41,865 nucleotides of DNA from an uncultured Prevotellaceae bacterium. GTDB lineage: Bacteria > Bacteroidota > Bacteroidia > Bacteroidales > Muribaculaceae. Made by a program: the position numbers and the translations under genes. The stretch spans positions 1-41,865 of the forward strand of contig CAMJZF010000007.1 in assembly GCA_946410125.1 (NCBI GenBank), written 5' to 3'. Below the pieces are notes generated by a model. It was given only the letters and a program-made list of their open reading frames with translations. It did not search any database and was not told the origin of the DNA. Shown here piece after piece: positions 1 through 41,865 of this stretch. Every line of letters starts with the position of its first letter. The first letter of the stretch is position 1.

Positions 1-1305
1 TATTCTTTTCTGCCTCATATTATTATGTCAATAGGCATTCTTTATGATGGTGAGAATCAGCTAACTCCCAAGCATGAAAAAACTGACAAAGCACTGGAAT
101 ATTATCGTAATGCTTTTTGGAAAGCGTTGGAAAGTAAGTCATGGGGTACATTTCAAAATGTTTTTATAAACCTAAGCCATTCAGCACTTATTAATAATAA
201 ATTACATTTAGTGAAAAAAGAATTGGATGCTTATAGCCAAGTATCCTTACCAGACACTGCATTAATGGTACATGCAACAAGAGCTGTAAGTAATGGCATT
301 CAATTTTTCCAGAATAATCAATTAATAAAAGCCTTGGAAGTCTTTAAGTCGGTACCTATTGAGAATGGAGATAATAGTTCTTACCAAATTAGCATGAGCA
401 TTTTAGTCAATGAATTCATTTACTATACTCTCATTAAGATGGGGAATCAATCAGAAGCACTTAAAGTTCTTCGCCAAAATGAACAATTCTGCATCGATCA
501 TAATATACATGAAATAATTAATGTTTATGGCCTTTATATTGAATTTTATCACAACAATCATAATAATGACCTTGCCAACTACTATGAGTTAAAATGGTAT
601 CATGCGGCTGATAGCATAAATTACTTGCTTCATAATAAAAATCTTGACAAAATCAATTTACTCTATGAGATTGACAAGATGAATGAAGAGCATAAGGCAT
701 TAGCTATCAAACAGAAGCACGACAGACAGATGTTGTGGGTTATAAGTGGCTTCTTAATTCTGGCTTTTGTATTACTCCTCTTGCTATCGATTAATCGCAA
801 CCGCATCAAGCGAAAAAACCGTGTGCTCTATGAGAATAACCTTGCTTTACTCGCAGCAGATGAGCAACGCCGCTTAATGGACGAGGAACAGAACCGTGCC
901 AATGCAGAAAAATATGGAACGTCACGCATGGATGAGCAATCTTCCGAAGAACTCTGGCAGAACATCACCCATGTTATGGAATACTCACAAGAAATCTTTG
1001 ATGAATCATTTAATGTGGCACGACTTGCCGAACTCATTGGTGCCAAGCCAAACTATGTGTCACAAGCCATCAATCAGCAAGAAGAATGGAGCTTTTCATC
1101 ATTACTGGCTCACTACCGCATTCGTGAGGCTTGCCGTCGTATGAACGACACCGCCAACTATGGAAGTTATACCATTGAAGGAATCGCACAGAGCGTGGGT
1201 TACAGCAGCCGCAGTCACTTCGTAAAACTATTCAAGAAACAGACTGGCCTAACACCTTCTGACTACATCAAAGAAGCAAAATCAATGGCTCAGCTTGATA
1301 GATAG
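1..1305 (+). CDS. Membrane-anchored AraC-family transcriptional regulator with TPR-like sensor region (5' partial)
   Basis: The reading frame is open to the left edge, so the true start lies outside the window; the first Met is at 25. Counting from that Met (426 residues), residues 1-230 are helical and look like degenerate tetratricopeptide repeats. Residues 236-255 form one hydrophobic membrane segment, 260-300 a charged coiled coil, and 330-418 an AraC/XylS double helix-turn-helix with the typical GYSSRSHFVKLFKKQTGLTPSDY second helix pair. This TPR-TM-AraC architecture is common in Bacteroidales. Family knowledge suggests the TPR part senses a signal and the cytoplasmic HTH binds DNA; the ligand and targets are unknown. 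The convergent DUF2442 gene begins 6 bp beyond its stop. Confidence 0.85.
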   Translation, partial: YSFLPHIIMSIGILYDGENQLTPKHEKTDKALEYYRNAFWKALESKSWGTFQNVFINLSHSALINNKLHLVKKELDAYSQVSLPDTALMVHATRAVSNGIQFFQNNQLIKALEVFKSVPIENGDNSSYQISMSILVNEFIYYTLIKMGNQSEALKVLRQNEQFCIDHNIHEIINVYGLYIEFYHNNHNNDLANYYELKWYHAADSINYLLHNKNLDKINLLYEIDKMNEEHKALAIKQKHDRQMLWVISGFLILAFVLLLLLSINRNRIKRKNRVLYENNLALLAADEQRRLMDEEQNRANAEKYGTSRMDEQSSEELWQNITHVMEYSQEIFDESFNVARLAELIGAKPNYVSQAINQQEEWSFSSLLAHYRIREACRRMNDTANYGSYTIEGIAQSVGYSSRSHFVKLFKKQTGLTPSDYIKEAKSMAQLDR

Positions 1306-1311
1306 CCATGG

Positions 1312-1725
1312 TCACACCATCAAAAGTTCATTGCCCAAATTATGCAAACCTTGCTTAATCCTTGCAACCCTTTCAGCACTTGGTTTTTTTGAACCATTCA
1401 CATAATTAGACAACAAGGTATAGTTTATCCCGATATAGTGGGCAACCTGCTTAATATTCAATTGAGGAAATTGGCGAAAAGCCATTGCCACTTCATTGTC
1501 CTCACATTTATCTGGTTCAAAAAAACTAGTGACATGGATATCCTCGTCAATGCAATCCCATCTCAAGGCCTCACCATCATGAACAATGCGATAGTCGGCA
1601 CGCTCAGCATTTGTTGCATTCAACAACAACGGGAAATCAACAAGCGACCTGCTTAATGTCTCGCCTGTACCAGTCTTGACATATATACGCCCTTCCTTAA
1701 ACCATACTTTAACTATTTTTTCCAT
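1312..1725 (-). CDS. DUF2442 domain fused to XRE-like helix-turn-helix; possible antitoxin
   Basis: The protein has 137 residues. Residues 1-70 match the small beta-rich DUF2442 fold (VKVWFKEGRIYVKT...SRSLVDFPLL...). Residues 88-126 form a helix-turn-helix (NIKQVAHYIGINYTLLSNYVNG) of the XRE/Cro type. It lies 5 bp downstream of the DUF4160 gene on the same strand. Such pairs are recurrent in bacteria and are often listed as toxin-antitoxin-like modules, with the HTH partner expected to autoregulate. That function is inference; no motif visible here proves it. Confidence 0.75.
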   Translation of the reverse strand: MEKIVKVWFKEGRIYVKTGTGETLSRSLVDFPLLLNATNAERADYRIVHDGEALRWDCIDEDIHVTSFFEPDKCEDNEVAMAFRQFPQLNIKQVAHYIGINYTLLSNYVNGSKKPSAERVARIKQGLHNLGNELLMV

Positions 1726-1730
1726 ATCAG

Positions 1731-1967
1731 TTATTTTTTAAAATAATCTTTCCAACAAGCAATGAATTCATCCTGATACAGCTCTGCCAAGCCTACAGCC
1801 TTTTTGATTTCACGCTGTTTCAAACCATGGTTTTCTACCAATCTAACTGTAGGCTCTATTTCTATCTTAGCCCAACCGTCACCATAGTCAACATGAACAT
1901 GTTTAGGCTCATGCTCTTCGGAATATATGTAAAACCTGAAACCAAATAATTGAAGAAATGTTGGCAT
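1731..1967 (-). CDS. DUF4160 family protein, partner of the DUF2442-HTH protein
   Basis: I place the start at the ATG at 1967, giving 78 residues beginning MPTFLQLFGFRFYIYSEEHE. A longer frame to 2069 exists but runs through a TAnnTTTG promoter box at 1983-1990, so the shorter start is preferred. The body carries the DUF4160 signature: a short N-terminal strand, then EHEPKHVHVDYGDGWAKIEI and a C-terminal helix with an aromatic end (FIACWKDYF). It is the first gene of a two-gene unit with the DUF2442-HTH gene. In such pairs this is the candidate toxin or effector, but this is unproven. Confidence 0.8.
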   Translation of the reverse strand: MPTFLQLFGFRFYIYSEEHEPKHVHVDYGDGWAKIEIEPTVRLVENHGLKQREIKKAVGLAELYQDEFIACWKDYFKK

Positions 1968-1982
1968 AATATCTTTTTTCCG

Positions 1983-1990
1983 CAAAGATA
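1983..1990 (-). promoter_or_regulatory. TAnnTTTG -7 box (TATCTTTG) for the DUF4160/DUF2442 pair
   Basis: TATCTTTG on the minus strand lies 15 nt before the chosen DUF4160 ATG. No TTG -33 element is evident, so the call rests on the Bacteroidota -7 consensus and position. Confidence 0.5.
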
Positions 1991-2111
1991 GGTGTATTTT
2001 TTGATACCTAAAAATAATTACATCATTTTTTACTGATAATAAAATATTCTGTGCGAAAATATTCGACAATGTGTTTTTTTAGAAAAACACACATTGTGAC
2101 ATGCACTTTTC

Positions 2112-2142
2112 TTGACAGCGAGTTGGGAGGTTAGTAACTTTG
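2112..2142 (+). promoter_or_regulatory. Promoter of the secreted protein gene (TTG, 20 nt, TAACTTTG)
   Basis: TTG at 2112-2114 and TAACTTTG at 2135-2142 are 20 nt apart, matching the Bacteroidota primary sigma consensus. The ATG at 2177 is 34 nt downstream. Confidence 0.7.
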
Positions 2143-2176
2143 TCGCAAAATTATTAACCAACAAAACTGTAACATT

Positions 2177-4336
2177 ATGAATACAAAACATTTTTTTCTA
2201 AACACAGTTCTATTGTGCGCTTTGTCGCTTGGATCTAATAGCATGGCTCAAGAAACAAAGATTTACAATCCTTCTGGCAAACAATTAACAAACAGATCTT
2301 TCAGAAGCTCACATAAAAGTGTTGACAATATAATTTTTGACAATGCCAAGAAAGCAATAAACAGTGAAGACAACGAACTTTTTACAGTAACCATCAATCT
2401 GGAATATGATCCAGAATTATTTTGGGACAATGATGGGGTTAGTCTTATTAATTATGATAATGAGACTAATCCGTTTTTTTATTGTTGGGATATAGGTGAT
2501 GGAATCTGTCAAGGAGAGGTACCTACAGGCACATATGATATCATTGCAACTTTTCGTGGCTCCACTACGGACTATTATGTTATTAAGGAGCAAGTAGATA
2601 TAGACAGTGACTTATCTCTTACAATAAATATAAATGAAGCCGACAATCTAATAACAACAAATAATTTTGACCCTGATGGAAACTTACTCAAACATGGTCT
2701 TGGACATTGGGATGAAGTGACTGGAGAATGGATTACAGATGAGGAAAGTGAAATCATTGCAACAGCAGTATTGAACTTACTGTATATTAAAGATTTTGGG
2801 ACTTTCGAAACTACAGGCTGTGATTTTATTGGAGAAATGGATACTGAAGAAATGCGGACTTGCCCTCTAAACATTTATGTAAATGACGTTAGCAATCACT
2901 TTGTCTTTGCTCAATCTCGAATCACTTTTACTAACGATGCAAGCAAATCATATTGTAGCTGGTTTTCCACAGATGATGTAAACAATGGAATACGTGAGAA
3001 TAATGCCAATAATTACATACAATACGAGTCAAGCTATTTATTTACACCATATGGTTTAACTCAAGACGGATATGGCAAAGAGATAACTCTTTGGAATTTT
3101 GATAAGAAAAACAGGGCCTCACAATTTAGCTATGCCGATTTACATTATGAGCCTAAACAAGGAGAGGTTTTCCATAACGAAATTTGGGTGAATGTACCTG
3201 ATGCCGATCCCTACTGTAATGAAATTAAATTATTTTTAAATGAGAGCTATGCCGATTATGATGGTTTAGTTACAAACAATTGGTCTGGAGAAGAATATAC
3301 AGATATGATTGGATGGACAATCGGAATGCCAGTTCTTTTTCAAGATGGTGAACCAATAATTATCAATATGGGGCATCACCGTTTCTCTAATGGAGGATTT
3401 ATCCAACTAAATAATTTATATAATAACAATTCCATGAATAATCAGCTCTTACCTTATCCTGAACCATATTCTTACACAATTGAAAAAATACAGGGTTTCA
3501 TTAATGATAATTGCCCAATTAATGCACTCAAGATTCAAACTTATGAAAATAATGACCAAATGAAATTAGATATAACGAACTACTTCGTTGGACGATTCGG
3601 TGAAACACGCTGGTGTAATGAAGGTACAACAGCTATTACCAAATTTAATGGCACAGAAGTAGACATGGAATCTTTCACACCAGATAACAAAGGAACCTAC
3701 GAAATTACCGTTACAAACCCTAATATTGAGGTTGATGGGTTGCCTGGACATAATACCACCACGGTCTATTTCGACCAAAATCAAGAAGACATGACACCTC
3801 CCAGTATTGAAATGCTTCACTTCAAGAATGGCAACGGAGAAATCACCGACCGCTTTGCGACAAATGCTGATGGAATTATAGAGTTCTATGCCAGCGACTT
3901 CGACTATCATTACTATCCCGATATGTGGAATGGATTATTTGAGGTTAAGCCTGTTGAAATACATGTTGAGTATGCTCCTTACAATACTGATAATTGGACA
4001 GAGCTGACAGTTGAGGAAGTTCCCGAGCTGTTCCAAGAACCCGGTTGGGGCTACTTCTACCGCGGCTCGTTAGCAGGTGTCACAGGTCAGGCAGAGAAAG
4101 GTTGGTTCGACCTGAAGTTTCGGCTTGAGGATGCCGCCGGCAACTGGCAGGAACAAGTTGTTAGTCCCGCATTCCGCATTGACGACCTTGCAATAACAGG
4201 CATTAATGAAATCACACAGGCTCGCCATAATGATGACAACACCATCTACAACATAGCTGGCCAACGCATGAACGGCGACATCAATAGTCTGCCTCGCGGT
4301 ATCTATATCGTTGGAGGCAAAAAGATTGTGAAGTAA
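2177..4336 (+). CDS. Large secreted protein with type-IX-like C-terminal sorting tail
   Basis: The protein has 719 residues. Residues 1-24 are a signal peptide, probably cleaved after SMA. The mature part is rich in Asp, Asn and aromatic residues with no catalytic motif I recognise. Residues 530-670 contain Ig-like segments (ITVTNPNIEVDG; AGVTGQAEKGWFDLKFRLEDAAGN). The last 30 or so residues (YNIAGQRMNGDI, then SLPRGIYIVGGKKIVK) match the short C-terminal signals of Bacteroidales cell-surface and secreted proteins, so export to the surface, perhaps by the type IX system, is inferred. It has its own promoter and a strong terminator. GC content is lower than in the housekeeping genes nearby. 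The substrate or ligand is unknown. Confidence 0.75.
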   Translation: MNTKHFFLNTVLLCALSLGSNSMAQETKIYNPSGKQLTNRSFRSSHKSVDNIIFDNAKKAINSEDNELFTVTINLEYDPELFWDNDGVSLINYDNETNPFFYCWDIGDGICQGEVPTGTYDIIATFRGSTTDYYVIKEQVDIDSDLSLTININEADNLITTNNFDPDGNLLKHGLGHWDEVTGEWITDEESEIIATAVLNLLYIKDFGTFETTGCDFIGEMDTEEMRTCPLNIYVNDVSNHFVFAQSRITFTNDASKSYCSWFSTDDVNNGIRENNANNYIQYESSYLFTPYGLTQDGYGKEITLWNFDKKNRASQFSYADLHYEPKQGEVFHNEIWVNVPDADPYCNEIKLFLNESYADYDGLVTNNWSGEEYTDMIGWTIGMPVLFQDGEPIIINMGHHRFSNGGFIQLNNLYNNNSMNNQLLPYPEPYSYTIEKIQGFINDNCPINALKIQTYENNDQMKLDITNYFVGRFGETRWCNEGTTAITKFNGTEVDMESFTPDNKGTYEITVTNPNIEVDGLPGHNTTTVYFDQNQEDMTPPSIEMLHFKNGNGEITDRFATNADGIIEFYASDFDYHYYPDMWNGLFEVKPVEIHVEYAPYNTDNWTELTVEEVPELFQEPGWGYFYRGSLAGVTGQAEKGWFDLKFRLEDAAGNWQEQVVSPAFRIDDLAITGINEITQARHNDDNTIYNIAGQRMNGDINSLPRGIYIVGGKKIVK

Positions 4337-4358
4337 ACATCATTTTTAATGCGCAAAT

Positions 4359-4399
4359 AATAATGGGAGGGTGCTTCGAGCATCCTCTCATTATTTTTT
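4359..4399. terminator. Bidirectional hairpin terminator between convergent genes
   Basis: A 16-bp stem (4359-4374 with 4380-4395, two G-T wobbles) and a 5-nt loop are followed by a T-run. It separates the secreted protein gene from the opposing DUF4836 gene. Confidence 0.8.
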
Positions 4400-4419
4400 A
4401 ATTAGGTTTTACAATATTC

Positions 4420-5931
4420 TCAGAAGCCGTAGTCGAAGTTGTCTTCGCCCTCTTGCATGGTGCTGTTGGGTTCTTTCCAGCACAAGCATTTAAGCATGGA
4501 AATGACTACATTATCTTTTTCGTTGGCAGTAAAGTATAGCCCCTCACCACCCGACTTGTCGTTAAGTTTCCAGTTGAGATAGCCCTCTACATTATTGCCA
4601 ATCTTGAGGCACTGGTAGAGAGCCATCGCCGCGTTTTCTAAATAAGCTGGCAACACAGGCAACTCGGCAGCACTGTATTGAGTTTCAAAATCGACACATC
4701 GCAGATAGAAAACATTATTGGTCTGCCCCATAGCAATTCCTTGACTACCATAGTCATAGAAATATTCTCCTTCACTCTTGTAAGGACTTTGACCCCTTAA
4801 GTTACCTATTTCGATTATCTGGTCTATAACAAAATCAGGGTTAGGCGATTGAGTGGCGACCGCAAAGTTGTAATCCCCCACCTGCCCCTTTGCTACACCA
4901 AAGACAAAGGTTCCATTAATCGCCGAAAGCATCTCCTTGTGCTTTATGCCATGGGTGAGAGGAGCAGTCTCCAAAAGCTGAAACATCTTCTCCATTTGCG
5001 GCATTTGAGCCAGCTGAAATCCATTAATCTTAATGGCAAAATAAGTATCAAGCTCACCGGGGATCAGGCCAAGCACATTAGAAGTGCTATCGATTGCCGA
5101 ATTGATAAGCTTGTCGTAGAGCTTGCTATACTGCCCATTTTCATCGTAGAGAAATCCGGTCTTAATCTTCGCCGACTCACCCTCGGTTTTCGACATGTCA
5201 AAGTCGACCTGCAGCGTCATGGCTTTAATGTCGCTATCAACAACGATATCGAGAGCCGGAAGATTGCCCAGGAAAGTGCTGAACCTGGAATTCTCCTTGA
5301 GAATGGCTCCCAAACCCTTGATATTAATATAAGCAGTTATCTCGCCTTTTTCGTCAATATATTTCGAAATCTCACCATTCTCCAGAATTGGCGGCTTGGT
5401 TCTGTTCAGGATATCATTAGCTGCTTTTGCGGCCACATCGGCCGATACAGGAGTATTATATCGGCCAATCAGCAACACATTGCCGTCGATGGCATAGGCA
5501 TAATCGAGATGAGTGGCAAAATCAACACCGTCAACATCCTTCATTTTACCCGAAGCAATCTTAGCAACCATTGCCGACGCCTTATCAACGTCGACCACAG
5601 GAATCAATGCAACAGCCTTGTAGATGCCCGGGGAGAAAAACAAGTAGCTGCGCGACTTAAAATCAATGCCCGAAGTCTCAAGCGACCCAATCACATCGCC
5701 AAAGATGGTGGGATCGGCTTCATCGATAAGTTTTTTGAGCCCATCGGGGAGCTTTACAGCATCCTCGCCGGCTGCCATTCTGCCTTTCTTGATTAAAGAA
5801 GGTACATCAACAGCTATTACCCCAACGGCATCATCGGGGATCATCGCCCTAAGCTTCTCGTCGGTAGTAGAGCAAGAAGCCAGCATGGCAATGATTAAGA
5901 GTACTAACGCAAATATCTTGACTCGGAACAT
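4420..5931 (-). CDS. DUF4836 family lipoprotein
   Basis: The protein has 503 residues. The N-terminus is a lipoprotein signal with lipobox LASC, Cys20, so it is probably anchored in the envelope. The opening of the mature protein (MIPDDAVGVIAVDVPSLIKK) and the repeated alpha/beta pattern match DUF4836, a large family in Bacteroides and relatives with no established function. Later segments (GDVIGSLETSGIDFKSRSYLF; VFGVAKGQVGDYNFAVATQS) fit the duplicated fold of that family. The gene is monocistronic, with its own promoter upstream and a shared terminator downstream. Assignment to the family is fairly sure; the role is unknown. Confidence 0.8.
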   Translation of the reverse strand: MFRVKIFALVLLIIAMLASCSTTDEKLRAMIPDDAVGVIAVDVPSLIKKGRMAAGEDAVKLPDGLKKLIDEADPTIFGDVIGSLETSGIDFKSRSYLFFSPGIYKAVALIPVVDVDKASAMVAKIASGKMKDVDGVDFATHLDYAYAIDGNVLLIGRYNTPVSADVAAKAANDILNRTKPPILENGEISKYIDEKGEITAYINIKGLGAILKENSRFSTFLGNLPALDIVVDSDIKAMTLQVDFDMSKTEGESAKIKTGFLYDENGQYSKLYDKLINSAIDSTSNVLGLIPGELDTYFAIKINGFQLAQMPQMEKMFQLLETAPLTHGIKHKEMLSAINGTFVFGVAKGQVGDYNFAVATQSPNPDFVIDQIIEIGNLRGQSPYKSEGEYFYDYGSQGIAMGQTNNVFYLRCVDFETQYSAAELPVLPAYLENAAMALYQCLKIGNNVEGYLNWKLNDKSGGEGLYFTANEKDNVVISMLKCLCWKEPNSTMQEGEDNFDYGF

Positions 5932-5950
5932 TCTATTAAAATTTAGTGTG

Positions 5951-5980
5951 CAAAAGTAACATAATATTCAATTATAACAA
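5951..5980 (-). promoter_or_regulatory. Promoter of the DUF4836 gene (TTG, 19 nt, TACTTTTG)
   Basis: On the minus strand TTG (5978-5980) and TACTTTTG (5951-5958) are 19 nt apart. The ATG lies 19 nt further down. Confidence 0.65.
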
Positions 5981-6032
5981 CAAAAAAAATCTTCATTTTT
6001 GGTGGTTGTTAATAAGTTTTCTAATTATTCTA

Positions 6033-6062
6033 TTGCCAAGTACACATAAAGTAGTATTTTTG
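6033..6062 (+). promoter_or_regulatory. Promoter of the small acidic protein/aguA/aguB unit
   Basis: TTG at 6033-6035 and TATTTTTG at 6055-6062 are 19 nt apart, 41 nt before the first ATG. No further TAnnTTTG box is seen before aguA or aguB, so the three genes are probably cotranscribed. Confidence 0.65.
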
Positions 6063-6103
6063 AACGCTAAAAAGCTTATTTACCTAATAAAACTATTGTA
6101 ATC

Positions 6104-6328
6104 ATGAATGACATTTCTGAATTATTGAGGGCGCTACTCGACCAATACACCCGCACCAGTGAGGTTGAACGAGAATTTGTGAGCATGATGAACAACGACC
6201 CACAGCTGCAAGAAGACTACAGGCAATGGTGCGAAGAATATGGTTACGAAATAAAAACAGGTTATCAAGACTTTATCGACGAGCAGATGCAAGACCGCGA
6301 TGAGTTTTGGGAAGAAATGACTGAATAA
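6104..6328 (+). CDS. Small acidic protein of unknown function, first gene of the agmatine operon
   Basis: The protein has 74 residues and is strongly acidic (about one fifth Asp plus Glu), with no signal peptide or membrane segment. It appears all-helical, with a C-terminus rich in Asp, Glu and aromatic residues (DFIDEQMQDRDEFWEEMTE). It has a well-placed promoter and ends only 8 bp before aguA, which argues for a real, cotranscribed gene. I do not recognise a family. A small binding partner or regulator of the enzymes would fit the position but is only a guess. Confidence 0.65.
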   Translation: MNDISELLRALLDQYTRTSEVEREFVSMMNNDPQLQEDYRQWCEEYGYEIKTGYQDFIDEQMQDRDEFWEEMTE

Positions 6329-6336
6329 ACGAAAAC

Positions 6337-7389
6337 ATGACCAATACATTTCAACTCTCCACTGCCAAGTTGCCCGCCGAATGGGAGCCACAAGACGCTA
6401 TAATGCTTGCCTGGCCCCACGAGGCTACCGACTGGAATTACATGCTCAACGAGGTGCAAGCGTGCTTCAAGAAGATTGCTGCCGCCATAGCACGAGAGAT
6501 GAAACTCATTGTCATCGCTCCACACATTGATAAAATTAAGAAACAACTGCAGGACATTGACAACGGCAACAACATCATCTACCAAGAATCAGACACCAAC
6601 GACACCTGGGCTCGTGACTTCGGGCCCATCTCAATAATTGACGGCAACCGGCACCTGATGCTCGACTTCAAGTTCAATGCCTGGGGGATGAAATTTGCAG
6701 CCTGCCTCGACAACCTTATTTGCGAGAAGATGGAACTCAGCGGCATCTTTGACGCTCAACGCATCAATTGTCAGGACTTCGTACTCGAGGGGGGCTCTAT
6801 CGAGAGCGACGGCAATGGAACAATACTCACAACGAGCCGTTGCCTGCTCTCACCCAACCGTAACGGCTTTCTCGACAAGCAAGGAATCGAAAACGTGCTC
6901 AAGTCGCGCCTCGGCGCAAAGAAAGTGCTATGGCTCCAGCATGGTGAGCTCACAGGCGACGACACCGATGCCCACATCGACACCCTGGCACGCCTTGCCC
7001 CCGGCAACACTATCCTCTATGTGAAAAGCAACGACCCTCACGACGAGCAATATGCACAGTTGTGCCTGATGGAAGAAGAGTTGAAAACCTTTACCAATGC
7101 GCAAGGCGAGGCTTTTAACCTCGTGCCACTGCCCTGCCCTCGGCCAATCTTTGACGAAGACCGATTGCAATTGCCTGCAACCTATGCCAACTTCCTGATT
7201 ACAAACACACAAGTTTTAGTACCCACCTACTGCCAGCCCGACAATGACCGCCAAGCCATTGACGTGATTAGCAAGGTGTTTCCCAATCGCTCAGTTGTGG
7301 GCATCGACTGCAATGCCCTGATTAAGCAGCATGGCTCACTTCACTGCATTACAATGCAAATACCCAAGAACTTTATAAAAAACAAATAA
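6337..7389 (+). CDS. aguA: Agmatine deiminase
   Basis: The protein has 350 residues, the normal length for the family. It hydrolyses agmatine to N-carbamoylputrescine and ammonia in the cytoplasm. Family landmarks are in order: EWEPQDAIMLAWP near the N-terminus, NDTWARDFGP (residues 88-97, Asp94), EGGS (151-154), TDAHID (210-215, His213) and the nucleophilic cysteine in GSLHCITMQIP (Cys337). It is followed 6 bp later by aguB, giving the complete two-step route from agmatine to putrescine. Confidence 0.93.
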   Translation: MTNTFQLSTAKLPAEWEPQDAIMLAWPHEATDWNYMLNEVQACFKKIAAAIAREMKLIVIAPHIDKIKKQLQDIDNGNNIIYQESDTNDTWARDFGPISIIDGNRHLMLDFKFNAWGMKFAACLDNLICEKMELSGIFDAQRINCQDFVLEGGSIESDGNGTILTTSRCLLSPNRNGFLDKQGIENVLKSRLGAKKVLWLQHGELTGDDTDAHIDTLARLAPGNTILYVKSNDPHDEQYAQLCLMEEELKTFTNAQGEAFNLVPLPCPRPIFDEDRLQLPATYANFLITNTQVLVPTYCQPDNDRQAIDVISKVFPNRSVVGIDCNALIKQHGSLHCITMQIPKNFIKNK

Positions 7390-7395
7390 CGAATT

Positions 7396-8271
7396 ATGAA
7401 AATAGGAATTATTCAACAACACAATACAGAAGACGTAGCCGACAACCGCAAGCGACTTATTGAGAAAATTGAGCGCCTTGCCCAAAGCGGTGCCCAACTC
7501 ATAGTGCTTCAAGAGTTGCACGACTCGCTATACTTTTGTCAAGAGGAGAACGTTGAAAATTTCGACCTTGCCACAGCAATTCCCGGCGACATCACCGAGA
7601 CTTATTCACAAGCAGCTCGCGACAACAACGTGGTGCTTGTGACCTCGCTCTTTGAGCGTCGCGCAGCAGGCCTTTACCACAACACCGCTGTAGTCTTTGA
7701 AAAAGACGGAAGCATTGCCGGCAAGTATCGCAAGATGCACATCCCCGACGACCCTGCCTACTACGAAAAATTCTATTTCACCCCTGGCGACTTAGGCTTT
7801 GAGCCAATCAGCACCAGCGTGGGCAAGTTGGGGGTGCTCGTGTGCTGGGACCAGTGGTATCCCGAGGCCGCAAGGTTAATGGCACTGCGGGGAGCAGACA
7901 TTCTCATCTACCCCACAGCCATTGGATTTGAAAGCAGCGATAACGAAAATGAGAAAATGCGTCAGCTCAACGCTTGGATGACCGTTCAGCTTGGGCACGC
8001 CGTTGCCAACGGCATCCCTGTTGTAACAGTCAACCGAGTAGGCCATGAGATTGACCCCAGCGGGCAGACTCGCGGCATCGAGTTTTGGGGCAGCAGTTTT
8101 ATTGCAGGGCAACAAGGTGAAATCCTGCACTGCGCTTCGAGCAAAGAGGAAGAAGAAACCGTCATTGACGTTGATCTTGAGCGCACCGAGCGAGTGCGCC
8201 GCTGGTGGCCGTTCCTGCGCGACCGCCGCATTGACCATTATGACGGATTGAACAAGAGATACTTAGATTAA
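7396..8271 (+). CDS. aguB: N-carbamoylputrescine amidase (nitrilase superfamily)
   Basis: The protein has 291 residues. It hydrolyses N-carbamoylputrescine to putrescine, CO2 and ammonia. The carbon-nitrogen hydrolase triad is visible: Glu40 (VLQELHDS), Lys113 (KYRKMHIP) and Cys150 (GVLVCWDQWYPE). Length and the WDQWYPEAARLMALRGADIL signature fit plant and bacterial AguB/CPA proteins. It is the last gene of the unit; its stop overlaps the stop of the opposing MBL gene by 4 bp, and I see no terminator hairpin between them. Confidence 0.93.
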   Translation: MKIGIIQQHNTEDVADNRKRLIEKIERLAQSGAQLIVLQELHDSLYFCQEENVENFDLATAIPGDITETYSQAARDNNVVLVTSLFERRAAGLYHNTAVVFEKDGSIAGKYRKMHIPDDPAYYEKFYFTPGDLGFEPISTSVGKLGVLVCWDQWYPEAARLMALRGADILIYPTAIGFESSDNENEKMRQLNAWMTVQLGHAVANGIPVVTVNRVGHEIDPSGQTRGIEFWGSSFIAGQQGEILHCASSKEEEETVIDVDLERTERVRRWWPFLRDRRIDHYDGLNKRYLD

Positions 8272-9032
8272 ACTGTTATTTCCATCCCATCGTAGGCAAG
8301 TTCCACGCCAGCAGGCAGCAATGCCGAAGTCTTGGCGTGGAGACCTATTTCATGACACATGTGAATGAACACAGCCCTTCCCGGGTTTATCTCCTTTACC
8401 AAATCAAGAGCTTGCCACAACGACAAGTGTGAGAGGTGCTCGGTCGGCCTTAACGCATTCAGGACCAGCAAGGGCACACCATGCAATCGGTCGACCTGCT
8501 CCTGCGAGATGGTCTTGCAGTCGGTAATATATGCCAACGGTCCCATTCTAAAACCGAGAATTGGCAACTTGTAATGCATCACCGGTATGGGCTGCACTTC
8601 AAGACCCACACAGTCGAAACTGTCGCGGTCATTTATCTCTAAGAGGTTGAGATGCGGCACACCAGGATAGGGATGCTCGGCAAAGCAGTAGGACAGACGC
8701 TTGTGAAGGGCATCAATCACATCGGCACGGGCAAAGATGGGCAAATTGCCAAATCCACGCAACTCCTCCAGACCGCCAATGTGGTCGTAGTGGATGTGGG
8801 TGATTAGCAATGCGTCAAGATGGGCATTGCCCAAGCTCAGAATCTGTTGACGGAAATCGGGGCTGCAATCTATCAAGATGCGCTTGCCGCAATACTCAAC
8901 AAGCGCCGACTGGCGAAGGCGATTATCGCGAGGATCGGTAGAGCGGCACACCTCACATTGGCACCCTATCATCGGCACACCTGTGCTTGTGCCACTGCCG
9001 AGTATAGTTATTTTGAGTTTATTGTCGGTCAT
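8268..9032 (-). CDS. MBL-fold metallo-hydrolase, PhnP-like
   Basis: The protein has 254 residues. The metallo-beta-lactamase metal motif HIHYDH is at residues 79-84, preceded by DCSPDF. The N-terminal GSGTSTGVPMIGCQCEVC carries three cysteines (24, 26, 29) like the structural zinc site of PhnP-type phosphodiesterases. A C-terminal HMCHE supplies later metal ligands. No phn genes are nearby, so a C-P lyase role is unlikely; a cyclic phosphodiester or similar hydrolase is the safest reading. Its start codon directly follows the stop of the upstream lipoprotein gene, indicating cotranscription. Confidence 0.8.
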   Translation of the reverse strand: MTDNKLKITILGSGTSTGVPMIGCQCEVCRSTDPRDNRLRQSALVEYCGKRILIDCSPDFRQQILSLGNAHLDALLITHIHYDHIGGLEELRGFGNLPIFARADVIDALHKRLSYCFAEHPYPGVPHLNLLEINDRDSFDCVGLEVQPIPVMHYKLPILGFRMGPLAYITDCKTISQEQVDRLHGVPLLVLNALRPTEHLSHLSLWQALDLVKEINPGRAVFIHMCHEIGLHAKTSALLPAGVELAYDGMEITV

Positions 9033-9965
9033 CTATCTGAAATCTTTAAGCACTCCATCAACAAAGAACAAATATCGCCCGCCATCGTAGTACCAGTACT
9101 CACGCAATCCAGTCTGGTCGGGCAGCTGACGCACGTTAACAGGATTTCCCATTGCCAGGCTACATTCCTGCTTTGTCATCCCCTCGGCAACCTTGCAATG
9201 GACAATATTGCTCCAGTTAGTTTCCGAGATGTTAGGATATTGCTTACGCACGTCGGTCATCGAGAACATCGAGTCGAAATCACGTCCCGCGCCATGGGTG
9301 CCGGGAAGTTTCATCCACACAAAAGCCCTATCGCCATTATCGGCGGCACGGAATTCCATCTTAACTGGATATACTCTGTTGCCAGGTTTCACATCCAATA
9401 TCTCCACCGGCACAAACCGCCTCCCGTTCATCAGGCCGCTGTTCTCTATATCATACCATATAGGAGTTTTCACATAAACGGTTTTACTCTTAAGCTGCTT
9501 GGCCAAAAATTGCAACATGTCGTCATCAACCAAAAATGGTATAGAGAACGATGAACTCTTTACATCCTGAAGGGTTCGACCAGTATCATACACAAGACGA
9601 TAAGTTCCTAATTTAAGATAAATCTCCACCTCTTCGCTGTTATCGACCCGACGGTGAATGCCATAGCCATCATAGGTGAGCTTCTTGCCCTCGATGTCAA
9701 GAGAATCGATATTGTAATCGACCGATGGCCTGAAGATGAGCCGAGCCTGATTGTCGACTACCCAAAAGCCCTTGCCTTCTCGCCATGAAGGCAAGGAATC
9801 GGCAAAGACAGGCAGCGATGACGACGACCGGCCTTTTTCCAGTTCTTGCTCGGCTCGGCGAACATCCTTCTCGGTAATAGCCTTAGTGCTCTCCACCCCA
9901 GTGAAGCATCCCTGCATGACAAGCATGAGAAACGCCAGCAATAATATATTTATAGCGCGAATCAT
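9033..9965 (-). CDS. Lipoprotein with BamE/SmpA-like C-terminal domain
   Basis: The protein has 310 residues. The lipobox is VMQGC with Cys20, so it is an envelope lipoprotein. The C-terminal 60 or so residues (IVHCKVAEGMTKQECSLAMG, then REYWYYDGGRYLFFVDGVL) follow the SmpA/OmlA pattern, in which a helix is followed by a sheet containing aromatic W-Y and Y-L-F strands. The central part is beta-rich and unrecognised. The gene abuts the MBL hydrolase gene with no gap. Function is unknown; a structural envelope role is inferred only from the C-terminal fold. Confidence 0.65.
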   Translation of the reverse strand: MIRAINILLLAFLMLVMQGCFTGVESTKAITEKDVRRAEQELEKGRSSSSLPVFADSLPSWREGKGFWVVDNQARLIFRPSVDYNIDSLDIEGKKLTYDGYGIHRRVDNSEEVEIYLKLGTYRLVYDTGRTLQDVKSSSFSIPFLVDDDMLQFLAKQLKSKTVYVKTPIWYDIENSGLMNGRRFVPVEILDVKPGNRVYPVKMEFRAADNGDRAFVWMKLPGTHGAGRDFDSMFSMTDVRKQYPNISETNWSNIVHCKVAEGMTKQECSLAMGNPVNVRQLPDQTGLREYWYYDGGRYLFFVDGVLKDFR

Positions 9966-9984
9966 TATCTAATATTATCCACTA

Positions 9985-9992
9985 CAAAATTA
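9985..9992 (-). promoter_or_regulatory. TAATTTTG -7 box for the lipoprotein/MBL pair
   Basis: TAATTTTG on the minus strand lies 19 nt before the lipoprotein ATG. No clear -33 TTG is seen. Confidence 0.5.
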
Positions 9993-10119
9993 CTCTTTTC
10001 CAAGCAAAACACAGCATTAAACACGCCTGATTTTTGCTTTTTTATTAATAAAAGAGCTTTTTGAAGTTTTTTTTTCAAAAAAACGTTGATTAAGACATGA
10101 TGGTTTCAAATAAAATGCT

Positions 10120-10127
10120 TAACTTTG
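10120..10127 (+). promoter_or_regulatory. TAACTTTG -7 box upstream of the nucleoside phosphorylase, separated from it by a MITE-like element
   Basis: TAACTTTG ends 15 nt before the 185-bp repeat element at 10143. No better promoter is visible between that element and the ATG at 10361, so the element would be transcribed as a 5' leader. Confidence 0.55.
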
Positions 10128-10142
10128 CTTTTTGATAGTTTC

Positions 10143-10327
10143 AACCCTAATCGGTCATTAGGATTTATGATAGAACAGAATTTATTTTGAGCAGATTGTA
10201 AAGTGATTGCCGAAGACATAGCGGCTATGACAAGGCAATATCTGCAACAAGATGCCATAATAAAGCTGTTATAGCATAAACAGACCTAAAATCATGACCT
10301 TTTGTCGCCTAATTACCGATTTGGGTT
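10143..10327 (+). mobile_element. MITE-like element, copy A (185 bp)
   Basis: The ends AACCCTAATCGGTCATTAGG and CCTAATTACCGATTTGGGTT are inverted repeats matching at 18 of 20 positions. The interior matches the 253-bp copy at 39296 except for an internal deletion of roughly 65 bp. It carries no ORF of useful size. It sits between a promoter box and the nucleoside phosphorylase start codon. Together with 9966-10142, which holds divergent promoters, this accounts for the 395-bp gap. Confidence 0.8.
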
Positions 10328-10360
10328 TATGTTGAATTTTAATAAAAACCTCTCAGATAT

Positions 10361-11245
10361 ATGGCAAAGAAACACATTCCCGATTCAGAGATGATCATCA
10401 ACGACGATGGTTCAATCTTCCACATCCATCTCAAGCCCGAACAGCTCGCCGACAACATCATCATTTGCGGAGACCCTGGCCGAGTGAACATGATAGCATC
10501 CTACTTCGACACCAAGGACTTTGAAGTGTCGAGCCGTGAATTCCACACCATTGGCGGCACCTATAATGGAAAGCCCATCATGGCTCTCTCACACGGTATT
10601 GGCGGCGACAACATCGACATCGTTGTTACCGAACTTGATGCCCTTGCCAACGTCGACTTTGAAACCCGCACCGTCAAGGACGAGCACCGCACCCTCAACA
10701 TCGTGCGCATTGGCACCAGTGGTGGCTTGCAGCCCTACGTGCCCGTGGGAACTCCTGTGATTGCAAGCAAGGCTCTTGGCTTTGACGGCGTGATGAACTA
10801 CTATGCAGGGCGCAACGAAGCCTGTGACCTGGAGATGGAGCGACAGTTCTGCGACTTCGTGAAGTGGAACCCACTGTTCTGCAAACCTTACATCGTAGAA
10901 GCCGACCCAACACTCGTTGAGAAGATAGGTCGCGACGACATGGTGCGTGGCTACACCATTTCGGCGGTAGGATTCTATGGACCACAAGGGCGTGAGGTGC
11001 GCTTGCCACTGGCCGAGCCTGAACTTAACAAGCGCATCGAGGCTTTTGAATATGACGGCGGTCACATCACCAACTACGAGATGGAAGGTGCCGCACTTCA
11101 AGGCCTTGCCAAGCTCATGGGGCATCGAGCCATGACAGTGTGCTCAATCATTGCCAACCGTGTTGCCACCGAGGCCAACCCCAACTACAAGACAGCTGTC
11201 AACGACTTGGTAAAGACAGTTATCGAGCGCCTGATGGCCGACTAA
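10361..11245 (+). CDS. Nucleoside phosphorylase, uridine phosphorylase type
   Basis: The protein has 294 residues. It belongs to the PNP_UDP_1 superfamily, which cleaves nucleosides with phosphate. Landmarks are the phosphate-binding GDPGRV (residues about 38-43), SHGIGGDNIDIVVTEL, the RIGTSGGLQPYVPVGT core, and the nucleoside/ribose-binding TNYEMEGAALQGLA near the C-terminus. The family likeness is closest to uridine phosphorylase, but purine specificity cannot be excluded by eye. It is followed by a strong terminator and preceded by a repeat element in its leader. Confidence 0.85.
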   Translation: MAKKHIPDSEMIINDDGSIFHIHLKPEQLADNIIICGDPGRVNMIASYFDTKDFEVSSREFHTIGGTYNGKPIMALSHGIGGDNIDIVVTELDALANVDFETRTVKDEHRTLNIVRIGTSGGLQPYVPVGTPVIASKALGFDGVMNYYAGRNEACDLEMERQFCDFVKWNPLFCKPYIVEADPTLVEKIGRDDMVRGYTISAVGFYGPQGREVRLPLAEPELNKRIEAFEYDGGHITNYEMEGAALQGLAKLMGHRAMTVCSIIANRVATEANPNYKTAVNDLVKTVIERLMAD

Positions 11246-11271
11246 ACAAACTCATTATCGGGTAAACTAAA

Positions 11272-11315
11272 ACAGGATGCGTTGCTCAAGTGAGAGTCGC
11301 ATCCTGTATTTTTTT
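11272..11315 (+). terminator. Rho-independent terminator of the nucleoside phosphorylase gene
   Basis: A 10-bp perfect stem (ACAGGATGCG with CGCATCCTGT, 11272-11281 and 11298-11307) is followed by T7 at 11309-11315. Confidence 0.88.
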
Positions 11316-11361
11316 AGGTTCTTACCGGCTTCGTTGCCAGCTTAATCTGTTGGAGATTGAT

Positions 11362-11523
11362 TTAATTTGCGATAAAGCCTTCAAGTCCTGGCTGATTAAT
11401 ACCTGTGGGGGTGTAAGCTCTTGCAAATTGCTTGAGGAAATTGATAGTAGAAATTTTTGGTCCTATCTCAATTTGCTCCTCGTGTGTTTCAAATTTTAAT
11501 TCTTCGATGTAGTTTTCTTGCAT
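11362..11523 (-). CDS. 53-residue peptide of unknown function
   Basis: This short minus-strand frame begins MQENYIEELKFETHEEQ and ends NQPGLEGFIAN. A purine-rich GGAAAGG lies about 8 nt before the ATG, which is unusual here since most genes lack a recognisable ribosome site. The acidic N-terminus followed by an INFLKQFARAY helix and a short GF-N tail resembles small Bacteroidales peptides I have seen, but I cannot name a family. An 8-bp inverted repeat (11522-11529 with 11568-11575) includes two bases of the start codon and encloses the ribosome site. The opposite-strand frame over the same bases has no support. It lies in the gap between the phosphorylase and the phosphoethanolamine transferase. 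Confidence 0.6.
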   Translation of the reverse strand: MQENYIEELKFETHEEQIEIGPKISTINFLKQFARAYTPTGINQPGLEGFIAN

Positions 11524-11708
11524 AGGCAGCCTTTCCGTTATTTGTTACATCTATATAACGTAGCTAACTGCCTATTATTTTTCAAATTGAGATATTTTTT
11601 TCAAAAAAGTTATAAACAGGTAAAAAGGCGTCTCGCAAATATAAGACCGATGTGAGAATAATTGACAAGAAATCACCAAATCTTATTATCTACTTGCTTA
11701 TAAAGAAA

Positions 11709-13406
11709 TCAAGGAAACTGAAGGTTATTTTTCTTGAACATGTCAATGTCGGGTTGTTTCATGCCACAGTCGTCAAGGGGCATTAACTCGTTATGATCAT
11801 TGATATAGAGCCGCTTGTGGGGCTTGAATGCTTTATTACACAACGAAAGAGACGCCTTTTTATAAGGCGATTCAATGCCACTCAAGTCAAGCATGGTGTG
11901 GAAAATCACCATATTGGTCGACACTGGCACATTGACATGAGATTTGAGCTGAGCCACTAACTGGGGATACTGCGTTGCAAAAGATTGAGAAGTCCATACC
12001 AACAACGGCACTCGCAACTGATAATAAGTAGGTATTGGAGAAGCGTGAAGGAAGCGCCCACGACTGTCATCGAAGATATCCTCACCATGGTCGCTGGTAA
12101 AAATCACAGCACTGTTAACTCCCTTGGCATCAACTTGCCGAATGATAGCGGCAAGCACCTTGTCGGTATTGGCAATAGTGTTATCGTAGGCATTGATAAG
12201 TTCTTTGCGGTAAACCTTCTCGGCCGAAATTATATTATCGGGCTTGAAAAAGGCTTCTTCCTTAGTGTATCGGTCCTTATAGTTGAAGTGTGACCCATAC
12301 ATGTGCACCACTATGAACAATTTGCCTCCATTATACTTGTCAAGGCATCTTTTCACGCACTCAACAAGTTCATCATCATAGTTATTACCCATGAGCGACA
12401 CTTTATCCTTTAGGAAGACCACCTCTTGTGCCTCGCTGCCAAAGGCATCGATAAACGAATGGTTGCGCTTTTGATTGCTGTAAAAAGCAGTTTGATAGCC
12501 CACCTCATTAAACGCCGTGATGATTCCCTTGCGATAATAGAGACTATCGTAATGCTCGCTTCCCGCACTCGACATTATGGTTGGAACGCTCTTGTGAGTA
12601 GTATTAGACATTGAGAGTGCATCACGATAAACCATCAGGTTATTGAGCGAAGAAGTGCAACGATTAGTATTACGATTGTAGCCATAAAGGCTCCAATTGT
12701 CGGCACGTGAAGTCTCGCCAACGACAAGCACATAAATCTCAGGCACCGAGTCGCTGCGGGTAGCAGTAGCATGATAGGTGAAATTGCGCGACGTTTCCTC
12801 ATATTTCGACTGTTTAACGGCACGCTGTATTGCCAGTCCCACATTATAAGTTCCATTAATGGGGAAAACATCGTCTTGAGCCTTGAACCCCTTCTCGGTG
12901 AAAATATTCACCACAAGAAGCAACGCCCCCAACAGCAACACAGGTAAAGACCAGCGACGCTGGAAGATGCGAAAACGGTCGGTCATCGTGTTTTTTACAC
13001 GCAACGACACTATCGACATCACTATGCCAAAGCCATAAAGCCCAATAACAAATATCACTGCCACAAGCAGGTTGGCAAGCAGCTCGGTTGCCTCACCAGG
13101 ATTAGTGGTGAGGACATTGAGGAACATATCTACTGCAATAGGCGATTCCCCGTAGAGCCAGAGCAGCACAATTTGGAAAGCATCGACAAACATAAACCAG
13201 AACAGCCACCAAAACATCTTGCCCGGCTTGCGTGCCCAGGTGAAAGCCCAGGCATAGAACCCAAGTGGCAATACTATCTGAACAACACGAGTCAGCAAAG
13301 ATGTTGACTCGGTGAAAAACATGATGAAATTAGGCAATATCGCCATGAAGACGAAAAGCCAGTAGATGTAGTGCTGATTGGTAAATATTTGTTTTAACCG
13401 CTTCAT
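11709..13406 (-). CDS. Phosphoethanolamine transferase, EptA/sulfatase family
   Basis: The protein has 565 residues. Residues 10-170 contain about five membrane helices; the remainder is a periplasmic alkaline-phosphatase-fold domain. Catalytic landmarks are VVGETSRADNWSLYGY (Glu231), SNTTHKSVPT with the nucleophilic threonine near 270, and the metal site TSDHGED later. Family members move phosphoethanolamine from phosphatidylethanolamine to lipid A or another envelope glycan, which often raises resistance to cationic peptides. The exact acceptor here is not determined. The gene stands alone. Confidence 0.88.
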   Translation of the reverse strand: MKRLKQIFTNQHYIYWLFVFMAILPNFIMFFTESTSLLTRVVQIVLPLGFYAWAFTWARKPGKMFWWLFWFMFVDAFQIVLLWLYGESPIAVDMFLNVLTTNPGEATELLANLLVAVIFVIGLYGFGIVMSIVSLRVKNTMTDRFRIFQRRWSLPVLLLGALLLVVNIFTEKGFKAQDDVFPINGTYNVGLAIQRAVKQSKYEETSRNFTYHATATRSDSVPEIYVLVVGETSRADNWSLYGYNRNTNRCTSSLNNLMVYRDALSMSNTTHKSVPTIMSSAGSEHYDSLYYRKGIITAFNEVGYQTAFYSNQKRNHSFIDAFGSEAQEVVFLKDKVSLMGNNYDDELVECVKRCLDKYNGGKLFIVVHMYGSHFNYKDRYTKEEAFFKPDNIISAEKVYRKELINAYDNTIANTDKVLAAIIRQVDAKGVNSAVIFTSDHGEDIFDDSRGRFLHASPIPTYYQLRVPLLVWTSQSFATQYPQLVAQLKSHVNVPVSTNMVIFHTMLDLSGIESPYKKASLSLCNKAFKPHKRLYINDHNELMPLDDCGMKQPDIDMFKKNNLQFP

Positions 13407-13446
13407 TTAACAATAACCGTTCTGGAGTTTTGCTTCAAAAAACCTG

Positions 13447-13454
13447 CAAAATTA
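13447..13454 (-). promoter_or_regulatory. TAATTTTG -7 box for the phosphoethanolamine transferase
   Basis: It lies 40 nt before the ATG at 13406, with a TTG on the same strand at 13477-13479, 22 nt upstream. A second minus-strand candidate, TAGTTTTG, is at 13485-13492. Confidence 0.5.
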
Positions 13455-13497
13455 ATAATTTTTCGCGAAAACGCACCAATGCTTCAAAACTAATATG

Positions 13498-13505
13498 TAA
13501 TTTTG
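13498..13505 (+). promoter_or_regulatory. TAATTTTG -7 box for the chromate transporter/folC unit
   Basis: It lies 21 nt before the ATG at 13527. The upstream TTG at 13503 is inside this box, which argues against it as the start codon. Confidence 0.6.
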
Positions 13506-13526
13506 CACTTAAAAAAAAAGCCGAAG

Positions 13527-14105
13527 ATGAATAATTTATACCTGCAATTGTGGTTGACATTCATGAAGATTGGCGCATTCACCTTTGGAGGCGGATGGGC
13601 TATGATTTCGATTATCGAGCGAGAAATTGTCGACAATCACAAATGGATTGAGAAAGACGAATTTCTCGACCTGCTCGCCATCGCACAGGCCATGCCCGGC
13701 ATCTTGGCGGTGAACATCTCGGTGGTGGCGGGCGACCGGCTCAAGGGCATAAAGGGAAGCCTCGCTGCTGCCTTTGGCACGATATTGCCGTCGTTTGTCA
13801 TAATTCTTGCCATCGCCATTTTCCTTACCCCCGAAACAATCAAGAACAACGAAGTGCTCACACGCATCTTCAAGGGCATAAGACCAGCGGTGGTGGCTCT
13901 CATCATAGCTCCTGTTATCACAACCGCACGCGCCGCCAAAATCAACTGGAAGACTATCATCATCCCCGTTGCCGTGGCAGTTCTCATCTATTCGGGACTC
14001 CCCGTGGTTTCCAACCCCATCCTCTACATCGTGTTAGGAGGAATTGGAGGCTATATCTACTACACCCACGTCACTCTTAAGCATCGAAAGGAGGACAGAG
14101 CATGA
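13527..14105 (+). CDS. Chromate transporter family protein, first half-size subunit
   Basis: I use the ATG at 13527 (192 residues); a TTG at 13503 falls within the promoter box. The sequence has the CHR-domain signature near the N-terminus (KIGAFTFGGGWAMISIIEREIV) and AQAMPGILAVNISVVAGDR, followed by four or so membrane helices. It is a half-size member of the ChrA superfamily and overlaps the second half by 4 bp (ATGA), so the two probably assemble as a heterodimer. The family name reflects chromate efflux, but the physiological substrate in gut anaerobes is unknown. Confidence 0.85.
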   Translation: MNNLYLQLWLTFMKIGAFTFGGGWAMISIIEREIVDNHKWIEKDEFLDLLAIAQAMPGILAVNISVVAGDRLKGIKGSLAAAFGTILPSFVIILAIAIFLTPETIKNNEVLTRIFKGIRPAVVALIIAPVITTARAAKINWKTIIIPVAVAVLIYSGLPVVSNPILYIVLGGIGGYIYYTHVTLKHRKEDRA

Positions 14106-14644
14106 GCGTCTACCTGAAACTGATATGGGCTTACCTGAAGATTGGGCTCTTTGGCTTTGGCGGAGGCTATGCCATGCTCTCGTTAGTACAGCACATTATT
14201 GTGGAAAACGGATGGCTCAGCAGCCAAATGTTTACCGACATCGTCGCTATCTCGCAGATGACACCCGGCCCCATAGGAATCAACAGTGCCACCTATATTG
14301 GTTATGTATCGACAGGCAGCGTGTTGGGCTCGGCACTTGCAACCCTCGCAGTGGTAGTACCGCCCTACTTTCTCACGCTCTATGCAAGTCACTATATAAC
14401 TCGCCATAGCGACAGCACTATCATCAAGGGGGCATTCATGGGCTTGCGCCCAGTGGTTGTAGGCCTTATTGCCAGTGCCGCTCTGTTGCTGATGAACAAG
14501 GAGAACTTTGGCATTGCCGGTTCGACCGACAACTTCATCTCTATTGCACTGTGTGTGGCTTCGTTCTGCACAGTGTATTTCACCAAGACTCATCCAATCG
14601 TGGTAATAATATTGGCAGGAATTGCCGGATTCTTATTATTTTGA
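14102..14644 (+). CDS. Chromate transporter family protein, second half-size subunit
   Basis: The protein has 180 residues. It repeats the CHR signature (KIGLFGFGGGYAMLSLVQHIIV; ISQMTPGPIGINSATYIGY) and has about five membrane segments. Its start codon overlaps the stop of the first subunit, implying translational coupling. It is clearly a paralogue of the first subunit and not a frameshifted remainder, because both halves contain their own complete N-terminal CHR motif. folC follows 3 bp later. Confidence 0.85.
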   Translation: MSVYLKLIWAYLKIGLFGFGGGYAMLSLVQHIIVENGWLSSQMFTDIVAISQMTPGPIGINSATYIGYVSTGSVLGSALATLAVVVPPYFLTLYASHYITRHSDSTIIKGAFMGLRPVVVGLIASAALLLMNKENFGIAGSTDNFISIALCVASFCTVYFTKTHPIVVIILAGIAGFLLF

Positions 14645-14647
14645 AAA

Positions 14648-15943
14648 ATGACTTACAAAGAAGCTACAGAATATCTCTTTAGCCAACTTCCTGCCTTTGA
14701 ACGTCAGGGAGCCGGAGGTTACAAACCAGGACTTGGCACAGCCGTTGCACTCGACAACTGGCTTGGCAACCCTCATCGTGCCTACCGCTGCATCCATGTG
14801 GCAGGCACCAACGGCAAAGGCTCGGTTGCCAATCTTATTGCCGCCACCTTGCAAGCCAGCGGCTACAAGGTGGGACTGTTCACCTCGCCACATCTGGTGG
14901 ACTTCCGCGAGCGAATTCGCGTAAACGGAGAGATGATTGCCAAACGCAGCGTGAGCCGCTTCGTTGAGCGGTGGCAAACGAGCGGTCTTGACTGCAAACC
15001 GTCGTTCTTCGAGTTGACAACAGCTTTGGCATTTGAGTATTTCAAGAAGCAAAAGGTCGACTTCGCCGTGATTGAGGTGGGCTTGGGCGGCAGGCTTGAC
15101 AGCAGTAACATAATAACGCCCATCCTGAGCGTTATCACCAATATCTCTATCGACCACACTCAGTTTTTAGGAAACACCTTGCGAGAGATTGCATGGGAGA
15201 AGGCGGGAATAATAAAGGATGGAATACCAGTGGTAGTGGGCAATGCTTCGCAGCCCGAGGTGCGCGAGGTAATGGAGCTGACGGCACGCCAGCACCACTC
15301 CCCCATCACCATTGCCACCGATGACCCTATAGTGCTTGACAGCACAAGGGGAGCCGATGGCACATTATCGGTTTACACCATCGATTACACCGGCAACATT
15401 ATAAGCCAACTGGGTGCCGACTACCAGGTAGAGAACATCAACACCGTGCTTCACGCTATAAGAAATCTTATAGATGCAGACGTACATATTACGAAAAGGG
15501 CTGTGAAAAAGGCCTTTGCCCATGTGTGTGAAATCACCGGCTTTATGGCACGATGGATGGTGGTGGGCAAGAGACCAACTGTGATATGCGACGCGGGCCA
15601 CAACGCCGGTGCGTGGCAACAGCTGTCGAAGCAACTTAACTGCATTGAATGCGACCACCTGCACATGGTGCTGGGCTTCTCGGCCGACAAAGAAATAGAC
15701 AAAGTGCTCGCCATGATGCCAAAGGATGCCATCTACTACTTCACACAAGCCCAATCGCCACGCTCGATGAATGCCGAAGCACTACAGGAGCTTGGCTCAA
15801 GATACGGATTGAAAGGCGATGCCTATCCCATTGCACGCAATGCCTACAAGGCAGCAATAAAAGCCGCCAAACCCAGCGATGCGGTGTTTGTGGGTGGCAG
15901 CTTTTATGTGCTTGGCGACTTGTTCAAGCAAGTGATAAGATGA
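14648..15943 (+). CDS. folC: Bifunctional folylpolyglutamate synthase/dihydrofolate synthase
   Basis: The protein has 431 residues, normal length. It adds glutamate to dihydropteroate and then to folates, using ATP, in the cytoplasm. Landmarks are the P-loop HVAGTNGKGSVANL (GTNGKGS at 53-59), SPHLVDFRERIRVNG, EVGLGGRLDSSNII, SIDHTQFLGNTLREIAWEK and the C-terminal CDAGHNAGAW. It is the third gene of the chromate-transporter unit, and its stop touches the stop of the convergent lipoprotein gene (15943/15944), leaving no terminator space. Confidence 0.93.
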   Translation: MTYKEATEYLFSQLPAFERQGAGGYKPGLGTAVALDNWLGNPHRAYRCIHVAGTNGKGSVANLIAATLQASGYKVGLFTSPHLVDFRERIRVNGEMIAKRSVSRFVERWQTSGLDCKPSFFELTTALAFEYFKKQKVDFAVIEVGLGGRLDSSNIITPILSVITNISIDHTQFLGNTLREIAWEKAGIIKDGIPVVVGNASQPEVREVMELTARQHHSPITIATDDPIVLDSTRGADGTLSVYTIDYTGNIISQLGADYQVENINTVLHAIRNLIDADVHITKRAVKKAFAHVCEITGFMARWMVVGKRPTVICDAGHNAGAWQQLSKQLNCIECDHLHMVLGFSADKEIDKVLAMMPKDAIYYFTQAQSPRSMNAEALQELGSRYGLKGDAYPIARNAYKAAIKAAKPSDAVFVGGSFYVLGDLFKQVIR

Positions 15944-16576
15944 TTACAACTCGGCAGGTGGCTGACTCCTCAAAAGGGTGTCGGTGTAGTCGAGCGAAGT
16001 AGTATAGCAAGTCTTGTTATCATCGTCGCTGTAGCTGTAACATATCACACTGGCAATATATTGCGACTTGGTATAGGCTCGCTTAAAGGCATAAATCGTT
16101 GAGTCTTGAGGGTCGAAGTCGGTGAGCCTGTATTTCTTTCCCACATTGGCTACCACATTATTGAAGTCGGCAAGAGCTTCTTCTTTAGTGTCGCGTGGCG
16201 TATAGAACGAAATGTTATAGAACTTGCCGTTATTTAAGTTAACGGTAAGATTAGCCCACTGCATACCTCCAAATGCGTAATATTCCGACTTGTGCCCAAA
16301 CACGAGGGCATCGTCATCGCTAAGATCCTCAAGAAGGAGCAGGCCGTGTTGTGAAAAATTCTCGACAACCTCCTGAGCCGTAGCACCAAAGTGGGTATCG
16401 AAGAAAACAGTTTGCACACTATCGTTCCACAAAGTGTCGGTCGAGGCAATCGAGTCGTTAATCGAGATGCTATCGCCGGTTTCCACCGAGAACGAACTCT
16501 TGAAGTTGCAGGACGGCATAACCACTGTAGCAACCATCACTGCGATGGCAATTAAAGCAGAATTGTGTTTTTTCAT
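15944..16576 (-). CDS. Lipoprotein of unknown function
   Basis: The protein has 210 residues. The lipobox is VMPSC with Cys23. The mature part begins with a Ser/Asp-rich linker, then a beta/alpha segment beginning FDTHFGATAQEVVENFSQHGLLL that recalls small domains binding protein partners. Family not recognised. It lies downstream of the RNase P RNA gene on the same strand and convergent to folC. Confidence 0.6.
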   Translation of the reverse strand: MKKHNSALIAIAVMVATVVMPSCNFKSSFSVETGDSISINDSIASTDTLWNDSVQTVFFDTHFGATAQEVVENFSQHGLLLLEDLSDDDALVFGHKSEYYAFGGMQWANLTVNLNNGKFYNISFYTPRDTKEEALADFNNVVANVGKKYRLTDFDPQDSTIYAFKRAYTKSQYIASVICYSYSDDDNKTCYTTSLDYTDTLLRSQPPAEL

Positions 16577-16611
16577 TGTTTTATAATAAATTTTAAAACG
16601 TAATGCAATAT

Positions 16612-16981
16612 AAAAAAAGCAGTGGAGCTATAAGCCGGGTTATGTAGTCGTTACCCGCGGGTAACGCCGCTTGTCATTTATCTGTCTGTCATGTTGCCAT
16701 GACAGTATAGCAGTCTACCCCTCGACAATGGACGAGCAGCCCTTAGATGCCGATATACTTGACCTTGCAACTCGCAGGTAGTGCGGCGCGCCATGTCGCC
16801 GTGGCGCCCGGTGGGCTCTTACCCCGCCTTTTCACCCTTACCACCGTGAGGTGGCGGTTGTTTTCTGTCACCTTAACCCTGAGGTCACCCCCAGCTTCCC
16901 GTTAAGAAATGCGATGCTCTGTGTTGCCCGGACTTTCCTCTCACGCTCCGATGGCGTGAGCGACAAGCCACTCCACTGATT
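16612..16981 (-). ncRNA. rnpB: RNase P RNA, bacterial class A
   Basis: On the minus strand the conserved GAGGAAAGTCCGGGC core is present near the 5' end (16928-16942), and the CR-V region AAGGGTGAAAAGGCGGGGTAAGAGCCCACC is around 16809-16845 (read in parts). The P1 helix is closed by CAGTGGAG/CTCCACTG at 16971-16978 and 16620-16627. The 3' end carries the usual AACCCGGCTTAT. A T-run on the minus strand at 16612-16618 ends it. Total length about 370 nt fits. The RNA trims tRNA 5' leaders together with the RnpA protein. Confidence 0.93.
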
Positions 16982-16990
16982 ATGCGACTG

Positions 16991-17023
16991 CAAAGTTACA
17001 AAAAAAATTATTCTTTTCATCAA
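16991..17023 (-). promoter_or_regulatory. rnpB: Promoter of rnpB (TTG, 22 nt, TAACTTTG)
   Basis: TAACTTTG on the minus strand (16991-16998) places transcription start close to 16983, exactly at the RNA 5' end. A TTG at 17021-17023 is 22 nt upstream. Confidence 0.7.
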
Positions 17024-17081
17024 TCAAAATGTTGTAACAACATCGTAACTTGATTTTTTTCACCATTTAAACCTTGGTCAA

Positions 17082-17089
17082 TAACTTTG
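17082..17089 (+). promoter_or_regulatory. TAACTTTG -7 box for the Na/phosphate symporter
   Basis: It lies 40 nt before the ATG at 17130, divergent from the rnpB promoter. Confidence 0.6.
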
Positions 17090-17129
17090 CACCAAAAATC
17101 ACAATAATTCAATAACGAATTTCTAAACA

Positions 17130-18815
17130 ATGACAACATCAAACTACATTTTTCTGACCTTTGAGTTATTAGGGTCGCTTGGCCTGCTCATTTATGGTAT
17201 GAAAATCATGAGCGACTCGCTGCAAAAAATGGCGGGACCTCAACTGCGACACATCTTAGGAACTATTACTGCCAACCGATTCCGAGGCATTCTCGCCGGC
17301 TCATTCATCACCTGTGCGGTACAGTCATCATCGGCAACTACTGTGATGACGGTCTCTTTTGTTAGTGCAGGGCTTTTGTCTCTGGCTCAAGCCATCTCGG
17401 TTATCATGGGTGCCAACATTGGTACCACACTCACCGCCTGGATCATGTCGTTAGGCTATAGTGTAGACTTGACCGTTGTAGTGTTTCCGGCATTTTTCCT
17501 TGGCTTGCTTCTTATCTACAACAAGCGATTCAGGTTTGCCGGCGACTTGCTCTATGGAATTGCGTTTGTGTTCTTCTCGTTAGTTCTTCTAAGCTCGGCA
17601 GGCAAGTCGATGGACCTTGAGCACAATCAGCAACTCATAGCGTTTTTCTCGTCATTCGACACATCGAGCTACTTTACTATAATAATATTCCTCATTATCG
17701 GGACCGTCATCACTTGCGTCGTGCAATCGTCGGCTGCTGTAATGGCGATAACGATATTGCTGTGTTCTACAGGAGTACTCCCCATCTACATGGGTATAGC
17801 TTTGGTAATGGGCGAGAACATTGGCACCACAGCAACAGCCAACATCGCAGCCCTCGGTGCTGGGATTCCAGCACGACGTGCGGCACTGGCACACTTGATT
17901 TTCAACGTCTTTGGTGTAGTGTGGGTACTGTGTGTGTTCTACCCCTTTGTCGACTTGGTGTGCAACATTGCAGGCTACACACCAGGCAACGAGGCACATG
18001 CCACCCACATACCCATTGTGCTTGCCACATTCCACACATGCTTCAACGTTGCCAATACAGCAATACTTATAGGCTTTATACCACAACTTGAGCGCCTTGT
18101 GTGCTGGATGCTGCCGCAACACGAGACCACCAATGACGAAGAGTTCAAACTCACTTATTTGAACACTACCCTCATGCAAACTCCCGAGCTCGCGGTAATT
18201 CAGGCACAAAAGGAGACCGCACTGTTTTCACAGCGCACACAAGAGATGTTTGCACAAGTGCGTCAACTGCTCACCGAGAAAAAGCCATCGAAATGGGAGG
18301 AGCTCTATGTCCAGATTGAGAAAAAGGAAGACATTGCCGACAACATCGAGATTGGTATCGCGAGATATCTTGAACGAGTGAGCTATGACCACCTCTCGAA
18401 TGAAACGAAAAACATGATACGCACCATGTTGCGCGAGATTAGCGAACTTGAAAGCATAGCCGACTCGTGCTACAACCTGTCGCGCATACTCAAGAGAATG
18501 CACGACAGCGACAAGGAGTTCACGCCCGACCAGCTCCATCAACTCCAGTCGATGACTATCTTCACCAACGATGCGCTCACACAAATGAACCTTGTGATGA
18601 ACGGCAACATCGAGGAGCACCGCATTGAAGAATCCTACCGCATCGAGAACATGATTAACCGCATGTGCAAGCAGCTCAAGGAAGATAACATCAAGGCCGT
18701 TGACAATCACCTCTACGACTACAACACAGGAACCATTTTCACCGACTTCGTGAAGGAATGCGAGAAGCTTGGTGACTATGTTATTAACGTAATGCAGGCG
18801 CGGTTTAGGAAATAA
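17130..18815 (+). CDS. Na+/phosphate cotransporter with PhoU-like C-terminal domain
   Basis: The protein has 561 residues. Residues 1-330 carry the two inverted Na/Pi-cotransporter repeats, each with its signature: VQSSSATTVMTVSF then GANIGTTLTAWI, and CVVQSSAAVMAITI then GENIGTTATANIA. Residues about 350-561 are helical and charged and resemble PhoU, the usual regulatory tail in this family. It imports phosphate with sodium across the inner membrane. A PhoB/PhoR-like two-component pair follows 93 bp downstream on the same strand, suggesting a phosphate-response locus; that link is contextual. Confidence 0.88.
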   Translation: MTTSNYIFLTFELLGSLGLLIYGMKIMSDSLQKMAGPQLRHILGTITANRFRGILAGSFITCAVQSSSATTVMTVSFVSAGLLSLAQAISVIMGANIGTTLTAWIMSLGYSVDLTVVVFPAFFLGLLLIYNKRFRFAGDLLYGIAFVFFSLVLLSSAGKSMDLEHNQQLIAFFSSFDTSSYFTIIIFLIIGTVITCVVQSSAAVMAITILLCSTGVLPIYMGIALVMGENIGTTATANIAALGAGIPARRAALAHLIFNVFGVVWVLCVFYPFVDLVCNIAGYTPGNEAHATHIPIVLATFHTCFNVANTAILIGFIPQLERLVCWMLPQHETTNDEEFKLTYLNTTLMQTPELAVIQAQKETALFSQRTQEMFAQVRQLLTEKKPSKWEELYVQIEKKEDIADNIEIGIARYLERVSYDHLSNETKNMIRTMLREISELESIADSCYNLSRILKRMHDSDKEFTPDQLHQLQSMTIFTNDALTQMNLVMNGNIEEHRIEESYRIENMINRMCKQLKEDNIKAVDNHLYDYNTGTIFTDFVKECEKLGDYVINVMQARFRK

Positions 18816-18819
18816 TTAT

Positions 18820-18827
18820 TACCTTTG
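18820..18827 (+). promoter_or_regulatory. TACCTTTG -7 box upstream of the response regulator, abutting a MITE-like element
   Basis: The last base of the box is immediately followed by the first base of the 66-bp element at 18828, so transcription would start inside the element. No clear -33 TTG is seen. Confidence 0.5.
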
Positions 18828-18893
18828 AACCCGAATCGGTCATTAGGCGACGGAAAGTCATAATTTTAGGTCTATTTATGACCGATTTGGGTT
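18828..18893 (-). mobile_element. MITE-like element, copy B (66 bp)
   Basis: The ends AACCCGAATCGGTCAT and ATGACCGATTTGGGTT are inverted repeats with one mismatch in 16. The inner segment matches, in reverse complement, the right end of the 253-bp copy at 39296, so it lies in the opposite orientation to that copy. As RNA it would fold into a single hairpin with a loop of about 34 nt ending 15 nt before the response regulator ATG. Confidence 0.8.
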
Positions 18894-18908
18894 GAAAAAA
18901 TACACCGC

Positions 18909-19589
18909 ATGACAAAGAGAATTCTTATTGTTGACGACGACTATGACTTGTGCGAGATATTGAAGTTCAATATGGAATCGCAGGGCTACTTGACAAGTGT
19001 GGCCTATTCGGCTCTCGAGGCAATCAAACTCAATATCGCAAGTTACGACTTAATCATCCTTGATGTGATGATGCCAGGCATGAGCGGATTTCAATTTGCC
19101 CACGACCTTAAGAAAGACACCATCTACTCACATATTCCCATAATCTTCCTTACCGCCCTCAGCAGCGAAGAAGACACTCTTGAAGGCTTCGGACTGGGTG
19201 CCGATGACTACATAGCCAAGCCCTTTTCTATTAAAGAATTAGCCGCAAGGGTGAAAGCCGTGCTCAATCGCACTTCACCCAAAGAGATTAGAGAAGACAG
19301 TCTTGTCTCATTCAAGGGTATTGTTATTGACAGCACATCTAAAGATGTCACTATCGACGGCGTTAAAACGGCACTTACCAAGACTGAATATGAATTGCTG
19401 TTATTCTTCATCAAGCATCAGGGCGAAGTGTTTTCACGAGATCAGCTTGTAGAATATGTGTGGCCCGGCAATACCGTTGTCACTCCACGCACTATTGATG
19501 TAAACATTACCCGATTAAGGAAAAAATTAGGGACTTATTCTTCACACATAATAACTAAAACCGGCTTTGGCTACTGTTTTGAATCATGA
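18909..19589 (+). CDS. Response regulator, OmpR/PhoB family
   Basis: The protein has 226 residues. The receiver domain (residues 1-120) has the acidic pair in VDDDYD, phosphoacceptor Asp52 (LIILDVMMPG), Thr82 and Lys104 (DDYIAKPFS). A winged helix DNA-binding domain follows (130-226) with TKTEYELLLFFIKHQGEVFSRDQLVEYVW and TPRTIDVNITRLRKKLG. It overlaps the kinase gene by 4 bp (ATGA). A PhoB-like role in phosphate control fits the neighbouring symporter but is inference; an RprY-like role is an alternative. Confidence 0.92.
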   Translation: MTKRILIVDDDYDLCEILKFNMESQGYLTSVAYSALEAIKLNIASYDLIILDVMMPGMSGFQFAHDLKKDTIYSHIPIIFLTALSSEEDTLEGFGLGADDYIAKPFSIKELAARVKAVLNRTSPKEIREDSLVSFKGIVIDSTSKDVTIDGVKTALTKTEYELLLFFIKHQGEVFSRDQLVEYVWPGNTVVTPRTIDVNITRLRKKLGTYSSHIITKTGFGYCFES

Positions 19590-20506
19590 AAAATCTATCA
19601 GAAGGTAAAAAAATGTGGTTCAGTGTGATGGCTATTTTCTTAATTTATGCCATCATCTTCATTGTTTTTGAAGACTATGACCGCAAAGTGTTTGAGCCGC
19701 TTAATGAGATTAGCGATTGGCATTTGCTAATCTTCTCAATAGTAATAATGATTATCTTAGGCATTTTGCTCTATAGATATTCCAGGCGCATGGATGAGCG
19801 CATCAAGAATGAGCAAGAGATGAAGCAAACCTTGATGAGACGCCAGCTCACCCAAAACATATCTCATGAACTAAAAACTCCCGTGGCAAGCATCCTTGGT
19901 TACACCGAGACCATAGTCTCCAATCCCGACATGCCCCAGGAAACAAGAAACCGATTTATTGAACGCACCCAACTGCAGGCACAGCGGTTGTCAACACTTT
20001 TAAAAGACTTGTCGATACTCAACCGTGTGGATTATGCTCCCCATGTAATATCGATGAAACGAGTGAATGTGTCGCAAATCGTTGCCGGCATAGTTCAAGA
20101 CGTGGACATTGCTATCAATGCCAAGCACATGACCATTAACAACTATCTGCCCGAGAACATTATCATCAAAGGCAATGAATCACTCATTTATAGCATCTTC
20201 AACAACCTGATTGACAATTCCATCAACTATGCAGGCGAGAAAGCCACTATTGACATTTTTGCCTGCGAAAAAGACAATTATTGGAATTTCAGGTTTTGCG
20301 ACAATGGTGAGGGAGTAGCCCAAGAGCATCTTCAGCATCTGTTTGAAAGATTCTATCGCATCGACAATGGACGCAGCCGTTCGATGGGAGGTACAGGGCT
20401 GGGATTGGCCATAGTAAAGAATGCCGTGCTGCAACATGGCGGTTCAATTTCGGTAGCCAACATGAAAGAAGGCGGACTCGAATTCACATTCACGCTCGAG
20501 AAATAA
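19586..20506 (+). CDS. Sensor histidine kinase (PhoR-like)
   Basis: The protein has 306 residues. Two membrane helices (11-29 and 47-63) enclose an extracytoplasmic loop of only about 17 residues, so it has no room for a periplasmic sensor domain and probably senses through the membrane or a partner protein. The H-box NISHELKTPVASILGYTE gives the phosphorylated His94. The N-box NLIDNSINYA, DNGEGV and GGTGLGLAIVK follow in order. It is the kinase partner of the response regulator. Confidence 0.92.
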   Translation: MKNLSEGKKMWFSVMAIFLIYAIIFIVFEDYDRKVFEPLNEISDWHLLIFSIVIMIILGILLYRYSRRMDERIKNEQEMKQTLMRRQLTQNISHELKTPVASILGYTETIVSNPDMPQETRNRFIERTQLQAQRLSTLLKDLSILNRVDYAPHVISMKRVNVSQIVAGIVQDVDIAINAKHMTINNYLPENIIIKGNESLIYSIFNNLIDNSINYAGEKATIDIFACEKDNYWNFRFCDNGEGVAQEHLQHLFERFYRIDNGRSRSMGGTGLGLAIVKNAVLQHGGSISVANMKEGGLEFTFTLEK

Positions 20507-20529
20507 CTATCCTTCAACCTCCCCCCAAT

Positions 20530-20574
20530 AAAAAAATTATTAGGTCGGCTCATTATCAAGCCGACCTAATTTTC
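20530..20574. terminator. Hairpin terminator between the kinase and the opposing secreted-protein gene
   Basis: A perfect 12-bp stem (20539-20550 with 20559-20570) with an 8-nt loop is flanked by an A-run and a short T-run, so it may serve both directions. Confidence 0.82.
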
Positions 20575-20608
20575 ATTATGTGAATGTGAGGGTGGGTGAT
20601 AAATGCTA

Positions 20609-22618
20609 TCACTTCACGATTTTTGCCACAGAGCGCGAGCCGTCGCTGAACTCAGTAACGACGATGTTCATGCCCTGGAATGGAGTGCTGCTTACAGTAC
20701 CCATTGTGCTCACGTAGCTGACTTTTGCCACCTGCCTGGTTGCGTCGATATTGTCAATTCCAGTAATAAACTCGGCACTAACCGGCATGATTGTATAGTT
20801 AGTGTAATAATCGTCATCGGTAACCTTCACTTTAAGTGATGGTAAAGCAGCGGGCTTGCTCATGGCACGCTTAACCTTTCGAGAGACTGAATAATCAGTC
20901 TGTTCCGAAGCTTCCCAGGGTTGGTCAATCTTGAATACGCACGTCATGTCATAGCAACAGCCCTGCGCTACTTGATTTTGCAAGTCAGGATTGAGGGCGA
21001 AGTCAAGACGCACCGCCACGTCGTACAAGGAACTGCAAATGTAAGGCTCGCCATTAATGAGCTTGTAATATCCTGTAACATGTCCCAGTTCATTGCCAAG
21101 AGCCTGAATCTTATCTTCACTGAGGTTATAGGAATAAATCATATAGCTCTCAAAGTCGGGATCGGCGATACCCGTGGGAGTTGATGAGAGGATGAGTCGA
21201 GGATTGGTTGTCACGTCAACCACTTCGCCCTTTACAGTGTTAGGAGCCAGAACCTGCATGTTTTTGACTGTTTCGAAAAGCTGTGTATCGTCACCACAGT
21301 CGAGAGCAATCCATGTTGGATACCAATCTTGATACCAAGTGTAGCCCCACTCGGCATAGGTGTCAACAAGGATTTGGGTAGCATTGTCGGTAACAAGAAT
21401 CTGATTGTCAACCAATGGCATTACCACATAAAGCGAGTCGGCAAGTTTCATGTTTCCCTCAAGGCCTTCGTAGGTGACCTTCCAGAGTCGAGTGCCTGGA
21501 GCTTCCTCGATGGTAATTGGGTAGAGCTGATACTCATCGTTGTAGATCGATACCATGCCATCGATATCGTACTTCTCAAATGGGTCGACATTGGGATACT
21601 CAATTCCAAACTTGTTGTACCCCGCCATAGTTACCACTACGGGATTGCCATTCTCATCCGCTTCGTTACTTGTGATGGTGAAGTTGCCATTGTCATCGAT
21701 ATCGCTCAACGCTATACCATTGATTTTCACACGCATGTTCTCGTAGTGATAGGTCTCAATCTGAGCTACATATCCTGTCATGTCGAAAGGTTCGGTAAAG
21801 TCTTTCTCGACTTGGCCTGTTGGAGCATTAAAGTGAGTGGGATCGGTAATCTCCAGGAGACCCTTATAGGTCTTTTTCTTTCCGGTCCACCCTGCGGGAA
21901 TCACAGCACCTATAGGATATTGACGACCCACATTGCCATAAACCAGCGCAGCCGAGGCATAATAGTCCCCATCGAGCTGCATAAGCCACAGATAGTTCTC
22001 CCACTGGTATTGCACAAAGGCTTCGGTGGTGAACTGAAACTCGGTGTTCTCATCAAGAGCTGCAAGGTTGCTTAAAGAATCGAGCTTGGTGATGTTAGGG
22101 TCAACGGGATTTGGGTCCTCACCATTTGGGTCATCAACCGGATTCTCATCACTTGTGGTAACCACAATGGTGGCAACCTGAGCATTTTTAGTAGTGGCAT
22201 GGGTGAAAGTGACCGACGAAGTGCTGCCGTTCCATGTTCCGACGTTGCCCGAAACGGTATAGTTTCCCACATTGGCAAGCAGGTCAAAGTTGTTAGTATT
22301 GGCGGCATTTACAGTAACGCCAATGATGCTTCCACTCTCTACCGACAGAGTAATGCTTCCACCCTGATAGATGCGCAGGGTGTAACTGCCTTGGGAGTTC
22401 CACACACGCGTCTCGGTAGAACCGTTAACTGCCGAAAGGCTCACGCCACCGACAGTTATAGTACCCACATCGGTAAGATTAACACCGTTGCTCTGCTCTG
22501 GAGGTGTTATCCCCATAGCATTAAGCCCCTGAGCCGAGGAGAAGTCGAAAGTCACTTCATCGGCCCAAACAGCCACAGTTAAGAGAGCCATGACCGCAAA
22601 AGATAAAAATTTTCTCAT
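20609..22618 (-). CDS. Secreted multi-domain protein with type-IX-like C-terminal tail
   Basis: The protein has 669 residues. Residues 1-19 are a signal peptide (cleavage probably after VWA). Residues 20-155 form a beta-rich, Asn/Thr/Ser-rich domain, followed by an acidic Asp/Pro/Asn linker (158-175). The central 180-600 has aromatic-rich repeats (YQWENYLWLMQLDGDYYAS; PFDMTGYVAQIETYHYEN) that recall OB-fold-like or lipocalin-like secreted domains, but I cannot name the family. The C-terminus NIVVTEFSDGSRSVAKIVK is like type IX sorting tails. It lies 27 bp after nadC on the same strand and has no evident own promoter. Function unknown. Confidence 0.7.
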   Translation of the reverse strand: MRKFLSFAVMALLTVAVWADEVTFDFSSAQGLNAMGITPPEQSNGVNLTDVGTITVGGVSLSAVNGSTETRVWNSQGSYTLRIYQGGSITLSVESGSIIGVTVNAANTNNFDLLANVGNYTVSGNVGTWNGSTSSVTFTHATTKNAQVATIVVTTSDENPVDDPNGEDPNPVDPNITKLDSLSNLAALDENTEFQFTTEAFVQYQWENYLWLMQLDGDYYASAALVYGNVGRQYPIGAVIPAGWTGKKKTYKGLLEITDPTHFNAPTGQVEKDFTEPFDMTGYVAQIETYHYENMRVKINGIALSDIDDNGNFTITSNEADENGNPVVVTMAGYNKFGIEYPNVDPFEKYDIDGMVSIYNDEYQLYPITIEEAPGTRLWKVTYEGLEGNMKLADSLYVVMPLVDNQILVTDNATQILVDTYAEWGYTWYQDWYPTWIALDCGDDTQLFETVKNMQVLAPNTVKGEVVDVTTNPRLILSSTPTGIADPDFESYMIYSYNLSEDKIQALGNELGHVTGYYKLINGEPYICSSLYDVAVRLDFALNPDLQNQVAQGCCYDMTCVFKIDQPWEASEQTDYSVSRKVKRAMSKPAALPSLKVKVTDDDYYTNYTIMPVSAEFITGIDNIDATRQVAKVSYVSTMGTVSSTPFQGMNIVVTEFSDGSRSVAKIVK

Positions 22619-22645
22619 ACTCTTGTTTATTGTTTATACTGATGG

Positions 22646-23494
22646 TCAAAAAGCCTTGAAACTCATGTCAAGCGACTTCACGCTATGCGTCAGTGCTCCA
22701 ACCGATATATAATCCACTCCACACTCACCATAGGCACGCAACGTGTCGATGGTGATACCTCCACTCGACTCGGTCTCGACCTTGCCATCAACGATTTTCA
22801 CTGCCTCACGAGTGAGTTCGGGAGTGAAGTTATCAAACATTACACGGTCAATTCCACCGGCGGCAAGAGCCTCACGCAACTCGTCGAGGTTGCGCACCTC
22901 AATCTCAATCTTCAGGTTCTTGTTATTCTCCTTACACCAACGCTTGGCGCCATTGATAGCTGCAGTAATGCCTCCGGCAAAATCCACGTGATTGTCCTTG
23001 AGAAGAATCATGTCAAAGAGCCCAATGCGATGGTTGCAGCCACCGCCAATCTTCACGGCATCCTTCTCCATGATGCGCATGCCAGGGGTGGTCTTGCGAG
23101 TGTCGAGCACCTTGGTGTGAAGGCCTTCAAGCTCCTTTTGATAACGTGCTGTAACGGTGGCAATACCGCTCATGCGCTGCATGATGTTGAGCATCAAGCG
23201 CTCGGTTTGAAGCAGTGACTGCACCTTGCCCTCCACAATGAAAGCGATGTCGCCAGGTTTCACATGAGCACCATCCTCAATGTAGGTTGTCATCTTTAGT
23301 TCCGGGTCAAACTTCTGGAACACCTTGGCTGCCATCTCAACACCGGCAAGTATGCCCTCTTCCTTTATTATCAAGCGAGAACGGCCCATCTCATCGGCAG
23401 GAATACTGCACAATGTAGTAGCGTCTCCGTCACCAATATCCTCGGCAAATGCCAAGTCAATCAATTCGTCAATCAATTCATCTCTTGTTTTCAT
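22646..23494 (-). CDS. nadC: Nicotinate-nucleotide pyrophosphorylase (carboxylating), quinolinate phosphoribosyltransferase
   Basis: The protein has 282 residues, the normal length. It converts quinolinate and PRPP to nicotinate mononucleotide, CO2 and pyrophosphate in de novo NAD synthesis. Landmarks are EDIGDGDATT, LNIMQRMSGIATVTARY, DTRKTTPGMR, GGGCNHRIGLFDMILLKDNH, the EIEVRNLDELREAL segment and the C-terminal ESSGGITIDTLRAYGECGVDYISVGALTHS. nadA and nadB are not in the window. Confidence 0.95.
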   Translation of the reverse strand: MKTRDELIDELIDLAFAEDIGDGDATTLCSIPADEMGRSRLIIKEEGILAGVEMAAKVFQKFDPELKMTTYIEDGAHVKPGDIAFIVEGKVQSLLQTERLMLNIMQRMSGIATVTARYQKELEGLHTKVLDTRKTTPGMRIMEKDAVKIGGGCNHRIGLFDMILLKDNHVDFAGGITAAINGAKRWCKENNKNLKIEIEVRNLDELREALAAGGIDRVMFDNFTPELTREAVKIVDGKVETESSGGITIDTLRAYGECGVDYISVGALTHSVKSLDMSFKAF

Positions 23495-23518
23495 AGCTAT
23501 AATATTATTAATGTGCTA

Positions 23519-23526
23519 CAAAGGTA
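23519..23526 (-). promoter_or_regulatory. nadC: TACCTTTG -7 box for nadC
   Basis: It lies 24 nt before the nadC ATG on the minus strand; no -33 TTG is evident. Confidence 0.55.
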
Positions 23527-23580
23527 ACACATTTTGTTGAATCAGCATTATCTAACAAACAATAAAAGTTATTCTTGAGT

Positions 23581-23616
23581 CAAAGGAATTAAAGGAATCG
23601 CATGAATCACATGAAT
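23581..23616. repeat. Four-unit 9-bp tandem array
   Basis: Four consecutive 9-mers, two of the form YAAAGGAAT and two of the form CRCATGAAT, in exact register. No gene is visible between nadC and the symporter (23495-23899); that gap holds only divergent promoters and short arrays. Confidence 0.7.
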
Positions 23617-23787
23617 CGCCTTGGGGGATAATATACCCAATTACCAAATTGATAAACCAAGACAACAAAGTATTTTTACTCAAAAAGAATATTTTCATGG
23701 CTATAATAAAAAAAGTTCATATAGGCGCGAAATTACATTGAATGGAGAATAGGATACAACATTAAAAAACACAAGCGCTACTTAGGT

Positions 23788-23827
23788 TAGTTACTCTTAG
23801 TCATTCATAGTTACTCTTAGTTGTAAA
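23788..23827 (+). repeat. Four-unit 10-bp tandem array (TAGTTACTCT)
   Basis: Units 1 and 3 are identical (TAGTTACTCT); units 2 and 4 share TAGT and diverge. It lies directly upstream of the heptad array of the symporter gene. Confidence 0.7.
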
Positions 23828-23833
23828 CAAAAA

Positions 23834-23875
23834 AACTAACAACTCTTTACTCATAACTACCGACTATTTACTACC
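23834..23875 (+). repeat. Six-unit heptad array (NACTNNN) leading into a promoter
   Basis: ACT recurs at exactly 7-bp spacing six times, starting AACTAAC; the last unit TACTACC overlaps the -7 box at 23872-23879. Confidence 0.75.
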
Positions 23876-23879
23876 TTTG
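23872..23879 (+). promoter_or_regulatory. TACCTTTG -7 box for the dicarboxylate/amino-acid symporter
   Basis: It lies 20 nt before the ATG at 23900 and is in register with the upstream heptad array. No -33 TTG is evident. Confidence 0.6.
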
Positions 23880-23899
23880 CGGTACAAAAACGAAACAAA

Positions 23900-25069
23900 A
23901 TGAAAAAGATAAAGAAGTTGCCACTATTAGCGCGTATTATCATAGCTATCGCTCTGGGTATAACCCTCGGTCTATTCCTGCCATTGCCAGCAGTGAGGGT
24001 GTTTGTCACTTTCAACAGCATTTTCAGCCATTTCCTTCAATTCCTGATTCCGCTTATAATAATAGGACTTATTACTCCGGCAATCAGCGACATTGGCAAG
24101 AGTGCGGGCAAACTGCTGCTACTCACCACGTTGATAGCCTATGGCGACACGGTGTGCTCAGGCTATCTGTCTTATTTCACCAGCGCCAACGTGTTTCCAT
24201 TCCTCATAAGTCATGGTCAGGGTATTGAGAATATTGCTGAGGTCAAGGGGCTTGAGCCATTCTTCACCATTAACATTCCCCCCATTGTAGATGTGATGTC
24301 GGCATTAGTGACGGCATTCACCGTGGGACTGGGTATAGCGTTCTTTGGCTCCAAGACATTGAAACCCGGTTTTGACGAATTTAAGGATATTATTGCCAAG
24401 ACCATTGAAGTTGCACTCATCCCATTACTGCCCATCTATATCTTTGGCATCTTCCTGGAGATGAGCCACACCGGTCAGGCTTGGCATGTGCTCAACGTGT
24501 TTATCTCAATCATTGGCGTGATATTTGTCATGCACATCTTCCTGCTCGTGCTTCAATACTGCATCGCAGGCATCATCACTCACCGCAACCCGTTCAAGCT
24601 ATTGTGGAACATGCTTCCTGCCTATTTCACTGCCTTAGGCACCTCGTCGAGCGCAGCAACCATACCCGTGACCCTTAACCACACCATAAAGAATGGCGTT
24701 AGCAACGGCATAGCAAGCTTTGTCGTGCCACTGTGTGCCACCATTCACCTCTCGGGAAGCACACTCAAGATTGTAGCGTGCGCCATAGCACTGATGCTCA
24801 TGACAGGCATGCCATTTGACGTGGGCATGTTCACAGGCTTTATCTTAATGCTCGGCGTGATGATGGTGGCAGCCCCCGGTGTGCCTGGCGGCGCCATCAT
24901 GGCAGCGCTGGGAGTGCTGCAGTCAATTCTTGGCTTCGATGCCCAGATGCAGGCCCTCATGATAGCCCTCTACATCACCATGGACAGTTTTGGCACTGCA
25001 TGTAACGTCACCGGCGACGGAGCCATTGCCCTCGTCATCGACAAAATCAACTCCCGCAAGCAGCAGTAA
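23900..25069 (+). CDS. Dicarboxylate/amino acid:cation symporter (DAACS family)
   Basis: The protein has 389 residues with about eight membrane helices. It matches the SdaC/GltP-like fold: the N-terminal ARIIIAIALGITLGLFLP, the serine-rich hairpin YFTALGTSSSAATIPVTLNH (residues about 245-265), and the C-terminal AAPGVPGGAIMAALGVLQSILG and TACNVTGDGAIALVID. It imports a dicarboxylate or an amino acid (serine, threonine or glutamate) with Na+ or H+ across the inner membrane; the substrate is not readable here. It ends 30 bp from the convergent pnuT. Confidence 0.88.
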   Translation: MKKIKKLPLLARIIIAIALGITLGLFLPLPAVRVFVTFNSIFSHFLQFLIPLIIIGLITPAISDIGKSAGKLLLLTTLIAYGDTVCSGYLSYFTSANVFPFLISHGQGIENIAEVKGLEPFFTINIPPIVDVMSALVTAFTVGLGIAFFGSKTLKPGFDEFKDIIAKTIEVALIPLLPIYIFGIFLEMSHTGQAWHVLNVFISIIGVIFVMHIFLLVLQYCIAGIITHRNPFKLLWNMLPAYFTALGTSSSAATIPVTLNHTIKNGVSNGIASFVVPLCATIHLSGSTLKIVACAIALMLMTGMPFDVGMFTGFILMLGVMMVAAPGVPGGAIMAALGVLQSILGFDAQMQALMIALYITMDSFGTACNVTGDGAIALVIDKINSRKQQ

Positions 25070-25073
25070 AAAA

Positions 25074-25103
25074 GGGAACTATTATCGCCACTATAGCAAC
25101 TAT
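25074..25103. repeat. Degenerate 9-bp array (NNNNNCTAT) at the pnuT 3' end
   Basis: CTAT recurs at 25079, 25091 and 25100 (spacing 12, then 9). The last one contains the pnuT stop codon on the minus strand. The same unit forms the regular arrays at 25679 and 26397. Confidence 0.55.
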
Positions 25104-25678
25104 AAGTTTTTGGTAGCGAGTTTTTTCCAGCGCAGGTAGCCAGCTACTGCCATTACTGTATAGAAGCCGTAGAGGCTGGCTGTGAAGGGGATGCCCTTGT
25201 AGATGTAGAGACCGCAGCACACGGCGTCGACCACAAGCCACAAGAGCCATTGCTCTACATATTTCTTAGCCAGCGCCCACAATGCCACGGCACTCAGTGC
25301 TGTGGTGAAGCTGTCGAGCAGTGGCACGGTGCTGTCGGTAAAGGTAGACAGGAACCAGTATAGCCCTCCCCACAAAGCAAAGCCCACTATCGCCGACGGG
25401 ATTATGTGGCTGCGCTTGAAGTGAGTGATGGGCACCTCCTTGGCATCATCATCTTTCTTACCCCATCGCCAGCAGCAGTAGCCATAGATTGCCGCCGCCA
25501 CGTAGTAGAACTCCATGCCAAAGTCGGCGTAGAGCCCCTTGGCAAAATACAGGTAACTATGCACGATGGGCATTATTATGCTCACCGCCCAAAGCCAAAT
25601 GTTGGCGCGGTACTCAAGCCACAGGTAAAGCAACCCGAGCACCGTGCTAACTATGTCTATCAATTGGAGCCAGTCCAT
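25100..25678 (-). CDS. pnuT: PnuC-family transporter, probable thiamine transporter PnuT
   Basis: I choose the ATG at 25678 (192 residues, MDWLQLIDIVSTVLGLLYL). A longer frame to 25765 adds only residues coded by a tandem repeat (TIVTIVTI) and is rejected. There are about seven membrane helices with the PnuC-type motifs WLEYRANIWLWAVSIIMPIV and the C-terminal KKYVEQWLLWLVVDAVCCGLYIYKGI. PnuC proteins carry nicotinamide riboside by facilitated diffusion. In Bacteroidota, members downstream of a TPP riboswitch and a TonB receptor are assigned to thiamine (PnuT), and that context holds here. Confidence 0.85.
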   Translation of the reverse strand: MDWLQLIDIVSTVLGLLYLWLEYRANIWLWAVSIIMPIVHSYLYFAKGLYADFGMEFYYVAAAIYGYCCWRWGKKDDDAKEVPITHFKRSHIIPSAIVGFALWGGLYWFLSTFTDSTVPLLDSFTTALSAVALWALAKKYVEQWLLWLVVDAVCCGLYIYKGIPFTASLYGFYTVMAVAGYLRWKKLATKNL

Positions 25679-25717
25679 AACTCTTATAGTCACTATAGTT
25701 ACTATAGTAAATATAGT
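25679..25717 (-). repeat. 9-bp tandem array (AGTNACTAT) between pnuT and the four-helix gene
   Basis: On the plus strand AACTCTTAT, AGTCACTAT, AGTTACTAT and AGTAAATAT follow at exact 9-bp spacing and end directly at the pnuT start codon. Nearly the whole spacer between the two genes is array. Confidence 0.75.
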
Positions 25718-25718
25718 T

Positions 25719-26378
25719 TTAAAAAGGGATATTGTTTTTTTTGAGCAAGGACTCAAGGTAGGCAATGCGCTTATTGAGCACAGGAATCTTTTCCCTTAAG
25801 CTGATTAGCTCTTGGTCTTGGCTTTTGCGGTAGCCAGTGCGTGCAGCATGCATTCTCTCTTTTATGCCACCATTCTCGATGAAATCACTTTCTAAAGACT
25901 TTAGGTGCTTGTTAAGCATTGCGTCGGTCATATAACAAAGTGTTAATGCCGTGTTGCACATCTCTTCAGCATTCCACTTTGTGAAGAATGGCTGATATTC
26001 CTCAAGGCGATTGTGAGTTCGGCAAAATTCAGTTAAGCTTTTAAAGCGAGGATGAGAAGCATTCCAAACCTCCAGACCACGGCTTAAGAGAAAATCTTTA
26101 TAGTCTTCTCTGAGCTCTTGTAGTGAACTTCGTGCAACATTTATTAGCTTCATGTGCATCTCGGTCGATGTTTCGCCGTCTTCGGTGCCCTCAATGATGT
26201 TTTGCTTGCCGCTTCGCGCTGCTTGAATCATCTGATCTACAGTGCGGTCGCCATGCTTGGGAAGAAACCTCTCACAAAAAACGTATGTCATCTGATAGAT
26301 GACTTCCGATTTTTGATAAAAGAAAGCGTCGCGCCATGGTCTCTGCCGTTTGAGAACTTGGAATTTCTTCTCAATCAT
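25719..26378 (-). CDS. Four-helix-bundle protein with C-terminal suffix domain
   Basis: I choose the ATG at 26378 (219 residues, MIEKKFQVLKRQRPWRDAFF). The extension to 26429 is again only repeat-coded (IVTIATIG). Residues 10-110 follow the S23/IVP four-helix-bundle pattern (FFYQKSEVIYQMTYVFCERFL; MIQAARSGKQNIIEG; INVARSSLQELREDYKDFL). The C-terminal 110 or so residues look like the suffix domain found in Bacteroidales members, ending in a leucine-zipper-like coiled coil. The family includes proteins from 23S rRNA intervening sequences and retroelement accessory proteins; its role is unclear. It sits inside a thiamine uptake operon and is flanked on both sides by 9-bp arrays. Confidence 0.8.
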   Translation of the reverse strand: MIEKKFQVLKRQRPWRDAFFYQKSEVIYQMTYVFCERFLPKHGDRTVDQMIQAARSGKQNIIEGTEDGETSTEMHMKLINVARSSLQELREDYKDFLLSRGLEVWNASHPRFKSLTEFCRTHNRLEEYQPFFTKWNAEEMCNTALTLCYMTDAMLNKHLKSLESDFIENGGIKERMHAARTGYRKSQDQELISLREKIPVLNKRIAYLESLLKKNNIPF

Positions 26379-26396
26379 TATTTTATTATTTTTAAT

Positions 26397-26432
26397 AGTG
26401 CCTATAGTTGCTATAGTGACTATAGGCACTAT
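26397..26432 (-). repeat. 9-bp tandem array (AGTNNCTAT) between the four-helix gene and the TonB receptor
   Basis: AGTGCCTAT, AGTTGCTAT, AGTGACTAT and AGGCACTAT follow without gaps. The outer units also form an inverted repeat (AGTGCCTATAG with CTATAGGCACT). The spacer between the two genes is mostly array. Confidence 0.8.
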
Positions 26433-26438
26433 ATTAAT

Positions 26439-28688
26439 TTAGAAGCTGAATGTGAGGTGAGCCAGCACGTTGGTTCCTGCCATTGGGTAGAAGCGAGGGT
26501 CGCTGGCAAGGGTTGGTGTGTTGCTCTTGTCGCCGCCGGCATAGACTGCTGCCGTCTGAGAGTAGCCGTTGGTCTCATACTTCTTGTTAAACAAGTTATA
26601 TATAGTGACTCCGGCTGTGACACGCTTCACGTGAGGGAGCTTGAAAGAATAGGCAAGTTCCAAATTGCTGATGAAATAAGGGTCGAGCGAGTCTTCCTTG
26701 CTCTCGAAGTTGTCGAGATACTGGCGGCTCACATATTGCGACTGAAACTGCGCCTCAAAGCCCTTGAAGTTGAATTGAAGCACGCTGTTGATTATAGCAC
26801 TTGGCGAGAAAGCAATAGTGGTGTTGCCCTTCTCGATGGCAGTCTGGGTCCACATGTCATTCCAGTGGTCATCGTAGTCGCTCACATAGCCCACATAGTT
26901 CTTGATGATGTTGCGACTAAGGGTTGCGTTCACATCCCAGCGCAGCCAATTGGTAAACTTTGCACCAGCCATAATCTCGATGCCACAGCGGTAGCTGTCG
27001 GGAACGTTCTCGGCCATCAACTCGCCAATCTCGTTGAGCTTGCCGTTGAGCACGAGCTGATCTTTGTATTTCATGTAATAAAGGTTGATGCCCGCCGAGA
27101 AACGACGGATCTTGAATTCATAACCTGCCTCCCAGTCGAGGAGTTTCTCGGCCTTAGGATGCACGGTAAGAGGACCATCATTGTAGTTGTTGCGGGTAGG
27201 CTCCTTTTGAGCAACGGCAAACGAAGCATAAATGCGGTTTTTGGTGTCAATCTGCCAGTTAAGCCCAACCTTTGGATTGAAGAAATTGAAAGTCTCGTCC
27301 ACGTCGAGAGTTTGCATGTGCTCAGGATTTGCTGTCCAGTCCCATTTGTCGTTAACACCCTTAATCGTGTAGTTGATGTGGCGATATTGAAGGTCGAGAT
27401 AAGCACTTAATCCTCGCCAAATCAGGTAGTTGTTCTTCCAGTAAATGTTAAATTCGGTCTTCTTTCCCTTGTTGCGATAGTATTCATGGTCGGGAGCAAG
27501 TGAGCCAAGGTAGTTCTCAACCCAAATCACTTGACCGTGATGGTTATTGCTGTACTTGTTAAAGCCGCCACCCAGCACGCTTGCCAAGCGGTTTCCTGTG
27601 TAGTGCACCGAGAACACTCCACCACCAAAGCCACTGTCGAGAATCTTCTTGCGCACAAGGTTCGACTTCTTGATTTTCATTCCATCAACCATAAAAGGCT
27701 CCAGACTGTACTCGGTGAGTGTGCGGGAATTCTTATACTCCTGATAGTAGCCATAGCCGTCGGTGTAGTGGAGAGCAGCCCTGAGCTTCCACTGATTGTT
27801 GAACGAGTGGTCGAAAACAAGCTGATAGTTGAACTGCTTGTAGATATCCTTCTGGTCGTCATAAAAGCCAGTTACCTCATCATCGTGCTTAATCTCTCCG
27901 TTGGGATTATACTTGCGATTGTTAACGAGGTCGTCGCGACTTATTCCGTCCCAAGCGTGATAGGTGTCTTCCTTGCCGCCAAAGGTGATGAACTTGAGCG
28001 AAGTGCGGTCGGCATAATAACCCACCTGGGCAAAATAAGAGAACAACGCCGACGAAGCTCGGTCGCGATAACCGTCGCTGGAAATGTGCGACAGACGGGC
28101 ATCTATCATCCAATGGTCGCCCAATCGGCCAGTCCCCAACTTGATGGTTTCTTTGTTGGTATTAAACGAACCATAGGAACCCGACACCTCGGCATAAGGG
28201 ACGAGTGATGGAGCTTGCGAACGCATATTTACACTCGCGCCAAAAGCTCCCGAGCCATTGGTCGAAGTGCCCACACCACGTTGCACCTGAACGTCGCGCA
28301 GCGATGAGGCGATGTCGGGAGTGTTAACCCAGAACACACTATGGCTCTCGCTGTCGTTGACGGGGATGTCGTTCATCGTAACATTGATGCGAGTGGCATC
28401 GGTGCCACGCACACGCATCGAGGTATATCCCACACCGGCACCAGCATCACTCGTGGTGAGCACACCAGGAGTGAGCGATAGCAGATAAGGCAAGTCAATG
28501 CCATGATTAAGCGTCGCTATTTGTTCTTTACTAACGTTGGTAAATGCAACTGGAGTGTTGCTTGAAGCACGTGTAGCCAGCACCTCCACTTCCTGGAGCT
28601 GCAAAGTGTCGCCTGCCTCCCTGAGTTGAGCAGAGGCAAACATGCTGCCGCAGGCAATGACGGCAGCAAGAAGCATAGTCTTCTTCAT
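26439..28688 (-). CDS. TonB-dependent outer membrane receptor for thiamine
   Basis: The protein has 749 residues. It has a signal peptide (1-20, cleaved near ASA-Q), then a plug domain (NTPVAFTNVSKEQIATLNHG; VRGTDATRINVTMNDIPVND; SGAFGASVNMRSQAP) and a 22-strand barrel whose last residues LAHLTFSF end in Phe, as in BAM substrates. It takes substrate across the outer membrane using TonB energy. The TPP riboswitch in its leader and the downstream pnuT point to thiamine or a thiamine phosphate, matching the OMR1-type receptors of Bacteroides. The assignment rests on context more than on sequence. Confidence 0.9.
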   Translation of the reverse strand: MKKTMLLAAVIACGSMFASAQLREAGDTLQLQEVEVLATRASSNTPVAFTNVSKEQIATLNHGIDLPYLLSLTPGVLTTSDAGAGVGYTSMRVRGTDATRINVTMNDIPVNDSESHSVFWVNTPDIASSLRDVQVQRGVGTSTNGSGAFGASVNMRSQAPSLVPYAEVSGSYGSFNTNKETIKLGTGRLGDHWMIDARLSHISSDGYRDRASSALFSYFAQVGYYADRTSLKFITFGGKEDTYHAWDGISRDDLVNNRKYNPNGEIKHDDEVTGFYDDQKDIYKQFNYQLVFDHSFNNQWKLRAALHYTDGYGYYQEYKNSRTLTEYSLEPFMVDGMKIKKSNLVRKKILDSGFGGGVFSVHYTGNRLASVLGGGFNKYSNNHHGQVIWVENYLGSLAPDHEYYRNKGKKTEFNIYWKNNYLIWRGLSAYLDLQYRHINYTIKGVNDKWDWTANPEHMQTLDVDETFNFFNPKVGLNWQIDTKNRIYASFAVAQKEPTRNNYNDGPLTVHPKAEKLLDWEAGYEFKIRRFSAGINLYYMKYKDQLVLNGKLNEIGELMAENVPDSYRCGIEIMAGAKFTNWLRWDVNATLSRNIIKNYVGYVSDYDDHWNDMWTQTAIEKGNTTIAFSPSAIINSVLQFNFKGFEAQFQSQYVSRQYLDNFESKEDSLDPYFISNLELAYSFKLPHVKRVTAGVTIYNLFNKKYETNGYSQTAAVYAGGDKSNTPTLASDPRFYPMAGTNVLAHLTFSF

Positions 28689-28721
28689 TGTGTTTCTAAA
28701 AAAATGTATTAATAAGTTTTG

Positions 28722-28850
28722 TTCTCTACGCCGGAATTACCCGGTTCAGATTCCATGGGTATGTTCTCAGCCACACCAGCCACTGGCAACCGTCACTCAC
28801 GAAAGCAACTGAATCACAAGAGCCTAAGCGGTGTAGCACCCCCAAACTCA
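28722..28850 (-). promoter_or_regulatory. TPP (thiamine pyrophosphate) riboswitch, THI box
   Basis: On the minus strand the leader contains GGGGGTGC, then GGCTGAGAACATACCCATGG, GAATCTGAACCGGGTAATTC and CCGGCGTAGAGAAC, the conserved helices P2 to P5 of the TPP aptamer. A P3 extension (ACACC with GGTGT) carries a long variable stem. Binding of TPP would lower expression of the receptor, four-helix and pnuT genes. It lies between the promoter and the receptor ATG, and explains the 307-bp gap. Confidence 0.93.
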
Positions 28851-28864
28851 TTAGAATCATGGTG

Positions 28865-28872
28865 CAAAGTTA
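28865..28872 (-). promoter_or_regulatory. TAACTTTG -7 box for the thiamine uptake operon
   Basis: It is 14 nt upstream of the riboswitch on the minus strand. Confidence 0.65.
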
Positions 28873-28995
28873 GTAAATAGTTTTTAGTTTTCACCCACTT
28901 TGTGTAAGTTTTTAGATATTATAGGTAAGTGGCAACACATAAAAAAGGGCGATGCAGCGCACCACCCTGATTATATTCTCAAAATGTCAAACTTG

Positions 28996-30180
28996 TTACT
29001 CGACATATAAAACAAGCCCTTTCAGGTATTCTCCTTCGGGATGATAAATATTGATGGGATGATCGGCAGGCTGAGTGAGCTGATGAAGGATGCGAACCTT
29101 GCGACGGCTCTGGGCGGCAGCCGAGAACACAGCCACACGGAACTGCTCCTTGCTCACTGCCTGCGAGCACGAGAAGGTGAACAGCACTCCCCCACTCTGA
29201 ATCTTGGAGAATGCCTTGGCGTTGAGCCGGCGATAGCCCACGAGTGCATTCTTGAGAGCACTCTTGTGCTTGGCAAAAGCAGGCGGGTCGAGAATAATAA
29301 GGTCGTAGACATCGTGCTCCATGCGGTCGAGGTAGTCAAACGCATCCTCGGCAAAAGCCTTGTGACGCTCATCACCGGGATAGTTCAATTCCACGTTGCG
29401 CTCGGTGAGCATCACTGCCTTTCCCGAGCTGTCAACCGAGTGAACGAGCTTAGCACCGCCACGCATGGCATAGAAAGAAAATCCACCAGTATAACAGAAC
29501 ATATTTAGAACTCGACGATCCTTGCAATAACGCTCTAAAAGTGCACGATTCTCACGCTGGTCGACGAAGAATCCTGTCTTTTGTCCCCTCAACCAGTCGA
29601 CATGAAACTTGAGACCGTTTTCAATAGCCACGTCGGTATCGAAAGAGCCAATTAGATATTGGTTTTCAGGGTCAAGATGAGCCTTATAGGGCAAGGTTGT
29701 CTCACTCTTGTAATACACATTCTTGATAACGCCATCAGGAAGGTCAACAAGAGCTTGAGCTATGATTTTGCGAGCGAAGTGCATACCCGGCGAATGAGCC
29801 TGCACCACAGCCGTGTTGCCATAGACATCGACAACAAGCCCAGGCAGAAAATCACCCTCGCCATGCACGAGACGAAACGAATTGTTATCATCACGCAAGA
29901 GATTGAGAGCGCGGCGCACCCGCCATGCCTGCTGAAGGCGCTCGCTGTAGAAAGAGGCGTCAATGGCAGTATCGCCCCAAGCAAGAATGCGCACCATGAT
30001 GCTCCCCACCTGGAAATGACCGTTACCAATGTGAGAGCCATCGCTACCGAAGACCGACACCAGGTCGCCTTCCTCAATCTCAGGGTCGGCATGAGCAATA
30101 GCTCCCGAGAACACCCAGGGGTGGAACCGCTTGAGCGACTCTTCTTTGCCACGACGCAGGGTTATTTTTTTGTAGATCAT
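28996..30180 (-). CDS. rlmI: Class I SAM-dependent 23S rRNA (cytosine-C5) methyltransferase RlmI-like
   Basis: The protein has 394 residues, the usual length. Residues 1-75 form a PUA RNA-binding domain (LRRGKEESLKRFHPWVFSGAI; EEGDLVSVFGSDGSHIGNGHF). The middle is the linker characteristic of RlmI, and the C-terminal half is the Rossmann methyltransferase fold: VLNMFCYTGGFSFYAMRGGA (SAM motif I), DLIILDPPAFAKHKSAL, and TFSCSQAVSKEQF with the catalytic cysteine. It is third in the dxr-rseP-rlmI unit. RlmI of E. coli modifies C1962; the same target is assumed. Confidence 0.88.
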   Translation of the reverse strand: MIYKKITLRRGKEESLKRFHPWVFSGAIAHADPEIEEGDLVSVFGSDGSHIGNGHFQVGSIMVRILAWGDTAIDASFYSERLQQAWRVRRALNLLRDDNNSFRLVHGEGDFLPGLVVDVYGNTAVVQAHSPGMHFARKIIAQALVDLPDGVIKNVYYKSETTLPYKAHLDPENQYLIGSFDTDVAIENGLKFHVDWLRGQKTGFFVDQRENRALLERYCKDRRVLNMFCYTGGFSFYAMRGGAKLVHSVDSSGKAVMLTERNVELNYPGDERHKAFAEDAFDYLDRMEHDVYDLIILDPPAFAKHKSALKNALVGYRRLNAKAFSKIQSGGVLFTFSCSQAVSKEQFRVAVFSAAAQSRRKVRILHQLTQPADHPINIYHPEGEYLKGLVLYVE

Positions 30181-30198
30181 AGTTCTTAGTTTAGAGTT
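30181..30198 (-). repeat. Heptad array (AACTNNN) before the rlmI start codon
   Basis: On the minus strand AACT occurs at 30195-30198, 30188-30191 and 30181-30184, exactly 7 bp apart, and the last unit runs into the start codon (AACTATG). Confidence 0.7.
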
Positions 30199-30239
30199 GC
30201 GAATTTATTGGGGGGAATCGCAAATAAAAAAGGGATAAA

Positions 30240-31619
30240 CTAATTAAGGAATGGCTTGATAATCCAGCGATAAATATCGTTACCGTTAGCCCACAGAAGA
30301 ACGGCAATAAGCAGTGTCATGCCCACCATCTGAGCTCTTTCAAGGAACTTATCGCCAGGCTTGCGGCGGAAAATAATCTCATAGAGCAAGAACATGACAT
30401 GACCACCGTCAAGGGCAGGAATTGGCAAGATGTTCATGAAAGCCAAGATAATCGAAAGGAACGCAGTAATGTTCCAGAAACTGTACCAGTTCCAAGTGTC
30501 GGGGAAGATGCTGCCAATGGCACCAAATCCGCCAAGGCTCTGAGCCCCTTCCTTAGTGAACACATACTTAAATTGCTCCACATAATTCACCATCAGAGTC
30601 CATCCCATTTCCAAGCCCCGGGGTATCGACTCAAACAAGCCATATTCCTTTGATTCCACCTTATAGATTTGGTTAATGGGTCTGAGCCCAATACCAATCT
30701 TACCTGCACTGCTCACAGCAACATTGGCGGTATCAATTTTTCCGTCGCGCTCATAAGCCATAGGCACGGTCTTGCCTTTATGAGCCATAAGTTGAGCGGT
30801 GAATGACTTATAATCAGGAGCCTCAACAGCACCAACCGAAAGGATGCGGTCCCCCTTCTTTAGTCCGGCTTTCTCGGCACCGTCGGCTGGCATGGTCGAC
30901 TCAACAACCACTGGCATGCGATAGTCCATGAAAGTTTCGCCACCATCTTTGGCTTCTTTTTCAACATCAAAGATAAACTTATCGGGGATGCTGATGGTAA
31001 CTGTGTCCTTGCCATTACGCAACACTTTTACCTGCTTGGCAGTAATCATTGCCTGACTCTCATCGCCATTAAGATATTTAAGTTCCTTATTGTCGGCCAT
31101 GAGAGGAATATCACCATCCTGGAAACCAATCTTCTCGGCGGCAGGACTGAATTCCATACCCAACTCGGCATTCTTATAGGGCAAGTACTGCTCACCCCAA
31201 TAGTAGACCATACCGGCATAAATAAGGATAGCAAGAAGGAAGTTATTGAGAACACCGCCTATCATAATGAGAAGGCGCTGCCATGCAGGCTTGGTGCGGA
31301 ACTCCCAGGGTTGCTCGGGCTGCTTCATCTGTTCTATGTCCATCGACTCATCAATCATTCCCGAAATCTTGCAGTAGCCACCCAGCGGCATCCAGCCAAC
31401 ACCATATTCAGTGTCACTGTTCTTGGGTTTAAACTTGAGCAAGCTACCATCCCAGTTGATGCCCAATTTCTTTAGACCTATATCAAAAAACAGGTAAAAT
31501 TTCTCTACTCTAACTCCAAAAATTCTTGCCCACATAAAATGTCCCAACTCGTGAATGAACACCAGCAGACCTAAAGAGGCTATTAATTGAAGTGCTTTTA
31601 ACCAAAATGTTGCAGTCAT
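30240..31619 (-). CDS. rseP: RIP metalloprotease RseP (site-2 protease)
   Basis: The protein has 459 residues. The zinc motif HELGH is at 23-27 in the first membrane helix (LGLLVFIHELGHFMWARIFGV). The second motif near residue 405, NILPIPALDGGHV, supplies the third zinc ligand, and one or two PDZ-like domains lie between (EFSPAAEKIGFQDGD; VESTMPADGAEKAGLKKGDRI). It cleaves membrane-embedded anti-sigma factors and signal-peptide remnants within the inner membrane. It is translated 15 nt after dxr on the same strand, the classical order. Confidence 0.92.
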   Translation of the reverse strand: MTATFWLKALQLIASLGLLVFIHELGHFMWARIFGVRVEKFYLFFDIGLKKLGINWDGSLLKFKPKNSDTEYGVGWMPLGGYCKISGMIDESMDIEQMKQPEQPWEFRTKPAWQRLLIMIGGVLNNFLLAILIYAGMVYYWGEQYLPYKNAELGMEFSPAAEKIGFQDGDIPLMADNKELKYLNGDESQAMITAKQVKVLRNGKDTVTISIPDKFIFDVEKEAKDGGETFMDYRMPVVVESTMPADGAEKAGLKKGDRILSVGAVEAPDYKSFTAQLMAHKGKTVPMAYERDGKIDTANVAVSSAGKIGIGLRPINQIYKVESKEYGLFESIPRGLEMGWTLMVNYVEQFKYVFTKEGAQSLGGFGAIGSIFPDTWNWYSFWNITAFLSIILAFMNILPIPALDGGHVMFLLYEIIFRRKPGDKFLERAQMVGMTLLIAVLLWANGNDIYRWIIKPFLN

Positions 31620-31622
31620 TAT

Positions 31623-31654
31623 AGTTGTCAGTTATCAGTTATCAGTTATCAGTT
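31623..31654 (-). repeat. Five-unit heptad array (AACTGAT) spanning the dxr stop and the rseP start
   Basis: On the minus strand AACT occurs at 31654, 31647, 31640, 31633 and 31626 (5' ends), all 7 bp apart. The third unit supplies the dxr stop codon (TGA within AACTGA), and the last lies a few bases before the rseP ATG. Confidence 0.8.
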
Positions 31655-32810
31655 TTTGGGCATAACGGCGAGCCTCGGCATTGGTGGTGACGTAATCGTC
31701 ATAGCTGGGACTGGCTATAAATGGTGCCCAAGCCATCGTTTGCTCAATAATGCTGTATATATCATTAAAACCAATCTTGTCTTGCAAGAACGCTGCTACA
31801 GCAATCTCGTTGGCGGCATTCATGACACAAGCCACATTACCACCACGCCGTGCTGCCTCATAGGCTGTGCTAAGCAACGGGAACTTTTCAAAATCGGGTT
31901 TCTCAAAGGTGAGGTTGGCATAGTCGGCTATTGTCATGCGCGGCTCATTGGTAGCCAAGCGTCCCGGCAATCCCAGCGCATAGCGTATGGGCAGGTGCAT
32001 GTCGGGCAAGCCCAATTGCGCCTTTACCGAGCCATCGACAAATTCCACCATCGAATGAACAATAGACTGAGGGTGCACCACAATCTCGATGTTTTCCTGC
32101 GAAATGCCATAAAGCCACTTTGCCTCAATCATTTCAAAGCCTTTGTTCATCATTGTGGCACTGTCAATAGTAATTTTAGCACCCATTGCCCAGTTGGGAT
32201 GTCGCAGAGCGTCATTCTTTGTGACAAAAGCAAGCTGCTGGCGAGGGAAAGTGCGGAAAGGCCCCCCCGATGCAGTGAGGATGAGTTTCGACACGTTGCT
32301 AATCTCCTCACCAACGAGACACTGGTAGAAAGCTCCGTGCTCACTGTCGACGGGATACATTACCGATTCAGAGTCCTTGAGCAAGTCATTGATAAGCTCT
32401 CCCGCCACAACAAGAGTTTCTTTATTGGCAAGAGCAATCTTCTTGCCAGCTTTGATGGCGGCTATTGTCGACGCCAGACCGCTATACCCCACCATGGCAG
32501 TGACTACAGTATCAACTTCGGGCAGCGCAACCAGGTCCGAAACCACGCTGTCGCCAGTGTGCACGGCTATGCCTGTGCCATCAAGGGCATGAGCCACCAC
32601 CTCGTAGAGGTCTCGGCTTGCAATCACCACATTGCGAGGCTTAAAACGCATTGCCTGCTCTATGAGCAATTCAGTGCTGCGGTTAGCTACCAGCAAGTCC
32701 ACCTCAAAAAGATGAGGGTACTCGGCAACAATGTCAAGCGTCTGTCTCCCTATCGATCCAGTACTTCCTAAAACAGCTATTTTTCTCTTTTGTTCCACCG
32801 GGAAAAGCAT
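31635..32810 (-). CDS. dxr: 1-deoxy-D-xylulose-5-phosphate reductoisomerase
   Basis: The protein has 391 residues. It converts DXP to methylerythritol phosphate with NADPH and a divalent metal, the second step of the MEP isoprenoid route. Visible motifs are IAVLGSTGSIGRQTLDIV (NADPH fold), ANKETLVVAGEL, PVDSEHGAFYQCL (metal site), TASGGPFRTFP, HPNWAMGAKITIDSATMMNKGFE, and VHPQSIVHSMVEFVDGSVKAQLG. The last residues LITDN come from the repeat array in the dxr-rseP spacer. It is the first gene of the dxr-rseP-rlmI unit. Confidence 0.95.
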   Translation of the reverse strand: MLFPVEQKRKIAVLGSTGSIGRQTLDIVAEYPHLFEVDLLVANRSTELLIEQAMRFKPRNVVIASRDLYEVVAHALDGTGIAVHTGDSVVSDLVALPEVDTVVTAMVGYSGLASTIAAIKAGKKIALANKETLVVAGELINDLLKDSESVMYPVDSEHGAFYQCLVGEEISNVSKLILTASGGPFRTFPRQQLAFVTKNDALRHPNWAMGAKITIDSATMMNKGFEMIEAKWLYGISQENIEIVVHPQSIVHSMVEFVDGSVKAQLGLPDMHLPIRYALGLPGRLATNEPRMTIADYANLTFEKPDFEKFPLLSTAYEAARRGGNVACVMNAANEIAVAAFLQDKIGFNDIYSIIEQTMAWAPFIASPSYDDYVTTNAEARRYAQKLITDN

Positions 32811-32820
32811 TAAAAACCTA

Positions 32821-32828
32821 CAAAATTA
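32821..32828 (-). promoter_or_regulatory. TAATTTTG -7 box for dxr-rseP-rlmI
   Basis: It lies 10 nt before the dxr ATG on the minus strand, so the leader would be very short. No -33 TTG is evident. Confidence 0.45.
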
Positions 32829-32893
32829 AGCATTTTATCTTGTTGGATAAAATGTATAGAGATTTTTAACGATTTCAAACAGTTTTTTGGGGA

Positions 32894-32964
32894 AACCCAA
32901 ATCGGTCATTAGGCGACAGCAGGTCATGATTTTAGGTCTATTTATGCTAATGACCGATACGGGT
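32894..32964 (-). mobile_element. MITE-like element, copy C (71 bp)
   Basis: The left end AACCCAAATCGGTCATTAGG and right end TAATGACCGATACGGGT pair over 17 bp with two mismatches. The interior matches the right end of the 253-bp copy in reverse complement, like copy B. It lies between the dxr promoter and the terminator of the SUMF1-like gene, so it separates two transcription units. Confidence 0.78.
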
Positions 32965-33010
32965 AAAAAAATCCCGACATCGTCGTGGCTGGTGACCAGA
33001 CAATGTCGGG
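32965..33010 (-). terminator. Hairpin terminator of the SUMF1-like gene
   Basis: Stem CCCGACAT (32973-32980) with ATGTCGGG (33003-33010) is followed, on the minus strand, by a T-run (plus-strand A-run 32965-32971). Confidence 0.75.
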
Positions 33011-33038
33011 GGACTGAAATGAGTCTAAATGATATTTT

Positions 33039-33983
33039 TTACATCGCCAGACGCAAACCTATGTCATCGTCGCCAAAGAGAGGTGAAGCCTTGAAACGCT
33101 TAGAAACACGGCAATTCTTAGCCGGGACATACCAGCTACCACCACGCATCACTTTCTCGGTGCCCGATTCAGGACCTGTGGGGTTGGTCTGAGCATCACC
33201 ACTGTAAGGGCCATACCAGTCGCTGCACCATTCCCACACGTTACCGCTCATGTCGTAAATGCCCAAATCATTTGGAACAGTGGTTGCCACAATATGCGTT
33301 TCGGCTCCTGAATTTCCATTATACCAAGCCACCGCCGAAATATTATTGCTGCCTGAATACAGGTAATTATTGCCAAGCGTGCCACCACGAGCGGCAAACT
33401 CCCACTCGGCCTCGGTAGGAAGGCGGAAATTCTTACCAGTCATCTGGTTGAGTTTAGCGATAAATAAATCACACTGCTCCCAAGTCATATACTCAGCAGG
33501 ATATTGCAAATTTCCTTCGTGGCCGCTGTAGTTGTATCCCATCACAGCTTGCCATAGTGCCTGGGTAACCTCGGTTTGACCAATTGCAAAAGAGCTAACT
33601 GTCACTTGGTGAGCAGGCATTTCGTCACTAAGATGCTCAGTGTCATCAGCACTGCCACCCATGGTAAACGTACCACCCTCCACGTTAACCATCACGAATT
33701 TAACCCCATTAACAGTAAATTCAGTAGTGTTAGCCGGGAATCCGTTTAGAATCACGTCATACACAGCAGTCACGTCGGCCGAGGTAACGTATCCGTCACG
33801 GTTCACGTCATAGGCACTCATTTCAAAGTCCATAGCGCCTATTAAAAGATGATCATAAATTGCTGTAATGTCGGCCGATGTTACATATCCGTCACCGTTC
33901 ACATCCCATTGATTAGCCGACAATGGCTGAGCGAGCAGAAAAAGCGCACCCATTGAGAGTAAAAATTTCTTCATTGTGTTCAT
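33039..33983 (-). CDS. Secreted SUMF1/FGE-like protein with dockerin-like repeats, catalytic cysteine pair incomplete
   Basis: The protein has 314 residues. A signal peptide (1-23) precedes two dockerin-type calcium repeats (DVNGDGYVTSADITAIYDHL, starting at 27, and DVNRDGYVTSADVTAVYDVI, starting at 59). Residues 95-314 form a formylglycine-generating-enzyme-like domain (GGTFTMGGS; TEVTQALWQAVMG; FRLPTEAEWEFAARGG; YDMSGNVWEWCSDWY; MRGGSWYVPAKNCRVSKR). In true FGEs two cysteines sit in the RGGSFLC-x4-C segment; here only the second remains (the first is Val). It is therefore probably a structural or binding protein rather than a sulfatase-maturing enzyme. No sulfatase gene is nearby. Confidence 0.82.
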   Translation of the reverse strand: MNTMKKFLLSMGALFLLAQPLSANQWDVNGDGYVTSADITAIYDHLLIGAMDFEMSAYDVNRDGYVTSADVTAVYDVILNGFPANTTEFTVNGVKFVMVNVEGGTFTMGGSADDTEHLSDEMPAHQVTVSSFAIGQTEVTQALWQAVMGYNYSGHEGNLQYPAEYMTWEQCDLFIAKLNQMTGKNFRLPTEAEWEFAARGGTLGNNYLYSGSNNISAVAWYNGNSGAETHIVATTVPNDLGIYDMSGNVWEWCSDWYGPYSGDAQTNPTGPESGTEKVMRGGSWYVPAKNCRVSKRFKASPLFGDDDIGLRLAM

Positions 33984-34083
33984 AGTAAAAATATTTATAC
34001 TTTAATAATTTGTAATATTTCTTGAATTGTTTTCTAATTACGTTTTAAGATTCACAAAACACACGTGAAAACACAAAACCATT

Positions 34084-34998
34084 TCATTTCCCTGCCAAGC
34101 AAACGGCAGTGCGGGCAGCGAGGCGTGCATTATTCAAAACCAGCTGTATGTTGGCTTCAAGACTGTTGCCGCCAGTGATGTCCTTAATCTCGGCAAGCAG
34201 GAAAGGGGTGGTCTCTTTACCTTTAATTCCTAATTCCACGCTTTTACTGATAGCTCGGTCAATCGCTGCGTTAATATAATCGGGGTCGAGTGAATATTCC
34301 TCAGGAATAGGATTGGTTACAAGCATACCGCCGGCAAGCCCCATTTCCATCTTAGCACTGAATGTAGCGGCAAGTTCTTCGGGGGTGTCGATGCGATAAT
34401 CCACCTTAAATCCGCTGCGTCGAGTATAAAACGCAGGCAGCTCCTCGGTGCCATAGCCAATAACCGGCACGCCTTTGGTTTCAAGATACTCTAACGTTAG
34501 CCCCAAGTCAAGAATTGACTTTGCACCAGCACAAATCACCATAACAGGAGTTTGCGCAAGTTCTTCCAAATCGGCACTGATATCCATTGTTGTCTCAGCA
34601 CCACGATGAACACCGCCAATACCACCGGTTGCAAAGACCTTAATTCCAGCCATGGCAGCGATTATCATGGTGGTAGTCACCGTGGTGGCACCATCCTCAC
34701 CACGCGCTATAAGCACCGGCAAGTCGCGTCGAGATGCCTTGGTCACGGCATGACCTTTCTTGCCCAGATATTCAATCTCCTGGGCTGTGCAGCCAGCCTT
34801 CAGCTTGCCTCCAATAATGGCGATTGTTGCCGGCACGGCACCATTGTCGCGAATGGTCTGCTCCACTTTTAGGGCAGTCTCCACATTCTGCGGATAGGGC
34901 ATGCCATGAGATATTATGGTAGACTCGAGCGCCACCACTGGCTGTCCAGCTTCAAGCGCCTCTTTAACTTCTTGTGAAATAGATAGATATTTGTTCAT
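34084..34998 (-). CDS. psuG: Pseudouridine-5'-phosphate glycosidase
   Basis: The protein has 304 residues, typical of the family. It splits pseudouridine 5'-phosphate into uracil and ribose 5-phosphate. Signature segments are VVALESTIISHGMPYPQNV, ASRRDLPVLIARGEDGATTVTTTMIIAAMAGIKVF (read in parts), ATGGIGGVHRGAE, DISADLEELAQTPVMVICAGAKSILD and GLAGGMLVTNPIP. It is last in a three-gene unit with psuK and an FAD oxidoreductase. The pair psuK-psuG gives complete salvage of pseudouridine. Confidence 0.94.
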   Translation of the reverse strand: MNKYLSISQEVKEALEAGQPVVALESTIISHGMPYPQNVETALKVEQTIRDNGAVPATIAIIGGKLKAGCTAQEIEYLGKKGHAVTKASRRDLPVLIARGEDGATTVTTTMIIAAMAGIKVFATGGIGGVHRGAETTMDISADLEELAQTPVMVICAGAKSILDLGLTLEYLETKGVPVIGYGTEELPAFYTRRSGFKVDYRIDTPEELAATFSAKMEMGLAGGMLVTNPIPEEYSLDPDYINAAIDRAISKSVELGIKGKETTPFLLAEIKDITGGNSLEANIQLVLNNARLAARTAVCLAGK

Positions 34999-35007
34999 AT
35001 ATTTGTC

Positions 35008-35036
35008 AGTTAGTTTTCAGTTTTTAGTTGTTAGTT
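35008..35036 (-). repeat. Heptad array (AACTNNN) between psuK and psuG
   Basis: On the minus strand AACT occurs at 35036, 35029, 35022 and 35015 (5' ends), each 7 bp apart, plus one off-register copy at 35011. The array covers the last codons and stop of psuK and ends about 10 nt before the psuG ATG. Confidence 0.75.
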
Positions 35037-35910
35037 CATTTATGCCTGAATTGACGGCCGTGGCCGACTGCAGGGCAAGGGCGGCAGCCTTGATGCCTGT
35101 TGAGCAGGCTTCATGCAAAGTGGCTCCATGCAATTCGGCATGGACAACAGCAGCCATGAAAGCATCGCCGGCGCCAGTGGCATTGACTACAGTAACCGCC
35201 TGTGATGGCAACGTCAAGCACTGCCTGCCATCGCTGCAACACACTCCACGAGAGCCCATTGTGATGAAAATGCGACTCACTCCCCGGTTTATGAACCACT
35301 GTGCCATAGCCTCAATATCGCCCTTTATGCCCGATAGAGCCACCGCCTCGGCTTGGTTAACCTTTATAATAAGTGGCGCGTGATGACCTGCATCCAGCAA
35401 TGAACGGATTTTCATTGCCTTTGCTGCCGAAGTAGCATCTATATACAAAGGAGCTGTGCAATTATCCACAAGAAACTTCAACACATCTTCATTAGGATTG
35501 CAGTCGGCAATCACGGCATCACTTTCATTAATGCCGGCAATGTGGCTTGCCACCATCTCGGGAGTAAGATGTGACATGAGTTCCATGTCGGCAGCGCCAG
35601 CCTGCATCTCACCATTATGGTCATTGACGCAAATAAAGTAGTTGCTTCTGGCACCAGCCACCTCAAGAATAGGGTCGATGGTCATTCCCAACCGTCGACA
35701 ATCATCACGCAGAGAGAGGGCGATAGAGTCGTCGCCAAAGACAGTGAACAGTCTAACCTGCTCGCCCATCAAGCACAAGTTGTGAGCGATGTTGCGTCCT
35801 ACTCCACCAAAACTAATTTCCACTCGGCTTGGGTTAGAGTCGCACGGCACATATCGCCCTATTGGCGATGCTGTTATGTCTATGTTGGCAGCACCTATAA
35901 CGGTAATCAT
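35017..35910 (-). CDS. psuK: PfkB-family carbohydrate kinase, probable pseudouridine kinase
   Basis: The protein has 297 residues. It has the ribokinase fold: N-terminal IEISFGGVGRNIAHNLCLMGE (sugar-binding glycine pair), and the C-terminal VVNATGAGDAFMAAVVHAEL anion hole with the catalytic Asp (GAGD). Adjacency to psuG, 18 bp apart, supports phosphorylation of pseudouridine to pseudouridine 5'-phosphate. The final residues NELTTKN are coded by the heptad array in the spacer. Substrate specificity is inferred from context. Confidence 0.88.
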   Translation of the reverse strand: MITVIGAANIDITASPIGRYVPCDSNPSRVEISFGGVGRNIAHNLCLMGEQVRLFTVFGDDSIALSLRDDCRRLGMTIDPILEVAGARSNYFICVNDHNGEMQAGAADMELMSHLTPEMVASHIAGINESDAVIADCNPNEDVLKFLVDNCTAPLYIDATSAAKAMKIRSLLDAGHHAPLIIKVNQAEAVALSGIKGDIEAMAQWFINRGVSRIFITMGSRGVCCSDGRQCLTLPSQAVTVVNATGAGDAFMAAVVHAELHGATLHEACSTGIKAAALALQSATAVNSGINELTTKN

Positions 35911-35911
35911 G

Positions 35912-35936
35912 AGTTTTCAGTAATCAGTTTTTAGTT
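35912..35936 (-). repeat. Heptad array (NAAAACT) before the psuK start codon
   Basis: On the minus strand ACT occurs four times at 7-bp spacing between the oxidoreductase stop (35948) and the psuK ATG (35910). The array fills the spacer. Confidence 0.72.
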
Positions 35937-35947
35937 TTTAGGGGGAA

Positions 35948-37522
35948 TCATTCTTGATGGTTGAGCCAGGAGACCAGAGCTTCGGCACATCGCTCGCCGT
36001 CGATAGCACTCGACACAATGCCTCCGGCATAGCCAGCCCCCTCGCCACATGGGTAGAGTCCTTTTACATCAACATGGTTGAGCATCTCGCTGTCACGTGG
36101 AATGCGCAATGGCGAAGACGTGCGTGTCTCAACACCTATAACAACGGCTTCGTTGGTCAAGAAGCCCTTAGCTTGACGCCCAAACAACTTGAAAGCCTTG
36201 CTCAGTCGATGACTGATAAACTGCGGCAGCCACTGGTCAAGGCGCGATGGCTGAAGACCCGCTGCATAAGATGAAGGAGGGATAAGCTTTGATGGCTTAC
36301 CTTGAACGAAATCGAGCATGCGCTGAGCACCAGCACACTGGCTGTTGCCTGCCATTTGAAAACAACGCTGCTCAAGTGCCTCCTGAAAGCGCATTACTCG
36401 CAGTATGCCATGCTCATGAAATTGCTTGGGCACATCGTCGGGACGCACCTCAACCACCATGCCGCTATTGGCCCAATAAGAGCCTCGCGTGCTTGGCGAC
36501 ATTCCATTGACTACCAATTGGCCAGGCTCGCTGGCAGCAGGCACCACTATTCCACCGGGACACATGCAGAATGAGTACACTCCACGGCCATCGACCTGAG
36601 TGACGAAGCGATATTCGGCAGCAGGCAGATAGTCGCCACGACCGCCCGACTTGTGATACTGAATCTGGTCAATGATGTGCTGTGGGTGTTCCAGACGAAC
36701 TCCCACTGCAATACCCTTTTCTTCCAGAGCGATATCAGAGTCATAAAGCATCTTGTATACATCACGAGCCGAATGGCCTGTCGCAAGTATCACCGGTCCA
36801 TCAAACTCCTCGCCTGTTGCACATCTCACACCAATCACCTCATGATTGCCGTTGATTTTCAACTTAGTAACACGTGTCATAAAGTGCACCTCTCCTCCAC
36901 AGTCAAGGATGGTGTTGCGCATATTCTCGATGATGCCCGGCAACTTGTCACTGCCAATGTGAGGATGAGCATCAATCAAAATGTTCTCGCTGGCGCCATG
37001 TTGATGGAAAATGCCAAGAATGCGCTCCACCGAGCCGCGTTTGGTGCTGCGAGTATAGAGTTTCCCATCGCTATAGGCACCTGCCCCACCCTCGCCAAAG
37101 CAATAGTTGCTGTCAGGGTCAACCTTGCCTTGCCTGGAGATTGCCGCAACATCAAGGCGGCGGTCTTTCACGTTCTTGCCACGTTCAAGCACAATGGGCT
37201 TTACGCCAAGCTCGATAAGTCGCAGGGCCGCAAATAGTCCGCCAGGACCGGCACCAACGACGATGGCTTGCCTGTTTCCTTTCACAGGGCGGTATTCAAT
37301 GGGAGGGACCAAGAAGTCGTTGGTCATTGGCTCGTCGATATAGGCACGCACCTTGAGATTAACCTTCACTCGCTGTTGACGGGCGTCGATCGAGCGCTTG
37401 ATGACACGCACTCCACGCAACCGGCGACGCATAACACCTTCTTGCTTGGCCACCAACTCTTCTATGGCATCGATAAAATGCGCGGTGCGAGGATCCACTC
37501 GCAATTGTATCTCTTTTATCAT
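35948..37522 (-). CDS. FAD-dependent oxidoreductase (dehydrogenase-like, HI0933/YhiN-related)
   Basis: I choose the ATG at 37522 (524 residues, MIKEIQLRVDPRTA); a longer frame to 37543 would begin inside the promoter box. An N-terminal 80-residue region precedes the FAD Rossmann motif AIVVGAGPGGLFAALRLIELG and a PIVLERG segment. FGEGGAGAYSDGKLYTR, VILATGHSARDVYKML and the C-terminal GLYPCGEGAGYAGGIVSSAIDGERCAEAL complete the fold typical of NAD(P)/FAD-dependent oxidoreductases. The substrate is unknown. It is the first gene of the unit with psuK-psuG, but that does not prove a role in pseudouridine salvage. Confidence 0.82.
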   Translation of the reverse strand: MIKEIQLRVDPRTAHFIDAIEELVAKQEGVMRRRLRGVRVIKRSIDARQQRVKVNLKVRAYIDEPMTNDFLVPPIEYRPVKGNRQAIVVGAGPGGLFAALRLIELGVKPIVLERGKNVKDRRLDVAAISRQGKVDPDSNYCFGEGGAGAYSDGKLYTRSTKRGSVERILGIFHQHGASENILIDAHPHIGSDKLPGIIENMRNTILDCGGEVHFMTRVTKLKINGNHEVIGVRCATGEEFDGPVILATGHSARDVYKMLYDSDIALEEKGIAVGVRLEHPQHIIDQIQYHKSGGRGDYLPAAEYRFVTQVDGRGVYSFCMCPGGIVVPAASEPGQLVVNGMSPSTRGSYWANSGMVVEVRPDDVPKQFHEHGILRVMRFQEALEQRCFQMAGNSQCAGAQRMLDFVQGKPSKLIPPSSYAAGLQPSRLDQWLPQFISHRLSKAFKLFGRQAKGFLTNEAVVIGVETRTSSPLRIPRDSEMLNHVDVKGLYPCGEGAGYAGGIVSSAIDGERCAEALVSWLNHQE

Positions 37523-37540
37523 ACTGTTTTTATTAATGCG

Positions 37541-37548
37541 CAAAGATA
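37541..37548 (-). promoter_or_regulatory. TATCTTTG -7 box for the oxidoreductase/psuK/psuG unit
   Basis: It lies 18 nt before the ATG at 37522 on the minus strand. No further promoter box is seen before psuK or psuG. Confidence 0.6.
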
Positions 37549-37620
37549 ATGAATTGTTTTCAGTTATTATGATTTATAAGGTGCCTTTTTTCAAGTTTAT
37601 AAAAAAACTAATGCCTGAAA

Positions 37621-37641
37621 AACAGAGAACTGAAAACTTTT
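37621..37641 (+). repeat. Short heptad array (AACTNNN) upstream of the YitT promoter
   Basis: AACA, AACT and AACT occur at 37621, 37628 and 37635, exactly 7 bp apart, just before the TACCTTTG box. Confidence 0.5.
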
Positions 37642-37644
37642 TAT

Positions 37645-37652
37645 TACCTTTG
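37645..37652 (+). promoter_or_regulatory. TACCTTTG -7 box for the YitT gene
   Basis: It lies 59 nt before the ATG at 37712. Confidence 0.6.
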
Positions 37653-37711
37653 CGCCCAATTTTAGAGAACTCACATTTTAAAAAACAAGCAACTTATTCA
37701 TTTTTTTCTTT

Positions 37712-38659
37712 ATGACGGCTCTCAACAACAAGAAACTCAAGCAAGAGATTTTTGCTTATTTTCTGCTCACAATTGGCAGCGCACTGTTTGCCATTGGCGA
37801 CGTGATGTTTGTAAACCCCTACCTCATGGCCCCTGGCGGAACCTACGGTCTGAGCAACGTATTCAACACATTGTGGCCCTGGAAGATTTCGCTCTACGCC
37901 ATCTGCATGGACGTGCCATTGCTCATCATTGGAACCTGGATACTGGGTCCACGATTCGGCATCAAGACAATTGTTTCTACCGCACTCATCTTCCTCTTTA
38001 CATTCATCCTTGAGTACACCTGGGGCTACAATCCCGTGATTCACGACGGGTCAATCTTACAGCAAAAAGCCGATGGACTTGTGCCCATACCCAACAATGG
38101 CGGCTGGTTCCATCCCGACTATTTCCTCAACACTGTGGTGGCAGGTCTCATCTATGGTGTAGCAATCGGTCTTATCTTCCGCTCGGGAGCTACCAGTGGC
38201 GGCAGCGACATCATCTCAATGATTATCCACAAATACACCAAGATTTCACTTGGCACACTCGTGATGATCGTCGACGGCATCATCACTCTGAGCACACTCA
38301 TTGCTTTTGGCAACATCCGCCTGCCCATCTACTCGGTCATTATCATCTTCATCGAGGGCAAGGTCATCAACCTCGTGGTCGACGGCATGAAGAGCTATCG
38401 CACTGTGTTCATCATCACCGACAATCCCGAGCCAATTCGCGACTATATCATCAACAACCTCAAGCGTGGTGGCACCTGCATTACAGGTAGTGGCCTCTAC
38501 AAGGGCAACGAGCGCAAGATGCTATACGTGAGCCTGAACCGCACCGACATGATTAAGCTACGCTCTGAGCTATACCACATCGACCCCAAGGCATTTGTCA
38601 ACATCATGGAGAGCTCCGAAATCCTGGGTGAAGGCTTCCGCCGCCTCCCCCAAGAATAG
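37712..38659 (+). CDS. YitT family membrane protein with DUF2179 domain
   Basis: The protein has 315 residues. The N-terminal two thirds contain five or six membrane helices (FLLTIGSALFAIGDVMFV; SLYAICMDVPLLIIGTWIL; GAIGLIFRSGATSGGSD-like glycine-rich segment IGLIFRSGATSGGSDIISMI). The C-terminal 90 residues (VFIITDNPEPIRDYIINNLKRG, then LYVSLNRTDMIKLRSELYHI) form the cytoplasmic DUF2179 domain. The family is widespread in Bacteroidota and Firmicutes with no firm function. It has its own promoter and terminator. Confidence 0.9.
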   Translation: MTALNNKKLKQEIFAYFLLTIGSALFAIGDVMFVNPYLMAPGGTYGLSNVFNTLWPWKISLYAICMDVPLLIIGTWILGPRFGIKTIVSTALIFLFTFILEYTWGYNPVIHDGSILQQKADGLVPIPNNGGWFHPDYFLNTVVAGLIYGVAIGLIFRSGATSGGSDIISMIIHKYTKISLGTLVMIVDGIITLSTLIAFGNIRLPIYSVIIIFIEGKVINLVVDGMKSYRTVFIITDNPEPIRDYIINNLKRGGTCITGSGLYKGNERKMLYVSLNRTDMIKLRSELYHIDPKAFVNIMESSEILGEGFRRLPQE

Positions 38660-38688
38660 TATACTCCTATCTAACTATTATCTATATA

Positions 38689-38716
38689 AAGCCCGCCGTT
38701 TTGTGCGGGCTTTTTT
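38689..38716 (+). terminator. Rho-independent terminator of the YitT gene
   Basis: GCCCGC (38691-38696) with GCGGGC (38705-38710) is followed by T6. Confidence 0.88.
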
Positions 38717-38757
38717 GCTATTTAATAACACAAAAGAACAATTGACAAACAAAAAAC

Positions 38758-38788
38758 TTGCTTTTTAAAATAAAAACAACTATATTTG
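38758..38788 (+). promoter_or_regulatory. Promoter of the DUF4332 gene (TTG, 20 nt, TATATTTG)
   Basis: TTG 38758-38760 and TATATTTG 38781-38788 are 20 nt apart. The TTG belongs to the promoter and is not a start codon. Confidence 0.7.
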
Positions 38789-38835
38789 CCACAAATTATT
38801 ATTTTTTTGTATCAACTTTTAAACATTCCTTCATT

Positions 38836-39243
38836 ATGACCTACAAAATTATTGACATTGAGGGCGTAGGAGATGTGTATGCACAAAAACTCATTGAGGC
38901 AGGAATCAAAGACACCGACTCTCTGCTCCAAAAATGCGCAAAACCCGCAGGACGCAAAGCCCTGGAAGAGGCTACCGGCATCAGCGGCAAACTAATCCTC
39001 AAGTGGACTAACCATGCCGACCTAATGCGCATCAATGGTGTTGGTCCACAATTCAGCGAACTGCTCGAAGCAGCAGGCGTAGATACCGTCAAGGAACTTC
39101 GCAACCGTGTGCCAGCCAACCTACAAGCAAAGCTCGAAGAAGTCAACGCTGCTAAAAACCTCGTCAACCGAGTTCCTGCTCTCGCCGAGGTAGAGAAAAT
39201 GGTGGCTCAGGCCAAAGAGCTACCCCCAATGATGGAATACTAA
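38836..39243 (+). CDS. DUF4332 helix-hairpin-helix protein
   Basis: I choose the ATG at 38836 (135 residues, MTYKIIDIEGVG); upstream codons of the same frame run through the promoter. Two HhH-like motifs are visible: IDIEGVGDVYAQKLIEAGIK (about 6-25) and MRINGVGPQFSELLEAAGVD (about 71-90). The DUF4332 family has this composition and may bind nucleic acid, but no activity is established. It is short, soluble and monocistronic. Confidence 0.85.
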   Translation: MTYKIIDIEGVGDVYAQKLIEAGIKDTDSLLQKCAKPAGRKALEEATGISGKLILKWTNHADLMRINGVGPQFSELLEAAGVDTVKELRNRVPANLQAKLEEVNAAKNLVNRVPALAEVEKMVAQAKELPPMMEY

Positions 39244-39265
39244 TCATTACCATCACACACAAGAG

Positions 39266-39295
39266 AGTGGCGGCACCATAGCTGTCACTTTTTTT
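39266..39295 (+). terminator. Terminator of the DUF4332 gene
   Basis: A 9-bp stem with two G-T wobbles (39266-39274 with 39281-39289) is followed by T6; MITE-like copy D begins right after it. Confidence 0.72.
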
Positions 39296-39548
39296 AACCC
39301 ACATCGGTCATTAGGATTTATAATAGAACAGAATTTATTTTGAGCCGATTGTTAAGAGATTGCCGAAGACATAGCGGGCTATGACAAGGCAATATCTGCA
39401 ACAAGGTGCCAAAAATGCGATTAAGCGAGAGAAAGTTGAGCTTGCTCATTACCTTCCGAGCGTGAGCATTTTAGCCAACAATAAAACTGTTATAGCATAA
39501 ATAGACCTAAAATCATGACCTTCTGTCGCCTAATGACCGATTCGGGTT
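39296..39548 (+). mobile_element. MITE-like element, copy D (253 bp, longest copy)
   Basis: The ends AACCCACATCGGTCATTAGG and CCTAATGACCGATTCGGGTT are inverted repeats matching at 18 of 20 positions. It contains the full interior seen in shortened form in the copies at 10143, 18828 and 32894. Only short frames exist inside: 39 residues on the plus strand (39381-39500) and 43 residues on the minus strand (39318-39449). Neither resembles a transposase I can name. It occupies most of the gap between the DUF4332 gene and tRNA-Pro. Confidence 0.8.
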
Positions 39549-39611
39549 TTAGCAAAAAAGCTCTGAAAACAAACAAAAACGAAACTCTTGAAAAAAAAGT
39601 CAAAAAAATAC

Positions 39612-39642
39612 TTGCACATCTCACCAAGAAGCATTACCTTTG
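39612..39642 (+). promoter_or_regulatory. Promoter of tRNA-Pro (TTG, 20 nt, TACCTTTG)
   Basis: TTG 39612-39614 and TACCTTTG 39635-39642 are 20 nt apart, 60 nt before the tRNA. Confidence 0.7.
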
Positions 39643-39702
39643 CAACGCTTTTCGAAAAAGACACCACCTTGTGGTAATGCTCTTGTTTTTGAAAGCAATG
39701 TT

Positions 39703-39777
39703 CGGGATGTAGCTCAGTCCGGTTAGAGTACGCGTCTGGGGGGCGTGGGGTCGCTAGTTCGAATCTAGTCATCCCGA
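39703..39777 (+). tRNA. tRNA-Pro, anticodon GGG
   Basis: Acceptor arms CGGGATG and CATCCCG pair over 7 bp. The D arm GCTC/GAGT, an anticodon stem with loop CTGGGGG (anticodon GGG at positions 34-36, reading CCC/CCU), and the T arm GCTAG-TTCGAAT-CTAGT are all present. The discriminator is A; CCA is not encoded, as is usual in this phylum. Its 3' half is a plausible integration target for the integrase that follows. Confidence 0.92.
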
Positions 39778-39785
39778 CGAACGAA

Positions 39786-39835
39786 GAAAAACCCTGATAA
39801 CCAGTTGATTAACTTGGGAATCAGGGCTTTTTTTT
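39786..39835. terminator. Hairpin terminator downstream of tRNA-Pro
   Basis: CCCTGAT (39792-39798) pairs with ATCAGGG (39820-39826), then T8; an A-run upstream makes it potentially bidirectional. Confidence 0.82.
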
Positions 39836-39907
39836 AGCCTAATTTTGGTAAAAATCGCCATAAAAAAAACGACAAAAATGCACTAATTTACCCTTATTTG
39901 CCACTAT

Positions 39908-39951
39908 TTGCACTACGTGGAGTGCAAGTATGAGTGCAAGTGAATGCAAGT
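39908..39951 (+). repeat. Iterated GTGCAAGT motif upstream of the integrase
   Basis: TTGCACT and AGTGCAA form an inverted repeat (39908-39914 with 39921-39927). Direct copies GTGCAAGT at 39922 and 39934 and TGCAAGT at 39945 follow at 11-12 bp spacing. The position near a probable attachment site suggests integrase arm-binding sites; this is inference. Confidence 0.55.
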
Positions 39952-39998
39952 TTGTTCAAACTGCATTTTGGGTATAAGTGCTTGTCTAACATTTAATT

Positions 39999-41225
39999 AT
40001 GGCAAATACAAGATTCTATCTTGATGAGCGAGGCGGTAAAAATGACAAACCGCGAGTGCTAAAAATTGCGATTGCCCACAAACACAAGGCATCCTACATC
40101 TCGCTCAATGTGAAAATTCTCTCTGATCAATGGGACAGTAAGAAACTCCGTGTAGTCAATCATCCTGACCAAATGCTGATGAATGTCTATATTTCTGGCG
40201 TAAAGCAAAAAATAGACACAATGCTCCTTACTCTTGCTAATGACGGGAAGCTTGATGACATGACAGCAAATGACCTCAAACTGTACGCACAGATTCAATT
40301 GGACCCAGAGAAGGCAAAAGAAGAACGTAATAAGAAATTATTTGCCTACCGCTATTTGCGTTTTGCCGAGAGCAAGAAAGATAGCACTAAGCGTATATAT
40401 ATGGATACATATAAGCGCTTAACTGAATTTGCTGGAGACAAGCTTGAAAGGATGGCTTTCGAGGATGTCACCAAAGAGTGGTTGGTTTCTTTTGACACCT
40501 ACATGGTGAAACAATCACCATCAAAGAACGCAAGGAATATTCACTTGAGAAATATTCGAGCTGTCTTCAATGAAGCTATTGATGATGAGGTGACTATGTT
40601 CTATCCTTTCAGGAGGATGCACATCAAGAATGTTGCGACACGCAAGCGCAATCTGAAGGTCGAAGATCTTAGAAAACTATTCAACTTCCCTTGTGAAGAA
40701 CACGCAAAGAAGTATCTTGACATGTTCAAACTGATGTTTATGCTAATCGGTATAAATACCATTGACATGTGCAATCTGAAAGAGATTGATTCTGAGGGAC
40801 GTGTGAATTTCTATCGTGCCAAGACTAACCGACTTTATAGTATAAAGGTCGAGCCTGAGGCACTTGAAATCATTGAGAATTATCGTGGAGAGAATTATCT
40901 CCTTGACATCCTGGACCGTTATAAGGATTACAAGGACTATAACAGGAGAATGAACCGAGCCTTGAAGAAGATTGGCCCAGTGCAGCGTTCAGGACGTGGG
41001 GGCACGAAAACGTATAACGCTTTATTCCCCGATATTTCAAGTTATTGGGCTCGTCATTCATGGGCTACGATTGCTGCTTCCCTCGACATTTCACGAGATA
41101 CTATCGCACACGCTTTGGGACATGGCAACAACACAATTACTGATATCTATATTGACTTTGATGAAAGCAAGGTAGATGAGGCAAATCGGCGTGTTATAGA
41201 CTGGGTTTTTCACGGCAAGAAGTGA
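39999..41225 (+). CDS. Tyrosine recombinase (integrase) of a tRNA-Pro-integrated element
   Basis: The protein has 408 residues, the usual length for Bacteroidota phage-type integrases. Residues 1-100 are the arm-binding domain, 110-210 the SAM-like core-binding domain, and 220-400 the catalytic domain. The catalytic set is partly non-canonical: the box I arginine position reads LIGINTID (Asn253 in place of Arg), and the box II His is Tyr (SYWARHSWAT, Arg352). Lys275, His375 (LGHG) and the nucleophile Tyr384 (TDIYIDF) are present. A similar loss of the first Arg occurs in IntDOT-like enzymes. It starts 221 bp after tRNA-Pro, pointing away from it. Confidence 0.9.
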   Translation: MANTRFYLDERGGKNDKPRVLKIAIAHKHKASYISLNVKILSDQWDSKKLRVVNHPDQMLMNVYISGVKQKIDTMLLTLANDGKLDDMTANDLKLYAQIQLDPEKAKEERNKKLFAYRYLRFAESKKDSTKRIYMDTYKRLTEFAGDKLERMAFEDVTKEWLVSFDTYMVKQSPSKNARNIHLRNIRAVFNEAIDDEVTMFYPFRRMHIKNVATRKRNLKVEDLRKLFNFPCEEHAKKYLDMFKLMFMLIGINTIDMCNLKEIDSEGRVNFYRAKTNRLYSIKVEPEALEIIENYRGENYLLDILDRYKDYKDYNRRMNRALKKIGPVQRSGRGGTKTYNALFPDISSYWARHSWATIAASLDISRDTIAHALGHGNNTITDIYIDFDESKVDEANRRVIDWVFHGKK

Positions 41226-41283
41226 TTATATAAGTTCGTAAAAGTTATCTTTTGCGCTTCCTATAGGTATTCCTATATGACTA

Positions 41284-41316
41284 CCCACTGAGTTTCCAAG
41301 TGAGTGACTCAGTGGG
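41284..41316 (+). terminator. Inverted repeat after the integrase gene, possible terminator
   Basis: CCCACTGAGT (41284-41293) pairs perfectly with ACTCAGTGGG (41307-41316). No T-run follows, so a processing, pausing or protein-binding site is possible. The rest of 41226-41533 holds no visible gene. Confidence 0.45.
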
Positions 41317-41470
41317 CTTCCTAATGCAATTTCTTCTGTACTTTCTCAAAGACTTCCCATGACAATTCATCCTGCGCTACTTGTTCTGCTTTCATCTGCA
41401 TTTCTTATACTGATACCAACATTGATTCACACATCATTACCAGCTATGTTTCTATCTTTGTAACCTAGTC

Positions 41471-41508
41471 AAAAAAATAATGGGAGATTCTTTTTGAGCT
41501 CCCATTAT
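41471..41508 (-). terminator. Terminator of the edge-truncated minus-strand gene
   Basis: ATAATGGGAG (41477-41486) pairs with CTCCCATTAT (41499-41508); on the minus strand the hairpin is followed by T7. Confidence 0.82.
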
Positions 41509-41533
41509 AATTGAGATAACACATTGTTATATA

Positions 41534-41865
41534 TCATATTACCTTATAAAACTCTCCCTTCAAAAGATTTGACATACCTTCTTCGTTGAACTGGGCAGTA
41601 AGCTTGACACATAAGTATTTCTTTCCATCGATGAAGAATGTGGAGCGTACATTGGGTATTTCTTTAGAGAGGAAGGAGAATTGATATTTCTTCTTTCGGT
41701 CAATGTTCGTAAACGAGGTGCGCTCCACTCCCTGTCCGTATGCCTGGTTATTGATGCGCAGCGAGAACGGATGGTTTGCATATATAGCCCTCCATGTTAT
41801 TGTAAGCGTGCCTTGTGGTGAGTCGGTGTTCTGTGTCACATAAGAGTAATCCGTGTCATAAGAGT
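41534..41865 (-). CDS. Hypothetical protein, 5' end outside the window
   Basis: The frame stays open to the right edge; a GTG at 41839 is an internal codon candidate, not a convincing start. The visible 109 residues are beta-rich (TLTITWRAIYANHPFSLRIN; RSTFFIDGKKYLCVKLTAQF; EFYKVI at the end). No family is recognised. It is convergent with the integrase and probably belongs to the inserted element. Confidence 0.5.
   Translation of the reverse strand, partial: SYDTDYSYVTQNTDSPQGTLTITWRAIYANHPFSLRINNQAYGQGVERTSFTNIDRKKKYQFSFLSKEIPNVRSTFFIDGKKYLCVKLTAQFNEEGMSNLLKGEFYKVI

Follow-up and report, generated by a model that had tools for sequence, protein, structure and literature searches.

Four Copies of a MITE-Like Repeat in the Window

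The window analyzed here, a 41,865-nucleotide stretch of DNA from an uncultured Prevotellaceae bacterium (GenBank assembly GCA_946410125.1, contig CAMJZF010000007.1), contains four copies of a short repeat, A to D, whose positions are collected in Table 1. Copy A lies upstream of a phosphorylase-superfamily gene (10361–11245). An earlier reading made from the sequence alone had located all four copies and had described B and C as inverted relative to A and D, and both points held when the window was checked. Comparison of the flanks across copies set the element bounds at CCC and GGG; the outer AA and TT of the sequence-only reading are target-side bases rather than part of the element, while the rest of its placement was correct. 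The repeat has the form of a miniature inverted-repeat transposable element (MITE), being short (181 bp) and without a transposase gene, with terminal inverted repeats of the form CCC...GGG.

Table 1. Features of the four repeat copies in the window.
Feature	Position	Strand	Basis
Copy A, full-length MITE, 181 bp	10145..10325	+	Window sequence
Structured hairpin module of copy A	10163..10281	+	R1 match, 114.5 bits, E 2.8e-22
Copy B, MITE of 62 bp with an internal deletion that removed the hairpin module	18830..18891	-	
Target duplication to the left of copy B, TTGAA	18825..18829	.	
Target duplication to the right of copy B, TTGAA	18892..18896	.	
Copy C, MITE of 68 bp with an internal deletion, junction unlike that of B	32896..32963	-	
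Copy D, MITE of 249 bp, full-length element plus nested second repeat	39298..39546	+	
Hairpin module of copy D as matched by R1	39316..39433	+	82 bits, E 1.0e-14
Nested palindromic repeat in copy D, AAAAATGCG...GAGCATTTT, 62 bp	39411..39472	+	

Copy A represents the standard form, and D consists of A plus a 62-bp palindromic repeat that interrupts the 3′ arm of its hairpin module. The nested repeat also stands alone at six places in the window genome (C36, C25, C15, C55, C8, and C53) and occupies a different position of the MITE in L143. The earlier reading had made the longest copy (253 bp by its bounds) the parent of a deletion series; because the extra ~65 bp of this copy are a different repeat, one that also occurs by itself at other genomic places, D is no parent, and a series starting from it is ruled out. 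Copy A is one of the 47 rows from which the covariance model R1 used below was built, and copy D is absent from those rows.

The short copies B and C retain the right arm and the left tip, as had been stated, and their junctions differ from one another. By eye, each of the seven short copies in the window genome has its own junction, and the junctions also differ among 19 short elements compared in the same way, except for L112, L152, and L211, which are made of IS end sequence. A transposing sub-family of short copies is thus unsupported. Since each short copy has its own junction, the simple reading is that they probably arose by interior deletion, the unstable palindrome being lost in place.

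Copy Number, Target Duplication, and Element-Free Sites

The 20-mer terminus AACCCNNATCGGTCATTAGG, searched with up to three mismatches, matched 80 times in the 2.38-Mb window genome, forming 63 clusters, and a reversed-pattern control gave no match; similarly, the exact 12-mer ATCGGTCATTAG occurred 46 times in the 2,376,249-base genome versus 0 for its reversed control. The whole-genome search that the earlier reading had proposed thus reveals many further copies. Its description of four copies in 42 kb as dense holds only in a mild sense: the window has 4 clusters versus 1.11 expected, and P(≥4) = 0.026 refers to one pre-chosen window, which is unremarkable over ~57 such windows. At no more than one mismatch, the terminus was present in 10 of 61 genomes, comprising 9 of the 37 genomes of the genus (window genome included) and 1 from another family. 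Named genome contigs yielded at least 117 terminus stretches, which by title were nearly all from Bacteroidales or Bacteroidetes among the matches listed.

Identical 5-bp flanks border 62 of 109 distinct end pairs, compared to 14.7 expected from pairing the left flank of one copy with the right flank of another, and no other duplication length shows a comparable excess in these 109 pairs. In the perfect duplications (63 of 112 copies), position 2 is T and position 4 is A in 99%, taking both strands, which defines the target as TTNAA. This consensus is biased because the loci from the named-contig scan were picked by AACCC. Perfect duplications flank 51 of the 77 copies picked in this way, 48 of them orientable by the fixed half, and the unfixed half in those 48 has T at position 2 in 48/48 and at position 1 in 39/48. 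In the window genome alone, 7 of 18 paired copies have a perfect duplication. Within the window this is true of B alone (TTGAA/TTGAA), so the earlier statement that no clear target duplications could be seen fails for this copy and stands for A (TTCAA/TTTAT), C (GGAAA/TAAAA), and D (TTTAA/TTTTA), whose flanks are imperfect.

Comparison of filled and empty sites, also proposed from the sequence alone, identified same-genus relatives without the element at all four sites. Site A is free of the element in G066, G078, and G010, with a near base-precise join in the first two. Site B is free of it in G066, G078, G030, and G062; the join is near base-precise in G066, and G030 carries different sequence at this site. 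Element-free versions of site C (G066, G010, and G030) and of site D (four relatives, G030, G066, G078, and G010) have spacers too diverged for a clean join. The family is thus multicopy and missing from the corresponding sites of relatives, the opposite of the positional conservation across the genus that host-retained, untransposed repeats would require. In G010, the gene following A has another copy directly behind its stop codon.

An IS1380-Family Element with the Same Termini

Among end pairs lying 0.4–4 kb apart, genes were read in five (L127, L146, L151, L159, and L202), and a transposase was found in four, with L146 lacking one. These four are insertion sequences (ISs) of 1467–1480 bp with the same ends, all with perfect 5-bp duplications, including one from Hallella bergensis DSM 17361 (L127) and one from Palleniella intestinalis (L159). 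The gene inside them encodes 442–459 aa, and all four products exceed the NCBIfam cut-off for IS1380 (232–246 bits, cut-off 180); the IS transposase also matches Pfam DDE_Tnp_1_4. A transposase gene bounded by the MITE termini, which the earlier reading had suggested looking for, therefore exists in other Bacteroidales, with the same duplication length, and is missing from the window assembly. The window genome (G000, assembly 83.8% complete) gave 0 matches to an IS1380 transposase, leaving the MITE without an autonomous partner in the assembled part of its own genome, and none of the eight other terminus-bearing genomes of the genus had a match above the IS1380 cut-off.

The transposase protein, used as query against 295 genomes of the order, had 7 matches at 1e-60. 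The closest (G318, 79% identity, locus L305) has the same termini and had not been selected by them; its flanks are TTCAA/TTTAA. Because L305, found by protein, has the same ends, chance sharing of termini between MITE and IS was rejected. The end test covered six protein-matched loci (L305–L310, without L311), of which L306 and L307 (47–48% identity) have related CCC...GGG ends and L308–L310 gave no pair. Of the other IS1380 loci inspected (L293–L298), L294, L297, and L298 have different ends, the target of L294 being exactly TTAA, and the remaining three have none. The best IS1380 relatives on plasmids have less than 40% identity.

Clear similarity between the MITE and the IS extends over ~22 bp at each end, and there is one further, weak match of 75 bp (68%, E 0.007). 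No hairpin module occurs in the IS loci (36 kb, no match at E≤0.1).

The Interior Conserves a Strand-Preferring Fold

The sequence-only reading contained no structured interior. In the full-length copies, the ~120-nt interior conserves a fold rather than a sequence. Of 60 elements of 160–200 bp, 47 could be oriented by motif and were aligned by MAFFT on sequence alone, and 13 were left out. In this alignment, 35 of 38 predicted pairs show a kept pair that is changed on both sides. Paired cells reach 93.0% versus 73.0% in shuffled alignments (0 of 500 shuffles as high), two-sided cells number 376 versus 112.5 in shuffles, and slid structures pair 32–49%; the structure was derived from the same 47 rows on which it was tested, and the shuffles ignore relatedness. 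Among the 13 elements left out, the model later matched L128, L134, and L186, as well as one L184 element weakly, with 9 of 13 unmatched.

The fold prefers one strand. The motif strand folds more stably than its complement in 45 of the 47 oriented elements (by a mean of 13.1 kcal/mol), and in 15 representatives below 80% identity G.T outnumbers A.C by 40 to 14 (one-sided binomial 2.7e-4 if independent, the counts ignoring relatedness). Two G.A mismatches recur in the IS1380-ended set, at columns 35/95 in 44/47 and at columns 54/76 in 41/47, and the C-G pair that closes the CGGG loop occurs in 47/47; in L105, L186, and L324, a mismatch loop is replaced by full pairing. Individual folding of 25 elements mostly returned one architecture, with L111, L136, L161, L162, L169, and L212 as exceptions. 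When IS1380-ended elements longer than 90 bp are compared by sequence, 66 of 86 have this common interior, and the other 20 fall into clusters of 6, 4, and 2 plus 8 singles.

Rfam 15 at gathering score gave no match on the module (window and 12 loci), and relaxed Rfam searches with two elements gave matches far below cut-off only. Relative to flanking genes, 70 copies divide into 21 (+,+), 16 (-,-), 21 mixed, 8 at edges, and 4 inside frames; the motif strand thus has no orientation bias in the 58 classifiable copies, as judged by crude reading-frame calls. We therefore dropped a role for the hairpin in host transcripts.

The Module Recurs Under Other Termini

The covariance model R1 was built from the interior alone, and its E-values are rough according to the tool's own statement. 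Scanning 295 genomes of the order (at most 12 candidates scored per genome, strict filters) gave at least 83 matches at E≤1e-4 in 17 of 295 genomes and 14 of 184 genera; 278 genomes had no R1 match at 1e-4. Full-length matches beyond the window genome and G039 reach E 4e-14 (G279).

We fetched 66 loci around R1 matches outside these two genomes and found further end types: T2 (GAGCCTGTTTAAATTTT), T3 (GAAGTGATTTAAACTTTTT), T4 (AAGTAACNGGTCAAAATTA), T5 (AGGT...TTCTATAAATTG), T6 (GAGGTCATCCTGACTTTTA), and T7 (AACCTGAGTTCG). IS1380-type ends were the best inverted pair in 0 of 60 tabulated loci outside their own family. An inverted pair with no more than one mismatch in its 14-base core was present at 36 of the 60, a raw count without a random baseline; 6 of the 60 have no inverted pair, and the pairs of 7 more are oddly placed or unconvincing. 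Where the pair is convincing, the module starts 13–25 bases from the 5′ end and stops 29–76 bases before the 3′ end. T2 elements duplicate 3 bp, TAA or TTA (TWA), with 21 of 26 perfect versus 12.0 expected, and T3 elements have 3 of 10 perfect at 3 bp versus 0.9 expected. The 3-bp duplication of T2 therefore implies a transposase different from that of the IS1380-ended family. T2–T4, whose ends are partly alike, may form one group. In the window genome, one R1 match (C63:11921-12040) lies in an element with T5-like ends, as judged by eye.

An alignment of 58 of 70 such matches, with near-duplicate, short, and secondary ones omitted, recovers the central part of the same hairpin, with 20 of 21 pairs changed two-sidedly. 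In 57 of 58 the motif strand again folds more stably, G.T exceeds A.C as before (42 versus 19 in 17 representatives), and the loop-closing C-G pair is kept in 56 of 58, in a set that was selected by R1, which rewards the fold. Conservation of the G.A mismatches does not extend to these modules, in which the nearest columns have A.A in 40 of 58. Neither this difference nor the nine unmatched elements changed our estimate of the competing readings, because the fold statistics and the model matches are independent of both.

Viral loci (107 kb) gave 0 R1 matches at E≤0.1 and viral contigs 0 matches to a central-hairpin pattern, while terminus scans of viral contigs found 7 T2, 3 T3, and 1 IS1380-type stretches; on inspection of these stretches, L387 excluded, no transposase was seen to lie between ends paired within ~2.2 kb. 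A plasmid search with an L314 element gave no match, and transposases of the T2–T7 termini were not found.

Discussion

We consider it probable that the four repeats are members of a MITE family that is mobilized in trans by a DDE transposase of the IS1380 family and that carries a shared hairpin module. The earlier MITE reading survives as regards the family, its many copies, its empty sites, and a bounded transposase elsewhere, but loses the deletion series derived from D. On this reading, the CCCNNATCGGTCATTAG termini would be recognized in trans by the transposase, which would make the 5-bp TTNAA duplication and would come from an IS that is absent from, or unassembled in, the window genome. 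The ~120-nt hairpin module of full-length copies, defined on one strand with its CGGG loop, also occurs in elements with other termini, and its G.A mismatches are conserved in the IS1380-ended copies. In our view the hairpin most likely acts as folded RNA, which would presuppose transcription of the element, or as folded single-stranded DNA, in element spread or host tolerance; our best guess is a fold of one particular strand, in single-stranded RNA or DNA, that serves the element itself.

How one module came to stand behind several termini admits more than one answer. The module itself may be mobile, inserting into MITEs of several IS families or swapping termini with them. The same module indeed occurs with IS1380-type (T1) ends and their 5-bp TTNAA duplication and with T2 ends and their 3-bp TWA duplication, and also in a differently ended element of the window genome; however, neither a free-standing module with exact ends nor an in-progress junction was seen, and a single ancestral MITE with drifting termini offers an alternative, T2–T4 being partly alike. 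We regard module mobility as a real possibility, although one that we would not favor.

The main rival to a functional single-stranded fold is palindrome correction, in which template switching in a long quasi-palindrome copies arm onto arm and produces the covariation mutationally, with no selection on the fold. It would explain the three loci where a loop has turned to perfect pairs, the lack of strand bias relative to genes, and the loss of the G.A mismatches from modules with other termini. Yet mismatched loops persist in IS1380-ended copies, and correction should be strand-symmetric, whereas G.T exceeds A.C and one strand is the more stable in nearly all oriented elements. Thus, template switching seems an unlikely source of the pattern. 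Less likely still is an ordinary orphan MITE whose interior palindrome descends from one ancestor, the matches under other termini being unrelated hairpins. Long stem-loops are usual in bacterial MITEs according to passages of PMC2229807, the R1 E-values are rough, and the G.A loops are not shared. Against this stand the full-length matches down to the G279 value, in a set where 278 of 295 genomes lack any match at 1e-4, the absence of matches at E≤0.1 from both the IS loci (36 kb) and the viral loci (107 kb), the matches of 1e-9 to 1e-14 in 12-copy sets, the C-G closure of the CGGG loop in nearly every other-terminus module, and the near-perfect inverted repeats around 36 of 60 loci, a feature outside the model (counted with no random baseline). 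Finally, REP-like or regulatory intergenic repeats retained for host function without transposition would fit the intergenic location and the hairpins, but the target duplications, the element-free sites in relatives, and the patchy spread (10 of 61 genomes) make this reading very improbable indeed.

Several known systems invite comparison with the trans-mobilized, hairpin-bearing MITE that we favor. The bcr1 repeats of Bacillus cereus are mobile repeats with a conserved RNA fold and, by description only, resemble the present family in mobility and conserved fold. REP/REPIN elements have a GTAG-type foot and a Y1 transposase (RAYT), an identity against which the 5-bp duplication argues. Integron attC sites, with R″/R′ boxes and a folded bottom strand, were considered because there as well the fold outlasts the sequence. 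The ends of piggyBac are CCC, and its CCC...GGG ends beside an AT target are as found here (TTNAA, and TTAA in L294); it makes a 4-bp duplication versus 5 bp in the present bacterial family, and the resemblance is a likeness only. The piggyBac target is given as TTAA, with IS1380 as outgroup, in passages of PMC10813416. IS1247, an IS1380-family element, is listed with IR 16/13 and a 5-bp DR (Table 2, PMC3281130), and the transposase family and 5-bp duplication match those of the autonomous partner described here; the window copies differ from IS1380 ISs in being geneless and clearly similar over the short ends only.

Stem-loops as such are already known, because passages of PMC2229807 describe long stem-loops formed by bacterial MITE transcripts. 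The Correia/NEMIS, ERIC, RUP, and RU elements are likewise 100–200 bp with a long stem-loop and mostly have terminal inverted repeats and target duplications, as here; as far as those passages describe them, the present family is distinguished by a fold that covaries across species and recurs under several termini. BrickBuilt of Porphyromonas gingivalis is also an intergenic MITE in Bacteroidales and is set apart, by its description in PMC4596501, by a 23-nt minisatellite. No paper recognizable as describing this MITE family or its module was found among the open-access papers searched.

MITEs are usually viewed as gutted transposons defined by their ends, whereas in this case conservation lies in the interior, whose fold, with its covarying helices, is found again behind different ends across 14 genera. 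We tentatively propose, as a possibility short of our preferred expectation, that a folded RNA or single-stranded DNA module hitches on several unrelated IS systems in Bacteroidales through different terminal repeats. Held with the same reserve, such a folded selfish domain might be moved by at least two transposases, one making 5-bp TTNAA and the other 3-bp TWA duplications, which would tie at least two transposases to one cargo. The finding makes functional RNA or DNA folds carried by small transposons testable, and an IS1380 element that targets TTNAA and has CCC ends is relevant to the relationship proposed for IS1380 and piggyBac.

Other elements alongside the MITE family

The 66-bp elements found in three loci (L112, L152 and L211) are composed of the end hairpin of the IS1380 element and both termini; by this composition, they are putative minimal MITEs derived from the insertion sequence. 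In two further loci, L316 and L334, AACCTGAGTTCG repeats enclose two hairpin modules in facing orientation, and the L316 element is flanked on either side by cobalamin riboswitches. The IS1380-family element of L294 resembles piggyBac in its CCC...GGG ends and exact TTAA duplication. Among the matches listed, one exact match to the MITE terminus, which may reflect chance or contamination, lies in L154, a record titled Rhodobacteraceae, outside Bacteroidota.

The palindromic repeat AAAAATGCGATTAAGCGAG...CGAGCGTGAGCATTTT (62–67 bp) of the window also occurs elsewhere in the window's genome, on contigs C36, C25, C15, C55, C8 and C53, is hosted within other repeats, and forms a tandem array with a spacing of ∼65 bases on contig C6 of the same-genus relative G030. 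The order of tRNA-Pro and tyrosine-integrase gene in the window resembles the start of an integrated island.

Coordinates of the elements and genes described.
Feature	Location	Positions	Remarks
66-bp element	L112	5155-5220	
66-bp element	L152	1111-1176	
66-bp element	L211	525-590	
Double-hairpin element	L316	1501-1726	two modules
Double-hairpin element	L334	1501-1751	two modules
IS1380-family element	L294	1356-2978	distant relative; CCC...GGG ends
Palindromic repeat	window	39411-39472	
tRNA-Pro, then tyrosine-integrase gene	window	39703-41225	integrase 39999-41225; close to contig end
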